Shown piece after piece: positions 1 to 64,000 of a DNA stretch of 64,000 bases. The position numbers and the translations under genes were made by a program. Location: contig NZ_OCNH01000002.1 in NCBI RefSeq assembly GCF_900230225.1, positions 1 through 64,000 on the forward strand. Reading direction: 5' to 3'. The notes under the pieces were generated by a model. That model did not search any database and was not told where the DNA came from. It worked only from the letters and a program-made list of their open reading frames with translations. The stretch's first letter is position 1. Each line of letters begins with the position of its first letter. The DNA comes from Spirosoma fluviale (GTDB lineage Bacteria; Bacteroidota; Bacteroidia; Cytophagales; Spirosomataceae).

Positions 1-114
1 GACCTGAGCAAGTTCAAGGCGCACTATCCGGGCTGGGACTGGACCTTTGACCTGAAGGAGACCATGACCCAGATTCACGACAGCATGGTAGCCCGACTGG
101 CTACCAATCTTTAA
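1..114 (+). CDS. NAD-dependent sugar epimerase/dehydratase, C-terminal end (partial)
   Basis: An open frame enters from the left edge and gives 37 codons before TAA at 112-114. The tail, with the pattern FKAHYPGWDW followed by an amphipathic helix, resembles the C-terminus of extended short-chain dehydrogenases that act on nucleotide sugars, especially CDP-paratose 2-epimerase (RfbE/Tyv). The catalytic domain is outside the window, so substrate cannot be judged. It is co-oriented with the glycosidase-like gene at 170 and the glycosyltransferases beyond, which fits synthesis of a surface-glycan sugar. Confidence 0.6.
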   Translation, partial: DLSKFKAHYPGWDWTFDLKETMTQIHDSMVARLATNL

Positions 115-169
115 TACATGTTGGCCGGATACACGTATCTGGCCGACACACATCTTTTACCTGAATTCA

Positions 170-1117
170 ATGACTTGGCATAAAAAAGGACTGGTTTACA
201 AGCCCGACGGGTCAAAGCCGTTCAGCCGTACCCACGCACAGGTTCCCTTTGGTTTCCCGATGCAGGACAAAGTGCGGGTTTATTTTTCTACCCGCGACGA
301 ACATAGTGCATCGGCTGTATCGTTCGTTGAGTTGAATCCGGACAATCTGTCGGAGGTGACGTACGTACACGATAAACCTTGCCTACAGAAAGGAGCCGTT
401 GGTATGTTTGACGAAACCGGGACCATGCCATCCTGGTTTTTACCGGTGGGAGATGAGATCTGGCTGTATTATACCGGTTGGAACAAAAGCGAAACGGCCA
501 GCTATCGACTTTCAATTGGCTTAGCCATCAGTCGCGACGGCGGCCTGACGTTTGAGCGCAAGTACACCGGTCCCCTGCTCGATCGTTCCATATACGATCA
601 GGTCTGGATAGCGCAGCCCTGCGTAATGCGGGAGGAGCAACCTGATGGGTCGATTCGCTGGCGAATGTGGTATTTATCCTGCACAAAGATTGAGGTGATC
701 AACGGGCACCCGGAGCCTTTCTACGATGTTAAGTACGCGGAATCGGAAGACGGGATCGACTGGAAGCGTACCGGTCATGTATGCGTAGGATACGACGAAT
801 TTACGGATGCCATTGGTCGGCCAACGGTGTACAAAGACGGCGATCTGTACAAAATGTATTTTTCGTTCCGCAACGCAACCAACTACCGCACCGATGTTGA
901 ACGAAGCTATCGGATTGGCTATGCAGAGTCGAAAGATGGTATAACCTGGGAGCGGAAAGACGAACTGGCCGGTATCGAACGGTCGGCGGAAGGCTGGGAT
1001 TCGGTCATGATGGACTATTGCCATATTTTCAAACACCAAAACCAGTGGATTATGTTATACAACGGAAACGGGTTTGGTGCATCGGGTTTTGGCTATGCAA
1101 ATCAGCCCGCGAACTGA
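170..1117 (+). CDS. Five-bladed propeller glycosidase-like protein (GH43/GH32 fold)
   Basis: This 315-residue protein has the repeating blade pattern of GH43-like five-bladed propellers: successive strands such as WLYYTGWN (about residue 98), WRMWYLSCT (about 164) and YKMYFSFRN (about 227), each near a SxDGxTWER-type turn. There is no signal peptide, so it is probably cytoplasmic. Related proteins often sit in O-antigen and capsule clusters and may handle nucleotide- or lipid-linked sugars rather than digest polymers. Three-base-level catalytic acids cannot be assigned by eye. It lies 55 bases after the epimerase-like gene in the same direction, so co-transcription is likely. Confidence 0.65.
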   Translation: MTWHKKGLVYKPDGSKPFSRTHAQVPFGFPMQDKVRVYFSTRDEHSASAVSFVELNPDNLSEVTYVHDKPCLQKGAVGMFDETGTMPSWFLPVGDEIWLYYTGWNKSETASYRLSIGLAISRDGGLTFERKYTGPLLDRSIYDQVWIAQPCVMREEQPDGSIRWRMWYLSCTKIEVINGHPEPFYDVKYAESEDGIDWKRTGHVCVGYDEFTDAIGRPTVYKDGDLYKMYFSFRNATNYRTDVERSYRIGYAESKDGITWERKDELAGIERSAEGWDSVMMDYCHIFKHQNQWIMLYNGNGFGASGFGYANQPAN

Positions 1118-1138
1118 CCAGAATCAACAAACGGCCCG

Positions 1139-1169
1139 TTGTATTTTCTCTGGATACCACCCTACTTTG
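1139..1169 (+). promoter_or_regulatory. Putative Bacteroidota-type promoter for the oxygenase-like gene
   Basis: TTG at 1139-1141 is followed after 21 bases by TACTTTG at 1163-1169. This fits the Bacteroidota housekeeping promoter (TTTG, about 20 bases, TAnnTTTG) with a -7 box one base short. The start codon at 1229 would leave a leader of about 50 bases. It suggests an internal promoter in the glycan cluster. Inference from sequence only. Confidence 0.4.
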
Positions 1170-1228
1170 TGACAAAAATTAATCAATTGAGAACAAACGC
1201 GGCAATCGCGCATTGACAAGTTTTCTTT

Positions 1229-2053
1229 ATGAAAGAAGTTGCAAAATACCTGATAAAAGTCGACGCTGAGTTTAAGGATGGACGGATCGTTCCTGAAATT
1301 CCTTATGAGGAGGTAATGCGGTTGGTCAACGAGCCAAACATCGTTATCATCAAAACCGGTATCCCGGAAACTACGCTTCGCAGCGTCATTACCACTACCC
1401 GGGCCTGGGCTGACAGCACTCCGCTAGCCGAAGGACCGGATACATTCGATAACAATCAGCATAAGCAGCGGCTGCACATCGCCAAAATCCAGCAGGCACC
1501 GCAGTTGTTTCACGACCATACCTTCGATGCTCTTCTGGACCTCGACGAGTCGACCAGACAAACATTGCTGAGCGTTTTTAACCCAATGCGTCAGTTTTGG
1601 AATGATCTGACCGGCAACAACGAAGAATACGGAATCCGTAAAGGTCAGCCGTATTTCCACCCGCAGGTAACGCATTATCCCCTGGGCGGCAGTTTCTTCG
1701 GTCGCCACTGGCACCCGCTCAATCCGCAGAAAGTAGGCACCATTCTGGCACTCAATCAGTATGGGAAAGACTACACATCGGGAGGAACCGGCTACGTTAT
1801 CAACGACCATATCGTTGAAACAGAAGGCTATCAGGATATGGGCGACATCATTCTGTTCCGGTATGATCTGCCTCACTGGGTTAGCCCGTCGAGTTTTGCC
1901 GACCGCTTCAGCTGGGACGATCCGGCTGGTCGCTGGGTAGCTATTTTGCCTTTCTACGACCCCTGGGCAAAACCCGCCGACAAAGATGAACCACAAGGCT
2001 GGAAAGCACAGATTCAAACAGCCAAAAACACTTCTCCTGAAGTGGCTGTTTAA
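1229..2053 (+). CDS. Putative Fe(II)/2-oxoglutarate-type oxygenase of the glycan cluster
   Basis: The protein has 274 residues and no signal peptide. Its second half looks like a double-stranded beta-helix oxygenase: FFGRHWHP (about residues 155-162) could give the first metal ligands, and LPHWVSP followed about 20 residues later by GRW could give the distal His and the 2-oxoglutarate-binding Arg. The usual HxD pair would here read HxH, which is atypical, so the assignment is tentative. Such enzymes hydroxylate or oxidise small molecules and sugars. It sits between a glycosidase-like gene and a GT2 gene, suggesting a tailoring step on a glycan precursor. The 111-base gap upstream contains a promoter-like sequence. 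Confidence 0.45.
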   Translation: MKEVAKYLIKVDAEFKDGRIVPEIPYEEVMRLVNEPNIVIIKTGIPETTLRSVITTTRAWADSTPLAEGPDTFDNNQHKQRLHIAKIQQAPQLFHDHTFDALLDLDESTRQTLLSVFNPMRQFWNDLTGNNEEYGIRKGQPYFHPQVTHYPLGGSFFGRHWHPLNPQKVGTILALNQYGKDYTSGGTGYVINDHIVETEGYQDMGDIILFRYDLPHWVSPSSFADRFSWDDPAGRWVAILPFYDPWAKPADKDEPQGWKAQIQTAKNTSPEVAV

Positions 2054-2123
2054 TACTTCATTCACGGTTTTGGGTAGTTATATACACTAATGGCTACCAA
2101 AACTGATTGATTACTCGTTCTTT

Positions 2124-3092
2124 ATGCCGAAAGTAAGCGTTCTGATCATTACCTATAATCAGAAGAATTTCATCCGTCAGGCCATTGACAGTGCACTGGC
2201 TCAACAAACTACGTTTCCAATTGAAATTTTAGTTGGCGATGACTTCTCGAAGGATGGAACAAGAGACATTATTCAGGAGTATGAGCGCCAGCACCCCGGC
2301 CTGGTGCGGGGTATACTGCACCCGCGTAACATGGGTAAGAATGGGGGTATTAACTTTCTGGAAACACTGAAACTGGCCCAAGGAGAGTATTATGCCCTGA
2401 TGGACGGCGACGATTATTTCACCGACCCGCTCAAGTTGCAAAAGCAGGCCGATTTGCTCGATGCACACCCGGATTATTCGATGGTATTTCATAACGCGCT
2501 GATTACGTATGAAGATGGTAGTCCGTCGCACGTGCTCAACGGGCCTGATACAAAGCCGTTTTTTACCATCGAAGACTTGATTGGAGAGGACGAAATCTGG
2601 TTCATGGCCACGTCGAGTACCATGTATCGAAACTCAATTAAAGAATATCCTGCCTGGTTCAGCGAATCGGTTAGCGGAGATATCCCCCGGCTGATCCTTA
2701 AAGCCAAAATGGGTAAAATAGGCTATATCCCCGATGTGATGTCGGTGTACCGAAAAAACAAGAACGGAGCCAGCTTCTCGGATAAGTATGACGATGCTGT
2801 TTTTCTGCAAAACCGGATTGATATGTATTCGAATATCAACCGCGAATTGAATTATCAATACGATGATTTGTTGAAAAAAAATATAGCCCGCTACTATCGG
2901 ATGATGATGGGAAGCCATCAGTACAGTACCAATTATTTGTCGAAGTTGGGGCTGGCTACCAAGTATTATTCACTGGCGAAACCAACGTGGTCCGATTTCA
3001 AAAAGATTGTTTTTGAGCACCTTACGCCACTTAGTCTACAGCGTGCCTATGGAACAGTAGCTATAGGCTTGCACCGTATGCTAAATAATTGA
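2124..3092 (+). CDS. Family 2 glycosyltransferase
   Basis: A 322-residue GT-A enzyme. The N-terminus KVSVLIITYNQ begins the nucleotide-binding fold, GDDFSKDGT (about residues 38-46) is the usual base-binding segment, and MDGDDYF (about 92-98) carries the DxD motif that holds the metal and the sugar diphosphate. The remainder is a helical C-terminal region without transmembrane segments, as in cytoplasmic GT2 enzymes of O-antigen and capsule pathways. Donor and acceptor cannot be predicted. It lies 70 bases downstream of the oxygenase-like gene and appears to belong to the same operon. Confidence 0.9.
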   Translation: MPKVSVLIITYNQKNFIRQAIDSALAQQTTFPIEILVGDDFSKDGTRDIIQEYERQHPGLVRGILHPRNMGKNGGINFLETLKLAQGEYYALMDGDDYFTDPLKLQKQADLLDAHPDYSMVFHNALITYEDGSPSHVLNGPDTKPFFTIEDLIGEDEIWFMATSSTMYRNSIKEYPAWFSESVSGDIPRLILKAKMGKIGYIPDVMSVYRKNKNGASFSDKYDDAVFLQNRIDMYSNINRELNYQYDDLLKKNIARYYRMMMGSHQYSTNYLSKLGLATKYYSLAKPTWSDFKKIVFEHLTPLSLQRAYGTVAIGLHRMLNN

Positions 3093-3110
3093 TTATCTGG
3101 GGGGAAGTGA

Positions 3111-3141
3111 TTTGTTCAGCCACTAGACTTTGTCTACTTTG
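3111..3141 (+). promoter_or_regulatory. Putative Bacteroidota-type promoter for the TauD-like gene
   Basis: TTTG at 3111-3114, a 20-base spacer, then TACTTTG at 3135-3141. The spacing is ideal and the -7 box is one base shorter than TAnnTTTG. Transcription would begin near 3148, which rules out the in-frame TTG at 3130 as start and supports the ATG at 3157 or 3169. Confidence 0.5.
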
Positions 3142-3156
3142 TGTCTTCCTAACGAA

Positions 3157-3957
3157 ATGGAAGACGCTATGAACTTTTTCAGACAAGTTGTCTATACTAC
3201 CCCAGACCAAACCATTCAAGATGTAAAAGAAGCCGTTCAGACAAACAAACTGGTTTTTCTGTCGGGCTTTCGTGAAGATTTGCCCGTACACGATTTTTAC
3301 AGCAAGCTATCTGAAACCATTGGCCGTATCCATGCCGCCGATGAAGATCTTGCCACCGGCAAAATGACCGGAAATCGCTGGATTGACATTACGTATGATC
3401 CGCAAATTCCCGATCGGTACCGCTCCAGTAATACACGTCAGCCATTGCATACCGACGATTCGTACGTAGAACTGGGTGACGAAGAAGCCGTAAATTTTTT
3501 CTACTGTGCTTCAAGAGCCAAAATTGGTGGAGCAACCACCTTCTTCGACCTGCCCGATCTGGTTGAATGCATGAAACTGGATGGGCAGGAGGCTTTGCTG
3601 GACGAACTGATGGCTACCGATGTGGTTCATGCCAAAGGGGGCGCCCGCAAAGTGCGGAAGATCATTGATAAAGATGGCGAAGGGCATCTGGCCAATTGGA
3701 ACTACTTCTGCCTGTCGCGGGAGGAGAACTCGCCGGAAGTACTGAACCTCTGCGAGCGTTTTCACCAGTTCCTGGAGTCGCGGATCATGAATGCCGGTGT
3801 CATTCTGCCGGTTCAGCTACAGAAAGGGGAGGCCGTGTTCTTTCACGATGATCGGGTGCTGCATGGCCGGAATGCGTTCTTTGCCGAGTACCCTGGTCAG
3901 CGTAGTCTGATCAAAGGAAAAATCATCATTACACCAGCCGCCGAGGCTGTATTTTGA
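3157..3957 (+). CDS. TauD/TfdA-family Fe(II)/2-oxoglutarate dioxygenase
   Basis: This protein (266 residues from ATG 3157) has the TauD/TfdA/clavaminate-synthase fold. HTDDSY (about residue 101) supplies the HxD iron ligands, VLHGRNAF (about 230) the distal His, and the Arg in PGQRSLIKGKI the 2-oxoglutarate contact. Family members hydroxylate small molecules such as taurine, carnitine precursors or amino-acid derivatives; the substrate here is unknown. Its place between two glycosyltransferases suggests modification of a glycan substituent. An upstream in-frame TTG (3130) overlaps the promoter, so ATG 3157 was chosen; ATG 3169 is also possible. Confidence 0.8.
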   Translation: MEDAMNFFRQVVYTTPDQTIQDVKEAVQTNKLVFLSGFREDLPVHDFYSKLSETIGRIHAADEDLATGKMTGNRWIDITYDPQIPDRYRSSNTRQPLHTDDSYVELGDEEAVNFFYCASRAKIGGATTFFDLPDLVECMKLDGQEALLDELMATDVVHAKGGARKVRKIIDKDGEGHLANWNYFCLSREENSPEVLNLCERFHQFLESRIMNAGVILPVQLQKGEAVFFHDDRVLHGRNAFFAEYPGQRSLIKGKIIITPAAEAVF

Positions 3958-4041
3958 GCCTATGCAAAAATTTACAGACTAAGACTTTTCTCAGGGTTGA
4001 TAAAATCGCCGAAAGAGAGAAGCACTTCTTTAGACTAACTA

Positions 4042-4099
4042 CAGTCTGGTTGTCCGTAAGCCGTTGACTACAGTCGGTAGCTTGGGGACGACCAGACTG
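4042..4099. repeat. Inverted repeat upstream of the aldo/keto reductase
   Basis: CAGTCTGGTTGTCC at 4042-4055 is matched in reverse complement by GGACGACCAGACTG at 4086-4099, with one mismatch and a 30-base loop. The loop contains a second ACTACAGTC (4067-4075), already present at 4039-4047. There is no T-run, so it is more likely a regulatory or mRNA-leader hairpin than a simple terminator; it ends 15 bases before the start codon at 4115. Confidence 0.5.
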
Positions 4100-4114
4100 T
4101 TTCATTACTTACTT

Positions 4115-5089
4115 ATGCCAGTTTCCATAAACGAGCAGCTTACATCCCGACTGGGGTTTGGCACCTGGCAGTTTGGTGGCCCTAACATCGTAAACGGTAA
4201 CCCAACCGGCTGGGGCCAGGTAGACAAAACAGAAGCCATCCGCGCCGTACATGCCGCCCTGGATGAGGGCATAAACTTCTTCGATACGGCCGACAGCTAT
4301 GGCCGGGGTCAGGCCGAAACCATATTGCGGGAAGCGTTTGCTCAAAAGTCAGCGACTAATACCCTTATCTGTACCAAATTTGGTAATCGACAAACACCGG
4401 CGGGACAGCCTGTACAGGATTATAGCGCGGCCTATCTGACCGAAGCCGTAGAGGCCAGTCTGAGTCGGCTGGGTGTCGATACGCTCGATATAATGCTGTT
4501 GCATAGCCCACCAGATGCGTTCGACTGGTCGACCTACGACCCTAAACCGTTTGACGATCTGGTTCAGGCGGGAAAAATTCGTTCCTACGGGGTTAGCTCC
4601 CGGTCGATATATGGTGCCAGGCGCGTAATGGAGGCTGGCTTTGGCAATGCGCTGGAAGTTATTTATAACGCACTGGATAGTCGTGCCGAAGGCCTTCTCT
4701 TTACCGAGCCCAACGCCAATGATTATTTTTTCATTGGCCGGGTACCGCTGGCTTCCGGTTTCCTAAACCCGGCCTACCTAACTCAGGACCCTGTTTTCTC
4801 AACCGACGAGTACCGGCATTATTTGCCCGAACGTGACCGGAACTGGCTCCTTGAGTCTATGCGTAAACTGGCTTTTTTAAATGAGGAGCCCGGCGGAATG
4901 GTAATTTCTGCTTTACGATTCAGTTTATCCAATGACGCCATTGGCGTCGTTATTCCGGGAATGCGAAACGAGCGGCAGGTTGCTGCTAATCGCCAGGCCG
5001 AAGAATTGGGACCGTTAGCCCCCGATTTTCTGGCTCGTATTCGGCAGGCTGTTCCTGATGTGGCCGAACATTGGAAGCCTAAAGCCTAG
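4115..5089 (+). CDS. Aldo/keto reductase
   Basis: A 324-residue NADPH-dependent oxidoreductase of the AKR superfamily. The catalytic tetrad is visible as FFDTADSYG (Asp and Tyr, about residues 52-60), CTKFGNR (Lys, about 87) and LLHSPP (His, about 128), with the late NADP-binding segment VIPGMRNERQV near 284. An earlier in-frame TTG lies inside the upstream hairpin, so ATG 4115 starting MPVSINEQ was chosen. Neighbouring glycosyltransferases suggest reduction of a sugar or of a sugar-linked carbonyl, but AKRs are promiscuous and this is inference only. Confidence 0.85.
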   Translation: MPVSINEQLTSRLGFGTWQFGGPNIVNGNPTGWGQVDKTEAIRAVHAALDEGINFFDTADSYGRGQAETILREAFAQKSATNTLICTKFGNRQTPAGQPVQDYSAAYLTEAVEASLSRLGVDTLDIMLLHSPPDAFDWSTYDPKPFDDLVQAGKIRSYGVSSRSIYGARRVMEAGFGNALEVIYNALDSRAEGLLFTEPNANDYFFIGRVPLASGFLNPAYLTQDPVFSTDEYRHYLPERDRNWLLESMRKLAFLNEEPGGMVISALRFSLSNDAIGVVIPGMRNERQVAANRQAEELGPLAPDFLARIRQAVPDVAEHWKPKA

Positions 5090-5119
5090 CTTTCCCAACT
5101 GTTATTTTTATTTTTACGT

Positions 5120-5890
5120 ATGAAATTAAGCGTCGTCATCCCTGCCTATAATGAAGAAGAGTCGTTGCCACCTACTCTTCGATCCCTCTACCAGACGTTG
5201 GCAAAACACGGAATTCCTCATGAAATCTGCGTTACAAACGATAATTCGAAGGATGGTACGCTGAAAATACTGGAGCAACTGGCGGCTACTGAAATTCCGA
5301 CGCTGGTTCATTTTACCAACCCCGGCCCGAATGGATTCGGTTATGCCGTTCGGTATGGTCTGGAGCGTTTTTCGGGCGATTGTGTGGCCGTCTTCATGGC
5401 CGATTTGTCGGATGATCCGGAAGATCTGGTCCTGTTTTACAATAAGATGCTGGATACGGGCGTCGATGCGGTATTTGGTTCGCGGTGGATAAAAGGGGGT
5501 AAAGTGATCGACTACCCACCGCTGAAAAAATTCATCAACCGGATTGCCAACTTCATTGTCCGGATGGTGATGGGAATCAAATACGATGATACCACAAACG
5601 CCTTTAAACTTTATAAACGGGAGACTATCGAAGGCGTCAAGCCATTTCTGGCCCCTCATTTTAACCTCACGGTGGAGTTGCCGTTAAAGGCTATTGTACG
5701 GGGCTACTCGTTCGATGTGGTCCCCAATAGCTGGACAAATCGCAAGTACGGCGAATCGAAACTGAAGATTAAAGAAATGGGTAGCCGCTATTTCTTCATT
5801 TTAATGTACTGCCTCATTGAGAAGTATTTTTCGCAGGGGGACTTTCGCAAAAAAACACCCGCATCGGCACCGCAAACCGTTAGTCGCTAA
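5120..5890 (+). CDS. Family 2 glycosyltransferase, DPM1-like
   Basis: A 256-residue GT2 enzyme of the dolichol/polyprenol-phosphate sugar synthase group. KLSVVIPAYNEE starts the GT-A fold, NDNSKDGT (about residues 40-47) binds the nucleotide, and MADLSDDPED (about 94-103) is the DxSDD metal-binding motif typical of DPM1/ArnC-like enzymes. No transmembrane helices follow, so it is the soluble type. It would transfer a sugar from a nucleotide donor to polyprenyl phosphate for export-coupled glycosylation. It starts 30 bases after the aldo/keto reductase and ends the co-oriented cluster; the next gene is convergent. Confidence 0.88.
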   Translation: MKLSVVIPAYNEEESLPPTLRSLYQTLAKHGIPHEICVTNDNSKDGTLKILEQLAATEIPTLVHFTNPGPNGFGYAVRYGLERFSGDCVAVFMADLSDDPEDLVLFYNKMLDTGVDAVFGSRWIKGGKVIDYPPLKKFINRIANFIVRMVMGIKYDDTTNAFKLYKRETIEGVKPFLAPHFNLTVELPLKAIVRGYSFDVVPNSWTNRKYGESKLKIKEMGSRYFFILMYCLIEKYFSQGDFRKKTPASAPQTVSR

Positions 5891-5985
5891 TAGTCGTGGG
5901 GTTGCTTTTTTTAGTTGAGCGTATGTTCTCTTCACTATTTTACGCCATCATACAGTCCGATTGCAACGACGGCCGGGAATAACCC

Positions 5986-6747
5986 CTAAAATTGAACAGA
6001 TACATACGTACAGTCCTCTCCATGAAGCGGGCTAATGCCGTGCGCTACCTCCGATTCAATAAAGATGAGGTCTCCGGCCCGAGCTTCTTTCGACGTTCCG
6101 TCCATGCGTACCTGAACCGGATGGTCAAGAATGAGGAGAAGTTCAGCCGCCCGGTGGGTATGGACTGGCTGTTCTGCCCGACCGGCGTTAAGGGTTGTCA
6201 TCTCTATGGCGACGCGGCTGCTCATAATGGTTGGGTATGGTGAAACGCTGCGGCTGCTTCCGCGCTGGTCAGTGGTAGCTGCAGTTTCCTGCCAATCGAC
6301 CCAAAGCGATTCACCCAGTAGCCGGTACAAATCCAGATCAGGCATTTCATTGGAGGTGTACCGTATCTGGTAATAGGTGAGAGGCTGAGCAGCTTTGTTG
6401 GCAATCTGGTACTCATCGCCGGGCATGATCATACTTACACTGCCGGGGAGTAGTGTTTTGCGTTTCTTTTCAAGTGTCAGCGTTAACTCTCCTGATTTAA
6501 CGAGCAGAATAGCTTCTTCGTCAAGCTGTTGAATGGGCTGGGCGGGGCGGTTAGCCTCTAGCGTTATGGCTTGAATGATAAAGTGAGAAAAATCACGGGT
6601 GTTGCCTTCTGCCAAGGTTCGCTCCTCGTAGCCAGTCTGAGGGGGCGTAGATGAATGACTAAAGGAGTATACATTAGAAAGAATTACCTGTGGAAAGGCC
6701 AGGCCAGGAGCCAGAACAATTATCCAGAGGAGCAGGAAGGGTTTCAT
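5986..6747 (-). CDS. Secreted bicupin protein
   Basis: The 253-residue product begins with a signal peptide (MKPFLLLWIIVLAPGLAFPQ). Two cupin barrels follow. The first (about residues 50-135) contains the PGSVSMIMPGDEY loop but lacks metal-binding His. The second (about 165-253) has VHTHRAAELLLIL and SEVAHGISP, giving the HxH, Glu and His ligands of a metal cupin. A periplasmic metal-dependent role, perhaps as a sugar- or acid-binding cupin, is plausible, but the substrate is not known. It is 45 bases downstream of the membrane-protein gene 6793-7236 and may be co-transcribed with it. Confidence 0.7.
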   Translation of the reverse strand: MKPFLLLWIIVLAPGLAFPQVILSNVYSFSHSSTPPQTGYEERTLAEGNTRDFSHFIIQAITLEANRPAQPIQQLDEEAILLVKSGELTLTLEKKRKTLLPGSVSMIMPGDEYQIANKAAQPLTYYQIRYTSNEMPDLDLYRLLGESLWVDWQETAATTDQRGSSRSVSPYPTIMSSRVAIEMTTLNAGRAEQPVHTHRAAELLLILDHPVQVRMDGTSKEARAGDLIFIESEVAHGISPLHGEDCTYVSVQF

Positions 6748-6792
6748 TGATACTGTATAGGCTAAACTTAATTGGTTTATGAACCTGGCGGT

Positions 6793-7236
6793 TTAGGTAA
6801 ACATTCCCTTCAAACCCGGAATCTGATAAAAAGCAAGTGTTTGCACAACGGCCCATACTATGGCACTAACAAGCATATAAAGCACCAGCCGCCACCGTTT
6901 AACACCAAATGACAGGGCCAGAATGGTGCCGCCAATTGGCGTTAGGATCAGCGGGGTTAGAAAAGCGATACCCGCCATTCCGGAACGTTTCCAGATACGG
7001 ATGGCCATGCGGGTGCGTTTGGTAAAGCGTTTTGGCGTAGATTTCCGGTAGCGTTGCAAAAGGGTCTGTAAAGCCGCTCCCGCAAACGTAACGATCACTA
7101 CACTGATCATCATACCCAGCGCCGTACAGATGGTCGTTTCAAGCCAGCCCAGGCCCAGGGCCGCGCCCGAGATGGGCCCGCCCACAAATTTTATGGTGCT
7201 GGTAATAACGACAGAAATGTATTTGGCAAACTGCAT
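6793..7236 (-). CDS. Small integral membrane protein of unknown function
   Basis: A 147-residue protein with about four hydrophobic segments: near residues 8-28, 35-58, 88-110 and 113-135. The middle is a basic loop (RKSTPKRFTKRTRMAIRIWKR) likely facing the cytoplasm. The stretch GMAGIAFLTPLILTPIGGT recalls the Pro-rich re-entrant part of small multidrug-export/DedA-type proteins, but the match is too weak to name. It is transcribed away from the YheT-like gene at 7290, so the 53-base gap must hold both promoters or one shared region. Confidence 0.65.
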   Translation of the reverse strand: MQFAKYISVVITSTIKFVGGPISGAALGLGWLETTICTALGMMISVVIVTFAGAALQTLLQRYRKSTPKRFTKRTRMAIRIWKRSGMAGIAFLTPLILTPIGGTILALSFGVKRWRLVLYMLVSAIVWAVVQTLAFYQIPGLKGMFT

Positions 7237-7289
7237 AGCTATAAGATGTGGTGAAACAACACCGTAAATGTATTCGTTGTTCAGTTAAT

Positions 7290-8261
7290 ATGCCGCTCAT
7301 TCATTCGCCTTATCCCGGTCCACCCGCCTATCAGTACAATGGTCACCTGCAAACCATCATTCCCAGCCTGACACGCAAGGTTAGCGGGATTCCTTACGAA
7401 CGCGAACGCCTGACGTTGACCGATGGCGATTTTGTTGATCTGGACTGGATCAAAGCTGGGCAAAGCCGTCTCGTTGTCCTGACACATGGGCTGGAAGGTG
7501 ATAGCAATCGGCAATACATTCGGGGAACGGCCAAGTTATTCGCCCAGCATAACTACGATGTACTTGCCTGGAACTGCCGGTCGTGTAGTGGCGAAATGAA
7601 TCAGGCTTTCCGACTCTATAACCACGGTGAAATTGGTGATTTAGGCGAAGTAATCGAACACGCTTTACTAATAAAGCGGTATCAGGAGGTTGTTCTGGTT
7701 GGTTACAGCATGGGCGGTAATATTACCCTGAAATACCTTGGCGTACACGGAAACCGTCTTCCCGATGTCATCAAAGCTGGTATTGCCATCTCGGCTCCAA
7801 CGGATCTTGGAGCCAGTGCCGGACTGCTCGACCTGCCGTCGAACCGATTTTACCGCAATCGATTCATGAAAAAGTTGCTGGTCAAAATTGCCCGGAAAGC
7901 GCAGATGTTTCCGGGTCGGCTGGATATGAGCAAGATTCGGCAGGTGAAACAGTGGAAAGATTTCGATGAGTTCTTTTCCGCACCGGTCAATAACTATCGG
8001 GATGCCGATGATTTCTATACGCAGGCTTCAGCGGTTAATTTCATGTCGGCCATCGCTGTTCCTGTGCTCCTGCTCAATGCCCAGAACGATCCATTGCTTT
8101 CGCCGGAATGCTCGCCCGAAGAATTGGCGAAATCTCATCCGTATGTTTTTCTGGAAACGCCCCGAACGGGTGGACATGTTGGGTTTCAACTCGGCCGGGA
8201 CCCGCACACCTACGCCGAACGGCGTGCACTTTGGTTCGCGCAGGGTTTAGGAAACACCTGA
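7290..8261 (+). CDS. Alpha/beta hydrolase, YheT family
   Basis: A 323-residue hydrolase starting at ATG 7290 (MPLIHSPY); the upstream GTG at 7248 would add a Cys-rich extension not expected in the family. The N-terminal PYPGPPAYQYNGHLQTIIPSL is the hallmark of YheT-like proteins. VGYSMGGN (about residue 146) is the nucleophile elbow with catalytic Ser, NAQNDPLLS (about 268) carries the acidic residue and TGGHVGF (about 300) the catalytic His. Members are esterases of unclear physiological substrate. The neighbour at 8328 is convergent. Confidence 0.88.
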   Translation: MPLIHSPYPGPPAYQYNGHLQTIIPSLTRKVSGIPYERERLTLTDGDFVDLDWIKAGQSRLVVLTHGLEGDSNRQYIRGTAKLFAQHNYDVLAWNCRSCSGEMNQAFRLYNHGEIGDLGEVIEHALLIKRYQEVVLVGYSMGGNITLKYLGVHGNRLPDVIKAGIAISAPTDLGASAGLLDLPSNRFYRNRFMKKLLVKIARKAQMFPGRLDMSKIRQVKQWKDFDEFFSAPVNNYRDADDFYTQASAVNFMSAIAVPVLLLNAQNDPLLSPECSPEELAKSHPYVFLETPRTGGHVGFQLGRDPHTYAERRALWFAQGLGNT

Positions 8262-8327
8262 AGTCCTGCCTGCATATTATTGCACTTGTAGCCTCAATCA
8301 CCAGTTTACAAATGAAGCCCAGGCCTC

Positions 8328-9203
8328 TTAGTGACTGGCAAGGCGCATCAGGTCATTGATCTGGTTGATGATTTGGGCGTTTTCCGGCGTCTCAATATCC
8401 TGCCCAACTACCTGATAGCCCGTTAACAGAATTTGGGAATCAGGGAAAGCCTGCGCCAGTCGATTCACATAGGGCTGCACCTCATGGTTGGATGGGACCG
8501 ATGTCAGAACTGAGAAAACATAATCCGGTTTATACAATGAGTGGCCAAATACCAGTTCGTTGAACGGCAAACTCTGGCCCAGATAGATGACTTTGTTACC
8601 GCGGCAGCGGATGATGTAGTGCGCAAATAAAAGGCTTATTTCATGAAATTCGCCTTCAGGCAAAAACAGCATGTATTTTTTGCCGTTACTCGCTGTTCCG
8701 GACAACCCGTCAATGGCAACAATCAATTTCTGCCGGATCAGGTTGGTAATAAAGTGCTCCTGCGCCGGACCTACCGAACCCGTCAGCCAAAGAGTGCCAA
8801 TGCGACTCAGGAAAGGATAGACGATGTTGATCATCGTATTCTCAAAGCCAAACTGACTGATGTTGGTACTGATGATTTTTTCGAACCGGTCTTCGCTCAG
8901 ATCAAGCATCGAAATGGTCAATGCATGAATCTGGTCGGGATAGTTAAGTTGCCGTTCAGAAATCTTCACTACTTCATTGCCCAGTTCTTCAGTCGACAAT
9001 TTTGCGATCTCCGAAATTTTGTACCCGTGATCCTTTAACAGTGAAATATTCAGGACGCGCTTCAGGTCTTCATCTCCATAAGAGCGAATATTGGTATCGG
9101 TTCTGTCCGGCGTCAGAATCGCATAGCGTTGTTCCCAGATGCGTAGCGTATGGGCTTTGATTCCCGAAAGCTGCTCTAAATCTCTGATTGAATACGTACT
9201 CAT
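8328..9203 (-). CDS. MerR-family regulator with CarH-like B12-binding domain
   Basis: The 291-residue protein has an N-terminal MerR winged helix (residues 1-70: YSIRDLEQLSGIKAHTLRIWEQRY), then a helical bundle and a Rossmann-like domain as in the photoreceptor CarH/LitR. Key cobalamin features are visible: W139 with E149-H150 gives the W-x9-EH motif that caps the upper face of adenosylcobalamin, and E185-x-H187-x-x-S190 corresponds to the ExHxxG lower-ligand motif, with Gly replaced by Ser. In CarH, light breaks the cobalamin bond and releases DNA. No carotenoid or photolyase genes are nearby, so the target is open. Confidence 0.8.
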   Translation of the reverse strand: MSTYSIRDLEQLSGIKAHTLRIWEQRYAILTPDRTDTNIRSYGDEDLKRVLNISLLKDHGYKISEIAKLSTEELGNEVVKISERQLNYPDQIHALTISMLDLSEDRFEKIISTNISQFGFENTMINIVYPFLSRIGTLWLTGSVGPAQEHFITNLIRQKLIVAIDGLSGTASNGKKYMLFLPEGEFHEISLLFAHYIIRCRGNKVIYLGQSLPFNELVFGHSLYKPDYVFSVLTSVPSNHEVQPYVNRLAQAFPDSQILLTGYQVVGQDIETPENAQIINQINDLMRLASH

Positions 9204-9363
9204 AGTCGTAACAAGTAATAAACAGTCAACGAAGATAAGAAAATTTTGTTTAATCTTTTCTCTATATATGTTAAACAGAGTGTTTCTTTACATCAATGAC
9301 AGGCTTGCTGACTACTGCTAATTGGTTCATAGCCAAAGCAACACTGAAAGTATATCGAAGTCA

Positions 9364-10764
9364 TCACAAGACAGGTGCCCCGCTTGACACAGCAACTGCT
9401 GTCTTCCGAATAGCTGCCAAACCTCCCTCTACGTTTATAACGTTGTCGAACCCCCGCGCTTTGAGGATTGAGTTTGCCACCATGGAGCGATACCCTCCGG
9501 CGCAATGTACATACAGTGGCTCGTTACGGGGGACTTCAGCCATGTAGTCGTTGACGTTGTCGAGTGGTACGTTGCTGGCTCCGTCAACGTGTTCTGTAGC
9601 AAACTCGGTTGGCTTTCGTACATCGATAATCGGTATATGTGGGTTCTGCTGCCATCTAGCGGCAAATTCCTCCGCCGATATAGACTCAATCTGGTCAACT
9701 TCTTTTCCCGCCTGTTGCCAGGTAGAAAAGCCACCTTCCAGAAAGCCGATGCAGTTGTCGTAGCCAACCCGAGCCAGCCGCAGGACGGTTTCGCCTTCCT
9801 GACCGCCAGGGGCAATTAGTGCAATAGGCTGCGTTAATTCTGGGATCAGCGCACCAACCCAGGGAGCAAACTGTCCATCAAGACCGATGTTGATTGAATT
9901 CGGGATAAACCCTTTGGCGAAATCTGCAGCCTCCCGAACATCCAGAATAAGCGATCCCGTTTCATTTACGGCCGCTTCGAAGGTATCGGGCGAAAGGCTC
10001 TGGCTACCCCGCTGCAAAACGCGGTCGATGGATTCGTAACCTTCTTTATTAAGTCGGGCGTTTTCGGCGAAGTAAGCAGGGGCGGGGGTCAGGCCATCGA
10101 GTACTTTCTCAATAAACTCCTCCCGCGATTTAGCGCGGAGGGCGTAATTGAAACGTTTTTGATTCCCTAACGTATCGGTTGTTTCTTTACTCATGTTCTT
10201 GCCACAGGCCGATCCGGCCCCGTGAGCCGGATAAACGATCACATCGTCCGGAAGCGGTATAATCTTGGCATGAAGGCTGTCGTATAACATGCCTGCCAGG
10301 TCATGTTCGGTCAAATCTCCTTTGATAGCCAGGTCCGGCCGACCAACATCGCCGATGAACAGGGTATCGCCGGTGAAGATGGCGTGGTCTTTTCCTGTTT
10401 CGTCGATGAGCAGGTACGTTGTTGATTCGGGTGTGTGGCCGGGCGTATGCAGTACTTTTATGGTCACATGGCCAAGGGCAAAGGTTTCGCCATCCCTGGC
10501 GTGATAAGCCTCGTAAGTGGTATTGGCGTTGGGGCCATACACAATCGTAGCGCCCGTTTTTCGGGCTAAGTCCACATGGCCGGATACAAAGTCGGCATGG
10601 AAGTGGGTTTCGAAAACGTACTTTATTCTTGCGCTCGCTTTATCGCTTTTTCGGATGTAAGGCGATGTTTCCCGAAGTGGGTCGATAATGGCCGCTTCGC
10701 CATTACTTTCAATGTAATAAGCGCCCTGGGCCAGACAGCCCGTGTACAGTTGTTCGATGATCAT
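9364..10764 (-). CDS. Persulfide dioxygenase-rhodanese fusion (CstB/BlhA-like MBL-fold protein)
   Basis: A 466-residue, three-domain protein. Residues 1-230 are an ETHE1-type metallo-beta-lactamase domain with THFHADFVSGH, HTPGHT, FTGDTLF and VYPAHGAG for a mononuclear iron. A first rhodanese domain (about 255-350) lacks a catalytic Cys (ALIAPGGQEG at the loop); a second (about 360-466) has VHCAGGYRS with Cys near 421. CstB-type enzymes oxidise glutathione- or coenzyme-A persulfide and move sulfane sulfur, detoxifying sulfide. It follows the TauE/SafE exporter gene. ATG 10764 was chosen because the longer form would add residues missing in the family. Confidence 0.88.
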   Translation of the reverse strand: MIIEQLYTGCLAQGAYYIESNGEAAIIDPLRETSPYIRKSDKASARIKYVFETHFHADFVSGHVDLARKTGATIVYGPNANTTYEAYHARDGETFALGHVTIKVLHTPGHTPESTTYLLIDETGKDHAIFTGDTLFIGDVGRPDLAIKGDLTEHDLAGMLYDSLHAKIIPLPDDVIVYPAHGAGSACGKNMSKETTDTLGNQKRFNYALRAKSREEFIEKVLDGLTPAPAYFAENARLNKEGYESIDRVLQRGSQSLSPDTFEAAVNETGSLILDVREAADFAKGFIPNSINIGLDGQFAPWVGALIPELTQPIALIAPGGQEGETVLRLARVGYDNCIGFLEGGFSTWQQAGKEVDQIESISAEEFAARWQQNPHIPIIDVRKPTEFATEHVDGASNVPLDNVNDYMAEVPRNEPLYVHCAGGYRSMVANSILKARGFDNVINVEGGLAAIRKTAVAVSSGAPVL

Positions 10765-10768
10765 GGTG

Positions 10769-10823
10769 TAACGCGGGTGAAAACCCGCCACTATAAATTA
10801 AATCGCGGTTTTAACCCGCGTTA
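10769..10823. repeat. Palindromic hairpin pair between tauE-like and persulfide dioxygenase genes
   Basis: The left arm 10769-10788 and right arm 10805-10823 are inverted copies of TAACGCGGGTxAAAACCxGC with one substitution and one indel. The left arm also folds on itself (GCGGGT, GAAA loop, ACCCGC) and the right arm has CGCGG/CCGCG. The end of the right arm supplies the TAA stop of the exporter gene (10821-10823). There is no U-run, so it is more like a REP/BIME element than a classic terminator. Confidence 0.75.
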
Positions 10824-11618
10824 GAATATCTCCCGGATAAGCATATAAACTGCTACCACCAGGACAAACCAGCCAAAGCCTTTTTTGAGCTTATCGGGTG
10901 GTACGAACTGAGCCGAGTACATGCCAATGAAGATCCCGATAATGGATAAACCCGTAAAGGGAAGCAGAAAATTCCAGTCAAGCTTCGTATGTTGAATATC
11001 ACCCATAAATCCAACGAACGAATTGACCGCAATGATCAGTACGGAGGTAGCCACGGCTCTGGGTATGGGCAGACCGGCCATTAACACCAGCATGGGCACG
11101 ATCAGGAAGCCCCCGCCCGCGCCAATCGTACCCGTCAATAAGCCAACCGCCAGGCCATCGAGCGCCAGACTACCGTACCGTGGACGCCCATCGGCGGCTT
11201 CGCCCTGCTCCGGGCGGTCGTTCTTGATCATGGCGCGGGCAGCAATGACCATTACGACGGCAAAGAAGTACAGAATGGCCTCACTTTTGGATAACGTAAA
11301 CCGCTCGAACTGAAAAAGCGGGTCGGGCAGGGCTGGAACCAGAAACCGCCGACTCAGATAGACGGATACAAATGACGGCAGCGCAAACGCAGCTGTTACG
11401 CGTAAGTCGACCTTCCGATGCCAAATGTGGTTCAGCGAACCGACCAGTGAGGTAGAGCCAACCACAAACAGCGAATAGGTAGTGGCCAGTACGGTAGGCA
11501 TATGAAAAACGTACACGAAAATAGGTACGGTCAGGATGGAACCGCCCCCACCTGCTAACCCAATTACCAAGCCAACAACAATGGCCGATGCATAGCCAAA
11601 CAACTCCTGTTCACTCAT
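10821..11618 (-). CDS. TSUP-family sulfite/sulfur-anion exporter (TauE/SafE)
   Basis: A 265-residue membrane protein with about eight hydrophobic segments and the duplicated TSUP signature: [17 protein letters not shown] near residue 20 and [19 protein letters not shown] near 160. Family members export sulfite, sulfoacetate or related anions across the inner membrane. It is first in a two-gene operon with the persulfide dioxygenase, so exporting sulfite or thiosulfate made by that enzyme is the simplest role. A Bacteroidota-type promoter and a 16-base palindrome sit directly upstream (11626-11656). Confidence 0.87.
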
Positions 11619-11625
11619 TATGAGG

Positions 11626-11656
11626 CAAAACTACATTTGTTTAGTCTATAGACTAA
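11626..11656 (-). promoter_or_regulatory. Promoter with overlapping 16-base palindromic operator
   Basis: On the minus strand TAGTTTTG (11626-11633) is an exact TAnnTTTG -7 box. About 19 bases upstream, in place of TTTG, lies TTAG, which begins the perfect palindrome TTAGTCTATAGACTAA (11641-11656). A palindrome spanning from the -33 box towards the -7 box is a classic repressor site, plausibly for a sulfide- or persulfide-sensing regulator. The regulator itself is not identified here. Confidence 0.6.
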
Positions 11657-11692
11657 TAAAAACGCCCTCTAATAGATGCATTAGAGGGCGTT
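11655..11692 (-). terminator. Rho-independent terminator of the amino-acid permease gene
   Basis: A perfect 12-base-pair stem (AACGCCCTCTAA at 11661-11672 and its complement at 11681-11692) with an 8-base loop. On the minus strand it is followed by TTTTTATT, and it lies 33 bases after the permease stop codon at 11725. Confidence 0.9.
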
Positions 11693-11724
11693 CAATGAAA
11701 TTCTACCTAAGCCAGTTGATTAAT

Positions 11725-13233
11725 TTACTGGTGATCTTCAGGTTTATTGAGATGACTATGTTTACGGCTGTACAGGAAGTATACGACAAGACCGAGCGAA
11801 CACCAGATCAGGAACGAGATTTTAGTATCGGTCCGCAAGTTATACATCAGGTATAAGTTTGCCAGGATGCCCAGCGTAGCCACGACGGGTAAGGCCGGGG
11901 TTTTATAAGGCCGTTCCAGATTAGGCTCCCGAACACGCAACAGCCAAACAGCTCCGCAAATCATGGCAAACGCCAGCAACGTACCCGACGAACATAGCTC
12001 CGACACTTTATCAATAGGAGTCAGCGCGGCAACGACCGATACAATGCCACCTACCAGAATCGTACTCTTCCAGGGCGTTTTAAACGTTGGGTGAATAGAT
12101 GCAAACAGGTTTTTCGGTAATAAGCCATCTTTGGCCATACCCAGGAAAATACGTGTCTGACCAAGCATCATTACCAGCATAACTGACGTCAGACCGGCAA
12201 TGGCCGCTATCGTAATCAGGTAAACAGCCCAAGTCAGTCCCTGGTCGGCAAAAGCCTGTGCTACCGGTGCTTTGAGGTCAAGAGCGTCGTATTTCACCAT
12301 ACCGGTCAGGACAAGCGAAACCAGAATATAAAGGACGGTACAAATAATGAGCGATGCGATAATAGCGAAGGGAACGTCTTTCTTTGGGTTGATGGCTTCG
12401 CCTGCCTGGGTCGAAACGGCATCGAAACCGATATACGCAAAAAACACGATACCGGCAGCGGTTACAATCCCGTTGAAACCATAATGCTGCTGTCCACCTT
12501 TGTCGATAACCGGCTCCGGAATGAACGGTGTCCAGTTGGCGGCATCGACGTAGAATGCACCGGCTACGATTACAAAAATGACCGTGGCTACTTTCAGGAT
12601 TACAATGGCGTTGTTAGTACTGGCAGCTTCTTTGATGCCTTTTACCAGTACGTAGGTTACGCACCAGACAATTAAGAAGGCTGGCAGGTTGACAGCAAAC
12701 GAAAAATCAGGGATGTTCTCGCCAGCGGCCCGTAGTTTTTCTGCTTTCTCTTGGGCTGTAACGGGGTCGTTCATCAACCAGATAGGCGGATTGATGCCAA
12801 GCAAATGGAGTAATTTTTCGAAATAACCCGACCAGCTTACGGCAACGGTTGTGGCCCCCATCATGTATTCAAGAATGAGGTTCCAGCCAATAAGCCAGGC
12901 GAAAATTTCCCCTACCGTACCATAAGAGTAGGCATACGCTGAGCCTTCTACCGGCAGGATAGACGCAAATTCGGCATAACAAAGAGCCGCAAATGCACAC
13001 GCCACTCCCGCCATAACAAACGCCAGTGCCAGTGCCGGCCCCGCCCATTCGTTAGCTGCTATACCGGTGAGCACGAATACGCCCCCGCCAATAACAGCGC
13101 CAATGCCAAGCGAGGTTAGTGACCAGCGGGTTAATACACGCTTAAGTTCACTCTTTTTCATGTCTGCCTCATAAGCCGCTAAAGGCTTTTTGCGCCAGAC
13201 ACTGGTATCAACAGGTTTTAGTTTGGTTTCCAT
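11725..13233 (-). CDS. APC-superfamily amino-acid permease (CAT-like)
   Basis: A 502-residue transporter with about twelve hydrophobic segments beginning near residue 37. The first, GIGAVIGGGVFVLTG, is the substrate-binding unwound helix typical of APC transporters. The start PVDTSVWRKKPLAAYEADM and the internal ITAAGIVFFAYIGFDAV segment match the cationic amino-acid transporter/YfnA branch. It would import amino acids with protons across the inner membrane. A strong terminator follows it; the promoter region upstream (13234-13310) has no clear consensus. Confidence 0.87.
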   Translation of the reverse strand: METKLKPVDTSVWRKKPLAAYEADMKKSELKRVLTRWSLTSLGIGAVIGGGVFVLTGIAANEWAGPALALAFVMAGVACAFAALCYAEFASILPVEGSAYAYSYGTVGEIFAWLIGWNLILEYMMGATTVAVSWSGYFEKLLHLLGINPPIWLMNDPVTAQEKAEKLRAAGENIPDFSFAVNLPAFLIVWCVTYVLVKGIKEAASTNNAIVILKVATVIFVIVAGAFYVDAANWTPFIPEPVIDKGGQQHYGFNGIVTAAGIVFFAYIGFDAVSTQAGEAINPKKDVPFAIIASLIICTVLYILVSLVLTGMVKYDALDLKAPVAQAFADQGLTWAVYLITIAAIAGLTSVMLVMMLGQTRIFLGMAKDGLLPKNLFASIHPTFKTPWKSTILVGGIVSVVAALTPIDKVSELCSSGTLLAFAMICGAVWLLRVREPNLERPYKTPALPVVATLGILANLYLMYNLRTDTKISFLIWCSLGLVVYFLYSRKHSHLNKPEDHQ

Positions 13234-13310
13234 GCAGGATGAATTAGAGTTTGGTGATTGTGTCGTTTAGGGAAATAATCTTAAGCAATCAGGCGAAATA
13301 TACGAAATAT

Positions 13311-13390
13311 AATGAGCGAATGATTGAATTAGCGAATGGGAGAATGGCAGGTGGCCATTTCGCATTCATTAATTCAATCATTCGCTCATT
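13311..13390. repeat. Long inverted repeat downstream of secDF
   Basis: A perfect 21-base arm at 13311-13331 (AATGAGCGAATGATTGAATTA) is mirrored at 13370-13390, and imperfect pairing continues inward through GCGAATG-type repeats almost to the centre. It begins 10 bases after the secDF stop (13401 on the minus strand). There is no U-run directly after the stem. It may act as terminator or as an mRNA 3'-end protector. Confidence 0.7.
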
Positions 13391-13400
13391 CAAAATTAAC

Positions 13401-16400
13401 CTAGGACTGCGAAGGACGGATCAACGGTTTTTTGTCTTTCTTCTCCTTCTTCGCCGTAAACTCTTCGGGTGTAGCCGGAGCGGCACTCGTGAAATCAGCC
13501 GGAATGGCATCGAACCCGGTTTTCTTCTCGGCAGCAATGGTTGTAGTTGGCGTGATCGTTTCTTTTTCCTGAGCACTAGTCAGGGCATCAACCACAATTG
13601 GAGTGGCCACGAACAAGGACGAATACGTACCAACGATAACCCCGATAAGCATGGCGAACGAGAAACCACGGATGGTTTCACCACCGAAGATGAACAGGAC
13701 CAACAGGACCAGAATGGTTGAGAAACCGGTTACTGCTGTGCGGCTCAGCGTGCTGTTCAGGGCGTTGTTAATAATTGTAGCGATGGTTTCTTTCTTGCCT
13801 TTGTTTTCAGCCAGATACTCACGTACCCGGTCAAAAACAACAACGGTATCGTTCATGGAATAACCCATAATCGTGAGCAGGGCTCCCACAAACGCCTGGT
13901 CAACGTCCAGCGAGAACGGCAGCAGGCCATTGAAGATGGAGAAGATAGCCAGGATGATCAACACATCGTGGAACATGGCCACAACGGCTCCATATCCAAA
14001 AGCCAGCTTCTTGAAGCGGATCAGGATATAGACGAATACCACAGCAACCGCCAGCAGGATAGACCATAAGGCCGAGGTCAGCAGGTCGTACGCGATGGTC
14101 GGACCAACTTTCTGTGAACTTTCTATCTTAGCCGGATTGCCTTTAATTGCGCTCAAGCCCTGATAGATGGTCGCTTCAGCTTTCTTGTCGGCTCCCTGCG
14201 AATTATCGTCCACCAGATAAGGTGTCGTTACTTTCACCTGATTGGCACCAATACCCGTACCACCGTAGGTTTTCACCTCGGGCGATCCGCCTAAAACGGT
14301 TTCCAGCGAGTTGCGCACATCTTCTGTACTAACAGCCTGCTCAAAACGAATTACATACGACCGGCCGCCTTTGAAGTCAACACCGAGGCCAAATCCTTTG
14401 AAAACGGCGGAGATGATACCCGCTGCGATAATAATGGACGAAACGGTGTAATACAGTTTCCGGCGCGATACGAAGTCGAAGTTAGAATCGGCAAACAGAT
14501 TCTTCGCCCAGGTTGAGCTGAACGACAGCGTTTTGCCATTGCGGATGTAGTATTCCAGCAACAGACGGGTGATGAAAATAGCCGCGAACAGGGATGTTAG
14601 AATACCGATGATGAGGGTAGTGGCAAAGCCCAGAATTAGACCTGTTCCGAAGATGAACAGAACGATACCCGTCAGGAAGGTCGTAACGTTGGAGTCGATA
14701 ATTGACGAAAGCGCGTTCTGGAAACCATCCGTAACCGACTGCTTGAACGTCTTACCCAGCGCCATCTCTTCTTTAATCCGTTCGAAAATCAGTACGTTCG
14801 CGTCAACGGCCATACCAATCGATAATACGATACCGGCAATACCCGGCATGGTCAGAACCGCTCCCAGCGAGGCCATTACGCCCATCAGGAAGAATAAGTT
14901 GACGATCAGGGCGATGTCGGCAATAAAACCGGCGCGGTTGTAATAGAACACCACAAAGGCCAGTACCAGTAAAATACCAATGATCGACGAGAGTACACCG
15001 GCGCTCACGGCTTCTGAACCCAGGGTAGCACCCACTACGCTCTCTTCAACGATGTTGGTTGGGGCAGGGAGTTTACCGGCCTTCAGGACGTTGGCCATGT
15101 CTTTGGTTTCTTCTACGGTGAAGTTACCCGAGATGCTCGAACGACCGTTCGGAATTTCGTTCTGTACGTTTGGCGCAGTGTATACCAGGTTGTCCAGCAG
15201 AATAGCTACCGGCCGACCTACGTTGGCGGCTGTCAGGTTTTTCCATTTACGGGCACCTTCGGGGTTCATGTTCATGGTCACCTCCGGACGCCCACGATCG
15301 TCATAGTCATTAGAGGCTTCGGTAATCACATCACCTTCGAGGGGAGCGCGTCCACCAGCTTTCTTTAGGAAATAAAGAGGCAGAATTTCTTTGCCATCCG
15401 TTGCTTTGAATGTCTTCCGATCCCAGGCAAAAAAAGCATCGGCCGGGAAAAGACCTTTTACTTCGGGTGCGTTCAGAACGGCATTAGCCCGGGCAGTATC
15501 TTTCAGGTAAACACCTAGTTGATCCTGACCAACAGGCAGGAATAACTGAGTCAGTGCGGTGCCCTGTGCCGAAGCGGCTGCCGTATCGTTTTTCGCCGTC
15601 GAATCTTTCTTGCTTCCTTGCGCCAGCTGCGACTCAAGGCTCGATGCACCTTGTGCGGCTGAACCCGTTGCCGGTGTTGTGGCGGTTGTTTTCAGAGCTG
15701 CTTTACGAGCGGCTTCCTGGCTGAGCAAATACGCGCCCATGCCTTCGATAGCCGGAGCCAGTTCGTTCAGGCGGTACACTTCGGTAAATTCAAGTTTAGC
15801 GGCACCGGTCAACAGGCGACGAATACGCTCGGGGTTATCAACACCGGGCAGCTCGATCTGGATACGGCCCGAACCCGGTAATCGCTGGATGTTCGGGTTG
15901 GCAACCCCAAACTTATCGACCCGCGCCTGGATGATCTGGAACGCCCGCGTCGTAGCGCCGTTCACTTCGTCGTTCAGCAACTTCCGCACTTCGGTGTCCG
16001 ACGATTGGTAGTTGATTTTGCTGCGGTTTGCGCTGGTAGCAAAAATAGAGGCAAGCTTAGTGTCTGGAGCCAGTTTCTTAAACTCACCGGCAAACAGATC
16101 GACAAAGCTGGTGCTGCTGGTTTTCTGATCTTCAACGGCCAGCTTCAGAGCCTCGTTGAATTTCGGGTCGCGGTTGTTGCCCGACAGACTGCGAAGAATA
16201 TCGGCAGGCGACACTTCGAGCACAACGTGCATACCGCCTTGCAGGTCGAGGCCAAGGCCAAGTTCGCGCTCGGTAACTTCCTGAAGCGTGCTCCCCAGAT
16301 AAATAGGCTCTTTCCAGAGTGAATCGAGATAGTGTTGCTTTTTGGTGCGATCAACTACGCCCTGTTTGTTGGTGGCATAGGCTTCGGCATCGGCTTTAAC

Positions 16401-16490
16401 GCCCCGCGAGACAAACGTGAACGACAGGAAATAGATGCAGATGGCTGCAATAACGCCTGTCAGAATGATAATTCCGGTTCTGTTTTGCAT
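13401..16490 (-). CDS. secDF: Protein translocase subunit SecDF (fused SecD and SecF)
   Basis: At 1029 residues this is the SecD-SecF fusion common in Bacteroidota. SecD comes first: one N-terminal membrane helix (residues 5-28), a large periplasmic P1 region (about 60-500) holding GLDLQGGMHVVLEV, and the five-helix bundle with GMAVDANVLIFERIKEE (about 590). SecF starts near 700 with GVDFKGGRSYVIRF and repeats the helices with GYSMNDTVVVFDRVREY (about 900). It uses the proton gradient to help finish Sec-dependent export. A P1 insertion (about 265-310) is rich in Ala, Ser, Gln and Lys and probably disordered. Confidence 0.96.
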   Translation of the reverse strand: MQNRTGIIILTGVIAAICIYFLSFTFVSRGVKADAEAYATNKQGVVDRTKKQHYLDSLWKEPIYLGSTLQEVTERELGLGLDLQGGMHVVLEVSPADILRSLSGNNRDPKFNEALKLAVEDQKTSSTSFVDLFAGEFKKLAPDTKLASIFATSANRSKINYQSSDTEVRKLLNDEVNGATTRAFQIIQARVDKFGVANPNIQRLPGSGRIQIELPGVDNPERIRRLLTGAAKLEFTEVYRLNELAPAIEGMGAYLLSQEAARKAALKTTATTPATGSAAQGASSLESQLAQGSKKDSTAKNDTAAASAQGTALTQLFLPVGQDQLGVYLKDTARANAVLNAPEVKGLFPADAFFAWDRKTFKATDGKEILPLYFLKKAGGRAPLEGDVITEASNDYDDRGRPEVTMNMNPEGARKWKNLTAANVGRPVAILLDNLVYTAPNVQNEIPNGRSSISGNFTVEETKDMANVLKAGKLPAPTNIVEESVVGATLGSEAVSAGVLSSIIGILLVLAFVVFYYNRAGFIADIALIVNLFFLMGVMASLGAVLTMPGIAGIVLSIGMAVDANVLIFERIKEEMALGKTFKQSVTDGFQNALSSIIDSNVTTFLTGIVLFIFGTGLILGFATTLIIGILTSLFAAIFITRLLLEYYIRNGKTLSFSSTWAKNLFADSNFDFVSRRKLYYTVSSIIIAAGIISAVFKGFGLGVDFKGGRSYVIRFEQAVSTEDVRNSLETVLGGSPEVKTYGGTGIGANQVKVTTPYLVDDNSQGADKKAEATIYQGLSAIKGNPAKIESSQKVGPTIAYDLLTSALWSILLAVAVVFVYILIRFKKLAFGYGAVVAMFHDVLIILAIFSIFNGLLPFSLDVDQAFVGALLTIMGYSMNDTVVVFDRVREYLAENKGKKETIATIINNALNSTLSRTAVTGFSTILVLLVLFIFGGETIRGFSFAMLIGVIVGTYSSLFVATPIVVDALTSAQEKETITPTTTIAAEKKTGFDAIPADFTSAAPATPEEFTAKKEKKDKKPLIRPSQS

Positions 16491-16628
16491 TGGTTTACAC
16501 AGGCCACGCCCGTGATTTGGCTATAAGTTACTAGGATAAGAAAAGATGGAGCCAGCGTAAAAGCATAGCTTCGGGAAATGAACAGCGGGTTCAGGTCAAT
16601 CGACGATCAATGACCTGTTCTGTGTAGA

Positions 16629-17012
16629 CTAGGGTGCGTTGGTGGCAATATGATGCCCGAACACATGCCTGAAAAAGGAGAAATAAAAATGCGGTAAGGT
16701 GAAAAAGCGTAGCAACGGAACGCTCAGCAGCAATAAAATGAGCAGAGCAGGGGCGGGCAGCAGAAAGGCACTCTGTCCCGACTCGCCCAATTGTGTGGCG
16801 GGAGTAACAACGGCTTCGAACTGAGCCGCACTCAACTTCGCCGATTCGGGGGCATCTGTCGCTTTTCCCGATTTAGCCTGTTCCGCAACCGCTTTGTGCA
16901 CTACAGGTGCTTTTGCCTGCGTCACATTGCCATGCCCCCAAACGGCTGTAAACAGCAGCAGGGTAGCCAGCACCAGGCTGGAAAAGCGTTGTATGACACG
17001 GGGTTGCTTCAT
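16629..17012 (-). CDS. Small secreted or membrane-anchored protein of unknown function
   Basis: From ATG 17012 (MKQPRVIQRF) the product is 127 residues, with an N-terminal signal segment (about residues 10-27), an Ala/Lys-rich middle and one strong transmembrane segment (LLPAPALLILLLLSVPLLRF, about 82-101). The short tail is aromatic and His-rich (HFYFSFFRHVFGHHIATNAP). I do not recognise the family. The longer reading with upstream starts would cross a palindromic site at 17036-17073, so the shorter start is preferred. It is divergent from nadC. Confidence 0.6.
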   Translation of the reverse strand: MKQPRVIQRFSSLVLATLLLFTAVWGHGNVTQAKAPVVHKAVAEQAKSGKATDAPESAKLSAAQFEAVVTPATQLGESGQSAFLLPAPALLILLLLSVPLLRFFTLPHFYFSFFRHVFGHHIATNAP

Positions 17013-17035
17013 ATTATTCCTTAGCGGATGACAAA

Positions 17036-17073
17036 TTTCGTACCATTTTTGATGGAATGCAAGTGGTACGAAA
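17036..17073. promoter_or_regulatory. Palindromic operator-like site between a small membrane-protein gene and nadC
   Basis: TTTCGTACCA at 17036-17045 and TGGTACGAAA at 17064-17073 are perfect 10-base inverted repeats separated by 18 bases, placing half-site centres 28 bases apart. The site is 24 bases upstream of the small membrane-protein gene and about 100 bases upstream of nadC. No regulator can be named. Confidence 0.5.
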
Positions 17074-17173
17074 CAGGATTTTAAAATGTTGAATTGATCG
17101 CTCCTGGTGTCAGCCCTTGAAGACCTTGACAAAGTAGAACCAGCCGTCAAAAAAAATCTAGTACCTTGCGCTC

Positions 17174-18007
17174 ATGAATCTACACGAGTTTATTCAGTTG
17201 GCCCTTGCCGAGGATGTCGGCGATGGCGACCATACATCTTTATCGACTATTCCGGCCGATGCGCAGAAGCGCGCCCGGCTGCTGGTGAAAGAAACGGGTA
17301 TCCTGGCGGGTGTCGAGGTAGCTAAAGCCGTATTTGCCGAAGTAGACCCCAACTTTGTGGTGGACGTTCTTCTGCACGATGGAGCCGCCATCACCCCCGG
17401 CGATGTGGTGCTGACCGTGAGTGGGAATGCCCGGAATATTCTAACTGCCGAACGCTTGGTGCTGAACTGCATGCAGAGGATGAGCGGCATTGCTACGCAC
17501 ACCCGCGAACTGGTCAACCTGCTGGAAGGCACACGCGCCAAACTCCTGGATACGCGCAAAACCACGCCTAATTTCCGGATTTGTGAGAAAATGGCCACGA
17601 AAATTGGTGGTGCCGTGAACCACCGGTTCGGGCTTTACGACATGATTTTGATCAAAGACAATCATGTCGACTATGCCGGCAGCATCGAAGCGGCCATTAC
17701 CAAAGCCGTGACCTATTTGACGGACACGGGCCGGAATCTACGCATTGAAGTAGAAACCCGAAACCGCGCCGAGGTAGAGGAAGTACTCCGGGTAGGACAG
17801 GTCGATGTGATCCTGCTGGATAACTTCGCTCCCGATGAAATACGGGATATGGTGCGGCTGATCAACGGTCGCTTCGTCACGGAAGCTTCGGGTGGCATTG
17901 ATGAAACGAATCTACGCGCCTACGCCGAAACGGGTGTCGATTATATTTCGTCCGGTGCGCTAACCCATCAGATCAAAAGTCTGGATTTAAGCCTGAAGGC
18001 GTATTAG
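17174..18007 (+). CDS. nadC: Nicotinate-nucleotide diphosphorylase (carboxylating)
   Basis: A 277-residue quinolinate phosphoribosyltransferase, which makes nicotinate mononucleotide from quinolinate and PRPP in de novo NAD synthesis. Visible signatures are the N-terminal LAEDVGDGDHTS, the active-site ARAKLLDTRKTTPNFR (about residues 117-132), the GGAVNHRFGLYDMILIKDNHV segment (about 143-163) and the C-terminal EASGGIDETNLRAYAETGVDYIS loop. Length is typical. The partner genes nadA and nadB lie about 35 kb away. A possible TACCTTG -7 box at 17162-17168 is only 5 bases from the ATG, so a leaderless transcript is possible. Confidence 0.96.
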   Translation: MNLHEFIQLALAEDVGDGDHTSLSTIPADAQKRARLLVKETGILAGVEVAKAVFAEVDPNFVVDVLLHDGAAITPGDVVLTVSGNARNILTAERLVLNCMQRMSGIATHTRELVNLLEGTRAKLLDTRKTTPNFRICEKMATKIGGAVNHRFGLYDMILIKDNHVDYAGSIEAAITKAVTYLTDTGRNLRIEVETRNRAEVEEVLRVGQVDVILLDNFAPDEIRDMVRLINGRFVTEASGGIDETNLRAYAETGVDYISSGALTHQIKSLDLSLKAY

Positions 18008-18018
18008 TTATTAGTTAT

Positions 18019-18100
18019 TGAGTTATTGGTTATTGAGTTGTTCGCTATTAGCAGATTGTTACGCATTCACGAATAACGAGTAACCATTAACCAATACTCA
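18019..18100. repeat. Imperfect inverted repeat between nadC and a convergent gene
   Basis: A TGAGTTATTGGTTATTG-like sequence from 18019 is mirrored by the end of the spacer to 18100, with several mismatches. The right end includes the TGA stop of the convergent gene. The left part also contains tandem TTATTAG/TTATTGA units (18004-18036). Confidence 0.5.
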
Positions 18101-18457
18101 TTTTGCTGGGTTCTCATCAATGCCTAACCGGGGTAGAGCCGGGTTGAGGACGCGGGGAACAACTTTGACCCGAAAAACGCGGGCACCCGCTACGTTAAAA
18201 TCACAGCTGTAAAAATCCCGCTGCTTCACGCCCCGATACACCGCCGTGTAATTGACCCTGGGTGGCCAGTTATTAAACGCCAATTCAGCTGTAATGGCAT
18301 CCACCGCTTTCCGAAGATTAGAGAAGAAAATGACCGTTGGCTCACGCTGACGTAACGTCGTTAAGGTCCCAACATGCTGAATCGTGACTTCGTAAATAAT
18401 ACGGCCACTTTGTTTGAGAATCGCCCTTTTGGGCGCTTTTTCAGGCAAATCGTTCAT
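18098..18457 (-). CDS. Hypothetical cytoplasmic protein
   Basis: The 119-residue product (from MNDLPEKAPKRA) has no signal peptide or membrane segment. It is rich in beta-strand and basic residues, for example GRIIYEVTIQHVGTL and RVFRVKVVPRVLNP. A start three codons earlier (18466) is equally possible. No family is recognised. A possible -7 box TAGTTTTG lies on the minus strand about 45 bases upstream (18503-18510). It is convergent with nadC. Confidence 0.6.
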   Translation of the reverse strand: MNDLPEKAPKRAILKQSGRIIYEVTIQHVGTLTTLRQREPTVIFFSNLRKAVDAITAELAFNNWPPRVNYTAVYRGVKQRDFYSCDFNVAGARVFRVKVVPRVLNPALPRLGIDENPAK

Positions 18458-18555
18458 ATATATCAATAATACGAAAAACTATTTGATTATTTTTCAAGGT
18501 CAAAACTAATTCAGGTACAACTTGGTTTTACCTACAACTATGCAAGATCAATCTG

Positions 18556-18590
18556 CCCGGCCACGCTCAAGCGGCCGGGTATTTTTGTTT
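18556..18590 (+). terminator. Orphan plus-strand terminator
   Basis: CCCGGCC at 18556-18562 pairs with GGCCGGG at 18573-18579, followed by a T-rich run (TATTTTTGTTT). No plus-strand gene lies between 18008 and this site; it could end a small RNA starting in 18458-18540 or be a leftover. Confidence 0.55.
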
Positions 18591-18655
18591 ATTACGCCTT
18601 ATAAAGTCGTGTTAAGATCAAGCTGATTAACTCAGTTTGTTAAAATCAGGCGAAC

Positions 18656-18690
18656 AAAAAAGCGTCGACCTGGCAGGCCGACGCTTTTTT
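18656..18690 (-). terminator. Terminator of the pyruvate dehydrogenase E1 beta gene
   Basis: AAAAAAGCGTCG at 18656-18667 pairs perfectly with CGACGCTTTTTT at 18679-18690; the minus-strand U-run follows the stem. It starts 18 bases after the stop codon. Confidence 0.9.
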
Positions 18691-18708
18691 CTATAGAAAT
18701 CAGTACGT

Positions 18709-19689
18709 CTATTTCTTATACATCACCGTTTCTACCGCTTGCAACGTACGCTTTACGTTCGGTAAAATGGCTTCGATAAGGGTAGGTGCATAAGGCAACG
18801 GCAAGTCCATGCTGTTGACCCGAACAACGGGCGCATCCAGATAATCAAATGCGTTCCGCTGGATATTGTAGGTCAACTCCGACGAAATGGCGGCTAATGG
18901 CCAGGCTTCTTCAACGATAACGCAGCGGTTCGTTTTCTTAACCGATTTGATAATGGTAGCATAGTCGATGGGGCGAACCGAGCGCAGGTCGATCACTTCC
19001 GCCGACACACCGTTCTTGGCTAGTTCATCGGCAGCCGCCAGAGCTACTTTCATGATCTTGCCGAACGACACAATCGTAACGTCGTTTCCTTCCCGAACAA
19101 CATTAGCCTGGCCAATCGGAATCAGGTATTCTTCTTCCGGAACCTGGCCTTTATCGCCGTACATCAGCTCCGACTCCATGAAAATGACGGGGTCGTTGTC
19201 GCGGATACACGACTTGAGCAATCCTTTCGCGTCGTATGGATTTGACGGAACGACCACTTTCAGACCGGATGTATTGGCAAACCAGTTTTCGAAGTTCTGC
19301 GAGTGCTGTGACGACAGCATCCCGGCATTACCCGTTGGTCCACGGAATACAATGGGGCAGGAATACTGGCCACCCGACATCGACATAATTTTAGCTGCTG
19401 AGTTAATGACCTGATCAATCGCTACGAGCGAGAAGTTGAAGGTCATAAACTCAATGATTGGCCGTAGTCCGTTAATGGCCGATCCAACGCCAATACCGGC
19501 GAAACCAAGCTCGGCAATGGGGGTATCAATAACCCGCTCAGGCCCAAATTCATCCAGCATTCCCTGACTGACTTTGTAAGCTCCGTTGTATTCAGCGACT
19601 TCTTCGCCCATCAGATAAACTTTCGGATCCCGGCGCATTTCTTCCGTCATTGCCTCCCGCAGGGCTTCACGGAATTGTATTTCTCTCAT
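18709..19689 (-). CDS. pdhB: Pyruvate dehydrogenase E1 component, beta subunit
   Basis: A 326-residue thiamine-diphosphate enzyme beta subunit, length typical of PdhB/AcoB. MREIQFREALREAMTEEM starts the pyrimidine-binding domain, GEEVAEYNGAYKVSQG (about residues 28-43) holds the Glu that activates the cofactor, and GLAD-like IDTPIAELGFAGIGVGSA follows near 56. It works with an alpha subunit, E2 and E3 to convert pyruvate to acetyl-CoA. The alpha subunit is not next to it, so it is a stand-alone gene with its own promoter (19765-19796) and terminator. Specificity for pyruvate rather than branched-chain oxo acids is inferred. Confidence 0.9.
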   Translation of the reverse strand: MREIQFREALREAMTEEMRRDPKVYLMGEEVAEYNGAYKVSQGMLDEFGPERVIDTPIAELGFAGIGVGSAINGLRPIIEFMTFNFSLVAIDQVINSAAKIMSMSGGQYSCPIVFRGPTGNAGMLSSQHSQNFENWFANTSGLKVVVPSNPYDAKGLLKSCIRDNDPVIFMESELMYGDKGQVPEEEYLIPIGQANVVREGNDVTIVSFGKIMKVALAAADELAKNGVSAEVIDLRSVRPIDYATIIKSVKKTNRCVIVEEAWPLAAISSELTYNIQRNAFDYLDAPVVRVNSMDLPLPYAPTLIEAILPNVKRTLQAVETVMYKK

Positions 19690-19764
19690 AATGAGTGCGT
19701 TGATTGCATTTGGTTACTCGTTCGGGTCTGGTTGGTACGTGAACGAGATGGCAGAAAAAACGGT

Positions 19765-19796
19765 CAAAATTAGGCAAAATGCCCTGATTCATCAAA
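19765..19796 (-). promoter_or_regulatory. Consensus Bacteroidota promoter of pdhB
   Basis: On the minus strand TTTG (19793-19796), a 20-base spacer and TAATTTTG (19765-19772) match the Bacteroidota housekeeping promoter exactly. Transcription should begin near 19758, giving a leader of about 70 bases. Confidence 0.75.
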
Positions 19797-20147
19797 TTGC
19801 TTTTCAGGCTTCTTTTGTGAGCACCAACATCGGCCTTAAATGAATCCCGGCCTATCATGATTTTCTGGCTCAGGACGGCTTCTGTTACACGTAAAAACGG
19901 CTGGCAAAATCAGGAGGCTATCGTTGTATTCACAGAAATTAACGATTTATCGAGGGCAGGATGCAACTAATCCGCCCGTTTTCCCATCCCTTGAAAACAG
20001 TCAGCCAGTTGGGCAACATGTTAAATTTCCATAACGACATATATCCTTGCCTGGAAGCCACATAGCTTTGCGTCAACGCTATCAGCCCCAAGTCGATAAG
20101 CCTGAACAATGAACTGATTTACTGCCTTTTGCCTATAACCTGTCGTT
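19797..20147. other. Intergenic region between pdhB and the TonB-dependent receptor
   Basis: With the promoter above, 19690-20147 holds no convincing gene. On the plus strand TAGCTTTG (20063-20070) is a perfect -7 box for the receptor at 20148, but no good -33 box precedes it. A short palindrome AACATGTT occurs at 20025-20032. Nothing else stands out. Confidence 0.5.
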
Positions 20148-22589
20148 ATGAAAAACCTTTTCCTGATTGCTTTCTGGCTGATGCCATTATTGACGTTTGC
20201 TCAACTAAACCCAGGTCGTATCAGCGGTATACTCACCGACTCTACCACGACCAACACCGTTCCTTTTGCGACGGTGGCGCTACAAAACCCCAACGGAACC
20301 CTACTAAAAGGGGTCACTACGGATGAAAAGGGAAGTTTTTCTATTGAACAAATAGCTTTTGGCACGTATAAACTTGTCATTTCTTTTGTTGGCTATCGTA
20401 GCCGAACGATTGATAACATTGCGATTACCGCCGAAAAGCCGATTGTGACCTTACCGCCCACTACAATGGCGCTGGACAGCCGTAGTTTGAAGCAGGTGGA
20501 TGTGGTTGGGCAAAAGGCATTGGTGGAAGACAAAGGCGACCGACTTGTGTATAACGCCGAGCGAGATGCGTCGAATACGGGTGGAACTGCCGCCGATGTA
20601 CTGCGAAAAGTGCCCATGCTGACGGTTGATCTGGACGGTAACCTGAAAATGCGCGGGAGTGGCAACATCAAGGTGCTGGTCAACGGGAAGCCGTCGAGTA
20701 TTATGGCGCGTAATCTGGCCGACGCACTGAAACAGATGCCTGCCAATAATATTAAGTCGGTAGAAGTGATCACCAGCCCCGGTGCCAAATACGATGCCGA
20801 AGGGTCGGCGGGGGTTATCAATATTATCACTAAAAAAGCGGTACAGGGAACGAACGGAACGGTCAATGCCACGGCGGGTAATCTGAATCGCTCGCTGGGC
20901 GGTAATTTAAACGTGAAGGGTAAAAAACTGGGGCTGGCTATTTCACTCAATGGCTACCAATACCGAAACATTGGCGAAAATACCAGTACCCGCACGTCGC
21001 TATCCGCTGGAGTGCCAACCAGTATTCTTCGCCAGAGTACTTACCGAGATAATACCGGCACCGGTGGCTATGGCGAGATGAGTCTCGATTACGACCCCGA
21101 CACAACGAACCGGATTAATTTCTCGGCCAACGCCTGGGGCGGAAACTTTCCCATGAACAGCACCTTGGACAGCCGTCTGACCGATGCACAGGGTGGGTTG
21201 TTACAGGCGTATCACCGCGATATTCAATTCCGAAATCCCTACGGGAACACAGAGTTTAACCTCGGCTGGACCAAGTCGTTCAAAAAGCCGGGGCAGGAAT
21301 TTTCCCTGCTGACGCAGTACGCCCGGATGCCGGACAACTATTACTACACCATCCGGCAAAACAACATGGGTTCGGAAGTGCCCACGTATCTGGAGCGCAG
21401 CACGAACCTGAGCCGCAACAACGAATACACGTTTCAGGCCGATTACACGCACCCGCTTACAGCACGTACCAAACGGGATACCCTCAATATTAAACTGGAA
21501 GCCGGAGCCAAAGCCATTCAGCGGAGTATCGGCAGTGAGTTTGTTGTTGAACAGGCAACCACCGGACTCGATGCCGATTATAAGCTCGATCCGAGCCGCT
21601 CCAACGATTTTATGTACGATCAACGGGTAGTATCCGGGTATACCTCTTTGAAAATCGATACAAAACGGAAGTGGAATTTGACGGCAGGGGCTCGTTTGGA
21701 GCATACAACCATATCGGGCGATTTTGTATCGACGAAGACCGCTTTCAATAGCCAGTATCAGAACCTGATTCCGAGTTTTACCCTGGCAAAAACCCTTCGG
21801 GAGAAACACACGGTTAAGGTCAGCTACACACAGCGAATTTCCCGACCGTTGATCTGGTACCTGAACCCGTTCCGCAACGCCAGTGACCCCAATAACATCC
21901 AGACGGGCAACCCATTCCTGAACCCTGAGCTGACTCATGCTACGGAACTGTCGTACAGTACATTCGGGAAAGAAGGCTCGTCGTTCAATGCGGCTCTGTT
22001 CTGGCGGCAAACAAACAACGCTATTGAATGGCTGTCGACGGTTAATCCACAGGGTGTTGCGCTAACGACGCCCCAGAACATTGGCCGTAATGCCAGCTAC
22101 GGGGCCAATATGAACCTGACGCTTCAGCCGAGTAAGCAGCTTAATATGACCGTTAGCACCGATCTTACCTATGTAGACCTGACTAGTCTGGCTCTCAACC
22201 AGCGAACAAATGGCTGGGTCTGGAGTGTAAGCCCAAATGTATCGTATAAACTGCCCAAAGACCTTACGATACAGGCCAATGGCTATGTTGGCTCGGGTTG
22301 GATTTCCCTCCAAAGCCGGAACTCAGGCTGGTATTATTACGGTCTGTCGGCCAAGAAGGAGTTGATGGACAAGAAGATCACGCTGACGCTGAATGTCAAT
22401 AACCCGTTCAACCGCAGTGTTCGGATAACTGGTGAGCAATTCGCTCCGAGTTTTACGGCGCAGAATACGTCAATGTTCGTCAATCGCTCGGTGCGGCTGA
22501 CGCTGAGCTATAAGTTTGGCCAAATGAGTTCGGGGGGTAAACAGAGCCGGAAAATTCGCAACGACGATAGCAAAGGAGGAGGACAGTAA
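20148..22589 (+). CDS. TonB-dependent receptor-like outer-membrane beta-barrel protein
   Basis: An 813-residue outer-membrane protein. A signal peptide (MKNLFLIAFWLMPLLTFAQ) is followed by a carboxypeptidase-regulatory-like beta-sandwich (about residues 24-105), a TonB plug domain (about 125-230, with LRKVPMLTVDLDGNLKMRGSG and AEGSAGVINIITKK), and a large barrel to the C-terminus. The last part, NPFNRSVRITGEQF then a basic tail after SYKFGQ, is typical of the outer-membrane barrel family 3 in Bacteroidota. It lacks a SusD partner next door, so it is not a classic Sus pair; ligand is unknown. Confidence 0.9.
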   Translation: MKNLFLIAFWLMPLLTFAQLNPGRISGILTDSTTTNTVPFATVALQNPNGTLLKGVTTDEKGSFSIEQIAFGTYKLVISFVGYRSRTIDNIAITAEKPIVTLPPTTMALDSRSLKQVDVVGQKALVEDKGDRLVYNAERDASNTGGTAADVLRKVPMLTVDLDGNLKMRGSGNIKVLVNGKPSSIMARNLADALKQMPANNIKSVEVITSPGAKYDAEGSAGVINIITKKAVQGTNGTVNATAGNLNRSLGGNLNVKGKKLGLAISLNGYQYRNIGENTSTRTSLSAGVPTSILRQSTYRDNTGTGGYGEMSLDYDPDTTNRINFSANAWGGNFPMNSTLDSRLTDAQGGLLQAYHRDIQFRNPYGNTEFNLGWTKSFKKPGQEFSLLTQYARMPDNYYYTIRQNNMGSEVPTYLERSTNLSRNNEYTFQADYTHPLTARTKRDTLNIKLEAGAKAIQRSIGSEFVVEQATTGLDADYKLDPSRSNDFMYDQRVVSGYTSLKIDTKRKWNLTAGARLEHTTISGDFVSTKTAFNSQYQNLIPSFTLAKTLREKHTVKVSYTQRISRPLIWYLNPFRNASDPNNIQTGNPFLNPELTHATELSYSTFGKEGSSFNAALFWRQTNNAIEWLSTVNPQGVALTTPQNIGRNASYGANMNLTLQPSKQLNMTVSTDLTYVDLTSLALNQRTNGWVWSVSPNVSYKLPKDLTIQANGYVGSGWISLQSRNSGWYYYGLSAKKELMDKKITLTLNVNNPFNRSVRITGEQFAPSFTAQNTSMFVNRSVRLTLSYKFGQMSSGGKQSRKIRNDDSKGGGQ

Positions 22590-22606
22590 GCGCGACGGAT
22601 GGGTTA

Positions 22607-24919
22607 TTAACGAATAACGGCCAGCTTCCCGGCCAGCCCTTCTGAACCGTCGGCGGAGACAACCACAACCAGATAAATGCCCGTTTGGGCCATACGGCCC
22701 CGGTAATCGCGGAGGCTCCAGGTAGCGGTTCCCCCCTGCGACCGGGTTTCATAAACGAGTTGACCACCCGCGTCAAGGATTTTGACCGTTGCATTGTCAG
22801 TCAGGCCATTGATACCAACCGTACCCGTAAAGTCCGGGCGGACTGGGTTAGGGAAGATCGTTAGGTTGCTAAGCGCCGAAGCCGGTTCTGTAGCTGTGCC
22901 CTGGTAGGAAACCAGGCCATTTGGCCGGTCGGCCGTTCCGGTTTCGATGAACACTTTGCCGCTGATCGGCTCGATGGCCAGTGCCTGAACCATATTGTTT
23001 GGTAGAGGGCTGTTGGCTGCGGTAAATGTGTTGAGCAATTGTGAGCCGTCGGGCGCAACATGATACAGACCGCTCCGGGTACCCAGCCATTTTCGGTTGC
23101 CACCATCAACGGCAATGGCCGTAATAAGCTCACTGGCCAGCAACCGACGCCCGTTAATTACGGGAGGCTGGGCGTCAATGGCTACATCGAACGCGCCCGC
23201 CGGATTGTCGAAAACCGTTGGACCCAGATCCGTCCCTACCCAAATAGCCCCCGTCCGGTCTTTCGAGAGCGCCCGAATGGTGTTGGTCAATAAGCCGCCC
23301 TGCCCGGTGCCGGTGCCTAAAAACCGGATTCGATTCGTTTGGGGGTCAAAAACCTGCAAGCCGCCCCCTAGATCGGGACGAAGCCACAGAAAACCATTAT
23401 CGTCGGGGACAATCTGGACGATGTTTGTTTGATTGACGGCCGGAAAGGACTGAAACTGTCCATCAGGTCGGCGAACGTGCAAAGTTGCCTGAGTAGACGT
23501 TGTTCGTCCGGTTGTGAGCCACAGGTTTCCGTCGATGTCAGAGGCCAGGCTGGTGATAAAGGGGCTAATCGTTGCGGGCAAGGCAACTGCCGTTGTGGCA
23601 ACTACCGTTGTGGCCTGTCCGTCGATCTGGCTCCAGAGTCCTCCGCCGAAACTGCTCAGGTAAAGTTTTTGCTCGGCCGATATATAGGCGGCTGCATTGA
23701 ACCCACGCGCCAGACCGGCAACCGGACTGCTAGCCCAGCGTTCAGCCGACACCGATAGCACATTTACCGGCGGCTGGCTACCCGAAAGCAGTGTGACGTC
23801 TAATGGACCGGTTGGCAAGGCGATCAGCGTTTGGGCGTATGTATACAGCTGGGCAAAGAAATCGCGGGTCGGACCTTCCGGTGTGATGCGCTGGAACGTA
23901 CCGGCATTACCTGCCAGCAAACCGCTCGACGCGTCGGCAACCCATACCGTGGTGCCATCGACCAGTGCCTCCCGTGGGTCACTCAGTAAAGAACCCGTAA
24001 CTGAACCAATACCCGGAGCCGTTACCGCCTGATTGGTCACCACCAGTAGTCCGGTCGCGCTCGGAAATTGCCGGATAAGTGGACTTGTGAGTGCCTGCGT
24101 CAGTACCCAGCCACCCGACTGTCGTTCATAAATCCCTTGTCCGTTGACGCTGGCCGACAATCGCCCCTGGTTGCTAACAATGGATTCAAGTTGTTGTCCC
24201 GGTTCGGGAACCGGCTTCCAGTTGGCGGGATCGGCGATATTTAGATTGGCCGCGAAACGCACCGCCCGAAGCCGACGGCCGGTATCCGTAACCCGTATTG
24301 GCGCGGTTAGAGCATAGAGGCTATCAGTAGTTGCGGCCGTTTGAAAGACAGGGAGGGGTGTTCCATCGGCTCGCTGACTGAAATACGTATCCCGGATTTC
24401 GTTCTTCAGCAAATCCAGAACAACAAGGCCGAAGTCGGTGCTCAGATACGCCGATGAGCCAACTCGATTGATGTGGTTGATGCCCCTTGCGATAGGTAGG
24501 GCCGAGGCCGTAACGATTGTGTTTACATTATTAACAGTGCCCGGCTCGTTGGTATCGGAAAGGTTCAAGAAGTCGATATTACCGTTTTGGTAGGCGATGA
24601 GCAGCCGCTTCTGGTCGGGTAGATACAACAGACGGCTGATGCCAATGTCGCTCAAACCATCCTGTTTGCCAAGCGTGGTTATCTCTCCATTGGTTTTACT
24701 GTAGTAGAAGAAACCGTTTTGGGTGGCCGCGTACACGGTTGTACCAACCACCGCCACAGAGCGTCCGGATTGGTAGCTAACGTGCGTTTGCCAGCTACCA
24801 ATCTGGGCAAATGATGGATAACAAAGGAGGAATGATACCAGAAGTACGGGTAATAAAAGCCAGGATTGAATCAAGCTGTGCTTTATGTTAGTATACGAAA
24901 AATACAACTTCTCATGCAT
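22607..24919 (-). CDS. porZ: PorZ-like T9SS beta-propeller protein with C-terminal sorting domain
   Basis: A 770-residue secreted protein. After a signal segment ending near SFAQ (residue 39), two beta-propellers follow; the opening [20 protein letters not shown] and the [22 protein letters not shown] segment match PorZ. The last 75 residues ([11 protein letters not shown] to the C-terminus, with GQLVYE and GIYLV) form a T9SS type-A sorting domain. In Porphyromonas PorZ belongs to the attachment complex that binds A-LPS and hands it to the PorU sortase. ATG 24919 was chosen; it overlaps tdk by 8 bases, so the two are co-transcribed. PorU/PorV are not in the window. Confidence 0.85.
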
Positions 24920-25541
24920 CCTTGTCGGCGTCTTCATAAGCCCACTCTTTTCTACCCGCATCTTTACCAAGATTAAAGCACCGTCGGCAGCGGGCTTCGT
25001 AACTATCCGTTTCGCCCAGAAGTACACGCTCTTTAGATGGCACTAGCCGATAAGAGTATTGAGCTATATCACCACATACAACGCATATGGCGTGGACTTT
25101 CGTGACGTACTCAGCAATGCTCAGTAGTTGAGGCATGCACCCAAAGGGCTTACCGGCAAAATCCATATCCAGTCCGGCAACGATAACTCGCTTTCCCTGA
25201 TTGGCCAGTTGCGTACAGACATCGGTGATTTCCTGGTCGAAAAATTGAGCTTCGTCGATACCAACCACGTCACAATTTCCCGCTAAAGTTAAAATTTGGC
25301 CCGCTGTTTGCACAGGAATGGATGAAATCGTAATCGAAGAATGCGAAACGATATTTTCATCATGATATCGAGTGTCGAGAGCGGGTTTAACGATTTTGAC
25401 ATTCAGCTTCGCTATTTGGGCACGGGTAAGTCTGCGAATTAATTCTTCCGTTTTTCCGGAGAACATCGAGCCGCAGATTACTTCAATCCATCCGGTACGA
25501 AGATGAGGTGGTTCGCGACGACGGGAGGGTTCAATAAACAT
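24912..25541 (-). CDS. tdk: Thymidine kinase
   Basis: A 209-residue type II thymidine kinase. [15 protein letters not shown] (about residues 24-38) is the P-loop, GIDEAQFFD (about 94-102) the Asp/Glu-containing Walker-B-like segment, and CVVCGD with CRRC near 153-188 gives the four zinc-binding Cys. It phosphorylates thymidine for nucleotide salvage. It overlaps the start of porZ by 8 bases on the same strand. The first dozen residues ([17 protein letters not shown]) are typical of Bacteroidota orthologues. Confidence 0.95.
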
Positions 25542-25757
25542 TGATATAGATCAAAAAGACTGATAAATACAGCCGGGTGGCCAACTCAACCATGGGGGAC
25601 AATGAAGAATAGAAACGAATACTGTTTCATCTATCCACACGGCTTACCCATCGTTGGCTTAAACTATGGAGCAGAACCCGCTGCATTTGATTTCTTCATT
25701 GATAACAGCCGGTTTGTAGCCGAAAGTTATATATTTACAAAACAAAGGCTTTTCCTG

Positions 25758-27026
25758 ATGTCGAACAAGTTTAACGCCAACGCCCTCTCTGAATACAGCA
25801 AGTCGTATGCCCGCCGGATCGCTTCTGACTTCTATCAGCAGCATTCTACAATGAACGGGCAGCAGATTTTATCGCTAACGCCTATTAGCCAGATCAATCT
25901 GTTTGTCATTAGTAGTTTATCTGACAAATGGCAGGCCGATGCGGCTAAGTTCCGCAGCCCTTATTTCGACTTTACGAATGAAGAGGTTCAGGAAGCTTTG
26001 CGCAACTTCATGAACGTGGTGTCGCAATATATTTCCGTTCGTCGTGAACATCTGGAACCACTTCTGGCCGACGCTACCCGCCGGGCCATTATCATGATTT
26101 TTGACCCCCGGGCCTATTTTGATGATATGCTCCGCAGCCAGCCGGAGTTTACCCTCACGGCCGATGCGCTGAAACAAGTCATCCGCTATACGAAAATAAA
26201 TCAGTTCATTCCAACGCATATTCTGCAACGGATGAACGGGAAACCGTTCATCTATGCGACTCAGGCATTGACCTATCTGGATGAAGTGCTAACGCAGCGG
26301 GGACATGATGTAGAGAAATACGATACGTTTGTCGAACTCTTCTCGGAAAAATTACCGATGGACGTGTCGGTATTGTTACGAAGTCACGTGCCGGATGCTA
26401 TCCTGGCGGCTCCGTTGCGGTCTTTCTTTGATACTGCAACCGAAGCCTCTGTTCCGCCCGCTCCCCTGGTGGCTCAGGAGCTAGCAACGACTGGCGCTGA
26501 ACCTAAGCCAGCTGTTCCATCACACGCTTATTTTGAAACTGTTGTCAGCAATACGGAAGAGTCCAGTGCCCAGGGGGCAATGTTCTTGGGCGATACTGCC
26601 GGTCCGGAGCCGGTAGCACCAAGTACACAACCGTCGCAGTTGTCGGCAGCTGGCCCGGAAGTGCAACGCCCTGCGGCAGATACTGCCCGATCTGCGGGTA
26701 CAGCTGATGCGCCCCCCACGCTGAATGACACTTTGCGCGAAGCTACTTTCTCTGAACCGACGACCGTTGCCGAAACGTTTCACCGGGCACCCATCGAAAG
26801 TATTGCGCGGAGTATCTCGCTAAACCAGAAGTTCCGGTTTATAAACCAACTTTTCAATGGCAATGCCAGCGCCTACAATCAGGCTGTAGAAGAGATTGAT
26901 ACGCTCAACAATTATGGTCAGGCGCTCGATTTGATTTCGTACCGCTACGCGTCGCAATACCTTTGGGATATGAGCAGCGATGAAGTAAGTGAACTGGTCG
27001 AAATTCTGAAGCGTCGGTTTGCATAA
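25758..27026 (+). CDS. Hypothetical protein with helical ends and Pro/Ala-rich linker
   Basis: From ATG 25758 (MSNKFNANALSEYSKSYARR) the product is 422 residues and cytoplasmic. The N-terminal 230 residues are mostly helical and end in CPxx-free, charged helices; 240-350 is a Pro/Ala/Thr/Glu-rich, probably disordered linker; the final 65 residues (ISLNQKFRFINQLFNGNASAYNQ onward) form a compact helical domain. That arrangement suggests a scaffold with two interaction domains. An in-frame start 156 bases earlier would add an unlikely aromatic-rich extension. The family name is unknown to me, though the ISLNQKFRFINQLF segment looks strongly conserved in type. Confidence 0.7.
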   Translation: MSNKFNANALSEYSKSYARRIASDFYQQHSTMNGQQILSLTPISQINLFVISSLSDKWQADAAKFRSPYFDFTNEEVQEALRNFMNVVSQYISVRREHLEPLLADATRRAIIMIFDPRAYFDDMLRSQPEFTLTADALKQVIRYTKINQFIPTHILQRMNGKPFIYATQALTYLDEVLTQRGHDVEKYDTFVELFSEKLPMDVSVLLRSHVPDAILAAPLRSFFDTATEASVPPAPLVAQELATTGAEPKPAVPSHAYFETVVSNTEESSAQGAMFLGDTAGPEPVAPSTQPSQLSAAGPEVQRPAADTARSAGTADAPPTLNDTLREATFSEPTTVAETFHRAPIESIARSISLNQKFRFINQLFNGNASAYNQAVEEIDTLNNYGQALDLISYRYASQYLWDMSSDEVSELVEILKRRFA

Positions 27027-27051
27027 AATTTTAACAAGTATACTTCTGGGG

Positions 27052-27059
27052 TAAGTTTG
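27052..27059 (+). promoter_or_regulatory. Possible -7 box for the helix-hairpin-helix gene
   Basis: TAAGTTTG at 27052-27059 is an exact TAnnTTTG; no TTTG -33 box is found at the right distance. The TTG start codon at 27121 lies 62 bases downstream. Confidence 0.35.
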
Positions 27060-27120
27060 TGGCTTTGTTGTCCTGCGTCCGTCTAAGTTCGTATGTGTAA
27101 CTTATTTATCACAAAGGGCT

Positions 27121-29220
27121 TTGCGGCTTATCTACCTGTTTGCGGTTACCGGTTGGCTAATCGCTTCTCCGGCTTTTTCACAAAGTAACAGACCCAGCAA
27201 CCGGGAGGCAGAGCCATCGGCTGATGCCTTGAATCGGTATTTGCAGGATTTATTTCCGGTACAGACGGAAGGGATCGACTATGCCGCTGTCTACGACGCG
27301 CTGACGCAACTCTACGCCAATCCAATAGACCTGAATTTGGCCACCCGCGATGAGCTGGAAGCTACTTACCTGCTCTCCGAACGCCAGTTAAGTAATCTGG
27401 CCGCTTATCGCGCTGAATTTGGTGATTTACTGTCTATCAACGAGCTACAGGCCGTTCCGGATTTCGACTTGCCCACCATCCGGAAACTATTGCCCTTTGT
27501 AACAATAACTGGCACTCCAGGCTTGTTTGGTGCCTTGCCCACACCCACGGATAACTACCTGATTTTGCGCTACGAACAGGTATTGGAACAGCAAAAAGGC
27601 TTTTCGGAAGCAACTCCCGATAAAAAAGGGAATCTCCCAACTCGTTATCTGGGTAGCTCGGGCCAATGGTACGCCCGCTACCGCTACAGCCGTCCCCGCG
27701 CCTTTAGCCTTGGGTTAACGGTGGAAAAAGACCCCGGCGAAATGATAAACTGGCAACCATCGGCACGTCAGTATGGGGCCGATTACATATCGTTTCATGC
27801 ACAATTGCAAAATCGGGGTAAATGGCGAAACATTCTGCTGGGTGATTATCAATTACAAATCGGACAGGGGCTGGTGCTATCGGCGGGCTTTGTCCTGGGC
27901 AAAAGTGCCGAAACGGTACAGACCGTCCGCCGACCGACGCTGGGTGCCCGTCCTTACACTTCCCTCTCCGAATACGGTTATTTTCGGGGTATATCGGCTA
28001 CCTATGCCGTTCACAGAAACATCGACCTGACGGTTATGGCAGCTCGCAACCGGCGCGATGCGAACACGGCTGCGGATAGCCTGGGAACGGGTATCGTGGC
28101 GACGTCTCTGCAAACATCCGGCTTGCACCGAACGCTATCTGAACTGGACGACCGGGGTAGCCAGCTCGAAACAAACGTCGGCTTTCACTTACTTTACCAT
28201 ACCCGTAGCCAGCAGCAAGTTGGCCTGACGGTCCTGCAAACGACGTTCGATACGTTTTTTCAACGGCGTAATTTGCCTTATAACCGATATGAGTTTACGG
28301 GTACCCGAAACCTGGTGGTTGGTTTGCACGGCGGGTACATCCGGCATAACTGGAACCTGTTCGGCGAAGTGGCCCACAGCAGTGGTTCCGCTACGAATTC
28401 GGGTGGTATAGGGGCCGTTGCGGGGGCGTTGGCGAGTTTAACGAAAAAGCTTGATCTGGCCATTACACTTCGGCATTACGACCGGAACTTCCATAGTTTT
28501 TACAGCAACGGGTTTAGCGAAGGCAGTCGCACAATCAATGAGTCAGGGGCTTATGTAGGTCTGAAATACACGGTTTATCGAAAGCTGTCGGTGGGTGGGT
28601 TTGTTGATTATTTCCGCTTCCCGTGGCTAAAGTATTTGGTAGATAGGCCGTCTAGGGGGTTCGATTATCTACTCCAGATCCGGTATACACCCAACCGGCA
28701 AACGGCCTTTTACGGTGTCTATCACGAAGAGCATAAAGAGAAAAACCTCACTGTCGATAAAGTAAAAGTGGTTGTTGGTACCACTCGTCTTAGTTATGCA
28801 CTCAATGCCGATTATACCCTGATACCTGGTCTGAGGCTTCGGTCAAGGATGCAGTGGGGTGGGTTTCGCTACGCTGGTCAGCCGGCGTCGCTTGGGTTTG
28901 CAGTGGTGCAGGATGCCACGCTGGAAGTGAAACGACTAAGTTTGAGTGGCCGGGTAGCTTTGTACGGGACGGACGATTACGACAGCCGCCAGTATGTGTA
29001 CGAGCGGGATGTGCTCTATGCTTTCTCCTTTCCAGCCTATTATAATCGGGGTGTCCGGCATTATGTGCTGGCTCAATATAACCTGAGCCGCCATCTGGAC
29101 ATCTGGGTTCGCTGGGCCAGAACTAACCTCACTAATCAGGATACCGTTGGCTCCGACCTCGACCAGATCAATGCGCCCCACAAGTCGGAAGTGAAAGTGC
29201 AGGCCCGCTGGCGTTTTTAA
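27121..29220 (+). CDS. Helix-hairpin-helix protein with outer-membrane-barrel-like C-terminal region
   Basis: A 699-residue secreted protein starting with TTG (no in-frame ATG lies between the upstream stop and the signal peptide, MRLIYLFAVTGWLIASPAFS). Residues 60-135 contain two ComEA-like helix-hairpin-helix motifs (LNLATRDELEATYLLSERQL, then FGDLLSINELQAVPDFD). The rest is rich in alternating aromatic/polar strands (for example WYARYRYSRPRAFSLGL) and ends in RWRF, a terminal Phe typical of barrels. It may be an outer-membrane protein that uses HhH for DNA or protein contact; DNA uptake is a possibility but unproven. Confidence 0.75.
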   Translation: MRLIYLFAVTGWLIASPAFSQSNRPSNREAEPSADALNRYLQDLFPVQTEGIDYAAVYDALTQLYANPIDLNLATRDELEATYLLSERQLSNLAAYRAEFGDLLSINELQAVPDFDLPTIRKLLPFVTITGTPGLFGALPTPTDNYLILRYEQVLEQQKGFSEATPDKKGNLPTRYLGSSGQWYARYRYSRPRAFSLGLTVEKDPGEMINWQPSARQYGADYISFHAQLQNRGKWRNILLGDYQLQIGQGLVLSAGFVLGKSAETVQTVRRPTLGARPYTSLSEYGYFRGISATYAVHRNIDLTVMAARNRRDANTAADSLGTGIVATSLQTSGLHRTLSELDDRGSQLETNVGFHLLYHTRSQQQVGLTVLQTTFDTFFQRRNLPYNRYEFTGTRNLVVGLHGGYIRHNWNLFGEVAHSSGSATNSGGIGAVAGALASLTKKLDLAITLRHYDRNFHSFYSNGFSEGSRTINESGAYVGLKYTVYRKLSVGGFVDYFRFPWLKYLVDRPSRGFDYLLQIRYTPNRQTAFYGVYHEEHKEKNLTVDKVKVVVGTTRLSYALNADYTLIPGLRLRSRMQWGGFRYAGQPASLGFAVVQDATLEVKRLSLSGRVALYGTDDYDSRQYVYERDVLYAFSFPAYYNRGVRHYVLAQYNLSRHLDIWVRWARTNLTNQDTVGSDLDQINAPHKSEVKVQARWRF

Positions 29221-29270
29221 GCGGATTATTGGTTTAATTACTATCTTAATAATGAACAATTCTAACGCTG

Positions 29271-29495
29271 ATGAAGAAAGCAAAAGAGATCGAATTGAAC
29301 GACTACCACAAAGCGCGGAACGAGCGATTAATCCGAATAGTCTCCGGACAGCCCTTGATGTCGCAAGAGGAGTTCATCGAGCAAACGCGTCGGTTAGCCC
29401 GGCAATCCAACAAGGTCATTTTGATCCGATCATCTACCTCACAAAATAGGGTTCCACTTATTTCTCCATTTCCCGGATCAACTTATTGGCGTTGA
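29271..29495 (+). CDS. Small hypothetical protein (doubtful)
   Basis: A 74-codon frame beginning MKKAKEIELNDYHKARNERL with a charged, helix-forming sequence (EEFIEQTRRLARQSNK). It runs 38 bases into the end of the convergent ABC ATPase gene. An alternative frame (29252-29449, 65 codons) stops before that gene and is about as plausible; only one, or neither, can be real. Confidence 0.3.
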   Translation: MKKAKEIELNDYHKARNERLIRIVSGQPLMSQEEFIEQTRRLARQSNKVILIRSSTSQNRVPLISPFPGSTYWR

Positions 29496-30204
29496 TGAAC
29501 TCGTTCAACTCGTTCACGCCCGACTTCGTAAGGGTGCTGCTGTCGCCCTGCCAGAGTTTCTTTCCTTCGTAGAGAAACATGATTTGTTCACCAATCTCCA
29601 TCATCGAGTTCATATCGTGCGTAATGACAACGGTCGTTATCTGATACTCGTCGGTAATTTCGGAGATAAGTTGGTCGATCTTGATCGACGTGAGTGGATC
29701 GAGGCCCGAGTTAGGTTCATCGCAAAACAGGTATTTGGGATTAAGGACAATAGCGCGGGCAATACCTACCCGTTTTTTCATCCCACCACTAATTTCAGAC
29801 GGCATCCGATCTCCTGCATTTTCCAGCCCTACGCGTCGCAGGCATTCCTGAGCGCGGTCAACTTTCTCACTTTCCGACTGTTCGGTAAGCATATCGAGCG
29901 GAAACCGGACATTTTCCAGCACCGTTTTGGAATCGAACAGCGCCGATCCCTGAAACAGGACGCCCATTTCCCGACGAATGGCCTTCTGCTCATTTAAATC
30001 ACTGGTCAGGAAGTTACGTCCGTCATACAACACTTCGCCCGTATCGGGTGCAATCAGGCCAATCATGCATTTGAGCAACACGCTTTTACCAGTGCCACTG
30101 CCACCAATAATCAAACTGGTGTCACCGGGTTTGAAACTACCGTCGATACCAGCCAGCACTTGTCGGTCCCCGAATGATTTCGTTATGTTTTTAATGTCGA
30201 TCAT
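29458..30204 (-). CDS. mlaF: ABC transporter ATP-binding protein, MlaF-like
   Basis: A 248-residue ATPase. GGSGTGKSVLLK (about residues 34-45) is the Walker A, ISGGMKKRVGIARA (about 140) the signature, FCDEPNSGLDP (about 161) Walker B, and VITHDMNS holds the switch His. This pattern fits MlaF/TtgA-like ATPases that power phospholipid transport between the inner and outer membrane. It starts 15 bases after the MlaE-like permease stop, so the pair forms an operon. MlaD and other parts are absent from the window. A start at 30216 is also possible. Confidence 0.88.
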   Translation of the reverse strand: MIDIKNITKSFGDRQVLAGIDGSFKPGDTSLIIGGSGTGKSVLLKCMIGLIAPDTGEVLYDGRNFLTSDLNEQKAIRREMGVLFQGSALFDSKTVLENVRFPLDMLTEQSESEKVDRAQECLRRVGLENAGDRMPSEISGGMKKRVGIARAIVLNPKYLFCDEPNSGLDPLTSIKIDQLISEITDEYQITTVVITHDMNSMMEIGEQIMFLYEGKKLWQGDSSTLTKSGVNELNEFINANKLIREMEK

Positions 30205-30219
30205 TCTCGCATTCAAAAT

Positions 30220-30951
30220 TTACGTAAGTAACAACTGGGTCAGAACGAAGTCGGCGGCAACGATGGCGATACAACTGTTGGTAACGGCCGATGTCGAAGC
30301 AGCACCTACTTCGAGTGCTCCCCCGCTAACGTTATAGCCCTGAAAGGCTGAGATCGTTGAAATCAGGAACGCAAACACCACGGTTTTGATGAGGGCAAAT
30401 ACAACACCGAAAGGCTTGTAATCGAAACGAAGCCCGTTTACGTATTCTTCCGCTGAAATAACACCCGCCAGTGTGCCGGCAATATAGCCGCCCAGAATGG
30501 CCAGAAAAGCCGCCATAATAACCAGCAGCGGAAACATCAGCACCGATGCAATAACCTTTGGAAGAATTAGATAAGAACTCGAATTGATGCCCATCACTTC
30601 CAGCGCATCGACCTGTTCGGTAATACGCATCGTACCCAGTTCACTGGCAATGTTGGACCCAACTTTACCAGCCAGGACAATGCAGGACAGTGTTGGGGCC
30701 AATTCCAGAATGGAACTGTCGCGAACGATCAGCGCAATAATATACTTCGGCACAAACGGGTTGGTGAGGTTGTAAGCCGTTTGAACGCAGGTAACGGCCC
30801 CGATAAAGATGTTAACCAGGGCGACGATGAAAATAGAGCCAACACCAATGGAGGTACATTCATTTAAAATCAGGCCGAGGTAAACACTGAGTTTTTCCCG
30901 ATTGCGGAAAAGAGTGCCTAAAAAGAGAAAGTAACTGCCTATTCGTGACAT
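30220..30951 (-). CDS. mlaE: MlaE-family ABC transporter permease
   Basis: A 243-residue permease with about five hydrophobic segments and the MlaE signature: the GAVTCVQTAYN segment (about 50-60), then the conserved central region VLAGKVGSNIASELGTMRITEQVDALEVMG (about 89-118) that contacts the ATPase. It would move phospholipids in asymmetry maintenance or transport to the outer membrane. It is first of the pair with MlaF and is divergent from the dehydrogenase gene at 31124; promoters must lie in the 172-base gap. Confidence 0.9.
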   Translation of the reverse strand: MSRIGSYFLFLGTLFRNREKLSVYLGLILNECTSIGVGSIFIVALVNIFIGAVTCVQTAYNLTNPFVPKYIIALIVRDSSILELAPTLSCIVLAGKVGSNIASELGTMRITEQVDALEVMGINSSSYLILPKVIASVLMFPLLVIMAAFLAILGGYIAGTLAGVISAEEYVNGLRFDYKPFGVVFALIKTVVFAFLISTISAFQGYNVSGGALEVGAASTSAVTNSCIAIVAADFVLTQLLLT

Positions 30952-31123
30952 AAAAGCGTGTAGAAAATCGATTGAATCTTGTCAGGGAGGTTCTGATAGT
31001 ATTCATTCGGGAGAACCCTAGTAAAGACAGAATGGTTTCTGACGTAACTTGCAGCCTCGTTTATCCCGGATGTTAACCGCTAATAAGCTAGCTAATGGGT
31101 ATAAAACAGATCATGTTTCGTAT

Positions 31124-31798
31124 ATGAATCCATTAGTTGTTGTAACCGGTGGCTCAAAAGGCATCGGACGCGCCATTGCCAACCGATTTATTGCCGAGGG
31201 CTTCGATGCCGTCGTTTGTGCCCGTTCGGTAGAGAATGTGGAAGGGCCGGGCCTTTTCCCCTTTGCGGCCGATTTATCCACCCGCGATGGCGTCAATAGT
31301 CTGCTTACGTACATTCATTCCCTGCAACGACCCGTTGATGTGCTGGTCAATAATACCGGTGTGTTTCAGCCGGGGCAGATTCATAACGAAGCAGAGGGGA
31401 CCTTTGAGCAGCTTATGAATACCAATGTGGCAAGCGCTTACCACCTCACACGGGGCCTGGTGGGCGATATGATTGCCCGTCGGCGGGGACATATTTTTAT
31501 GATGTGTTCAACCGCCAGTATAACGGCCTATACCAACGGAGGCTCTTACTGCATCTCAAAATTCGCCTTGCTGGGCATGAGTCGCGTTCTGCGCGAAGAG
31601 CTGAAACCGCATGATGTGAAGGTGACTGCTATACTGCCCGGTGCTACACTAACAGCCAGCTGGGAGGGAACCGAACTGCCCGAAGATCGCTTCCTGAAGG
31701 CCGACGACGTTGCCGATAGCGCCTGGGCTGCTTACAGTCTTTCCAAAAGTGCTGTCATCGAAGAGATCTTAATTCGCCCTCAACTGGGCGATATTTAA
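31124..31798 (+). CDS. Short-chain dehydrogenase/reductase
   Basis: A 224-residue classical SDR. VVTGGSKGIGRAI (residues about 5-17) is the NADP-binding TGxxxGxG motif, NNTG (about 82) the NNAG-like motif with Thr for Ala, MMCSTAS (about 128) and YCISK (about 142) the catalytic Ser, Tyr and Lys. It would oxidise or reduce a hydroxyl/carbonyl substrate, perhaps a fatty-acid intermediate, but this cannot be told from sequence. The start was set at MNPLVVVTGG because the longer upstream in-frame start would put a 25-residue extension before the Rossmann fold. Confidence 0.88.
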   Translation: MNPLVVVTGGSKGIGRAIANRFIAEGFDAVVCARSVENVEGPGLFPFAADLSTRDGVNSLLTYIHSLQRPVDVLVNNTGVFQPGQIHNEAEGTFEQLMNTNVASAYHLTRGLVGDMIARRRGHIFMMCSTASITAYTNGGSYCISKFALLGMSRVLREELKPHDVKVTAILPGATLTASWEGTELPEDRFLKADDVADSAWAAYSLSKSAVIEEILIRPQLGDI

Positions 31799-31941
31799 CT
31801 AAAGTCAACGCGCCGTAAACGAAGTAAGCAGGTGAACCACCGGTAACAAATGCCCAACCACCACCTACTTTTCGTATCTTGCGCCTAATTCATCCGTTCC
31901 TGACCTGATAACTGTTCACTATTAACTGATTATTATTACGA

Positions 31942-32856
31942 ATGGCTTCCGTTGAGTATTTGGGTATTGACGTCGGCGGTACGAACGTCAAAATGGGTAT
32001 TGTCGATGCAAATACCGGTAAAATCTCCAATTTTTATAGCCACGATACCATCAGCTGGCGGGAATCGGGTCACTTTGTCGATCGCTTCGGCGACGCAGTT
32101 GCCTTACAATTGTTATCGAATAAAGACGTAAAAAAGGTTGGTATCGGCTTGCCCGGTATGATCAACCGCGAGCGCACGATTCCCCTTGAAATTACGGCAA
32201 TTCCCGAGATCAACGGTACACCGATGGTTGATTTGTTGAGCAAGCGATTCCCGGGGACTCAGTTTTTTCTGGCTAACGATGCTAATGCAGCCGCCCTGGG
32301 CGAATACTACTTTGCCGAAGAGAAGATAACGGAGAACTATATTTTCATCACCCTCGGAACGGGTGTTGGCGGTGCGGCTATTATCAATAAAAAGATCTTT
32401 ACGGGTGGTGATGGCAACGCTATGGAACCCGGCCATATTCCTTCTCGCCACGGGCGGGTGCTGGAACGTAACATTGGCAAAAAAGAACTCCTGGACTTAG
32501 CCAACGAGCGTCGGCGCGATTACAAAGGCGAAACGCAACTACCTGCCGACGATAGCATCTCAACAACGGGTTTGGTAGCGGCTGCCGCTGAAGGTGATGA
32601 ACTGGCGCTTCAAATCTGGACCGAGGTGGGCGAAATGCTGGGCGAAGGCTTGGCCGCTCTCATTAAAATACTGGATATAAAACAGGTATTGATTGGCGGG
32701 GGACTTTCGGCCTCGTTTGATTACATCTTACCTGCCGTTAATAAAACACTCGATTACTGGCTCAATCCGTATTACAAAAATGGGTTAAGCATTAAGCGCG
32801 CTACCTTAGGGAACGATGCAGGTCTGCTGGGGGCTGCTTCGCTCTGTTTTGACTAA
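31942..32856 (+). CDS. ROK-family kinase (glucokinase-like)
   Basis: A 304-residue ROK protein. LGIDVGGTNVKMGIVD (residues about 5-20) is the phosphate-binding DxGGT loop, LANDANAAALGE (about 110-121) the catalytic Asp region, TLGTGVGGAAIINKK (about 135) the second phosphate loop, and MEPGHIPSRHG the conserved ExGH substrate motif. The zinc-binding CxCGxxGC of many repressor-type ROK proteins is missing, and there is no DNA-binding domain, so it is an enzyme, probably a glucose or related hexose kinase. Its stop is adjacent to the large palindrome 32857-32932. Confidence 0.88.
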   Translation: MASVEYLGIDVGGTNVKMGIVDANTGKISNFYSHDTISWRESGHFVDRFGDAVALQLLSNKDVKKVGIGLPGMINRERTIPLEITAIPEINGTPMVDLLSKRFPGTQFFLANDANAAALGEYYFAEEKITENYIFITLGTGVGGAAIINKKIFTGGDGNAMEPGHIPSRHGRVLERNIGKKELLDLANERRRDYKGETQLPADDSISTTGLVAAAAEGDELALQIWTEVGEMLGEGLAALIKILDIKQVLIGGGLSASFDYILPAVNKTLDYWLNPYYKNGLSIKRATLGNDAGLLGAASLCFD

Positions 32857-32932
32857 AATCTGAAAGTCGCAAACGAAAAGAAGGACCAACAAGCACTTGT
32901 TGGTCCTTCTTTTCGTTTGCGACTTTCAGATT
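32857..32932. repeat. 76-base near-perfect palindrome between convergent ROK kinase and murB genes
   Basis: Arms 32857-32893 and 32896-32932 are exact reverse complements over 37 bases with a 2-base centre. It starts at the base after the ROK stop codon and includes the last sense codon and TGA stop of murB (ATC TGA, minus strand, 32926-32931). Such a loop-less palindrome would form a very stable hairpin in mRNA and is unusual for a simple terminator; no long U-run follows. Confidence 0.95.
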
Positions 32933-33951
32933 ACATTTACTTCTGGCGTAATTGTTATACCAAATTTGGCTTGTACGGACTCTTGCACCCGTTTGGCAAG
33001 TGCCAGAATATCATCGCCCGTGGCGTTACCGTAGTTGACCAATACGAGTGCCTGTTTGGCATGAACGCCCGCGTCGCCGGTACGGTAGCCTTTCCAGCCA
33101 GCCTGTTCAATAAGCCAGCCCGCCGGAATCTTCACCACCTCGTCGCCCAGCTGGTAGCCGGGTATGGTTGGGAACTCGTTTTTTAGCGCGTCAAACTGGA
33201 CTTTCGGGATTTCCGGATTTTTGAAGAAGCTTCCCGCATTGCCAATCTGTGCCGGGTCGGGGAGTTTGCTCCGCCGAATCCGGATCACGGCTTCGCTGAT
33301 GGCTTTGATCGAAAGTGTATCGTCTGATACGCCCATCTCAGCCAGTGTTTCCTGAATAGCCCCATAACGGGTATGAAACGTCGGTTGCTTATCGAGCTGA
33401 AACGTAACACTCGTAATGATATACTGGCCTTTCAACTCCCGCTTGAAAACGCTTTCCCGGTAACCGAACGCACAGTCTGCATGGGTAAACGTCTTTCGCT
33501 CTCCGGTGCGTATATGAATAGCAGTAAGCGACTCAAACACCTGTTCCAGCTCAACACCGTAAGCGCCAATATTCTGCATTGGCGCTGCCCCAACGGTACC
33601 CGGAATAAGGGAAAGATTTTCCATACCCGCGTAGCCCTGTTTGACACAAAACTGTACCAGTTCATGCCAGCCAACACCCGCTCCGGAGGTCAGATAAACA
33701 TGCGTATCGTCTTCACGTACAACATCAATACCCTGAATGCTGATTTTGACGACCAGGCCGCTGAAATCACGGCACAGCAGGACATTACTGCCACCCCCCA
33801 GAATTAGTTTGGGCTGGTCAATAAACTCAGTTAGCTGAAGTAACGTCCGGAGATCTTCTTCATGACTAATCTCAACCCAATACCGCGCCTTGGCATCAAT
33901 TCCGAATGTATTATAGGGTTTGAGCGAAACGTGGCTTCGTAAATTTAGCAT
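32926..33951 (-). CDS. murB: UDP-N-acetylenolpyruvoylglucosamine reductase
   Basis: A 341-residue type I MurB, the NADPH/FAD enzyme that makes UDP-N-acetylmuramate for peptidoglycan. The FAD-binding ILGGGSNVLL (about residues 50-59) and GTVGAAPMQNIGAYGVEL (about 118-135) and the catalytic-Ser region NAGSFFKNPEIP (about 230-241) are clear. GTG/ATG upstream would add a few residues; ATG 33951 (MLNLRSHVSL) matches family starts. The end lies in the 76-base palindrome. The neighbour at 34073 is divergent. Confidence 0.95.
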   Translation of the reverse strand: MLNLRSHVSLKPYNTFGIDAKARYWVEISHEEDLRTLLQLTEFIDQPKLILGGGSNVLLCRDFSGLVVKISIQGIDVVREDDTHVYLTSGAGVGWHELVQFCVKQGYAGMENLSLIPGTVGAAPMQNIGAYGVELEQVFESLTAIHIRTGERKTFTHADCAFGYRESVFKRELKGQYIITSVTFQLDKQPTFHTRYGAIQETLAEMGVSDDTLSIKAISEAVIRIRRSKLPDPAQIGNAGSFFKNPEIPKVQFDALKNEFPTIPGYQLGDEVVKIPAGWLIEQAGWKGYRTGDAGVHAKQALVLVNYGNATGDDILALAKRVQESVQAKFGITITPEVNVI

Positions 33952-34044
33952 GTAGTTTACATGATGAATGCCCAAAATTAACCAAAATAGAGGAGGGCTT
34001 CATAGGGTTGCCCAACGTTTAGGGTATTACAATGACAAAAAGGT

Positions 34045-34052
34045 TATTTTTG
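34045..34052 (+). promoter_or_regulatory. Putative -7 box for the SPOR lipoprotein
   Basis: TATTTTTG at 34045-34052 is a perfect TAnnTTTG box, 20 bases before the ATG at 34073. The upstream -33 element is not clear. Confidence 0.35.
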
Positions 34053-34072
34053 TCTCTTACAAAAGACTAGTT

Positions 34073-34651
34073 ATGAAGGGTAAACTTGGCGGTATACTTG
34101 TTTTGGGTTTGCTAATGATGGGCTGTGCCAGCAACCGCTCCGTTACGTCGGGCCGGTCTACGGTTGATTACAATAGTTACAACGAAGATTTATCGTCAGT
34201 ACGACCTGTTTACCGGCCTACTTCAGTATCCTCTGGTAAAGTAACTACACCAATACCAACTACAACTCCAGTTCCTACTGCCCGAAAACCAGAAAATCGG
34301 AAACCTGCGGCACCTATTGAGGCCATGCATATTAATCGACGACTCGATATGGTACTCGATACCATTGCTGCGCAAAATCGGTCGATACGCTATGCCCCTG
34401 GCTTTCGTATCCAGGTATATGTAGGTACGCAACGCCAGGAAGTTGATGCCATGCGGCAGCTTATTACGCAAAACTTCCCGGAGTTGAGCCCCTATTTAAG
34501 CTATAACCAACCAACGTACCGACTGAAGATCGGCGACTTTATGCGACGTATGGATGCCGAACGTTACTATGCATTAGTTAAACGGATGATTGACTCTGCT
34601 CAACTCCAACCGGACAAAGTTGACATACGGCGGAGCCTGTCGATAAAATAA
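34073..34651 (+). CDS. SPOR-domain lipoprotein
   Basis: From ATG 34073 the product is 192 residues. MKGKLGGILVLGLLMMGC is a lipoprotein signal ending in Cys18. A Ser/Thr/Pro-rich linker follows (about 25-85), then a SPOR domain (about 110-185; GFRIQVYVGTQRQEVDAMRQ, then PTYRLKIGDFMRRMDAERYY) that binds denuded septal peptidoglycan. The product is likely an outer-membrane lipoprotein active at the division site. The upstream in-frame start at 33968 would sit within the opposite gene's start region and is unlikely. Confidence 0.85.
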   Translation: MKGKLGGILVLGLLMMGCASNRSVTSGRSTVDYNSYNEDLSSVRPVYRPTSVSSGKVTTPIPTTTPVPTARKPENRKPAAPIEAMHINRRLDMVLDTIAAQNRSIRYAPGFRIQVYVGTQRQEVDAMRQLITQNFPELSPYLSYNQPTYRLKIGDFMRRMDAERYYALVKRMIDSAQLQPDKVDIRRSLSIK

Positions 34652-34676
34652 GCTACAGACTTTTAGTAACATAGGC

Positions 34677-34684
34677 TATCTTTG
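34677..34684 (+). promoter_or_regulatory. Putative -7 box of gmd
   Basis: TATCTTTG at 34677-34684 exactly fits TAnnTTTG and precedes the gmd ATG (34733) by 48 bases. No TTTG element is evident at the right spacing. Confidence 0.45.
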
Positions 34685-34732
34685 AGGATATAATGGAAAT
34701 TTAGGAATTGGCCACGCCAGTTATCGAATGCT

Positions 34733-35845
34733 ATGAAAAAAGCGTTAATTACCGGAGTTACCGGACAAGATGGGGCTTATTTGGCCGAGTTACTGTTAGC
34801 AAAAGGATATGAAGTACACGGTATCAAACGCCGTAGTTCACTTTTCAACACGCAACGGATTGATCACATGTATGAAGATCCGCATGAGAAAAGCGTACAT
34901 TTTAAGCTTCATTATGGTGATTTATCAGATTCGACTAACATTATTCGGATTATCCAGGAAATTCAGCCCGACGAGATTTATAACCTCGGTGCCATGTCGC
35001 ACGTACGGGTTAGTTTCGATGAGCCAGAGTACACGGCTCAGGTAGATGGTATTGGTACGCTGCGTATTCTGGAAGCAGTCCGGTTGCTTGGTTTAACCGA
35101 AAAGACGCGTATTTATCAGGCATCTACATCTGAACTGTACGGTGGCGTTCAGGGTCATGCACAGTCCGAAACAACTCCTTTCTACCCGCGCTCTCCCTAT
35201 GCCGTAGCCAAGCTTTATGGTTACTGGATTACGGTCAACTACCGGGAAGCTTACAACATGTATGCCTGCAATGGTATCCTGTTCAACCACGAATCACCGC
35301 TACGGGGCGAAACCTTCGTAACCCGCAAAATTACCCGCGCTGTGGCTCGAATTGGGCTGGGCCTTCAGGATAAAGTGTATCTGGGTAATCTTGACTCCCT
35401 CCGCGATTGGGGCCATGCTAAAGATTATGTAGAAGCCATGTACCTGATTCTTCAGCAGGAAAAGCCCGAAGATTTCGTTATCGCGACGGGTGTAACAACC
35501 AGCGTTCGGGATTTTGTGCGGATGTCGTTCGCTGAAATCGGTGTTGAGTTGGAGTTTACGGGTGAAGGCGTTGCAGAAGTAGGCACTGTTGTGAGTTCAA
35601 CAAATCCTGATTTCGTCGTTGAAGTCGGCAAGGCCGTTGTTTGTATCGACCCACGCTATTTCCGTCCAACCGAAGTGGATTTACTCTTGGGTGATCCAAC
35701 CAAAGCGATGACCCAGCTGAACTGGAAACCCAAATACGACCTTCCAGCGCTGGTGAAAGACATGATGAGCGCTGACATTGACCTGTTCCGCCGTGATCAA
35801 CTCCTCGCCAACAGTGGCCATCAGGTTCTGAATTACTTTGAGTAA
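34733..35845 (+). CDS. gmd: GDP-mannose 4,6-dehydratase
   Basis: A 370-residue extended [26 protein letters not shown] (residues 8-30) is the NADP-binding motif; STSELYG (about 131) and [10 protein letters not shown] (about 157) supply the catalytic Thr/Ser-Glu and Tyr-x3-Lys. Together with [16 protein letters not shown] these are diagnostic of Gmd, which converts GDP-mannose to GDP-4-keto-6-deoxymannose, precursor of GDP-fucose or rhamnose. No fcl/wcaG lies next to it. It is followed by a strong terminator and a composite palindrome. Confidence 0.96.
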
Positions 35846-35869
35846 ACTAGTCAGTAAGTGATTTTCTGC

Positions 35870-35902
35870 GCGGTCGGGTTCTCAAACCCGACCGCTTTTT
35901 TG
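35870..35902 (+). terminator. Rho-independent terminator of gmd
   Basis: 11-base-pair stem (35870-35880 with 35885-35895), CTCA loop and a run of six or more T. It lies 24 bases after the gmd stop codon. Confidence 0.92.
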
Positions 35903-35915
35903 TTCACTTTGTATA

Positions 35916-35948
35916 CAAAAAAAGCGTCGGGTTTAAGAACCCGACGCT
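35916..35948 (-). terminator. Rho-independent terminator of the Do-type protease gene
   Basis: 11-base-pair stem (35923-35933 with 35938-35948), 4-base loop and a T-run on the minus strand (35917-35922). It lies 27 bases after the protease stop codon. Confidence 0.92.
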
Positions 35949-35975
35949 ACTTACTGACTTACAACTTATCGACTA

Positions 35976-37496
35976 TTACACCGGCACTGCGTAGTAGTAC
36001 ATCCGTGAACTGTTGGGGTACATACCAATCAGCATCAGGCCTTCGCCTTCTTTCACGGTCGACATAATGGCTTGCAGGTCTTTGGTCGTTTTGACGTTCT
36101 TACCGTTTGCTTTTACGATAATGAAACCTTCTTCAACATCGGTTTCAGCTAACTTGCCATCCGTAATTTTCTTAACCCGCACCCCGCCGGTAACACCGAG
36201 TTGTTTGGCTTCCTGAGCAGATAGTTCTTCGAAACTGGCACCCAGTGTGCTTAATGAGGTATTAGCTGCGGTAACGTCCGCCTTTTTGATCACATCGCGC
36301 CCGCCATTACGGTTACGAAGCTCCACTTTAAAGTCGCGTTCGGTACCATCCCGGTTAACGGTTACGTTCACGACATCGCCCGGACGACGACGACCGATAA
36401 TTTCACGCATCTGCGCGTCCGAATCCAGCGGTTGTCCTTCCATTTTTACGATAACGTCACCTTTTTTCAGACCTGCGGCTTCAGCAGCGCCTTTCTCAAC
36501 AACGCTCTCCACGTAAATGCCACGGCCGATTTTTGCCCCTTTCTCTTTAGCCACCGTGCTGTTCAACTCGATTGGCAGAATGCCGATATAACCGCGTTGC
36601 ACGTTACCATATTTGAGCAGGTCGGCAGAAACTTTCTTCACGAGCGATACCGGTACGGCGAAACCGTAGCCACTGTAATAACCCGTTGCCGAAGCGATAG
36701 CGGAGTTGATGCCAACTAATTCGCCACGAAGGTTAACCAGAGCACCACCCGAGTTACCAGGGTTGATGGCAGCATCCGTCTGAATAAAGGCTTCAACCGG
36801 TGAATCGGGTTTTGCATCCGTTTTGCTGATATTCTGGTCGAGGATACCAATCCGGCGACCTTTGGCACTAACGATACCGGCCGTAACGGTCGATTCCAGA
36901 TCGAGCGGGTAACCAACGGCCAATACCCATTCGCCTAATTTCAGGGCATCAGAATCCCCCAGCGTAATAGCTGGCAGATTGTTAGCTTCTACTTTAATAA
37001 CGGCAAGGTCGGTCAGTGGGTCGGTACCAATTACTTTCGCTTTAAAGCTGCGTTTGTCGGTCATGATCACTTCAACCTCATCGGCATCCTGTACCACGTG
37101 GTTGTTCGTTACAATATAACCGTCCTTGCTGATGATCACACCCGAGCCAGATGCCTGACCCTGCTGACGGCGAGGTTGCCGCTGACCACCACCAAATTCA
37201 TCACCAAAGAACTCCCGGAAAATGTCGGGAACCTGTTGCTGGCGTACAGTACGGGTCATGGTCGTGCGAATGTGTACAACCATTGGCGATACGGCTTCGG
37301 CGGCCGTGGAGAAATCACCCGGTGCAGCGTTTGGTCCACCGGGCATCGATGCCAGACGGCCTGTTATCTGCTGAATAGGCGACGCTTCGTTAAAAATCAC
37401 ATCCCGGTTGTTGAATCCCAACAGGTTGTAAGCGGCCAGCGTTATGGCACTCGACAGGAGTGCCATCAACGCTAATAATTTCCAGTTGCTTTTCAT
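35976..37496 (-). CDS. Do-family periplasmic serine protease (HtrA/DegQ-like)
   Basis: A 506-residue trypsin-like protease/chaperone. The N-terminal MKSNWKLLALMALLSSAITLAA is a signal-anchor or signal peptide. Catalytic triad: His in NNHVVQDADE (about residue 133), Asp in TDPLTDLAVIKV (about 163) and Ser in NPGNSGGALVN (about 249). Two PDZ domains follow (about 290-390, ending KMEGQPLD and EIIGRRRPGD; 400-500). Such enzymes remove misfolded envelope proteins. A Gln/Arg-rich loop is seen near 80-100. An inverted repeat lies about 110 bases upstream. Confidence 0.95.
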   Translation of the reverse strand: MKSNWKLLALMALLSSAITLAAYNLLGFNNRDVIFNEASPIQQITGRLASMPGGPNAAPGDFSTAAEAVSPMVVHIRTTMTRTVRQQQVPDIFREFFGDEFGGGQRQPRRQQGQASGSGVIISKDGYIVTNNHVVQDADEVEVIMTDKRSFKAKVIGTDPLTDLAVIKVEANNLPAITLGDSDALKLGEWVLAVGYPLDLESTVTAGIVSAKGRRIGILDQNISKTDAKPDSPVEAFIQTDAAINPGNSGGALVNLRGELVGINSAIASATGYYSGYGFAVPVSLVKKVSADLLKYGNVQRGYIGILPIELNSTVAKEKGAKIGRGIYVESVVEKGAAEAAGLKKGDVIVKMEGQPLDSDAQMREIIGRRRPGDVVNVTVNRDGTERDFKVELRNRNGGRDVIKKADVTAANTSLSTLGASFEELSAQEAKQLGVTGGVRVKKITDGKLAETDVEEGFIIVKANGKNVKTTKDLQAIMSTVKEGEGLMLIGMYPNSSRMYYYAVPV

Positions 37497-37600
37497 AGTT
37501 AATGGGAAAATCTAAATACTCTCTTTTTGTGTTATGGCCAGATGTTGTCTGCTGGTAATATAACGGAAAGAAGCTTCCGAAAAATCCGGGTCTTGTGCGT

Positions 37601-37632
37601 CCTTAACAAAATTTAACAGCAGTTTGTTAAGG
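37601..37632. promoter_or_regulatory. Perfect 10-base inverted repeat upstream of the protease gene
   Basis: CCTTAACAAA (37601-37610) and TTTGTTAAGG (37623-37632) are perfect inverted repeats with a 12-base spacer, about 105 bases upstream of the protease start and 15 bases beyond the Hsp20 terminator stem. It could be a regulatory site for envelope-stress control; alternatively a fold of the 5' leader. Confidence 0.5.
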
Positions 37633-37647
37633 CGCTTTTTGATTGAC

Positions 37648-37682
37648 GAAAAGCCCGTGGGCTATGTACTCACGGGCTTTTC
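37648..37682 (-). terminator. Rho-independent terminator of the Hsp20 gene
   Basis: Perfect 12-base-pair stem (GAAAAGCCCGTG 37648-37659 with 37671-37682), 11-base loop; moderate U-run inside the stem end on the minus strand. Confidence 0.85.
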
Positions 37683-37705
37683 GAAATTACGGTTAATCTA
37701 CCTAA

Positions 37706-38167
37706 TTAACCGCCAATCTCAATCTGCCGGGGTGGTTTAACTTTGGCTTCCTCTCGCTTAGGGATGCCTATTTTCAACACACCATCTGTGTAAGACGCCT
37801 GAATGTTGTCGGCATCTACTGAGGTAGGCAGTGTAAACGTCCGTTGGAAAGATGAATAGCTAAATTCCCGGCGCGTATACCGTTCGTTGTTTTTGTCGTG
37901 CTCTTCTTTATGGGTCTCTTGAGAACCTGAAATCGTTAGGTTGTTATGATTCAGGTTGAGCTTGAAGTCTTCTTTCTTAAGGCCCGGTGCGGCTACTTCG
38001 ATCCGGAACCCATCCTGGTGTTCGACCACGTTTACGGCAGGAACGCTTGCTACGCCAGCGCCATTCGTGTTAAACAAGTCGTTCATGTCGCGGCCGAATC
38101 GAAACGCCGATGCGAAATCCTCGACCAACAGGGGTAAGTGGTTGTTCGTGCGCATTAACGGATTCAT
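37706..38167 (-). CDS. Small heat-shock protein (Hsp20/alpha-crystallin)
   Basis: A 153-residue alpha-crystallin chaperone. The N-terminal region (residues 1-45) carries the oligomer contacts; the alpha-crystallin domain follows (about 48-140), with FRIEVAAPGLKKEDFKLNL and ending in ADNIQASYTDGVLKIGIPKRE, the A-x-x-x-x-GVL motif typical of Hsp20. The tail PPRQIEIG holds the conserved I-x-I motif. It would hold unfolding proteins under heat or envelope stress. Upstream is a 230-base gap to the rnc operon terminator; no HrcA CIRCE element was seen. Confidence 0.95.
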   Translation of the reverse strand: MNPLMRTNNHLPLLVEDFASAFRFGRDMNDLFNTNGAGVASVPAVNVVEHQDGFRIEVAAPGLKKEDFKLNLNHNNLTISGSQETHKEEHDKNNERYTRREFSYSSFQRTFTLPTSVDADNIQASYTDGVLKIGIPKREEAKVKPPRQIEIGG

Positions 38168-38325
38168 GACTAATTAAGATTTTAAGTTGAGAATTAGTTA
38201 ATAGGTTCTGACAGGTATTTTTCAAACTTTATGCCATAGACCAAAACGGCTGGTTTTCGGCAATTTTGTCATTCATATAGTAAGGAAAAGGGGTTAATTG
38301 CGCCAAAATGGCGGATATAAGCAAT

Positions 38326-38358
38326 AAAAATAGCCACTCAGTCAGAGTGGCTATTTTT
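38326..38358 (-). terminator. Rho-independent terminator of acpP-fabF-rnc
   Basis: 14-base-pair stem (AAAAATAGCCACTC 38326-38339 with 38345-38358) with a 5-base loop, U-run in the stem on the minus strand. It lies 42 bases beyond the rnc stop. Confidence 0.9.
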
Positions 38359-38399
38359 AGTAAAGACTGTTTATAGCCGAAGCTTGTAGAAGACTAATC

Positions 38400-39161
38400 T
38401 TATTTGTTAGTAAGCATTTCAAAGGCTTTTTCGGCAGCGGCCTGTTCGGCTTTTTTCTTGCTGTAGCCGCTTCCTGTGGCAAACGGCTCATCGTCAATGA
38501 CGACCTGCGAAATAAACTCGCGGAAGTGGCTGTTTCCTTTTTCGGAAACGATCTCAAAGCGGATTTCTTTACCTTCCCGCTGAGCCCACTCAATTAAACG
38601 ACTCTTGTAATTACCATTGTTCTGAACAACGGATTCAATATCATAATGGGCCAGCAGGTCTTTAAGAATAAACCCGCGCGAAAATCGGAATCCTTTGTCC
38701 AGATAGACCGCACCTACCAGCGCTTCGAGCGCATCGCCATACATGGATGTACGGGCGGGCAAGCTACGGGTCCGGCTGCCGTCATACTCAATAAGCTGAT
38801 CGAGGCCAATTTTGCGGGCAATTCCATTTAGGGTTTCCCGGTTCACAATCCGTGAGCGGATTTCCGTTAGGAAGCCTTCGTCTTTATACGGGTATTTCTT
38901 AAACAGAAACTCAGCAATAACCATACCCAGCACAGCATCGCCCAGATACTCCAGCCGTTCGTTCGATTCCCGAAACCCCTCAATGGCTGTTGCCTTGGAA
39001 GCCGATGTATGGCGTAAGGCCAACTGATACAGCCCAAGGTTTGATGGCCGTGCGCCTATGATATGGGCGATTGACCGGCGCAGGTTTTTGCGCGGATCAG
39101 CGCTGCCACGCTTGAACCAGTCGAGAGGATTGAATAAACTACGGGGCAGAGCGATTTGCAC
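38400..39161 (-). CDS. rnc: Ribonuclease III
   Basis: A 253-residue double-strand-specific endoribonuclease. NERLEYLGDAVLGMVIAEFLF (about residues 67-87) is the RNase III signature; EALVGAVYLDKG (about 140-151) holds the second acidic pair. The C-terminal part (about 175-250, VSEKGNSHFREFISQVVID then GYSKKKAEQAAAEKAFEML) is the double-stranded RNA-binding domain. It processes rRNA and may cut the long hairpins described elsewhere in this window. It is third in acpP-fabF-rnc, 3 bases from fabF. Confidence 0.96.
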   Translation of the reverse strand: MQIALPRSLFNPLDWFKRGSADPRKNLRRSIAHIIGARPSNLGLYQLALRHTSASKATAIEGFRESNERLEYLGDAVLGMVIAEFLFKKYPYKDEGFLTEIRSRIVNRETLNGIARKIGLDQLIEYDGSRTRSLPARTSMYGDALEALVGAVYLDKGFRFSRGFILKDLLAHYDIESVVQNNGNYKSRLIEWAQREGKEIRFEIVSEKGNSHFREFISQVVIDDEPFATGSGYSKKKAEQAAAEKAFEMLTNK

Positions 39162-39164
39162 GAC

Positions 39165-40415
39165 TCAGCTAAGTTTACGGAAGATAACGATGGCATTGTG
39201 CCCACCAAATCCAAACGCATTACTCATCACAGTTGTCATAGAACGCTCCTGTGCGGTGTTGAACGTTAGGTTGAAGCGGGAATCAATTTCGTCATCGTCG
39301 GTGAAGTGATTAATCGTAGGAGGAACAAGCTGATGTTCCAGCGCTTTAATACACGCAATAGCTTCAACGGCTCCGGCGGCACCCAGTAAATGCCCGGTCA
39401 TCGACTTCGTTGAACTAATATTCAACTTAAACGAATGCTCACCGAACAACTGATAAATGGCTTTTAATTCCTGAGGATCGCCAATGGGCGTTGAGGTACC
39501 GTGCGTGTTAATGTAATCGATTTCTGTTGGGTCAATTCCCGCGTCGGCCAGCGCATCCTGCATGCCCAGGAAAGCACCTAAACCATCGGGGTGGGGGGCG
39601 GTGATGTGATACGCATCAGACGACATACCCCCGCCAATTAACTCTGCATATATTTTAGCACCACGAGACTGCGCATGCTCATATTCTTCCAGAATGAGCG
39701 AGCCAGCTCCTTCGCCCAGTACAAAACCATCCCGATCCTTATCATAAGGACGTGAGGCCGTCTGGGGCGAATCGTTACGTTCAGACAGCGCCCGGTTGGC
39801 GTTGAATCCGCCGATACCGGCCCGGGTAACTGCCGCTTCTGAACCACCTACTACACACAGGTTAAGTCTGCCCAACCGAATGTAGTTAAAAGCATCAATA
39901 ATAGCATTGTTTGTTGAGGCACAGGCCGAGACGGTTACGTAGTTCGTTCCCCGGAAGCCATATCGCATCGAAATCTGTCCCGACGCACTGTCTGCGATCA
40001 TGCGGACAATAAAGAACGGGTTGATTCGGGGCGTGCCGTCGCCTTTGGCGTAGTCAATCATCTCATCCTCGAATGATTTGAGACCACCAATGCCGGACCC
40101 CCAGATCACGCCAACCTTATTCTTGTCGATTGTGTCAAGATTTAGTCCTGAATCACGCACGGCTTCATCGGTGGCAATGAGCGCATAATGGGTAAACGCG
40201 TCCATTTTACGGGCTTCCTGCCGGGGAATGAACTGGGTAACATCTACGCCTTTCAATTCGCAGGCAAAGCGGGTGCGAAATTTGCTGGCGTCAAACTTTG
40301 TAATGGGACCGGCCCCGCTTACACCGGCGGTTAAGCTGTTCCAGTAAGAGGCTACATCATTGCCGATCGGTGTTAAGGCACCGAGGCCGGTCACTACTAC
40401 TCGCTTGATTGTCAT
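39165..40415 (-). CDS. fabF: Beta-ketoacyl-ACP synthase II
   Basis: A 416-residue condensing enzyme of fatty-acid elongation. The catalytic Cys is in TVSACASTNNA (about residue 165), the two His in NTHGTSTPIGD (about 307) and GHLLGAAGAVE (about 344), and the terminal GFGGHNA segment is conserved. It extends acyl-ACP with malonyl-ACP. It lies between acpP (gap 147 bases) and rnc (3 bases), the classic order, and would be co-transcribed from the acpP promoter. Confidence 0.97.
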   Translation of the reverse strand: MTIKRVVVTGLGALTPIGNDVASYWNSLTAGVSGAGPITKFDASKFRTRFACELKGVDVTQFIPRQEARKMDAFTHYALIATDEAVRDSGLNLDTIDKNKVGVIWGSGIGGLKSFEDEMIDYAKGDGTPRINPFFIVRMIADSASGQISMRYGFRGTNYVTVSACASTNNAIIDAFNYIRLGRLNLCVVGGSEAAVTRAGIGGFNANRALSERNDSPQTASRPYDKDRDGFVLGEGAGSLILEEYEHAQSRGAKIYAELIGGGMSSDAYHITAPHPDGLGAFLGMQDALADAGIDPTEIDYINTHGTSTPIGDPQELKAIYQLFGEHSFKLNISSTKSMTGHLLGAAGAVEAIACIKALEHQLVPPTINHFTDDDEIDSRFNLTFNTAQERSMTTVMSNAFGFGGHNAIVIFRKLS

Positions 40416-40562
40416 ACGGGTTTACTACGAAATGAAAAAAGAAAAACAACGCCGATACCGTATTTGTTGGCGTTGGCTTCAACACCCAGTACCAGTTCCA
40501 ATTCGTTTAATTGGACAGGTACCGAGGTATTCGTTATGACGTTTGCTTACTCTTACTACGAC

Positions 40563-40802
40563 TTATTTACCGATGTTCTTCTCCAGGTATTCGATGGCTA
40601 GGCCAACCGTAGAGATTTTCTCAGCTTCGTCATCAGGAATAGGCAGGTTGAATTCTTTTTCAAATTCCATGATCAGCTCAACTGTGTCGAGCGAATCGGC
40701 CCCTAAATCGTTGGTGAAGCTTGCCTCTGGCGTCACTTCTGACTCTTCAACGCCTAATTTTTCAACAATGATATTCTTTACTTTCTGTGCAATGTCCGAC
40801 AT
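40563..40802 (-). CDS. acpP: Acyl carrier protein
   Basis: A 79-residue acyl carrier protein. The phosphopantetheine-bearing Ser is in [15 protein letters not shown] (about residues 35-49). It carries growing acyl chains for FabF and other synthases. It is the first gene of acpP-fabF-rnc and has a good promoter upstream (40838-40868). Confidence 0.97.
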
Positions 40803-40837
40803 TTTAGTAGTCTGTTCGAGTTAAAAAACTGCGCAAA

Positions 40838-40868
40838 GAAACGTATTTACCTTTGTATTATCAAACAA
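40838..40868 (-). promoter_or_regulatory. Promoter of acpP
   Basis: On the minus strand TTG (40866-40868), a 20-base spacer and TACGTTTC (40838-40845), one base off TAnnTTTG. It would give a leader of about 30 bases. Confidence 0.55.
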
Positions 40869-40957
40869 TTTTTTAGCGCATGAATCGTTCGTATATAGGC
40901 CGTTGAGCTGGCTATCTGCTTCAAAAAAAGCTTGTTAAGTGGTAAATGGCGGGCACT

Positions 40958-41806
40958 TTACCGAATGATGACCGACTTGCAGATATAGGTAGGGATGATG
41001 CCTGTACTGCGAATTAATACCTCGGCATCCTGTGGCTGGGTGTTTCCGGTCAATACCAGGGCCGTATCCAGCCCAAATTTATTGCCCCCCAATATATCTG
41101 TTCGGAGTGTGTCGCCCACCATCAGGATATCCCGTTTACTGATATTATCCACATCCTTCAGTCTTTCGTAGGCAAACATAAACAGTTGGGCGTCGGGCTT
41201 CCCGAACCGGATAAACTGTTTCCCAACGATAGTTTCGATCATTTTGGCCACGGCTCCAATGGCAATGGCGATACGGGTTTTTGACACCGGATAAGTTGTA
41301 TCGGTGTTGGCCACAATAACCGGAATGTTTCGCTTTCTGAGCAGGTTGACCGTTTTTGTTAGGTCGGTATTCCAGTCGAAGCCTTCATCATCGAGCAAAA
41401 CGAGGGCATTGATATCCGACACATCTTTCAGGTCAACCTGACTGATGGGCAGTGTTTTTAGGCCTGTCGTTTCCAGATAATGGGCTGACTTCTCGGTCCC
41501 TAAATAAGCAACGGTGCCATTGTGTACTTTGAGATCCAGGTATTCGCGGGCGAGCATACCGGACGAGATAATGCGTTCGGGTTGTATGGCGTAAAAGCCT
41601 TGTTTGTAATAGGACTCAGCCAGCTCGTGGGGGCCGCGGGAGGCATCGTTGGTGAGTACGTAAAACTCTTTGCCCGTCTCCCGGAGCCAGTTGAACGTAT
41701 GTTCGATACCGGGCAGTAACCCCTCCGAGTTTTTCAATACGCCAAAGGCATCGAAGAAAATAACTTTATATTTTTCTGCTACGGTTTTGAAATCGGTAGT
41801 CTGCAT
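40958..41806 (-). CDS. HAD-superfamily hydrolase (TIGR01459-like)
   Basis: A 282-residue phosphatase of the NagD/TIGR01459 type. VIFFDAFGVLKNSEG (about residues 15-29) contains the nucleophile Asp, with Phe where most HADs carry the second Asp; VLTNDASRG (about 50) is motif II, GKPDAQLFMFAY (about 205) the Lys region and MVGDTLRTDILGGNKFG (about 231) the metal-binding Asp pair. The substrate is unknown; sugar phosphates or nucleotides are likely. ATG 41806 (MQTTDFKTVAEKY) was chosen. It is 116 bases downstream of the SCO gene. Confidence 0.85.
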   Translation of the reverse strand: MQTTDFKTVAEKYKVIFFDAFGVLKNSEGLLPGIEHTFNWLRETGKEFYVLTNDASRGPHELAESYYKQGFYAIQPERIISSGMLAREYLDLKVHNGTVAYLGTEKSAHYLETTGLKTLPISQVDLKDVSDINALVLLDDEGFDWNTDLTKTVNLLRKRNIPVIVANTDTTYPVSKTRIAIAIGAVAKMIETIVGKQFIRFGKPDAQLFMFAYERLKDVDNISKRDILMVGDTLRTDILGGNKFGLDTALVLTGNTQPQDAEVLIRSTGIIPTYICKSVIIR

Positions 41807-41922
41807 GAGGGCACACGAAAAAATGAATCGCAACGTCCGGCTCGTTCATCAATCAATAAAAACACGTTGGCGTTGCGGGCAATAGATTATTAGTAAAAGT
41901 ACGATGTAGCCCGAATTTTTTA

Positions 41923-42609
41923 TCAGATTTCCTGTAATAACAATTTAATATCTGTAATCAGTTTGTCAATATCCAGTGGCAGCGTCCCGTTATAAACCCC
42001 TCGGATTCGCCGGTTCCGGTCAACCAGAATAATGTGTTCGGTATGTAAAAACTCAGTAGAGTCTTTGGTGAATCCGATGGCTTCTTCGGCAAAATAAGAC
42101 CGTCGTGCCAGGCTGTATATGTCATTCCGACTACCGGTGAGCAGGTGCCATTTATCGGCAATAACTCCTTTTTCGGTAGCGTATTTACGAAGTCGTGGCA
42201 CCGAGTCGAGCCAGGGGGTAACGCTGAAGGAAAGCAGTGTTACGGCTGGCTCATGCCGGAAGGTATCCTGCACCGCCCTGAGCAGGCTGGTCATTTTGGG
42301 GCAAATAGTTGGGCAAGAGGTAAAAAAGAAAGTAGCGACGTGAATTTTGTTCGTAATGGCTTGCTGGGTGATAATTGTATTTGTCTGGTCACGAAAACGA
42401 AAGTTGGCAATGCGGTGCGTAATCTGTTTCTCCACATCACTGGAGTTCGTCAGCCAAACGGGTGTAAAATCCGGCGTATTGTAGTACGGAACATCGTCGC
42501 TTGAAGGCGTTTGTGTATCGTCCGTCGATTCCTGTTTATGACAAGCCACTAGACTTACTACCCAAATGACTAGTAGACTAATGCGAAAGAGAGATCGAAT
42601 CCCAGACAT
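41923..42609 (-). CDS. SCO-family copper-binding/thioredoxin-like lipoprotein
   Basis: From ATG 42609 the product is 228 residues. It begins with a lipoprotein signal (LLVIWVVSLVAC), a spacer, then a thioredoxin fold with FFFTSCPTICPKMTS (CxxxC copper motif, about residues 96-110) and a conserved His (EHIILVDRNRRIRG, about 192-205). SCO proteins deliver copper to cytochrome oxidase or act as thiol-disulfide proteins. It is last in the sigma-factor operon and overlaps the YwqK-like gene by 32 bases, so translation is coupled. Confidence 0.88.
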   Translation of the reverse strand: MSGIRSLFRISLLVIWVVSLVACHKQESTDDTQTPSSDDVPYYNTPDFTPVWLTNSSDVEKQITHRIANFRFRDQTNTIITQQAITNKIHVATFFFTSCPTICPKMTSLLRAVQDTFRHEPAVTLLSFSVTPWLDSVPRLRKYATEKGVIADKWHLLTGSRNDIYSLARRSYFAEEAIGFTKDSTEFLHTEHIILVDRNRRIRGVYNGTLPLDIDKLITDIKLLLQEI

Positions 42610-43177
42610 TGACGCAGTTTTTAACCCCGGTGAATCCATAGTTTCGGCCATTTCTGGCTACATAATTTACTTTTAGGCTACCATCCGCGTACCACATCCG
42701 TTGTGCTCCACTTTCACGACCGTCGTGGTAATGGCCGTCCTGCGCCGGTTGCCCGTTCGCGTACCATTCCTGCCGACGGCCTTCATACACATCATTTTTG
42801 AACTCATAAACGAAGGCTGGCTTGCCGGATTCGTACCAGCCACGTTGCTCGCCTTCCTGCCAGCCTTTTTTATATTGACGGATTTCCTTTAGCTGATGAT
42901 TCGAATACCAGTGCCGGTGAGGGCCTTCTGCTCTCCCCTGATCGTAAGCACCCACAAAAGCGGTATCGCCAGTGGGGCTAAGCTCGTAATACCAGCCGCT
43001 AAAGAGCGTGTCATGCATCCACAGCTTACCCTCTCGTTTTTGCCAGCCCGGCTGATCGGTTGATACATACTTGAGGGGAATGGTGCCGGTCGATGCCGTT
43101 TGCGTGCAACTGAAGAACACAGGTAATAAAAAGGCTATTAACCAGAGCTTACTGAGTAACTGTACCGGCTTTGCCAT
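42578..43177 (-). CDS. YwqK-family MORN-variant repeat lipoprotein
   Basis: From ATG 43177 (MAKPVQLLSKLWLIAFL) the product is 199 residues and looks like a lipoprotein (LPVFFSC). It has five MORN-variant repeats of the form GxxxxWYxxGxxxxxxxYxxGxxEG, for example RHWYSNHQLKEIRQYKKG, RGWYESGKPAFVYEFKND and QEWYANGQPAQDGHYHDG. The YwqK family is called an antitoxin in some databases, but no toxin is next to it here. An extended start is possible but would cross the upstream gene. It overlaps the YHYH gene by 29 bases and the SCO gene by 32. Confidence 0.78.
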   Translation of the reverse strand: MAKPVQLLSKLWLIAFLLPVFFSCTQTASTGTIPLKYVSTDQPGWQKREGKLWMHDTLFSGWYYELSPTGDTAFVGAYDQGRAEGPHRHWYSNHQLKEIRQYKKGWQEGEQRGWYESGKPAFVYEFKNDVYEGRRQEWYANGQPAQDGHYHDGRESGAQRMWYADGSLKVNYVARNGRNYGFTGVKNCVNVWDSISLSH

Positions 43178-43955
43178 AATATCCGCTGCCATTGAGGTAA
43201 GGGTCTTCGGCGGTGATGTGATAGTGGTAGATGCCGTTGGGGTAATCGGCTGTTGCGGCTGTGTGGCCGTGGTATTTATCCAGATCGGCATTCGTGATCG
43301 TTTTACCGTTCTCCAGTGGGCCGTAGACCGGGAAACCGTCCAGAAGAAAGCCCAGTAGTGCGTCTTTGCCTTTAACTTTTGTGAGGTAAGTTGGCTCGAT
43401 ATGGTAGTGATATTGCCCTTGTTGCTGCGGGTGACCATTGTGCTGATCGAAACCGTTGATTTCGTTGGTCAATACCGCTCGTTGTGCGGCATATTGATTG
43501 AAAAAAGAAACGCCGTTGAGCGAAACGCCAATGGCTCCCAGCGGTGTCTCGGCATGGGCCGCATCGACAGTCGGGTTCATCGGTATTTTGAATGTATAGT
43601 TTACCTCGTTAATCGTATTTGGATTGACGTTGAATTTCGTGTTCGTTCCGTTGTATGCTTCGTAGAGTGTGCTTTCCCACTGGGTGCCTTTGTAATACGG
43701 GCTTTTATGGTCGGGGCGGCCTTTCGTTTTGATGACGATGTTTGTGCCTTCAACGTAAATGTCGGTAGCGCCGTAAATCTTTTTGTAGACATCCGGCACA
43801 TCCGTACCTACGCTGGTGACGGTTGAACTGATCGTTCCCGTGGTTGTGGTGGTTGGCGAGACAGCGTCGTCACTTTTCTGACAGGCTATAAAAATCAGAA
43901 AAGAAGCTAGTAGGGCAAGGCCGCTTTGTGTCGCAACTATTTGTGCTCGGTTCAT
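43149..43955 (-). CDS. YHYH-domain lipoprotein
   Basis: A 268-residue protein starting at ATG 43955. It has a lipoprotein signal (LLASFLIFIAC), a Thr/Ser-rich spacer (about 28-48), and a C-terminal domain with the two name-giving motifs, GQYHYHIEPTYL (about 186) and GIYHYHITAEDPYLNG (about 249). The His-rich motifs suggest metal binding, and the position in a SCO/CpxP operon suggests copper. Biochemical function of the family is not established as far as I know. Shares the operon with sigma factor 44872-45465. Confidence 0.85.
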   Translation of the reverse strand: MNRAQIVATQSGLALLASFLIFIACQKSDDAVSPTTTTTGTISSTVTSVGTDVPDVYKKIYGATDIYVEGTNIVIKTKGRPDHKSPYYKGTQWESTLYEAYNGTNTKFNVNPNTINEVNYTFKIPMNPTVDAAHAETPLGAIGVSLNGVSFFNQYAAQRAVLTNEINGFDQHNGHPQQQGQYHYHIEPTYLTKVKGKDALLGFLLDGFPVYGPLENGKTITNADLDKYHGHTAATADYPNGIYHYHITAEDPYLNGSGYYGKAGTVTQ

Positions 43956-44002
43956 AAGAAATGTGTTTATACCGTACTTAGACGCTATAAGCACATCGGC
44001 TC

Positions 44003-44539
44003 CTACGGGCGGGGTGGTAAATCTTGGGGTGGTCCCGGTGGTGGCCCGTCCATACCGGGGCGTTGTGGGCGTTGCTGTCGACCAAACAATCGGGCCAGAT
44101 CGCTAACCAGTCGCTTGAAATCTGTCTGTTGATCGGGACGGCAAAGGGATTTGATCTGGTTGAAGTGATCGAAGTTCAATTGAGCTATCGCCCGTTGATT
44201 ATCGGCGATTTGCTCACTCAGCACATTTGCCTGTTGAGCATCGTAAGTTGGGGCTTCCAGCAGTCCGTAATACGTGCGATACAGCTGAGCCGTTTTCTGG
44301 TTTAGCGTACGCGTTTGGGCCTGATGCACCTGAACCAGTTGGCGATATTGTGCCTGTTGGTTAGCGTCCATATGAAGCCGCTCAATAATTACGGCTGCGG
44401 GGCTTTCTGCACCGGGTCTTCCCGGACCCTGTTCAGGCTGTTGCGGATGGTCGGGCTTAAGAAACAGAAAGCCGATGGTCAGCAGGTTGAGGAGAAGTAA
44501 GCCGACGACGGCAAGGGTCAGTAGTTTTGTTCGCTCCAT
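44003..44539 (-). CDS. CpxP/Spy-like periplasmic protein
   Basis: A 178-residue protein with one N-terminal membrane segment (residues 8-27) and a periplasmic region. ERLHMDANQQAQYRQLVQVHQAQTRTL (about 53-79) and SEQIADNQRAIAQLNFDHF resemble the helical, LTxxQ-type Spy/CpxP fold, used for periplasmic chaperoning or metal sensing. The C-terminus (about 150-178) is Pro/Arg/Gly-rich and probably disordered. It overlaps the preceding membrane-protein gene by 22 bases and is 47 bases before the YHYH gene. Confidence 0.75.
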   Translation of the reverse strand: MERTKLLTLAVVGLLLLNLLTIGFLFLKPDHPQQPEQGPGRPGAESPAAVIIERLHMDANQQAQYRQLVQVHQAQTRTLNQKTAQLYRTYYGLLEAPTYDAQQANVLSEQIADNQRAIAQLNFDHFNQIKSLCRPDQQTDFKRLVSDLARLFGRQQRPQRPGMDGPPPGPPQDLPPRP

Positions 44540-44841
44540 GCGTCGTAAAATTGAGTCGTTGCCGGGTAAAGCTGCATATCACTAATTACCGTATTCAACG
44601 TGCTTGTCTCTTTATTTGTTGCGGCTGACCACTGCGTTGATAGCTGCACATTTAGCAGCGTCAGTAATGTAAAAGACGCAACAGACAGCCACACCGTTCG
44701 GGGCGATAGATAGACTGGTTGTGGGGCTGAATGCAGCCGATCACGAATTTTAGCGAATAGAAACGGGTTCGGATCGGTCCGCTGAATGTCATTTACACTG
44801 TCCAGTATATCCTTTATCCATTTGTCTTGCTTAGAGTCCAT
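44518..44841 (-). CDS. Membrane protein, likely anti-sigma factor
   Basis: A 107-residue protein with a charged cytoplasmic N-terminus (MDSKQDKWIKDILDSVNDIQR), one transmembrane segment (about 49-68) and a periplasmic C-terminus. It sits directly between an ECF sigma factor and a CpxP-like gene, the usual place of a membrane anti-sigma factor. It lacks the HxxxCxxC zinc motif of ZAS-type anti-sigmas. The function is inferred from position and topology only. Confidence 0.6.
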   Translation of the reverse strand: MDSKQDKWIKDILDSVNDIQRTDPNPFLFAKIRDRLHSAPQPVYLSPRTVWLSVASFTLLTLLNVQLSTQWSAATNKETSTLNTVISDMQLYPATTQFYDAWSEQNY

Positions 44842-44871
44842 AGCGTGTTAGACGATATGTATGAGCGATTC

Positions 44872-45465
44872 CTACGGGTTGTACAAGGTTTTGTAGAAGC
44901 TAGCCAATTGTTTTTTAAGGTTATCATTAGCCCGTTGTAAAAGCGATTCTACTGCACCCACGCTGATGGTCATAATCGCGGCTGTTTCGATGTTGCTCAG
45001 GCCTTCTACTTTGGTGAGCATATACGCGGTTTTCTGTTTCTCCGAAAGCGTGTCGATGGCCCTGAACAGCATGGTTGCCTGTTCTTTGTTTTCCAGCGTA
45101 CTGCCGGGGTGCGAAAAATCGGTGGGCTGGTGGAGCGTCTCGCCCGTTTGCGCATCGAATAAACTCGTCAGGAAGGCAAAGCGTTTTTGCCGTTTCTGGT
45201 GTTTGAGGAAATCCAGCGATTTATTGACGGCAATGCGATAGAGCCAGGTTGTGCCGCTGGCATCGCCTTTGAAGTTCCCAGCCGACCGAAACAACTCGAT
45301 ATAGACATCCTGCGTAATTTCTTCGGCATCTTCGCGGTTTCGGACATAGCCAAGCGCCAGGTTGAAAACCCGGGTTTTGGTTCGTTCATACAGGTGCCGG
45401 AAAGCCTCTTGATTCCCTAGCCGGACAGCCTCAAACAATACGACCAGGTCGTTTGCGTCGGTCAC
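44872..45465 (-). CDS. ECF-family RNA polymerase sigma factor
   Basis: A 197-residue sigma-70 family factor with only regions 2 and 4. Region 2 (about residues 20-90) contains YVRNREDAEEITQDVYIEL and TTWLYRIAVNKSLDFLKHQ; region 4 (about 130-185) has LSEKQKTAYMLTKVEGLSNIE, the helix-turn-helix and AAIMTISVGAVESLLQRA. It starts with GTG and lies 23 bases after the kinase gene on the same strand. It likely directs the downstream CpxP/YHYH/YwqK/SCO genes in envelope or metal stress. Confidence 0.92.
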   Translation of the reverse strand: MTDANDLVVLFEAVRLGNQEAFRHLYERTKTRVFNLALGYVRNREDAEEITQDVYIELFRSAGNFKGDASGTTWLYRIAVNKSLDFLKHQKRQKRFAFLTSLFDAQTGETLHQPTDFSHPGSTLENKEQATMLFRAIDTLSEKQKTAYMLTKVEGLSNIETAAIMTISVGAVESLLQRANDNLKKQLASFYKTLYNP

Positions 45466-45488
45466 GTTTACTCAGACCGCCAGGGCGG

Positions 45489-46529
45489 TTAAATACCCAA
45501 CGCCTTCAGAATTTTGTCCGCGTCGAAGGTATCAATCGACGGGAAATAAATGTCGTAAGCCTCCTGCTGGAGTTTGATGGCGTAGGTACGGTGGAAAAAA
45601 TAACGACCGTATTTTATGACGTAGTTGAGTATGAAAAACCGGTAAGCTTCGGGTAAGAAACGAATTTCGTTTTCGGTTAGTGGGAAAACGCGGTGATATT
45701 CTTTTAAAAATAGTAAAAAACGGTCTTCCATCAAGGGACCGATCACATAACTAAAGACCGTCCGGTCGCCGGCGTTAGACACTACCCGGCTGAAAAAATA
45801 GAAATCCATGACCCGGTAACTAATTCGGAACCAGTCGTAATCCCAGCGCGAATAAAGCTCCAGGTCATTGGTAACCGAAAAATTGCCGATGTTCCAGTCT
45901 ACGAAAACGGGCATTGTCTCGACGGTACCGGCCACCAGTTTCTGGCGGTTTGCCAGGAATAATTCGCACTGTCGTTTCAATTCGTCGATGTGCATCCGGT
46001 GTTCAAACTGCCCGGTCTCTGTTTCCAGCAGATCGAGTAAATCCCAAGTATCGGAGCGCAGGGTTTTGCTCGATTTGGGCAGTACCGGACTCACCCGCGA
46101 GCAGGCCTTATGAAACCGGGCAATCTCGCGGCCAAGGAGTTGAATATGGTGATCCTCCAGCCGACGAGGTAACTTCAGCTGAATGCGAATGGGGTTGTAA
46201 AACACGACCCAGGCATCGAGAAAGCCATCCCGATGACGGTACGTATACACTTGTCCGTCACGCACCAGCGATTTGGCCAGCACATTCTCAAATGGGTAAA
46301 GCAGGTTATTCGCCAGCGCGTGAATAATCTGGTGATCTTCCAGAAACTGTTCGTATTTACCGAAATAAGACAACTTGGCGATGATGTGATCACCATCCTC
46401 GAAGGTTACTTTAAAAACGTGATTGGTGGAAACGCGGGCACTAATATCCTGAATAGTATCAATCTGGACAGAGCCGTCGAAGTTGGCCCAGGCTTTTTTT
46501 ATAATCGATGAGTAATCAACAAGACGCAT
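45489..46529 (-). CDS. APH-like phosphotransferase
   Basis: A 346-residue kinase of the aminoglycoside/choline phosphotransferase fold. FKVTFEDGDHIIAKLSYFG (about 39-58) gives the nucleotide-binding Lys region; MPVFVDWNIGNFSV (about 203-216) corresponds to the catalytic loop HGDxxxxN with the Asp and Asn kept but Phe-Val in place of His-Gly; SRWDYDWFRI (about 225-234) corresponds to the DFG-like metal Asp. The substrate is unknown. It follows a glutamine-synthetase-like gene, separated by a palindrome (46540-46643), so a common pathway is possible. Confidence 0.7.
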   Translation of the reverse strand: MRLVDYSSIIKKAWANFDGSVQIDTIQDISARVSTNHVFKVTFEDGDHIIAKLSYFGKYEQFLEDHQIIHALANNLLYPFENVLAKSLVRDGQVYTYRHRDGFLDAWVVFYNPIRIQLKLPRRLEDHHIQLLGREIARFHKACSRVSPVLPKSSKTLRSDTWDLLDLLETETGQFEHRMHIDELKRQCELFLANRQKLVAGTVETMPVFVDWNIGNFSVTNDLELYSRWDYDWFRISYRVMDFYFFSRVVSNAGDRTVFSYVIGPLMEDRFLLFLKEYHRVFPLTENEIRFLPEAYRFFILNYVIKYGRYFFHRTYAIKLQQEAYDIYFPSIDTFDADKILKALGI

Positions 46530-46539
46530 TTGTGTATGT

Positions 46540-46643
46540 GTGTAGAGACGCAATACCTTGCGTCTGGCTAGCCCGGATGGTTTGGCTGACGCATAGGAAA
46601 ATATTGCCTATTAACAAAGACGCAAGGTATTGCGTCTCTACAC
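46540..46643. repeat. Inverted repeat of two identical 26-base hairpin arms
   Basis: Arms 46540-46565 and 46618-46643 are perfect 26-base reverse complements, 52 bases apart. Each arm includes its own hairpin: AGACGCAA, 4-base loop, TTGCGTCT. It starts directly after the glutamine-synthetase-like stop and ends 11 bases before the kinase start. The GTAGAGACGCAA core resembles short palindromic repeats I associate with other Bacteroidota and cyanobacteria; this is memory, not a search. Confidence 0.9.
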
Positions 46644-46644
46644 G

Positions 46645-48018
46645 TTAAATAATTTCAAAATATCGTTTTAACTCCCAATCGCTGACCTGACGGAGGTACT
46701 GTCGCCATTCCCAGTCGCGGGTGCGGGTAAAATGGTCAACAAACTCTGCGCCAAACAGTTCAGCCGCTACGGGCGAATGGGCCATTGCACGGGTAGCTTC
46801 GGCTAAATTTGAGGGTAAGATCCCGTTTCGTTTGTCGGTATACCCGTTCCCGACGGAGGCCGGTATGTCGAGCGACAGTTTGTGCCGGATGCCGTAGAGG
46901 CCCGAGGCAAGTGCAGCCGCTATGGCTAGATACGGGTTGGTGTCCGAACCCGACACCCGATGCTCCACCCGAGTATAGGCTTCTTTGTGGTTCAGTACCC
47001 GAAGCGCCGTGGTCCGGTTATCCACCGACCAGGTGACGGTAGTAGGTGCCCAGGCCCCTTCGACCAGCCGTTTGTAGCTGTTGATGGTTGGCGCAAACAT
47101 GGGCGTAATGTGTGGCAGGCAATACAACTGCCCGGCTATGAACTGGCGCATCAGCTCGCTCATGTTGTCGGGCTGGGTGGCGTCATGAAACAGGTTTGCT
47201 GTCTTGTCCGGATTCCAAAGGCTTTGGTGAATATGCCCGCTGCAACCCGGCAAGTCGGCATTCCATTTCGCCATGAACGTCGCCACAAGCCCATGCCGGT
47301 ACGCAATTTCCTTCACCGACGTCTTGAACAGAGCCGCTTTATCGGCAGCCCGCAGAACGTCGTCGTGCATGATGGCGGCTTCATAGACGCCCGGCCCCGT
47401 TTCGGTATGCAGGCCTTCCAGCGGAATGTCGAACCGGGCCAGTAAGTCGAAAAGGTCGTGGTAAAACGCACTTTCGAGGGAGGGACGCAGAATGGAGTAG
47501 CCAAACATGCCCGGCGTTAGCGGCTCCAGGTTCTGAAAAGTCTTTTCCTGTAAGCTCTTTGGGGTTTCTCGGAAGTTGAACCACTCGAACTCCTGCGCAT
47601 ATTCAGCATGGAAACCCATGTCCTGACACTGCCCGGCAATGCGTTTGAGTAAACTGCGCGGACAGGCTGCCAGGGCGTAGTGGGTAAGCTGTTTGTCGGG
47701 TGCGGGCGTGAAATCGGCCAGAAAAAACGGAATGTTGTCTTCCCAGGGCAACTGCCGAAACGTGGCCAGGTCAATGCGAACGGGTGCGTCGGGATAGCCG
47801 GAATGCCAGCCCGTCGTTTGGCCGTTATCGTAGGGCGTATCGGACACATCCCATCCCCATACAACATCACAAAAGCCGAAGCCATCGGACAGGCCATCGA
47901 GGAATTTCTGGCGGTGAATGATCTTGCCACGAAGTACCCCATCAATATCGGTAAACCCGTATTTGATTTTGGGGTTGTCGCTCTGTTTTATGAAGTCGAT
48001 AATGTCTTGCTGATTCAT
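46645..48018 (-). CDS. Glutamine-synthetase-family enzyme (PuuA-like)
   Basis: A 457-residue member of the glutamine synthetase catalytic family. The beta-grasp N-terminal region (KIKYGFTDIDGVLRGKII) precedes the catalytic domain with GCSGHIHQSLW (about residues 261-271; phosphate/Glu-binding Gly-His) and the C-terminal SDTNPYLAIAAALASGLYGI (about 375-394). The pattern fits gamma-glutamylpolyamine synthetase-like enzymes more than housekeeping GlnA, which usually reads NPYLAFAAMLMAG. It would ligate glutamate or a related carboxylate with an amine. The substrate is unproven. It is first of a run of minus-strand genes leading to the sigma-factor operon. Confidence 0.85.
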   Translation of the reverse strand: MNQQDIIDFIKQSDNPKIKYGFTDIDGVLRGKIIHRQKFLDGLSDGFGFCDVVWGWDVSDTPYDNGQTTGWHSGYPDAPVRIDLATFRQLPWEDNIPFFLADFTPAPDKQLTHYALAACPRSLLKRIAGQCQDMGFHAEYAQEFEWFNFRETPKSLQEKTFQNLEPLTPGMFGYSILRPSLESAFYHDLFDLLARFDIPLEGLHTETGPGVYEAAIMHDDVLRAADKAALFKTSVKEIAYRHGLVATFMAKWNADLPGCSGHIHQSLWNPDKTANLFHDATQPDNMSELMRQFIAGQLYCLPHITPMFAPTINSYKRLVEGAWAPTTVTWSVDNRTTALRVLNHKEAYTRVEHRVSGSDTNPYLAIAAALASGLYGIRHKLSLDIPASVGNGYTDKRNGILPSNLAEATRAMAHSPVAAELFGAEFVDHFTRTRDWEWRQYLRQVSDWELKRYFEII

Positions 48019-48067
48019 GTGTGAATGGGTTGAGCAATGCCTGTACTATAACTATTGTTTATCAGGG

Positions 48068-48283
48068 TCATCGGCCCAAAGAGTTAATTGCTGGTACGCA
48101 ACAATCTTTAATAACTGTTGTTCCTCGCTCTGCATTACGTTTTTTCAATTTGGCGATGGCGGCTTTTTGCCCTTCGGTAAGCTCCCGGGGCTTGCTTCCT
48201 TCGAGTTTCCGTTGTTCCAGAATCCATCGAAATAAGGCGGCACCACCTTTCGGACTGGTGTTAGGGGGGTGTACTAATTCCAT
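48068..48283 (-). CDS. Small hypothetical protein
   Basis: A 71-residue frame. Residues 38-58 (ELTEGQKAAIAKLKKRNAE) form a charged helix, and the sequence looks protein-like, unlike the overlapping plus-strand frames. The function is unknown. It lies between the glutamine-synthetase-like gene and a divergent lipoprotein gene; start (ATG 48283) is the only clear one. Confidence 0.4.
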   Translation of the reverse strand: MELVHPPNTSPKGGAALFRWILEQRKLEGSKPRELTEGQKAAIAKLKKRNAERGTTVIKDCCVPAINSLGR

Positions 48284-48512
48284 TTCAGGCTGCGATTAGT
48301 CAAAGGTACTTATTTCGGTGAAAAGCAATAGATGGCTAAAACGAAGTTCGGTTCAATCCCAAACTTTGCCCATTTCCTCCCAAAGTCCGGGGACTTCGTC
48401 ACACTGATTTCAGGGGGCGGAAGCCATGTGCTTGTTTTGATTCATCGAAACGGCGCAGATGTCGCCAGACACTAAAACCAAAGCTCAACAGAAGTCATTA
48501 ATTCCTACAATC

Positions 48513-48833
48513 ATGAAAACGACTCACAACGCCTTCGCCCTCCTGTTTGCCGCAATTACGTTCACGGCCTGTACCAGCCAGTCAGTTGAGCCCGTACGTC
48601 CAACCAGTCGGCCGCAATCTGTGATGTATGCTGACAGCACGTTGCCGGACCAAGCTATGCCGGGGCAACCAGATCGGTCAGAGAAAATACCGCACGGGGT
48701 AGCAACTGTAGACCAAGAGCCGGGAGGTAATCCGTATCAACCGCTGATAAACACCCCGTTGCCTCAGCCCAAGCCGTTGCCCCGCCAAGCCGTGATGCCA
48801 GTCGTGGAGTCGGATAGCCTGGCGCAGTACTAA
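48513..48833 (+). CDS. Small lipoprotein of unknown function
   Basis: From ATG 48513 the product is 106 residues. MKTTHNAFALLFAAITFTAC is a lipoprotein signal. The mature part is Pro/Gln/Asp-rich with no predicted fold (for example PGGNPYQPLINTPLPQPKP). It starts the plus-strand group 48513-52783 and may be in the same transcript as the CPBP-like gene 40 bases later. No family is recognised. Confidence 0.6.
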   Translation: MKTTHNAFALLFAAITFTACTSQSVEPVRPTSRPQSVMYADSTLPDQAMPGQPDRSEKIPHGVATVDQEPGGNPYQPLINTPLPQPKPLPRQAVMPVVESDSLAQY

Positions 48834-48872
48834 CCCTTACTTACTCTAAACCCTTACTCGTTCATTAGTGTC

Positions 48873-49622
48873 ATGGAAACGCTACAAACAACCTTTGCCG
48901 ATTTTCGAAACTATGTTCGTCGGCCGCAATACAGCCAGCCACTGGCCGAACAGCCCGGCAACCAACTGACGATGACAACCCGACATTTTTTAGCGGGCTA
49001 TCCATTGGTGCTGGGAATCTTGTTGATTTCCATCGGAAACATGCTACTGGCGCTTTTTACAGCGGGAGAGGTCGTTTTTAAGCCGCTTCTGGACCGATAT
49101 AGCTCCTCGGCAGGTATCTTGTTAATAGCTTTACTGATTGCTGTTACCCTTGAAGAAGCGATATTTCGGTCTATACTTCGGCTTACGCCAAACCGGCTCC
49201 GAAACCTGCTGGCGCTCGCGTTATGGATTCCGCTTGGTTACTATTACCATAGCTTAAAGGGAATGAGCAATGAGTTTGCGCTGTTTTGGACTATGCTTCC
49301 GTGGGCAGCCGTCGTGTATGGCCTGAATCATTACCTGAAACGTCCGGCTGTCTTCGCTCGTATTGAGCGGTTCTGGCAAGCTAACTTCCGCTGGATTTTT
49401 TATAGTGTTGGTGTAGTTTACGGCTTCATGAAAATCATCGACGATGTGGGTACCTTAAAAGATGCGGAGGTACTGTTACTGCCCGTGTTCCTGCTGTGCA
49501 GCTTACTCAATGGGTTTTACTTCGGCTACATCCGCATGAAATACGGTTTCTGGTATGGTGTAGCGGTGCATGTTCTGGTCTTGTTGGCCGCACTGGCACC
49601 GGAAGCCATTCGTATCCTATAA
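48873..49622 (+). CDS. CPBP-like intramembrane protease, divergent
   Basis: A 249-residue protein with about six hydrophobic segments. TLEEAIFRSIL (about residues 90-100) is the CPBP motif EExxxR, and YGVAVHVLVLL (about 229-239) has the motif-4 His; the His of motif 3 may be VVYGLNHYL (about 148-156). The Asn usually following the last His is missing. CPBP proteins are metal- or glutamate-type membrane endopeptidases. Its pairing with a LytS-type sensor suggests a signalling role. It lies 14 bases before the LytS gene. Confidence 0.65.
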   Translation: METLQTTFADFRNYVRRPQYSQPLAEQPGNQLTMTTRHFLAGYPLVLGILLISIGNMLLALFTAGEVVFKPLLDRYSSSAGILLIALLIAVTLEEAIFRSILRLTPNRLRNLLALALWIPLGYYYHSLKGMSNEFALFWTMLPWAAVVYGLNHYLKRPAVFARIERFWQANFRWIFYSVGVVYGFMKIIDDVGTLKDAEVLLLPVFLLCSLLNGFYFGYIRMKYGFWYGVAVHVLVLLAALAPEAIRIL

Positions 49623-49636
49623 CTTTGACAAAGCAA

Positions 49637-50785
49637 ATGGAAACTACCTTGGAAAAAGTACCCCATCAGACTATGCCCTTCGCTCCACAGCAGCGGATTT
49701 CACCCCGGCTTATTCGTTTTTGGGAAACGTGGGGAATCTGGCTCGTTATTGTTGCTTGCACGCTTGTTTTGTTCCTGTTTACAGACTTCGGGGACTTCAT
49801 GCAGGGTTTTAAGGACGGATATACAGAATCTGGTAGAAAGGAGCCTACTTCATTTATTGTAGCTCTTGTGGGTGTCGCCTTTGCTCTAATTTTATCTGTC
49901 GGGGTACTGTGGGGACTTTCTCATGCCTACTATTCCCTGTTTCATCGGCATGTCTTCAAAAACAATAAGTTGGCCTATACCGTACTGTATATTATTTGTC
50001 TCCTTCTAATCTGGAATGTTAGCACGGATGGATTAGCTAAGGTATTTGACACGTATAATCTGGAGCAAAAGAAAAATGCCGGAGCTTATAACGAAATGTT
50101 TGCCTCCGCATTAACGTCGCTTTTGTTGATATGCATGGTTATTTACGGGTTTATTGTCGACTTTAGAAAAAGCCGTAAGCTGCAACTCACCCTCATCCAG
50201 CAGCGTACCCAGGCCGAACTCGATGCGCTGAAAGCACAGGTCAACCCGCACTTCCTGTTCAATTCGCTCAACAACATTTACGGTACGGCCATACTGGAAG
50301 ACAGCCCCCGAACGGCCGAAAGTATTCAGCAGCTATCGGGTATTGTGCGTTATGTGATGGAAGAATCCCGTCTGCAAACGACGGACATTCAGCGCGAGCT
50401 TCGCTTCATCGATGACTTTGTCGAACTCCAACGTATCCGGCTCCCGAATCAGGATAATATCGACATTAAGGTAACCATCGACTGGGATGAGAAGCCCGCC
50501 CGGATTGTGCCGCTGCTGCTGAATCCACTCATTGAAAATGCGTTCAAATATGGCATCAGCATGCAATTCCCGTGCTTCGTACACATCCGTCTGCGGGTAC
50601 AGGATGGAACGCTTCACCTCACCACCGAAAATAGTGTACTGGGCCGCACGGATATGGAAAAAGGCACTGGCCTGGGGCTCACTAACGTTCGTCAGCGGCT
50701 TACGCTGGCCTATCCGGATCGGCACACGCTAACGGTTAGTGAGGAAGGTGGTGCTTTTTTGATTGATTTGGAGATTCGCTTGTAG
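49637..50785 (+). CDS. LytS-family sensor histidine kinase
   Basis: From ATG 49637 the product is 382 residues. Four hydrophobic segments (about 35-55, 78-100, 115-135, 152-172) form a membrane sensor. LKAQVNPHFLFNSLNNIYG (about residue 195) carries the phospho-accepting His, NPLIENAFKYGI (about 302) the ATP-binding N box and GTGLGLTNVRQRL (about 350) the G box. It should phosphorylate the LytTR response regulator 52100-52783, with two CPBP-type genes on either side. Stimulus unknown. Confidence 0.9.
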   Translation: METTLEKVPHQTMPFAPQQRISPRLIRFWETWGIWLVIVACTLVLFLFTDFGDFMQGFKDGYTESGRKEPTSFIVALVGVAFALILSVGVLWGLSHAYYSLFHRHVFKNNKLAYTVLYIICLLLIWNVSTDGLAKVFDTYNLEQKKNAGAYNEMFASALTSLLLICMVIYGFIVDFRKSRKLQLTLIQQRTQAELDALKAQVNPHFLFNSLNNIYGTAILEDSPRTAESIQQLSGIVRYVMEESRLQTTDIQRELRFIDDFVELQRIRLPNQDNIDIKVTIDWDEKPARIVPLLLNPLIENAFKYGISMQFPCFVHIRLRVQDGTLHLTTENSVLGRTDMEKGTGLGLTNVRQRLTLAYPDRHTLTVSEEGGAFLIDLEIRL

Positions 50786-50926
50786 GGTTTATTACACAGA
50801 TGGAACCGTCGAAGCAGATTCGCCGGGAAGGCACGGAGATTCACGGAGTTTTTAAGTGAGTCTATTTGATAAAGCAGTAAACGTAACTTATTTTGGTTCA
50901 TCACTTACATAAGCTCTTACACGACC

Positions 50927-51769
50927 ATGACAACCAGTATTGCTAATTCATTCGAAGAAGGTGTTCCGCCCGTTACCCCGCCTAAAAATGCGTATCCTGT
51001 CCTCTCGCAAATTTGGGTCTTAGTAGGTGTATTTATTCTGGCGCAGATACCCGCTGCCATACCGATGATTGGCTTGAAAGCCGCTGCCGATAGCTACGGG
51101 TTGCCCTTTCTGGATACCATCGGCCAAACGCTGGCTTATGCCCTTGGTATGATGCTCACCATCTGGTATGCCTTTCGGCAGCGGGGTAGCCGTGCTTTGT
51201 CTTTTGCGTCGGTTCCCATTCCGGCTTATCTGGTTTCGGCGGTCGGGCTGATAGCGATGGGGGTTCTGGCTGAGCCCATCGTAAGTGCTATTCCAATGCC
51301 CGATGCCGTGGAGGAACTTATACGAAAAACGTTTACCAAAAATGTTATTCTATCAGCCGTCATTGCTGCGCCCATTCTGGAGGAGATCCTGTTTCGGGGA
51401 ATTATTCTGGATGGGTTTCTAAAAAACTATCGCCCGACCAAAGCCATTATCTGGTCGGCGCTGATTTTTGGTTTCATCCATTTCATTCCAGCCCAAGCCC
51501 TGAATGCGGCTTTCATTGGTATTGCCTTTGGCTGGTTGTACTACCGTACCCGTTCGCTCACGCTCTGCATGTTTTTGCACTTTGTGAACAATGGCCTTAG
51601 CTCGCTCACATTTTTAAGTGATGAAGGGTTGAATATGAGCGAAAATACGACCCGCGAGTGGATGGGGAGTGATGTGTATTATGTGGCCTTACTGGTAGGA
51701 TGCGCGGTAGTTTGTGTCGTCTGTTATCGACTTTTGGACCGGATTTTGCCAAACGCTCAGGCTGTTTAG
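50927..51769 (+). CDS. CPBP-family intramembrane endopeptidase
   Basis: A 280-residue protein with about seven or eight hydrophobic segments and all CPBP motifs: PILEEILFRG (EExxxR, about residues 148-157), FGFIHFIP (FxxxH, about 184) and MFLHFVNN (HxxxN, about 217). These residues are needed for proteolysis of membrane substrates, as in prenyl-protein proteases and bacteriocin immunity proteins. It lies between the LytS kinase and its likely response regulator, so it could make or process a signal, or be a regulated target. Confidence 0.85.
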   Translation: MTTSIANSFEEGVPPVTPPKNAYPVLSQIWVLVGVFILAQIPAAIPMIGLKAAADSYGLPFLDTIGQTLAYALGMMLTIWYAFRQRGSRALSFASVPIPAYLVSAVGLIAMGVLAEPIVSAIPMPDAVEELIRKTFTKNVILSAVIAAPILEEILFRGIILDGFLKNYRPTKAIIWSALIFGFIHFIPAQALNAAFIGIAFGWLYYRTRSLTLCMFLHFVNNGLSSLTFLSDEGLNMSENTTREWMGSDVYYVALLVGCAVVCVVCYRLLDRILPNAQAV

Positions 51770-51868
51770 TTAATCTGTCCTTTGCTTACCAGTGGTCAAC
51801 GTCCTAAGATTATTCAATCTAACGTATTTTTTGTCGATTTAATGATTGTACTTCACCCTACATACGAA

Positions 51869-52096
51869 ATGAAAGCTAAACTCGGTAATCTTACTTTTGG
51901 TCCTAAAACACGTTGGAAAACCGCCGGACTTCTGGGGGCGCAGGCTTTATTGATTGGCCTGATGGTGTTGGCTAAGCACTATGGGCAGGCACCATCAACG
52001 TCCCTGTTTATCGTTATAAACATCATTATTATTCCCGCTCTCGCCCGACAGCTTTTTAAGGGTACCGGCAACGACATCGAAAATACGAATCAGTAA
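51869..52096 (+). CDS. Small membrane protein
   Basis: From ATG 51869 (MKAKLGNLTFGP) the product is 75 residues with two hydrophobic segments (about residues 18-35 and 42-60) and a short charged tail. It lies between the CPBP protease gene and the LytTR regulator, 3 bases from the latter, so it is probably translated as part of this operon. The extended frame from 51782 is less likely. Confidence 0.55.
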   Translation: MKAKLGNLTFGPKTRWKTAGLLGAQALLIGLMVLAKHYGQAPSTSLFIVINIIIIPALARQLFKGTGNDIENTNQ

Positions 52097-52099
52097 CCT

Positions 52100-52783
52100 A
52101 TGCCGCTAAACCTCCGCTGCATCGCCATCGACGACGAACCGATTGCGCTCGATATTATAAAAGCGCACGCCGGTAAAGTGCCGTTCCTTGAACTCAAACG
52201 CACCTTCGTGAATGCTTTCGAAGCGTTAACTTTCCTGAAAACCGAGCCCATCGACCTGATCTTTCTGGACATCAACATGCCTGATCTGACAGGGCTGGAC
52301 TTTGCACAGGTGGTTGGCAACAAGTCGCTGGTGGTGTTTACAACGGCCTATCCGGAGTATGCCTTGCAGGGTTTTGAACTAAGTGCGCTGGATTATCTGC
52401 TGAAACCCATCGCATTCGGGCGGTTTATGCAGGCGGCCAACAAAGCCTATGAACGCCTGTCGGGCGATTCGAAAAAGTCGCCCTTTGTTTTCGTCAAGGA
52501 CGGCTACGACTGGGTGCGAATCAATCTGGAGGAATTGCAGTACGTTGAATCGGAAGGTAACTACCTGACGTTTCAGGAAACGGGTAAGAAAGCCCTCACG
52601 CGCATGACCATTACAGAAGCCATCGAACTGCTCCCCGCCGATCAGTTCATGCGCGTTCATAAATCCTATATCGTTGCCCTCGATCGCATCGAGAAAATAG
52701 AGCGGCACCAACTCACCATCGGCAAAGCCCTGATTCCCCTTGGCGCTTCCTACCGCGATGAATTGCTGGAACGGGTGAAGTAA
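52100..52783 (+). CDS. LytTR-family response regulator
   Basis: A 227-residue regulator. The receiver domain (about 1-120) has FLDINMPDLTG (about 54) with the phosphorylation Asp and TAYPEYALQGFELSALDYLLKP (about 82-103) with the conserved Lys. The LytTR DNA-binding domain (about 130-227) contains YVESEGNYLTF and MRVHKSYIVALDRIEKIE. It would be the partner of the LytS kinase 1.3 kb upstream. Its last two codons and stop lie inside the palindrome beginning at 52775. Confidence 0.92.
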   Translation: MPLNLRCIAIDDEPIALDIIKAHAGKVPFLELKRTFVNAFEALTFLKTEPIDLIFLDINMPDLTGLDFAQVVGNKSLVVFTTAYPEYALQGFELSALDYLLKPIAFGRFMQAANKAYERLSGDSKKSPFVFVKDGYDWVRINLEELQYVESEGNYLTFQETGKKALTRMTITEAIELLPADQFMRVHKSYIVALDRIEKIERHQLTIGKALIPLGASYRDELLERVK

Positions 52784-52879
52784 AGTCTGGGCCAAGCTCC
52801 GGCTTGGCCATAGATATAATTAAAGTGAATTCGGGATTAGAAATGGCCAAGCCGGAGCTTGGCCCAGACCCTACTTCAC
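52775..52879. repeat. 36-base inverted repeat with nested hairpins over both gene ends
   Basis: Arms 52785-52810 and 52844-52869 are perfect 26-base complements (GTCTGGGCCAAGC...GGCTTGGCCA). Pairing extends outward through GTGAAGTA on both sides (52775-52782 and 52872-52879) with two mismatches, thus including the Val-Lys-stop ends of both the LytTR gene and nadB. Each 26-base arm folds on itself: GGCCAAGC, 4-base loop, GCTTGGCC. Confidence 0.92.
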
Positions 52880-54457
52880 ATTATCCAGATTAAAATGCAG
52901 TCCGCTGTTTTCGCGCCGGGCCATCGCCATTTTTATGACCAGGTACGCCACTTCGATCATGTTCCGGAGTTCGCAGATGGGGACGGATACTTTGGATTGA
53001 CGATAAAGTTCTTCGTGCTCCAGGTAGATTAGTTCGAGCCGGTCCATGGCCCGTTTCAAACGCCGGTTGGAACGGACGATGCCTACGTAGTTCGACATGA
53101 TCGACTCCAACTCTTTCTTCATTTCCGTCACCAGCACCAGTTCTTCGGGGTGGGTCGTGCCCGCGTCGTTCCAGTCGGGGATGTTGTCGGGGATAGCGGC
53201 CTGGTCGAGGAGTTCGACGGTTTTTTCGTACGCCCGATGCCCAAACACAACGGCTTCGAGCAGGGAGTTGGAGGCCAGTCGGTTAGCACCGTGCAGGCCT
53301 GTACACGAACATTCGCCAACGGCATACAGGAATTGAATATTGGTCTGGCCCCATTCGTTAACCCGGATTCCTCCGCAGAGGTAATGCTGCGCAGGAACGA
53401 CCGGGATGTAATCTTTCCGTAAGTCCAGCGCCAGGTGGTCGCGGCAGTAAGCCGTGATGTTCGGGAAATGCTCGATAAACTTCTCGTAATCGCAGTGGGT
53501 TACGTCGAGGTACACGTGCGGGTCACCGGCTTTTTTCATTTCAGAGTCGATGGCGCGGGCCACAATATCGCGCGGGGCGAGGGACAGGCGCGGGTCGTAG
53601 TTCTCCATAAACGTCTCGCCTTTCCGGGTTCGCAAAATCCCGCCAAAGCCCCGAACGGCTTCGGAAATGAGGAAATTTGGTTTTTTGCCCGGTTCGTAGA
53701 GGGCCGTGGGGTGAAACTGGATAAATTCCATATCCTTCCCGATTCCCTTGGCGCGGTAGGCCATCGCGATGCCATCGCCGGTGGCAATATTGGGATTGGT
53801 GGTGTTCTGGTAGATGTTGCCGATGCCGCCGGTAGCCAGCAGGGTCGTTTTGGCCAGGAACACCTCAACCTGGCCCGTCTGGGTATTCAGGACATAAGCA
53901 CCGAAGCATTTATTATCCGAATCGTACCGATGAACGGTTTCACCGAGCTGGTGGCGGGTGATGAGTTCAACGGCGTAGAAATGGGTAAAAATCTCGATCG
54001 ACTTCAGCGAATTCGCTTTTTCGAGTAAAGCCCGTTCGATTTCAGCTCCGGTAATGTCTTTGAAGTGAAGAATCCGGTAGTCGGAGTGGCCGCCTTCTTT
54101 GGCAAGGTCGTACTCTGTACCGCCGTGCTCCTTGTCGAAGCGGGTACCGTAGCTGATCAACTCCTGAATGCGCCCCGGCCCTTCGTTTACCACAATTTCG
54201 ACAATGTGCCGGTCGCTCAGGAAGTCGCCCGCTACCATCGTGTCTTCAATGTGTTTCTCGAACGAATCATCCTCCGACCACACGGCCGCAATGCCGCCCT
54301 GGGCATATTTGGTGTTGGTTTCGTCGGCCTGCACTTTCGTGATGACGCCGATGCGGACATCCTGTTGCAGGTTTTCGAAGTGCATGGCCAGCTTGGTGGC
54401 GTAACTCAGGCCCGCAATACCGGAGCCAATAACTAAGAAATCGAATTGATGGGGCAT
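52871..54457 (-). CDS. nadB: L-aspartate oxidase
   Basis: A 528-residue flavoenzyme that oxidises aspartate to iminoaspartate, first step of de novo NAD synthesis. FLVIGSGIAGLSYATKLA (about residues 6-23) is the FAD-binding motif, GGIAAVWSEDDSFEKHIEDT (about 55-74) the substrate loop, EFIQFHPTALY (about 252) the conserved active-site region and YAVGECSCTGLHGANRLASNSLLEA (about 388-412) the signature. It is 8 bases downstream of a PIN-like gene and co-oriented with nadA. Confidence 0.97.
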   Translation of the reverse strand: MPHQFDFLVIGSGIAGLSYATKLAMHFENLQQDVRIGVITKVQADETNTKYAQGGIAAVWSEDDSFEKHIEDTMVAGDFLSDRHIVEIVVNEGPGRIQELISYGTRFDKEHGGTEYDLAKEGGHSDYRILHFKDITGAEIERALLEKANSLKSIEIFTHFYAVELITRHQLGETVHRYDSDNKCFGAYVLNTQTGQVEVFLAKTTLLATGGIGNIYQNTTNPNIATGDGIAMAYRAKGIGKDMEFIQFHPTALYEPGKKPNFLISEAVRGFGGILRTRKGETFMENYDPRLSLAPRDIVARAIDSEMKKAGDPHVYLDVTHCDYEKFIEHFPNITAYCRDHLALDLRKDYIPVVPAQHYLCGGIRVNEWGQTNIQFLYAVGECSCTGLHGANRLASNSLLEAVVFGHRAYEKTVELLDQAAIPDNIPDWNDAGTTHPEELVLVTEMKKELESIMSNYVGIVRSNRRLKRAMDRLELIYLEHEELYRQSKVSVPICELRNMIEVAYLVIKMAMARRENSGLHFNLDNVK

Positions 54458-54465
54458 TGGTATTT

Positions 54466-54837
54466 TTATTTGGCGGGTCTGATGCGTAGTTGTTCATTAC
54501 TAAGTACAGAGAAACTGTTGACAAGCTCGTTTCCCTGGCTCATGATAACATCAATTACCCGTTCGGACTTTTCGGCACTATCCATTTTTAGTAGTCTAAC
54601 CAGCAATATACCGCAGTGAGCCATACGAAGTCGGTGGACAAGTTCACCGAAATCTTTGTCTTCAGTCAACAGAATAGACTGCCGGTCTACAGCGATTTGT
54701 AAAACTTGAGGGTCCGGTATACTAGAGAACGATTCTGCTATAGCAAGAACTGAAAAACCTTTCGCTCGTAATTGTTTAACAACGGCAAAATCAAAATTTT
54801 CATCAGCTACAAACGAGTAGTCATCCGGCTTGGGCAT
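54466..54837 (-). CDS. DUF5615-type PIN-like protein (toxin candidate)
   Basis: The 123-residue product (from MPKPDDYSFVADEN) has the compact PIN-like fold of DUF5615: VADENFDF (about residues 9-16) and LLTEDKDFGELVH (about 55-67) supply the acidic residues, with helices between. Relatives act as RNases and pair with DUF433 antitoxins. Its start overlaps the DUF433 gene end by 17 bases. It sits between nadA and nadB, with only 8 bases before nadB. A longer form from 54849 (MRLS) is possible. Confidence 0.85.
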   Translation of the reverse strand: MPKPDDYSFVADENFDFAVVKQLRAKGFSVLAIAESFSSIPDPQVLQIAVDRQSILLTEDKDFGELVHRLRMAHCGILLVRLLKMDSAEKSERVIDVIMSQGNELVNSFSVLSNEQLRIRPAK

Positions 54838-55051
54838 AGACAACCTCATTTTTTACTGTTTCTGACGCAAATAGCAAGCATGCATACAATGCTTCTTGTG
54901 TAACACGTGGATAAGATTTCAGTAGTTGTTCTATTGTCTCGCCGTTACCAAGCTTCTCTAAAACCAGATCAACGGGTACACGTGTACCCTTGATAACAGG
55001 CTTACCAAACATGATCGTTGGGTCGGATGTGATGTAGTCGCGCCAGTTCAT
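54821..55051 (-). CDS. DUF433 protein (antitoxin candidate)
   Basis: A 76-residue DUF433 protein. SDPTIMFGKPVIKGTRVPVDLVLEKL (about residues 9-34) is the typical opening, followed by ETIEQLLKSYPRVTQEALYACLLFA, a helix-turn-helix-like domain. DUF433 proteins are commonly found directly before DUF5615 PIN-like proteins and are taken to be antitoxins that bind the operator and toxin. The gene is 24 bases after nadA, which places the pair inside the nad operon. Confidence 0.88.
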   Translation of the reverse strand: MNWRDYITSDPTIMFGKPVIKGTRVPVDLVLEKLGNGETIEQLLKSYPRVTQEALYACLLFASETVKNEVVYAQAG

Positions 55052-55075
55052 AGTCTTTGGTTTAATACCCTTCGT

Positions 55076-56065
55076 TTACTTACTCAACTCCAGCATCCGC
55101 GCCACCGACTCATACGCTTTTAACCGCACAACCTCCGGCACAATGATTTCCGGCTGTTCGTAGAGCATGGCGTTATAGACCTTCTCCATCGTATTCATTT
55201 TCATGTACGGACACTCCGAACACGCGCAGGTATTGTTCTGAGTGGCCGGAGCCGGTATGATTTTCTTGTGCGGTACCGCCTGCTTCATCTTGTGCAGAAT
55301 ACCCGCTTCCGTACCCACGATAAACGTTTGCTCCGGGCTGTCGACCACGTATTTCAGCAAGGCCGTTGTGGAGCCTACGAAATCAGCTTCGCTCAGGATA
55401 TGCTCCTGACATTCGGGGTGGGCAATGAACTTCGCTTCGGGATAGTCTACCCGCAGCTTATGCAGTTTCTCCAGCGAAATGTCGATGTGAACGATACAGG
55501 CTCCATCCCACAGCACCATGTCGCGCCCGGTTTTCTTCGAGACGAAACGGCCGAGGTTGGCATCGGGTGCGAAGATGATTTTCTGGTCTTTGGGTAAACT
55601 CTCGACAATTTTCAGCGCATTTGACGAGGTAACGATAATGTCGGACAACGCCTTGATCTCGGCCGAGCAGTTGATATACGACAGCACGATGTGGTCGGGG
55701 TACTGCGCTTTGAACGCTGCAAACTTATCGGCGGGAGCGGAGTCGGCGAGGGAGCAGCCCGCGTTGAGGTCGGGGATAACGACTTTTTTCTCCGGCGATA
55801 AGATCTTAGCTGTTTCACCCATGAAATGAACGCCACAGAACACAATCATGTCGGCGGGGGTGGCGGCTGCCTGCTGGGAGAGGCCAAGACTGTCGCCAAT
55901 GTAATCGGCTATATCCTGAATAGCGCCATCGACGTAATAATGGGCCAGAATAACCGCATTCTTTTCTTTCTTGAGCCGGTTAATTTCGGCGACTAAATCT
56001 ATGTCTTCCGCAACAGGTTTGTTTACGTACCCGACGCGTTGAACTTCTTCCAGGAGTGCTTCCAT
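55076..56065 (-). CDS. nadA: Quinolinate synthase
   Basis: A 329-residue iron-sulfur enzyme that condenses iminoaspartate with dihydroxyacetone phosphate to quinolinate. [23 protein letters not shown] (about residues 36-58), [14 protein letters not shown] (about 75) and [10 protein letters not shown] (about 99) match NadA. The [4Fe-4S] ligands are Cys in GVHF-adjacent FCG, HPEC and the CACSECPYM end. ATG 56065 was chosen, matching family length; an upstream extension is not supported. It begins the operon nadA-DUF433-DUF5615-nadB. Confidence 0.95.
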
Positions 56066-56240
56066 TGATGGTTTTACAAGCGGTTTTAAACTAAACAAGG
56101 AATGAGGGCAAAATGTCACGTTATCAGCCAATCCACCCGTAGATTCTGTCGATGCTGCTACAGCCTGGTGGACGGTGTGCGTTAGCCGCATAACGACAAA
56201 CTATTTGTAGCCGGGGCGAATTTCAGTAAATCAACCGGGC

Positions 56241-56273
56241 TTTCAAACAACGAGAGGTATTTGATTAGTTTTG
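56241..56273 (+). promoter_or_regulatory. Promoter of the ferredoxin-reductase-like gene
   Basis: TTTC at 56241-56244, 21-base spacer, then TAGTTTTG at 56266-56273, an exact TAnnTTTG -7 box. Transcription would begin about 13 bases before the ATG at 56293. Confidence 0.55.
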
Positions 56274-56292
56274 GGATAAAGAAGACCTGTTC

Positions 56293-57348
56293 ATGACCGA
56301 CGATTTTCTCAAACTCCGGATCATCCGTATTTATTCAGAGACGTCAGATACCAAAAGCTATTTTCTTGAGCCGGTAGATGGACGGCCCGTTCCGCACCGG
56401 GCCGGGCAGTTTCTGACGTTGATTCTACAGCACGGCGGGCACGAAGTTCGCCGGTCGTATTCGCTGAGTTCGGCCGCCCATGAGCCTCTTCGCCTGACCA
56501 TCAAACGGGTAGAAAATGGGGCAATTTCGCGCTATCTGCTCAATACACTCCGCGTTGGCGATGAGCTGAAAAGCCTGTACCCGGCCGGGCGGTTTATCGT
56601 TGATTCTACCGCGCCGGGTGATTTGGCGCTGTTGGGCGCGGGGAGCGGCATAACGCCTTTGTTCTCGATAATCAAAGAGGTTTTACGGGCAGAGCCGAAC
56701 CGACGGATCACTCTGCTCTACAGCAGTCCCAGCGAGCGGGCCATTATTTTCCGAACGGAGCTGGATGAGTTACAAAAGCAATATCCCGACCGCTTTCGGC
56801 TGATCTATCTGCTCAGTAATCCATCCGATGACTGGAACGGTCTGCGCGGGCGGCTCAACAACGTCATGCTCGAACGACTATTGCCCGAACTGGTCGGTAC
56901 CTCAGACCCAAAAACGCTTCAGTTTTATATCTGCGGGCCGGGGGATTACATGCGGATGGCTCAGTTTACGATTGTTTTCAGCGGCTTTCGCCCCGATCAG
57001 ATTCGGCGGGAAGATTTCGTTATCAAACCGGTTGTTTTAACGCCCCCGCCCGCCCTGGCACAGGATCGGACGATACTGCTACGTATCGGGCGACGGGAGG
57101 GAGAACCCCGTGAGGTTGAGATTCAGGTGCCAGCCTACAAATCCATTCTACAGGCCGCTCTGGATGAGGGTATTCATTTGCCTTACAGTTGCCGGGGTGG
57201 TCGCTGTTCCACCTGCGTGGCCCGCTGCACATCGGGAAGTGTCCACATGACCATCAACGACGTCTTGACCGAACGCGACCTGAGCGAAGGCTGGATGCTG
57301 ACTTGTACCGGCTACCCGGAAAGTGATGGCGTAGTGATTGAGGTATAA
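56293..57348 (+). CDS. PaaE-like flavin/NADPH and [2Fe-2S] oxidoreductase
   Basis: A 351-residue electron carrier. An FAD domain (RRSYSLSSA, about residues 57-65) and NAD(P)-binding domain (LLGAGSGITPLFSIIK, about 115-130; FYICGPGDYMRMA, about 214) are followed by a plant-type [2Fe-2S] ferredoxin domain (about 265-351) with CRGGRCSTCVARC and LTCTGYP, giving the four Cys. Such proteins deliver electrons to ring-hydroxylating or other monooxygenases (PaaE) or desaturases. No oxygenase lies next to it. Its stop codon is inside the palindrome 57341-57466. Confidence 0.88.
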   Translation: MTDDFLKLRIIRIYSETSDTKSYFLEPVDGRPVPHRAGQFLTLILQHGGHEVRRSYSLSSAAHEPLRLTIKRVENGAISRYLLNTLRVGDELKSLYPAGRFIVDSTAPGDLALLGAGSGITPLFSIIKEVLRAEPNRRITLLYSSPSERAIIFRTELDELQKQYPDRFRLIYLLSNPSDDWNGLRGRLNNVMLERLLPELVGTSDPKTLQFYICGPGDYMRMAQFTIVFSGFRPDQIRREDFVIKPVVLTPPPALAQDRTILLRIGRREGEPREVEIQVPAYKSILQAALDEGIHLPYSCRGGRCSTCVARCTSGSVHMTINDVLTERDLSEGWMLTCTGYPESDGVVIEV

Positions 57349-57466
57349 CGTTAACGTATCGCGGTTCTTTAGTCCGCGTAGCCGAAGGCTAATTTGACAA
57401 TGAAACGATTTTTTAAGCCTGTCGGCTACGCGGGCTAAAGAACCGCGATACGTTAACGTTATACCT
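57341..57466. repeat. 43-base inverted repeat including stop codons of both convergent genes
   Basis: Arms 57341-57383 and 57424-57466 are reverse complements over 43 bases with one mismatch that still pairs as G-U in RNA, and 5 more pairs within the 40-base loop. Each arm also has CGCGG...CCGCG that can fold alone. The left arm starts inside the last codons of the reductase gene and includes its TAA; the right arm includes the TAA of udk. Both genes end in AGGTATAA. Confidence 0.95.
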
Positions 57467-58076
57467 TCGTTTTTAAAAACTCGATTACTACATCCAACCC
57501 CTTCTGGTAATGATTGTTGTTAGGGATAACAATGTCAGCTTCGGCGCGGTAGGGTTTGATAAACTGCCTGTATGTGGGCTTTACGTGGTATTTCCAGCGA
57601 TACATGACATCATCAAGGTCGTAGCCGCGTTCTTCGGCGTCTCGTTTGACCCGTCGTTCGAGTTTAATACTGTTTTTGGCGTCGATGAAGATTTTTAGAT
57701 CCATCTGGTCGGCCAGTTCACGGAAATGGAAGACGAAAATACCTTCGACCACAATGATCGGGGCAGGGTGGAAGGTCAGCATCTTCGGAATAATGTTCGG
57801 GTTGTTGAACGTATATTCTTTCTGCGTAACCAGCTCGCCATTGCGCAATAGACCGATGTGTTGTGCGTAGAGATGGTGATTGATCGTTTCAGGCAGGTCG
57901 AAGTTATGAATTCCCTGATCGTCTACCGGAATCAGGTCTCGGCTCAGGTAGTAATTGTCCTGCGAAATCAAACAGATCTGTTCATCCGTAAACGCACTGA
58001 GAACTCCTTTTAAAAAAGACGTTTTGCCCGAAGCACTGCCGCCGGTAATGCCGACGATAAACGGTTTTTTGGTCAT
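57459..58076 (-). CDS. udk: Uridine kinase
   Basis: A 205-residue uridine/cytidine kinase. From ATG 58076 the P-loop GITGGSASGKTSFLKG lies at about residues 9-24, SQDNYYLSRDL at about 38 is the nucleoside-binding region, and RRVKRDAEERGYDLDDVMYRW (about 131-151) covers the lid. It phosphorylates uridine and cytidine for salvage. The longer upstream frame is unlikely. Its last codons and TAA lie in the 57341-57466 palindrome. It is 64 bases downstream from the atpC terminator hairpin. Confidence 0.93.
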   Translation of the reverse strand: MTKKPFIVGITGGSASGKTSFLKGVLSAFTDEQICLISQDNYYLSRDLIPVDDQGIHNFDLPETINHHLYAQHIGLLRNGELVTQKEYTFNNPNIIPKMLTFHPAPIIVVEGIFVFHFRELADQMDLKIFIDAKNSIKLERRVKRDAEERGYDLDDVMYRWKYHVKPTYRQFIKPYRAEADIVIPNNNHYQKGLDVVIEFLKTKV

Positions 58077-58130
58077 GGTGGTACCTGAAGTCGGTAACAA
58101 AGAAATAAGCAAATGATGAAGTGGCAATAA

Positions 58131-58166
58131 AAAAAGCGGTCCACTTAGGGTAAGTGAATCGCTTTT
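58131..58166 (-). terminator. Terminator of the atpC end
   Basis: Stem AAAAGCG (58132-58138) with CGCTTTT (58160-58166) and CACTT/AAGTG inside, followed on the minus strand by a run of seven T. It ends the transcript of atpC (stop at 58188). Confidence 0.85.
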
Positions 58167-58187
58167 ATGTCAAAAAGAGTAAATTCT

Positions 58188-58433
58188 CTAGGCAACTATG
58201 GCTTCGGCAAGCACCAGTACTCTGTTTTGAAGTACTTCAACTACGCCACCGTCAACGGTAAAGGTTTGCTGCCCCGAGGCCGTCTGTACAACAACCTGAC
58301 CTTTATCCAGCGTGCTCACCAGGGGTGCGTGGTTATTCAAAACCTGAAATTGACCTTCGCTGCCCGGAAACGTAACCGCCGTAGCTTCGCCGGAGAAGAC
58401 TTTACGGTCGGGAGTAATGATATCTAGTGTCAT
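58188..58433 (-). CDS. atpC: ATP synthase F1 subunit epsilon (short form)
   Basis: An 81-residue epsilon subunit. It is the N-terminal beta-sandwich only (LDIITPDRKVFSGEATAVTFPGSEGQFQVLNNHAPLVS), lacking the helical C-terminal domain that inhibits ATP hydrolysis in enterobacteria; the short form is usual in Bacteroidota. It belongs to the rotor's central stalk. The gene is separated from atpD by a foreign-looking gene (58517-59215) and two hairpins, which is unusual. Confidence 0.93.
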   Translation of the reverse strand: MTLDIITPDRKVFSGEATAVTFPGSEGQFQVLNNHAPLVSTLDKGQVVVQTASGQQTFTVDGGVVEVLQNRVLVLAEAIVA

Positions 58434-58440
58434 ACGAGAA

Positions 58441-58514
58441 AGATGTATGATGTATGATGTGTGATATATGAGGAGTGTTTTCGACCAACATCATATATCA
58501 TACATCATACATCT
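58441..58514. repeat. Inverted repeat between the secreted-protein gene and atpC
   Basis: 18-base perfect arms (58441-58458 and 58497-58514) built of ATGTATGATG repeats, with a 38-base loop that contains a further ATATGA/TCATAT pair. It begins 2 bases after the stop of the secreted-protein gene (58517) and ends 7 bases before the atpC start. Confidence 0.88.
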
Positions 58515-58516
58515 TT

Positions 58517-59215
58517 TTATAAGGCTCCTTTTACAAAGTTAAGTACGCTACTGATCTGGCTTTTAGCCGCTGGTTCGGCCGCTTTAGCGACTAACCCACC
58601 CTGATTAAGCTTGCCAACCGATGCCATAGCTGTCGAAATTAGCGACTGGCCGGTTGTGGCACTGCTGCCTCCCAATGCGGATAAGGCACCCCCGATGTTT
58701 GATAGACCGCCGGTTAGCTGGCTACCTTTCCCAAGTAAAGAGCCTGCCGCCATAATTCCTTCGAGTTGATTGCCGCCGGAGGCTAACTTGGCTAAACTAA
58801 CTGCTTTGCCTAAAACACCGTTGCCTAACGCGCCGGTTGGAATGAGCGGAAGCAGGGCTTTTAATTTAGTAGCCTGAGCCAGCAGTTTGTCTTTAAACGA
58901 AGTTGGCTTTTGCTGCGCTTCGGCTTCCAGGGCAGAAATTCCCGTTTCGAGTTCTTTCGCTGTGGTTGCTTTATCGCCTTTGCCAAGCGCAGCCACGGCA
59001 TTGTCCAGGTGGGCCGTCGCTCCGTTTGCGTCATCCTGAACTGTCGTTGCCGCTGTGCCCGGTGTAATCGCCGAATCCTTGATAGCTCCAACTACCGGTG
59101 ATGATGCTGGGGCTGTAGGGATTATTGGCGTTGTAACCTGGGCCGTTGCAATCGTAGTTGCCATCAGGCTAGTGAACAAAAGGGCGATTCCAACCCTCAA
59201 TCGAATTGTTTTCAT
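58517..59215 (-). CDS. Secreted Ala/Gly/Leu-rich protein inserted between atpD and atpC
   Basis: A 232-residue secreted protein with signal peptide MKTIRLRVGIALLFTSLMATTIATAQ. The mature part is rich in Ala, Gly, Leu, Ser and Thr, with helix-forming segments (NAVAALGKGDKATTAKELETGISALEAEAQQ, about 76-106) and a Gly/Leu-rich repeat-like region (about 125-200: LGKGSQLTGGLSNIGGALSALGGSS). No known domain is visible. It has no obvious link to ATP synthase. Hairpins flank it on both sides, and a 16-base palindrome AAAACAGATCTGTTTT (59217-59232) lies just before its start. Confidence 0.75.
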   Translation of the reverse strand: MKTIRLRVGIALLFTSLMATTIATAQVTTPIIPTAPASSPVVGAIKDSAITPGTAATTVQDDANGATAHLDNAVAALGKGDKATTAKELETGISALEAEAQQKPTSFKDKLLAQATKLKALLPLIPTGALGNGVLGKAVSLAKLASGGNQLEGIMAAGSLLGKGSQLTGGLSNIGGALSALGGSSATTGQSLISTAMASVGKLNQGGLVAKAAEPAAKSQISSVLNFVKGAL

Positions 59216-59216
59216 A

Positions 59217-59232
59217 AAAACAGATCTGTTTT
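59217..59232. promoter_or_regulatory. Palindrome directly upstream of the secreted-protein gene
   Basis: AAAACAGATCTGTTTT is a perfect 16-base palindrome 1 base before the start codon at 59215 (minus strand). It is either a regulatory-protein site or an RNA fold over the translation start. Confidence 0.5.
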
Positions 59233-59272
59233 AATTACTAAACTAATTTGAATTGAGGAAGGAATGGCAGGT

Positions 59273-59317
59273 TTCCGGCTACGACTCTACAGGGTTACTT
59301 TAGAGTCGTAGCCGGAA
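59273..59317. repeat. Perfect 17-base inverted repeat after atpD
   Basis: Arms 59273-59289 and 59301-59317 (TTCCGGCTACGACTCTA and its complement) are exact, with an 11-base loop and no U-run. It begins 9 bases after the atpD stop codon (59327). Likely a stabilising or attenuating hairpin. Confidence 0.9.
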
Positions 59318-59326
59318 CGTAATGGC

Positions 59327-60874
<1,548 letters not shown>

Positions 60875-60901
60875 TTAAAAGTTGCCCATTGTTTGGGACT
60901 G

Positions 60902-60932
60902 CAAAAGTAGGAGAAAAACCGCGTAAGGTCAA
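60902..60932 (-). promoter_or_regulatory. Promoter of atpD
   Basis: On the minus strand TTG (60930-60932), a 20-base spacer and TACTTTTG (60902-60909), an exact TAnnTTTG box. Transcription would start near 60895, giving a leader of about 40 bases. Confidence 0.7.
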
Positions 60933-61149
60933 GGAAGAGCCTAGTCATTTTCTAGTTGGTTCTGTCGGGAATGCATTTGGCAATAAGGTTTTTACGACAA
61001 AAAGTAAACAAAAGCGGTCTGGGGCGGATTTGTACAAAAACAAGTCGGTAGTCGTTGGCGGTCAGTTAATAGTTGAGAGTGATCAGGTACTGGTTGACAT
61101 AAAACGGCTCGCTATCGACGCATACCTTTCGACTCAACGATTCTTTTTC

Positions 61150-62724
61150 ATGCTCCAGCAACGCTCAAGTGGTTTACTGCTCCATATTACTTCTCTACCC
61201 TCCGCACATGGTGTTGGCGATCTAGGCCCCGAAGCGTATCGGTTCGCCGATTTTCTGGAAGCATCCGGGCAAACCTACTGGCAGATTTTACCACTAACCC
61301 CCGTTGACCCCGGCGCCGGGTTCTCCCCTTACAGCAGTCCATCGGCTTTTGCCGGGAATGTTCTGATGATCAGCCTGGAGAAATTAGCCGACGAAAATTT
61401 ATTAAATGGCGATGATCTGGCGGTATTTAACGATCAGCCCGTTCACAATGTAGTCGTTACAGAACCATCAGATTCTGTCGATGCCGATGTAGTTGCCGCA
61501 CCACTTCTGTCTGTGCCTTCTACGCTCCATGCCGCCTGGATAAAAAAACGACCGCTGTTAATACGGGCGGCTCAGGCCTTTCTGCGGGAAGCGACCCCCG
61601 CCCAGCGCAGCGATTATGACCGGTTTTGCGCCTGGCAAGCTGACTGGCTGAACGATTACGCGCTGTTCACGGCTTTGCAGGAGTCGACCGGGGAGCCTGT
61701 CTGGGTTCGGTGGCCTACCGAAATTGTCCGGCGTAACCCCGATGCTTTGGTTAAACAGGCAGCATTACTACACGATGAAATTGAGGTAATTAAGGTACTC
61801 CAGTACTTCTTTTTGCGGCAATGGAATGAACTGGCCGCGTATTGTTACACCCGGAAGATTCACTTAATTGGCGACATACCAATTTACGTACAGTTTAACA
61901 GCGCCGATGTGTGGGCCAACCCAGAACTGTTTAAGCTTGACGAAAACTTCCAGCCTTTGTTCGTTGCCGGTGCCCCGCCGGATTATTTCAGTGAAGATGG
62001 GCAGCGATGGGGCAATCCCATTTACGACTGGGCGGAGCACGAACGGACCGGCTTTGTCTGGTGGATGCATCGGCTGCGGCACCAGATGTCCCTCTACAGC
62101 CTGACACGGCTCGACCATTTTCTGGGTTTTGCGGTGTATTGGGAAATCCCGGCCAGCGAACCGACTGCCAAAGTGGGGGAATGGGTGAAAGCGCCCATTG
62201 AGGCTTTTATGCACGCTATGCACCGGCAGTTTGTTCAGTTGCCCATTATTGCTGAAGATTTGGGAGCGAAGGCCGCCGACATTCAGCCGTATCTCCGGCA
62301 TTACGGGATACCGGGTATGCGGGTGGTTCAATTTGGCTTCGGAGTCGACATGCCCACGTCGACCTATGCCGTTCACAACCACGCCGAGAACTTTGTGGTC
62401 TATTCCGGCACGCACGATAACAACACGACTCTGGGTTGGTTCCGGGAGTTGGATAAGCTCCACCGGCAGCGCATGAACGATTACCTCGGCACTAAAGTAA
62501 CTGAAAAGAACGTGGTCGATCAGGTCTGTCGGCTCACGATGCAGTCGGTAGCGCGTCTGGCCATTATGCCCATCCAGGATGTGTTGAATCTTGACGAAAC
62601 CCACCGGATGAATACGCCGGGCCTGGGCGGTCGAAGCTGGCAGTGGCGATTGCAGCCAAATCAACTAACTGCTGATGTAGCGGCTAAGTTGTTGCGACTC
62701 ACAAAAATGACCGGCCGGGGGTAG
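61150..62724 (+). CDS. malQ: 4-alpha-glucanotransferase (amylomaltase)
   Basis: A 524-residue GH77 enzyme that transfers alpha-1,4-glucan chains. RSSGLLLHITSLPSAHGVGDLGPEAYRF (about residues 5-32) and QILPLTPVDPGAGFSPYSSPSAFAGN (about 46-71) match MalQ; GDIPIYVQFNSADVW (about 244), LTRLDHFLGF (about 319, nucleophile Asp), IIAEDLG (about 364, acid/base Glu) and SGTHDNNTTLGW (about 420, third Asp) complete the active site. ATG 61150 was chosen over the 95-codon upstream extension, which overlaps the atpD promoter. It acts on maltodextrins and glycogen. Confidence 0.95.
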   Translation: MLQQRSSGLLLHITSLPSAHGVGDLGPEAYRFADFLEASGQTYWQILPLTPVDPGAGFSPYSSPSAFAGNVLMISLEKLADENLLNGDDLAVFNDQPVHNVVVTEPSDSVDADVVAAPLLSVPSTLHAAWIKKRPLLIRAAQAFLREATPAQRSDYDRFCAWQADWLNDYALFTALQESTGEPVWVRWPTEIVRRNPDALVKQAALLHDEIEVIKVLQYFFLRQWNELAAYCYTRKIHLIGDIPIYVQFNSADVWANPELFKLDENFQPLFVAGAPPDYFSEDGQRWGNPIYDWAEHERTGFVWWMHRLRHQMSLYSLTRLDHFLGFAVYWEIPASEPTAKVGEWVKAPIEAFMHAMHRQFVQLPIIAEDLGAKAADIQPYLRHYGIPGMRVVQFGFGVDMPTSTYAVHNHAENFVVYSGTHDNNTTLGWFRELDKLHRQRMNDYLGTKVTEKNVVDQVCRLTMQSVARLAIMPIQDVLNLDETHRMNTPGLGGRSWQWRLQPNQLTADVAAKLLRLTKMTGRG

Positions 62725-62891
62725 TGATACCGTAAGGCACTCAGTAAGCTGTTTGTATACCGAAAAAACTACTTTGGCACTATAAGTGCTGAGCTACTTA
62801 AGTAATGTTTCCTGAGTTACGTTAACCGAATCTCAGGAATACATTGATCATGTATGGACTGTCCGTCCACTCAATTAATGTAGCTGTGCTC

Positions 62892-64000
62892 ATGTTTCGG
62901 AATTTACCTACTTCACTGCTTCGGCTGACCGGTTTTGTTTTACTGGTTGCAGCCTGTAAAACATCAATTGATACCCAGCCTGTTACAACCGGTAAGGCGA
63001 TTGAATCATTCACCTTCACGAACGTGGCTCCGGCGGCTACAGCGGTCGTAGACTCTGTTGTGTATAGCGTCAGAGCGACCGTACCGGCTGGGACCGATTT
63101 AACCAAACTGTTGCCCATCATAAAAGTATCGCCCGGCGCCATTATAACACCGGCTTCGGGGGTTGTGATGGATTTTAGCAAGCCAGTGTCGTACACCGTT
63201 ACGGCCATGGATGGGTTAATTCAGTCTTATACCGTTACGGCTAGCGTGGCAAGTACGATTGCCAACGGGGGCGCGCTCGTGTATATTGGTAACGGAGCGG
63301 GTAACTTTTATGCTGTTGACGGAGGCACAGGCGCTGTAAAATGGCGGACATCAACCGGGTCGTCAATCTCTGCCAGTGCGTATGTAGCGGCTGGTATGGC
63401 GTTTACGGGCAGCGAAAACGGTAACCTATACGCTTTTGACGCCCTGACGGGTGCTCAGAAATGGAAAATTAGTACGGGCAACAGCATCCTGTCGAGCCCG
63501 GTTGTATCGGGCACTACAGTATTTGCGGGTAGTGAAGACCAGAATCTGTATGCAATCAATTTATTGACGGGAGCTCAACGCTGGAAGTTCAGTACGGCGG
63601 GTGGGGTTACATCCAGCCCGGTTGTTGCCAATGGGGTAGTCTACACAGCTAGTAAAGATCAGACGTTATACGCACTCGACGTAGCCACGGGTAAGCAACG
63701 CTGGAAATTCAGTGCAGGGGACAAAATCACATCCAGTCCTGCTGTAGTTAGCGGGGTCGTTTATATTGGTACCAACGATTATAATCTATACGCACTCGAT
63801 GCTGTTTCCGGAGCCATCAAGTGGAAATTCAGTACGGGTGGCCCCGTTACATCCAGCCCCACGGTAGCCGATGGAGTCGTTTATGTTGGGAGCGATGATT
63901 ACACGTTTTACGCGCTCGACCTTACCACGGGTAAGCAACGCTGGAAGTTCAGCACTAATGGCCGTATAAGTGCCAGTGCGGCTATTGCCGGTGGAGCCGT
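62892..64000 (+). CDS. Lipoprotein with DUF5018-like domain and PQQ-type beta-propeller repeats (5'-complete, 3' end cut)
   Basis: The frame runs off the right edge (369 complete codons visible). The N-terminus MFRNLPTSLLRLTGFVLLVAAC is a lipoprotein signal. Residues 27-125 look like a DUF5018 beta-sandwich (KLLPIIKVSPGAIITPASG, then SYTVTAMDGLIQSYTVT). From residue 148 come exact 40-residue repeats (WKFSTGGxxTSSPVVAxGVVYxGSxDxxLYALDxxTG), starting at 63333, with five complete copies by 63932. These form PQQ/BamB-like propeller blades at the cell surface or in the periplasm. Ligand and enzyme activity are not known; PQQ-enzyme Asp/Glu sites were not identified. Confidence 0.87.
   Translation, partial: MFRNLPTSLLRLTGFVLLVAACKTSIDTQPVTTGKAIESFTFTNVAPAATAVVDSVVYSVRATVPAGTDLTKLLPIIKVSPGAIITPASGVVMDFSKPVSYTVTAMDGLIQSYTVTASVASTIANGGALVYIGNGAGNFYAVDGGTGAVKWRTSTGSSISASAYVAAGMAFTGSENGNLYAFDALTGAQKWKISTGNSILSSPVVSGTTVFAGSEDQNLYAINLLTGAQRWKFSTAGGVTSSPVVANGVVYTASKDQTLYALDVATGKQRWKFSAGDKITSSPAVVSGVVYIGTNDYNLYALDAVSGAIKWKFSTGGPVTSSPTVADGVVYVGSDDYTFYALDLTTGKQRWKFSTNGRISASAAIAGGA
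63333..64000 (+). repeat. Tandem 120-bp coding repeats
   Basis: Exact 120-base periodicity: repeats begin at 63333, 63453, 63573, 63693, 63813 and 63933, each encoding a 40-residue propeller blade. DNA similarity between neighbours is high (for example TGGAAATTCAGT and TACGCACTCGA recur), so copy number may vary by recombination. Confidence 0.9.

Follow-up and report, generated by a model that had tools for sequence, protein, structure and literature searches.

The five palindromic spacers described here, all in a window of 64,000 nucleotides from Spirosoma fluviale, are very probably REP doublets (REPINs or derivatives) of several unrelated families, located at gene 3' ends, spread by RAYTs and in some cases reused. 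This upholds, with corrections, the original prediction of REPIN-like elements, which was largely right. They are small mobile DNA of an already known sort (REP/RAYT), to which the Spirosoma families are newly added. An inverted-repeat scan confirmed the inverted arms in all five predicted spacers, at 10769-10785/10807-10823 (17 nt, 94%), 35873-35903/35915-35945 (31 nt, 87%), 46540-46565/46618-46643 (26 nt, 100%), 52766-52811/52843-52888 (46 nt, 87%) and 57341-57385/57422-57466 (45 nt, 98%). When folded as single-stranded DNA, each of the five is more stable than any of its 200 dinucleotide shuffles (z from -4.8 to -15.6). At minimum energy, spacers 10769, 46540, 52775 and 57341 form essentially a single long hairpin, and 35849 forms a cloverleaf in which the two hairpins stay separate. 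Every arm had also been claimed to fold alone, and stems were found in all five spacers by reading the sequence: 8 bp in the arms of 46540 and 52775, 11 bp in 35849, about 6 bp in 10769 and only 5 bp in 57341 (CGCGG-N9-CCGCG). The window holds further long inverted repeats that were not listed earlier (for example 32857-32932, 58439-58516 and 13311-13390), and an Rfam search of the window gave no match.

The arms of the five spacers fall into five palindrome families, A to E. The family A doublet (46540-46643), located 3' of a glutamine synthetase gene, consists of a plus-strand unit at 46542..46565 and a minus-strand unit at 46618..46641, with a GTAG tag at the outer (left and right, respectively) end of each. 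Family B is represented in spacer 52775 by a plus-strand unit at 52785..52809 (arm GTCTGGGCCAAGC-TCCG-GCTTGGCC) and its inverted partner at 52845..52869 on the minus strand, flanked by convergent genes for a LytTR regulator and a FAD-binding protein. The outer 9 nt of both arms lie inside these two genes and owe their match to the shared gene ending GTGAAGTA; they probably do not belong to the element, since in Fibrisoma, which lacks it, both genes end likewise (in GTGAAGTAA), and the idea that the arms had been copied through both stop codons was dropped. Family C occupies 35849..35959 between convergent genes, with hairpins at 35870-35895 and 35923-35948, a T-tract after each in the direction outward from its own gene, and an 11-nt outer inverted repeat that encloses both. 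The family D arms are found at 57341..57385 (plus strand, core CGCGGTTCTTTAGTCCGCG at 57360) and 57422..57466 (minus strand, inverted partner, core at 57429), and their outer 8 nt contain the stop codons of genes 56293-57348 and 57459-58076, respectively. The family E inverted pair at 10769..10823 (units approximately 10772-10788 and 10804-10820) lies between two minus-strand genes and overlaps the stop codon of gene 10821-11618.

The five spacers do differ from one another in sequence, as had been stated, but further copies of four of the five families exist in other parts of the genome. Counting arm copies, the check proposed with the prediction, bore it out for A (70 exact matches genome-wide against 0 for the reversed control) and for the recurrent families B, C and D, but not for E, which has only two weak matches elsewhere and hence no high copy number. 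Family A has 125 BLAST pieces in the genome, B 63, D 24, C 13 and E 3, each count including the query itself. In a sample of 2.06 Mb there are 48 family A units and 19 inverted A doublets (shuffled, 0); 47 of the 48 unit centres are intergenic, all 38 outer ends of the doublets carry GTAG, and the spacing between paired units varies from 16 to 107 nt. The same sample contains 12 units and 5 doublets of family B (shuffled, 0), whose outer ends read GTC[TC]GG in 10 out of 10 cases rather than GT[AG]G. The motif search found 2 doublets of family D (shuffled units, 1) and 2 units of family E, both of them those of 10769 itself (shuffled, 1). Family D also has several full-length matches on both strands, for example at C10:912742, C8:932353 and C13:53448.

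A gene for an A-type RAYT of 179 residues is present in the genome at C8:279392-279928, with A units on both sides. All nine A-type RAYT loci fetched, from genomes picked for many A copies, adjoin A units, on both sides in eight and on one side only in L317; at L323 in G007, a distant relative of the A-type RAYT, no A unit was seen. Across 36 genomes family A ranges from 0 to 195 copies, and at least 10 A matches are found in 10 of the 11 genomes with an A-type RAYT and in 1 of the 25 without, the exceptions being G005 (A-type RAYT, no exact A match) and G002 (18 A matches, no A-type RAYT). This RAYT type had at first escaped us. Pfam PF01797 gave 8 matches in this genome, and a scan based on it covered 37 loci (8 from this genome) and found no unit of families A-D; it missed the A-type RAYTs, which were later found with RAYT profile A1 in a search of 8 genomes picked for high A counts, so the initial no-RAYT result was wrong and PF01797 was dropped as a RAYT catalogue. 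The A-type protein has no Pfam match and scores E 5.2e-12 (45.9 bits) against NF047646, below the curated cut-off of 80 bits, which no gene of this genome passes. All 8 A-type proteins aligned carry the HUH motif in the form MPNHxH and, downstream, the tyrosine motif YIxxNP. The best structural relative is the solved TnpAREP 4er8 (profile E 0.0023, fold E 1.1e-3); the fold match lends weak support because the structure model is of low confidence (mean pLDDT 58).

The link between family A and one RAYT type bears on the possibility that the doublets are local inverted copies, made by template switching or by replication hairpin processing with no transposase and tolerated at gene ends. Such copying would fit the finding that, of 257 long inverted repeats in the 2.06 Mb sample, 104 group with no other. 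It would also fit the loops within A doublets, which match each other (fully complementary in 11 of the 19 doublets, 3.5 expected by permutation); one A unit, at C8:374057, has a 4-nt loop in the opposite orientation to that in G009, as hairpin processing could produce. It predicts neither dispersed copies with an outward GTAG in every A doublet nor the linkage of A to one RAYT type, and we consider it very improbable as a general explanation, though it may still hold for non-palindromic arms and arm homogenisation.

The search for RAYTs, also proposed earlier, succeeded fully for family A and in part for the others. In other Spirosoma, C-like REPs lie beside 3 of the 4 'MGLRNR' RAYT loci (L264, L266 and L273) and E-like REPs beside 4 of the 6 'MHEPY' RAYT loci (L252, L254, L270 and L275); in this genome the 'MGLRNR' (C-type) RAYT was not found in PF01797 and NF047646 searches, nor the 'MHEPY' (E-type) RAYT in PF01797, profile A1 and NF047646 searches. 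Family D resembles, without being identical to, the REPs of a non-A RAYT type that is present in this genome; the similar stems are GCGGACTTTAGTCCGC on both sides of L297 and CACGGGTTTCAACCCGTG, a pair upstream of L311 (this genome). No RAYT was found for family B, and no B unit occurs in the RAYT-like loci scanned or among the stems listed at RAYT loci. REP feet at several loci read GTAA, GTAC, GTAT or GTCT instead of GT[AG]G.

These features agree with known systems in part. Bertels and Rainey (2011; PMC3116915) describe REP doublets in inverted arrangement, able to fold as a single long hairpin, with one REP group beside each RAYT and both singlets and doublets; long-hairpin doublets, RAYT-adjoining REPs and singlets are also found here. 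Unlike the REPINs described in that work, ours occur in another genus and have other sequences, the A doublets vary in spacing, and at least six REP types and three RAYT types coexist. The position of the family A tag outside the stem, the dimers in opposite orientation and the closeness to 3' ends resemble the GTAG-REPs of Di Nocera et al. (2013; PMC3733652), whose account places GTAG repeats in Proteobacteria, Cyanobacteria, Chloroflexi and the PVC group and CGTC in Bacteroidetes, whereas the GTAG family reported here is in a Bacteroidetes genus. Overlap of REPs with stop codons is described there too, as seen at 57341, where the element's outer end runs over both stops. By motif only, the A-type RAYT fits TnpAREP subclass 2.4 of the 2018 HuH endonuclease survey (PMC6006769), which lists NH[IFV]H, WQ and YIxNNP motifs and long and 'double foot' REPs for this subclass, abundant in Cyanobacteria and Bacteroidetes; YIxNNP is exact in 3 of 8 aligned proteins. 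Other RAYTs found here fit subclasses 2.7 and 2.6, again by motif only, and the variant feet differ from the GT[AG]G feet given in that survey. Several RAYT-REP classes side by side and uneven copy numbers between strains, as seen here for Spirosoma, were described for Pseudomonas fluorescens and Stenotrophomonas by Nunvar et al. (2013; PMC3686654). They also described orthologous RAYTs with different REPs; here, in a comparison by RAYT type, two distinct REPs accompany 'MHEPY' RAYTs, each in other Spirosoma species. No account of these Spirosoma elements was recognised in our literature searches, judging by result lists alone.

Occupancy of the spacers differs between species. The 10769 element is absent in both close relatives, G009 and G027. 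At 52775 a related doublet is found in G009, a single hairpin in LacPavin/G027 and no element in Fibrisoma; at 57341 there is a related doublet in G009 and a single hairpin in LacPavin/G027. The contents of the glnA, LytTR/nadB and Fer2/Udk spacers differ between species, and the spacers other than 35849 are different, shortened or lost in relatives. An automatic turnover comparison classified 104 of 118 G009 pairs (7 homologous, 3 partial, 9 different, 13 only here, 8 only there, 64 neither) and 49 of 63 G027 pairs (3, 1, 4, 9, 4 and 28, respectively), the unclassified pairs being shorter than 25 nt in both genomes or too long. These counts overstate replacement, because 35849 and 88708 were scored 'only here' despite homologous sequence in both relatives in the alignment. 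Different hairpins at the same place were seen 9 times in G009 against about 4.0 expected by simple arithmetic with homologous and partial pairs omitted; in tandem spacers alone the excess is smaller (5 versus 2.9 expected), so part of it reflects the preference of hairpins for gene ends. An excess of long inverted repeats confined to Spirosoma was not found among the 32 of 80 loci used: the density per 10 kb is 1.13 in Spirosoma (9 loci), 2.01 in Rudanella/Fibrisoma/Fibrella (3 loci), 1.16 in other Cytophagales (2), 0.62 in Larkinella (6), 0.15 in Pedobacter (3) and 0.46 in Bacteroides and kin (9). The earlier caution that mobility was inferred still stands: copy number and occupancy vary, and neither an insertion nor an excision nor a clean empty site came to light.

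Alternatively, each gene end could have independently acquired an ordinary terminator of its own, intrinsic or bidirectional, and the resemblance would follow from terminators being hairpins. Spacer 35849 has the properties expected: two G+C-rich 11-bp stems, one per convergent gene, with six T after each, terminator-like on both strands, aligned and conserved in both G009 and G027. Long inverted repeats are also commonest in convergent spacers (74/155, compared to 163/664 tandem and 20/162 divergent). Yet a terminator scan of the 35849, 46540, 52775 and 57341 stretches found no terminator-like site at 46540 or 57341 and a single one with a poor tail at 52775 (52845-52864); the doublets of families A and B occur in multiple dispersed copies whose outer tags are constant, and family A goes with one RAYT type. 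Independent terminators therefore seem an improbable origin. Single-copy terminators conserved in relatives, the outcome named beforehand as contrary to REPINs, describe 35849 only, and that in part. We favor RAYT-spread doublets, and infer that every family probably owes its spread within genomes, as single-stranded DNA, to a HUH/tyrosine RAYT of its own. This enzyme would recognise the small hairpin together with a short tag (for family A, GTAG) at the hairpin's outer foot; the B element presumably has such an origin as well. Copies would survive mainly right behind stop codons, the position in which they are least harmful; some may then act as mRNA 3'-end hairpins, 35849 possibly as a pair of intrinsic terminators.

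A broader reading, which we put forward tentatively and hold to be rather doubtful, is that Spirosoma gene ends are hairpin sockets: a strong hairpin would be useful after many stops, unrelated mobile hairpins would swap there, position would be kept and sequence not, and several RAYTs would read tags other than GTAG. The swapping hairpins would be the REPINs of several RAYTs together with heptad-repeat inverted repeats. A multi-family REP/RAYT system, with GTAG doublets plus their RAYT, is now documented in a Bacteroidetes genus, and matched RAYT-hairpin pairs are available for testing how a RAYT reads tag and stem. Should unrelated hairpins truly swap at a given gene end, Spirosoma would offer a natural experiment to tell whether mobile hairpins are recruited by bacteria as mRNA 3' ends.

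The five inverted repeats lie where the original prediction placed them. The window covers the initial 64 kb of C8, one of 18 contigs that make up a 7.8-Mb genome. For the nadB-like gene next to one of the elements, the nearest named relatives come from Spirosoma (up to 98% identity), and the genome is taken to be a Spirosoma on that basis. As single-stranded DNA, each folded better than 200/200 shuffles. Their arms define five families: A at 46540-46643 (AGACGCAA-N4-TTGCGTCT), B at 52775-52879 (GGCCAAGC-N4-GCTTGGCC), C at 35849-35959 (GTCGGGTT-N4-AACCCGAC), D at 57341-57466 (CGCGG-N9-CCGCG) and E at 10769-10823 (CGCGGGT-N4-ACCCGC-like). By simple gene calls, 10769 and 46540 are each flanked by two minus-strand genes, 46540 being directly 3' of the glutamine synthetase gene; convergent gene pairs stand on either side of 35849, 52775 and 57341.

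BLAST against the whole genome returned 125, 63, 13, 24 and 3 pieces for families A to E, respectively (self included), and these are not copy numbers because a palindrome matches both strands. A motif scan of 2.06 Mb (C8 1-1264000 and C4 1-800000) with a shuffled control detected 48 units of family A (19 doublets and 10 singles), 12 of B (5 doublets) and 4 of C (2 doublets), each vs. 0 units in the control, as well as 6 units of D (2 doublets) and 2 of E (1 doublet), each vs. 1 control unit. The exact family A unit, GTAGAGACGCAANNNNTTGCGTCT, has 70 genome-wide matches (35 per strand; reversed control 0), which correspond to slightly fewer sites since at least two palindromes (C4:811498 and C10:34764) match both strands. 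The family A doublet consists of GTAG-AGACGCAATACCTTGCGTCT, a spacer that often contains CCGGATGG and GCTGACGC, and an inverted unit with CTAC at its end. Within the 2.06 Mb, GTAG was present at 38/38 outer ends of the 19 doublets and at none of the inner ends shown. In 11/19 doublets, the 4-nt loop of one unit is the full complement of its partner's (permutation expectation 3.5), although the loop stays free in a single hairpin. The family A unit at C8:374057-374080 and its aligned counterpart in another Spirosoma genome (G009) carry the 4-nt loop in opposite orientations.

A Pfam Y1_Tnp search of the same genome found eight genes. RAYT-like genes (REP-associated tyrosine transposases) from other Spirosoma carry REP pairs on their flanks, and the REPs differ by RAYT type. 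E-like REPs adjoin 4/6 loci of the "MHEPY" protein type (L252, L254, L270, and L275), the remaining two (L255 and L260) having GCGGACATCCTGTCCGC instead; C-like REPs adjoin three of the four "MGLRNR" loci (L264, L266, and L273, not L276). A CCGACCG...CGGTCGG REP adjoins L034 of the window's genome and L267, and a GACAGCA REP adjoins L035 of the window's genome and L259. Upstream of the RAYT at C7:146385 in this genome lies a CACGGGTTTCAACCCGTG pair; a relative of this RAYT, L297 of G034, is flanked by GCGGACTGAAGTCCGC and GCGGACTTTAGTCCGC, to which the family D sequence is similar. No family B unit was found beside the RAYT-like loci scanned. A profile built from 11 RAYTs (A1) was run on eight genomes picked for high A counts and detected A-type RAYTs in seven (G002 had none). 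A units lie beside 9/9 A-type loci, on both flanks in eight (L322 of the window's genome, L318, L305, L300, L312, L301, L313, and L308) and on one flank in L317, also of this genome; L323, a distant relative, has no A unit on its flanks. The A-type gene at C8:279392-279928, for example, lies between an A unit at 279369 and two more at 279948 and 280049.

Outside the window, C8:279392-287819 brings together three RAYTs, each of a different type, in less than 8.5 kb; the accompanying REPs are those of family A, GACAGCA and CCGACCG. In other Spirosoma, HUH genes of the "YNRG" type adjoin perfect hairpins with 32-39-bp stems, on both flanks in L314 and L319 and on one in L304. A Y1 transposase gene at C4:450862-451203 (L030) has dense CATAGGGC-type palindromes on either side.

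The NF047646 model (REP-associated tyrosine transposase) matched 7/7 representatives, three above the 80-bit cut-off and four below, the A-type RAYT scoring lowest at 45.9 bits; in the window's genome it matched eight places, none above the cut-off. The A-type RAYT had no Pfam match. The best structural relative is the solved TnpAREP 4er8 (E 1.1e-11 with profile A1, 0.0023 with profile A3); Foldseek, starting from a low-confidence model, gave E 1.1e-3 against 4er8. By the motif table of PMC6006769, the A-type RAYT fits subclass 2.4, among whose REPs is a "double foot" form that begins with one of the tags GTAG and CTAC and finishes with the other. "Double foot" forms occur in the window's genome at C4:811498 and C10:34764.

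Across 36 Spirosoma genomes, A copy number follows the presence of an A-type RAYT. The number of A matches ranges from 0 to 195, with at least one in 29 genomes, and near-full-length A-type RAYTs (E <= 2.7e-88) comprise 14 genes in 11 genomes; their flanks were read except for five genes (G005, G010, G025, and two in G021). At least 10 A matches were present in 10/11 genomes with the RAYT vs. 1/25 without (Mann-Whitney P 5e-5, ignoring relatedness), when G001 and G029, which have more distant RAYT relatives, were scored as lacking it. The exceptions are G005 (RAYT present, 0 exact matches) and G002 (18 matches, no RAYT).

We compared the glnA spacer (46540) in eight named relatives with the gene pair. 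It holds GTAGAGAC-type palindromes as doublets in sp. 48-14 and profusum, a single decayed one in validum, and other inverted repeats in telluris, endophyticum, spitsbergense and LacPavin, and is 2 nt long in 341R; G009 has a different inverted repeat from 46540. The 10769 hairpin has no counterpart in G009 or G027. At 52775 there is a doublet in G009 and a single hairpin in LacPavin, and the element is missing from the 16-nt Fibrisoma spacer. The 57341 site has a related doublet in G009, a single E-like hairpin in LacPavin, other palindromes in telluris, validum and endophyticum, and a spacer of only 13 nt in profusum and 20 nt in terrae. At 35849 both hairpins and their T-tracts align in G009 and G027. 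Thus four elements change fast between species, while 35849 is conserved, as a putative double terminator with REP-like stems.

Other repeats in the window were also compared. The inverted repeat at 32857-32932, between convergent genes, has perfect arms of 37 nt around a loop of 2 nt and is the sole member of its cluster; G009 and G027 carry different inverted repeats there. A hairpin with 20-nt arms (59273-59317), in the spacer adjoining gene 59327-60853, has hairpins of unlike sequence at its site in LacPavin and the other named Spirosoma.

Inverted REP pairs with outward tags, RAYT-matched REP types, and REP location near 3' ends with stop-codon overlap are already described (PMC3116915; PMC3733652; PMC6006769; PMC3686654), as are Bacteroidetes RAYTs with REPs (PMC6006769). 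In the accessible portions of these four papers and in literature searches, we met no description of this family set in Spirosoma, of feet such as GTAA, GTAC, GTAT, or GTCT, or of hairpin-family exchange at one gene end.

In C8 1-1264000 and C4 1-800000, long inverted repeats occupy 257/981 spacers of 30-500 bp vs. 4/981 after shuffling: 74/155 convergent, 163/664 tandem and 20/162 divergent. Among the tandem cases, 102/163 begin from 12 nt before to 15 nt after the upstream gene end. Window examples are 13311-13390 and 58439-58516; the latter is A+T-rich, and an inverted repeat, mostly unlike in sequence, lies near the same gene end in all named Spirosoma compared. When arms of at least 21 nt were considered, 167/212 lack self-folding, and their sequence has a period of 7 bases (lag 7, 0.381 vs. 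0.276 in random intergenic DNA; lag 14, 0.366 vs. 0.266). Such non-self-folding arms with a 7-base period are the reason why the idea that gene ends keep a hairpin while unrelated hairpin families replace each other there merits testing.
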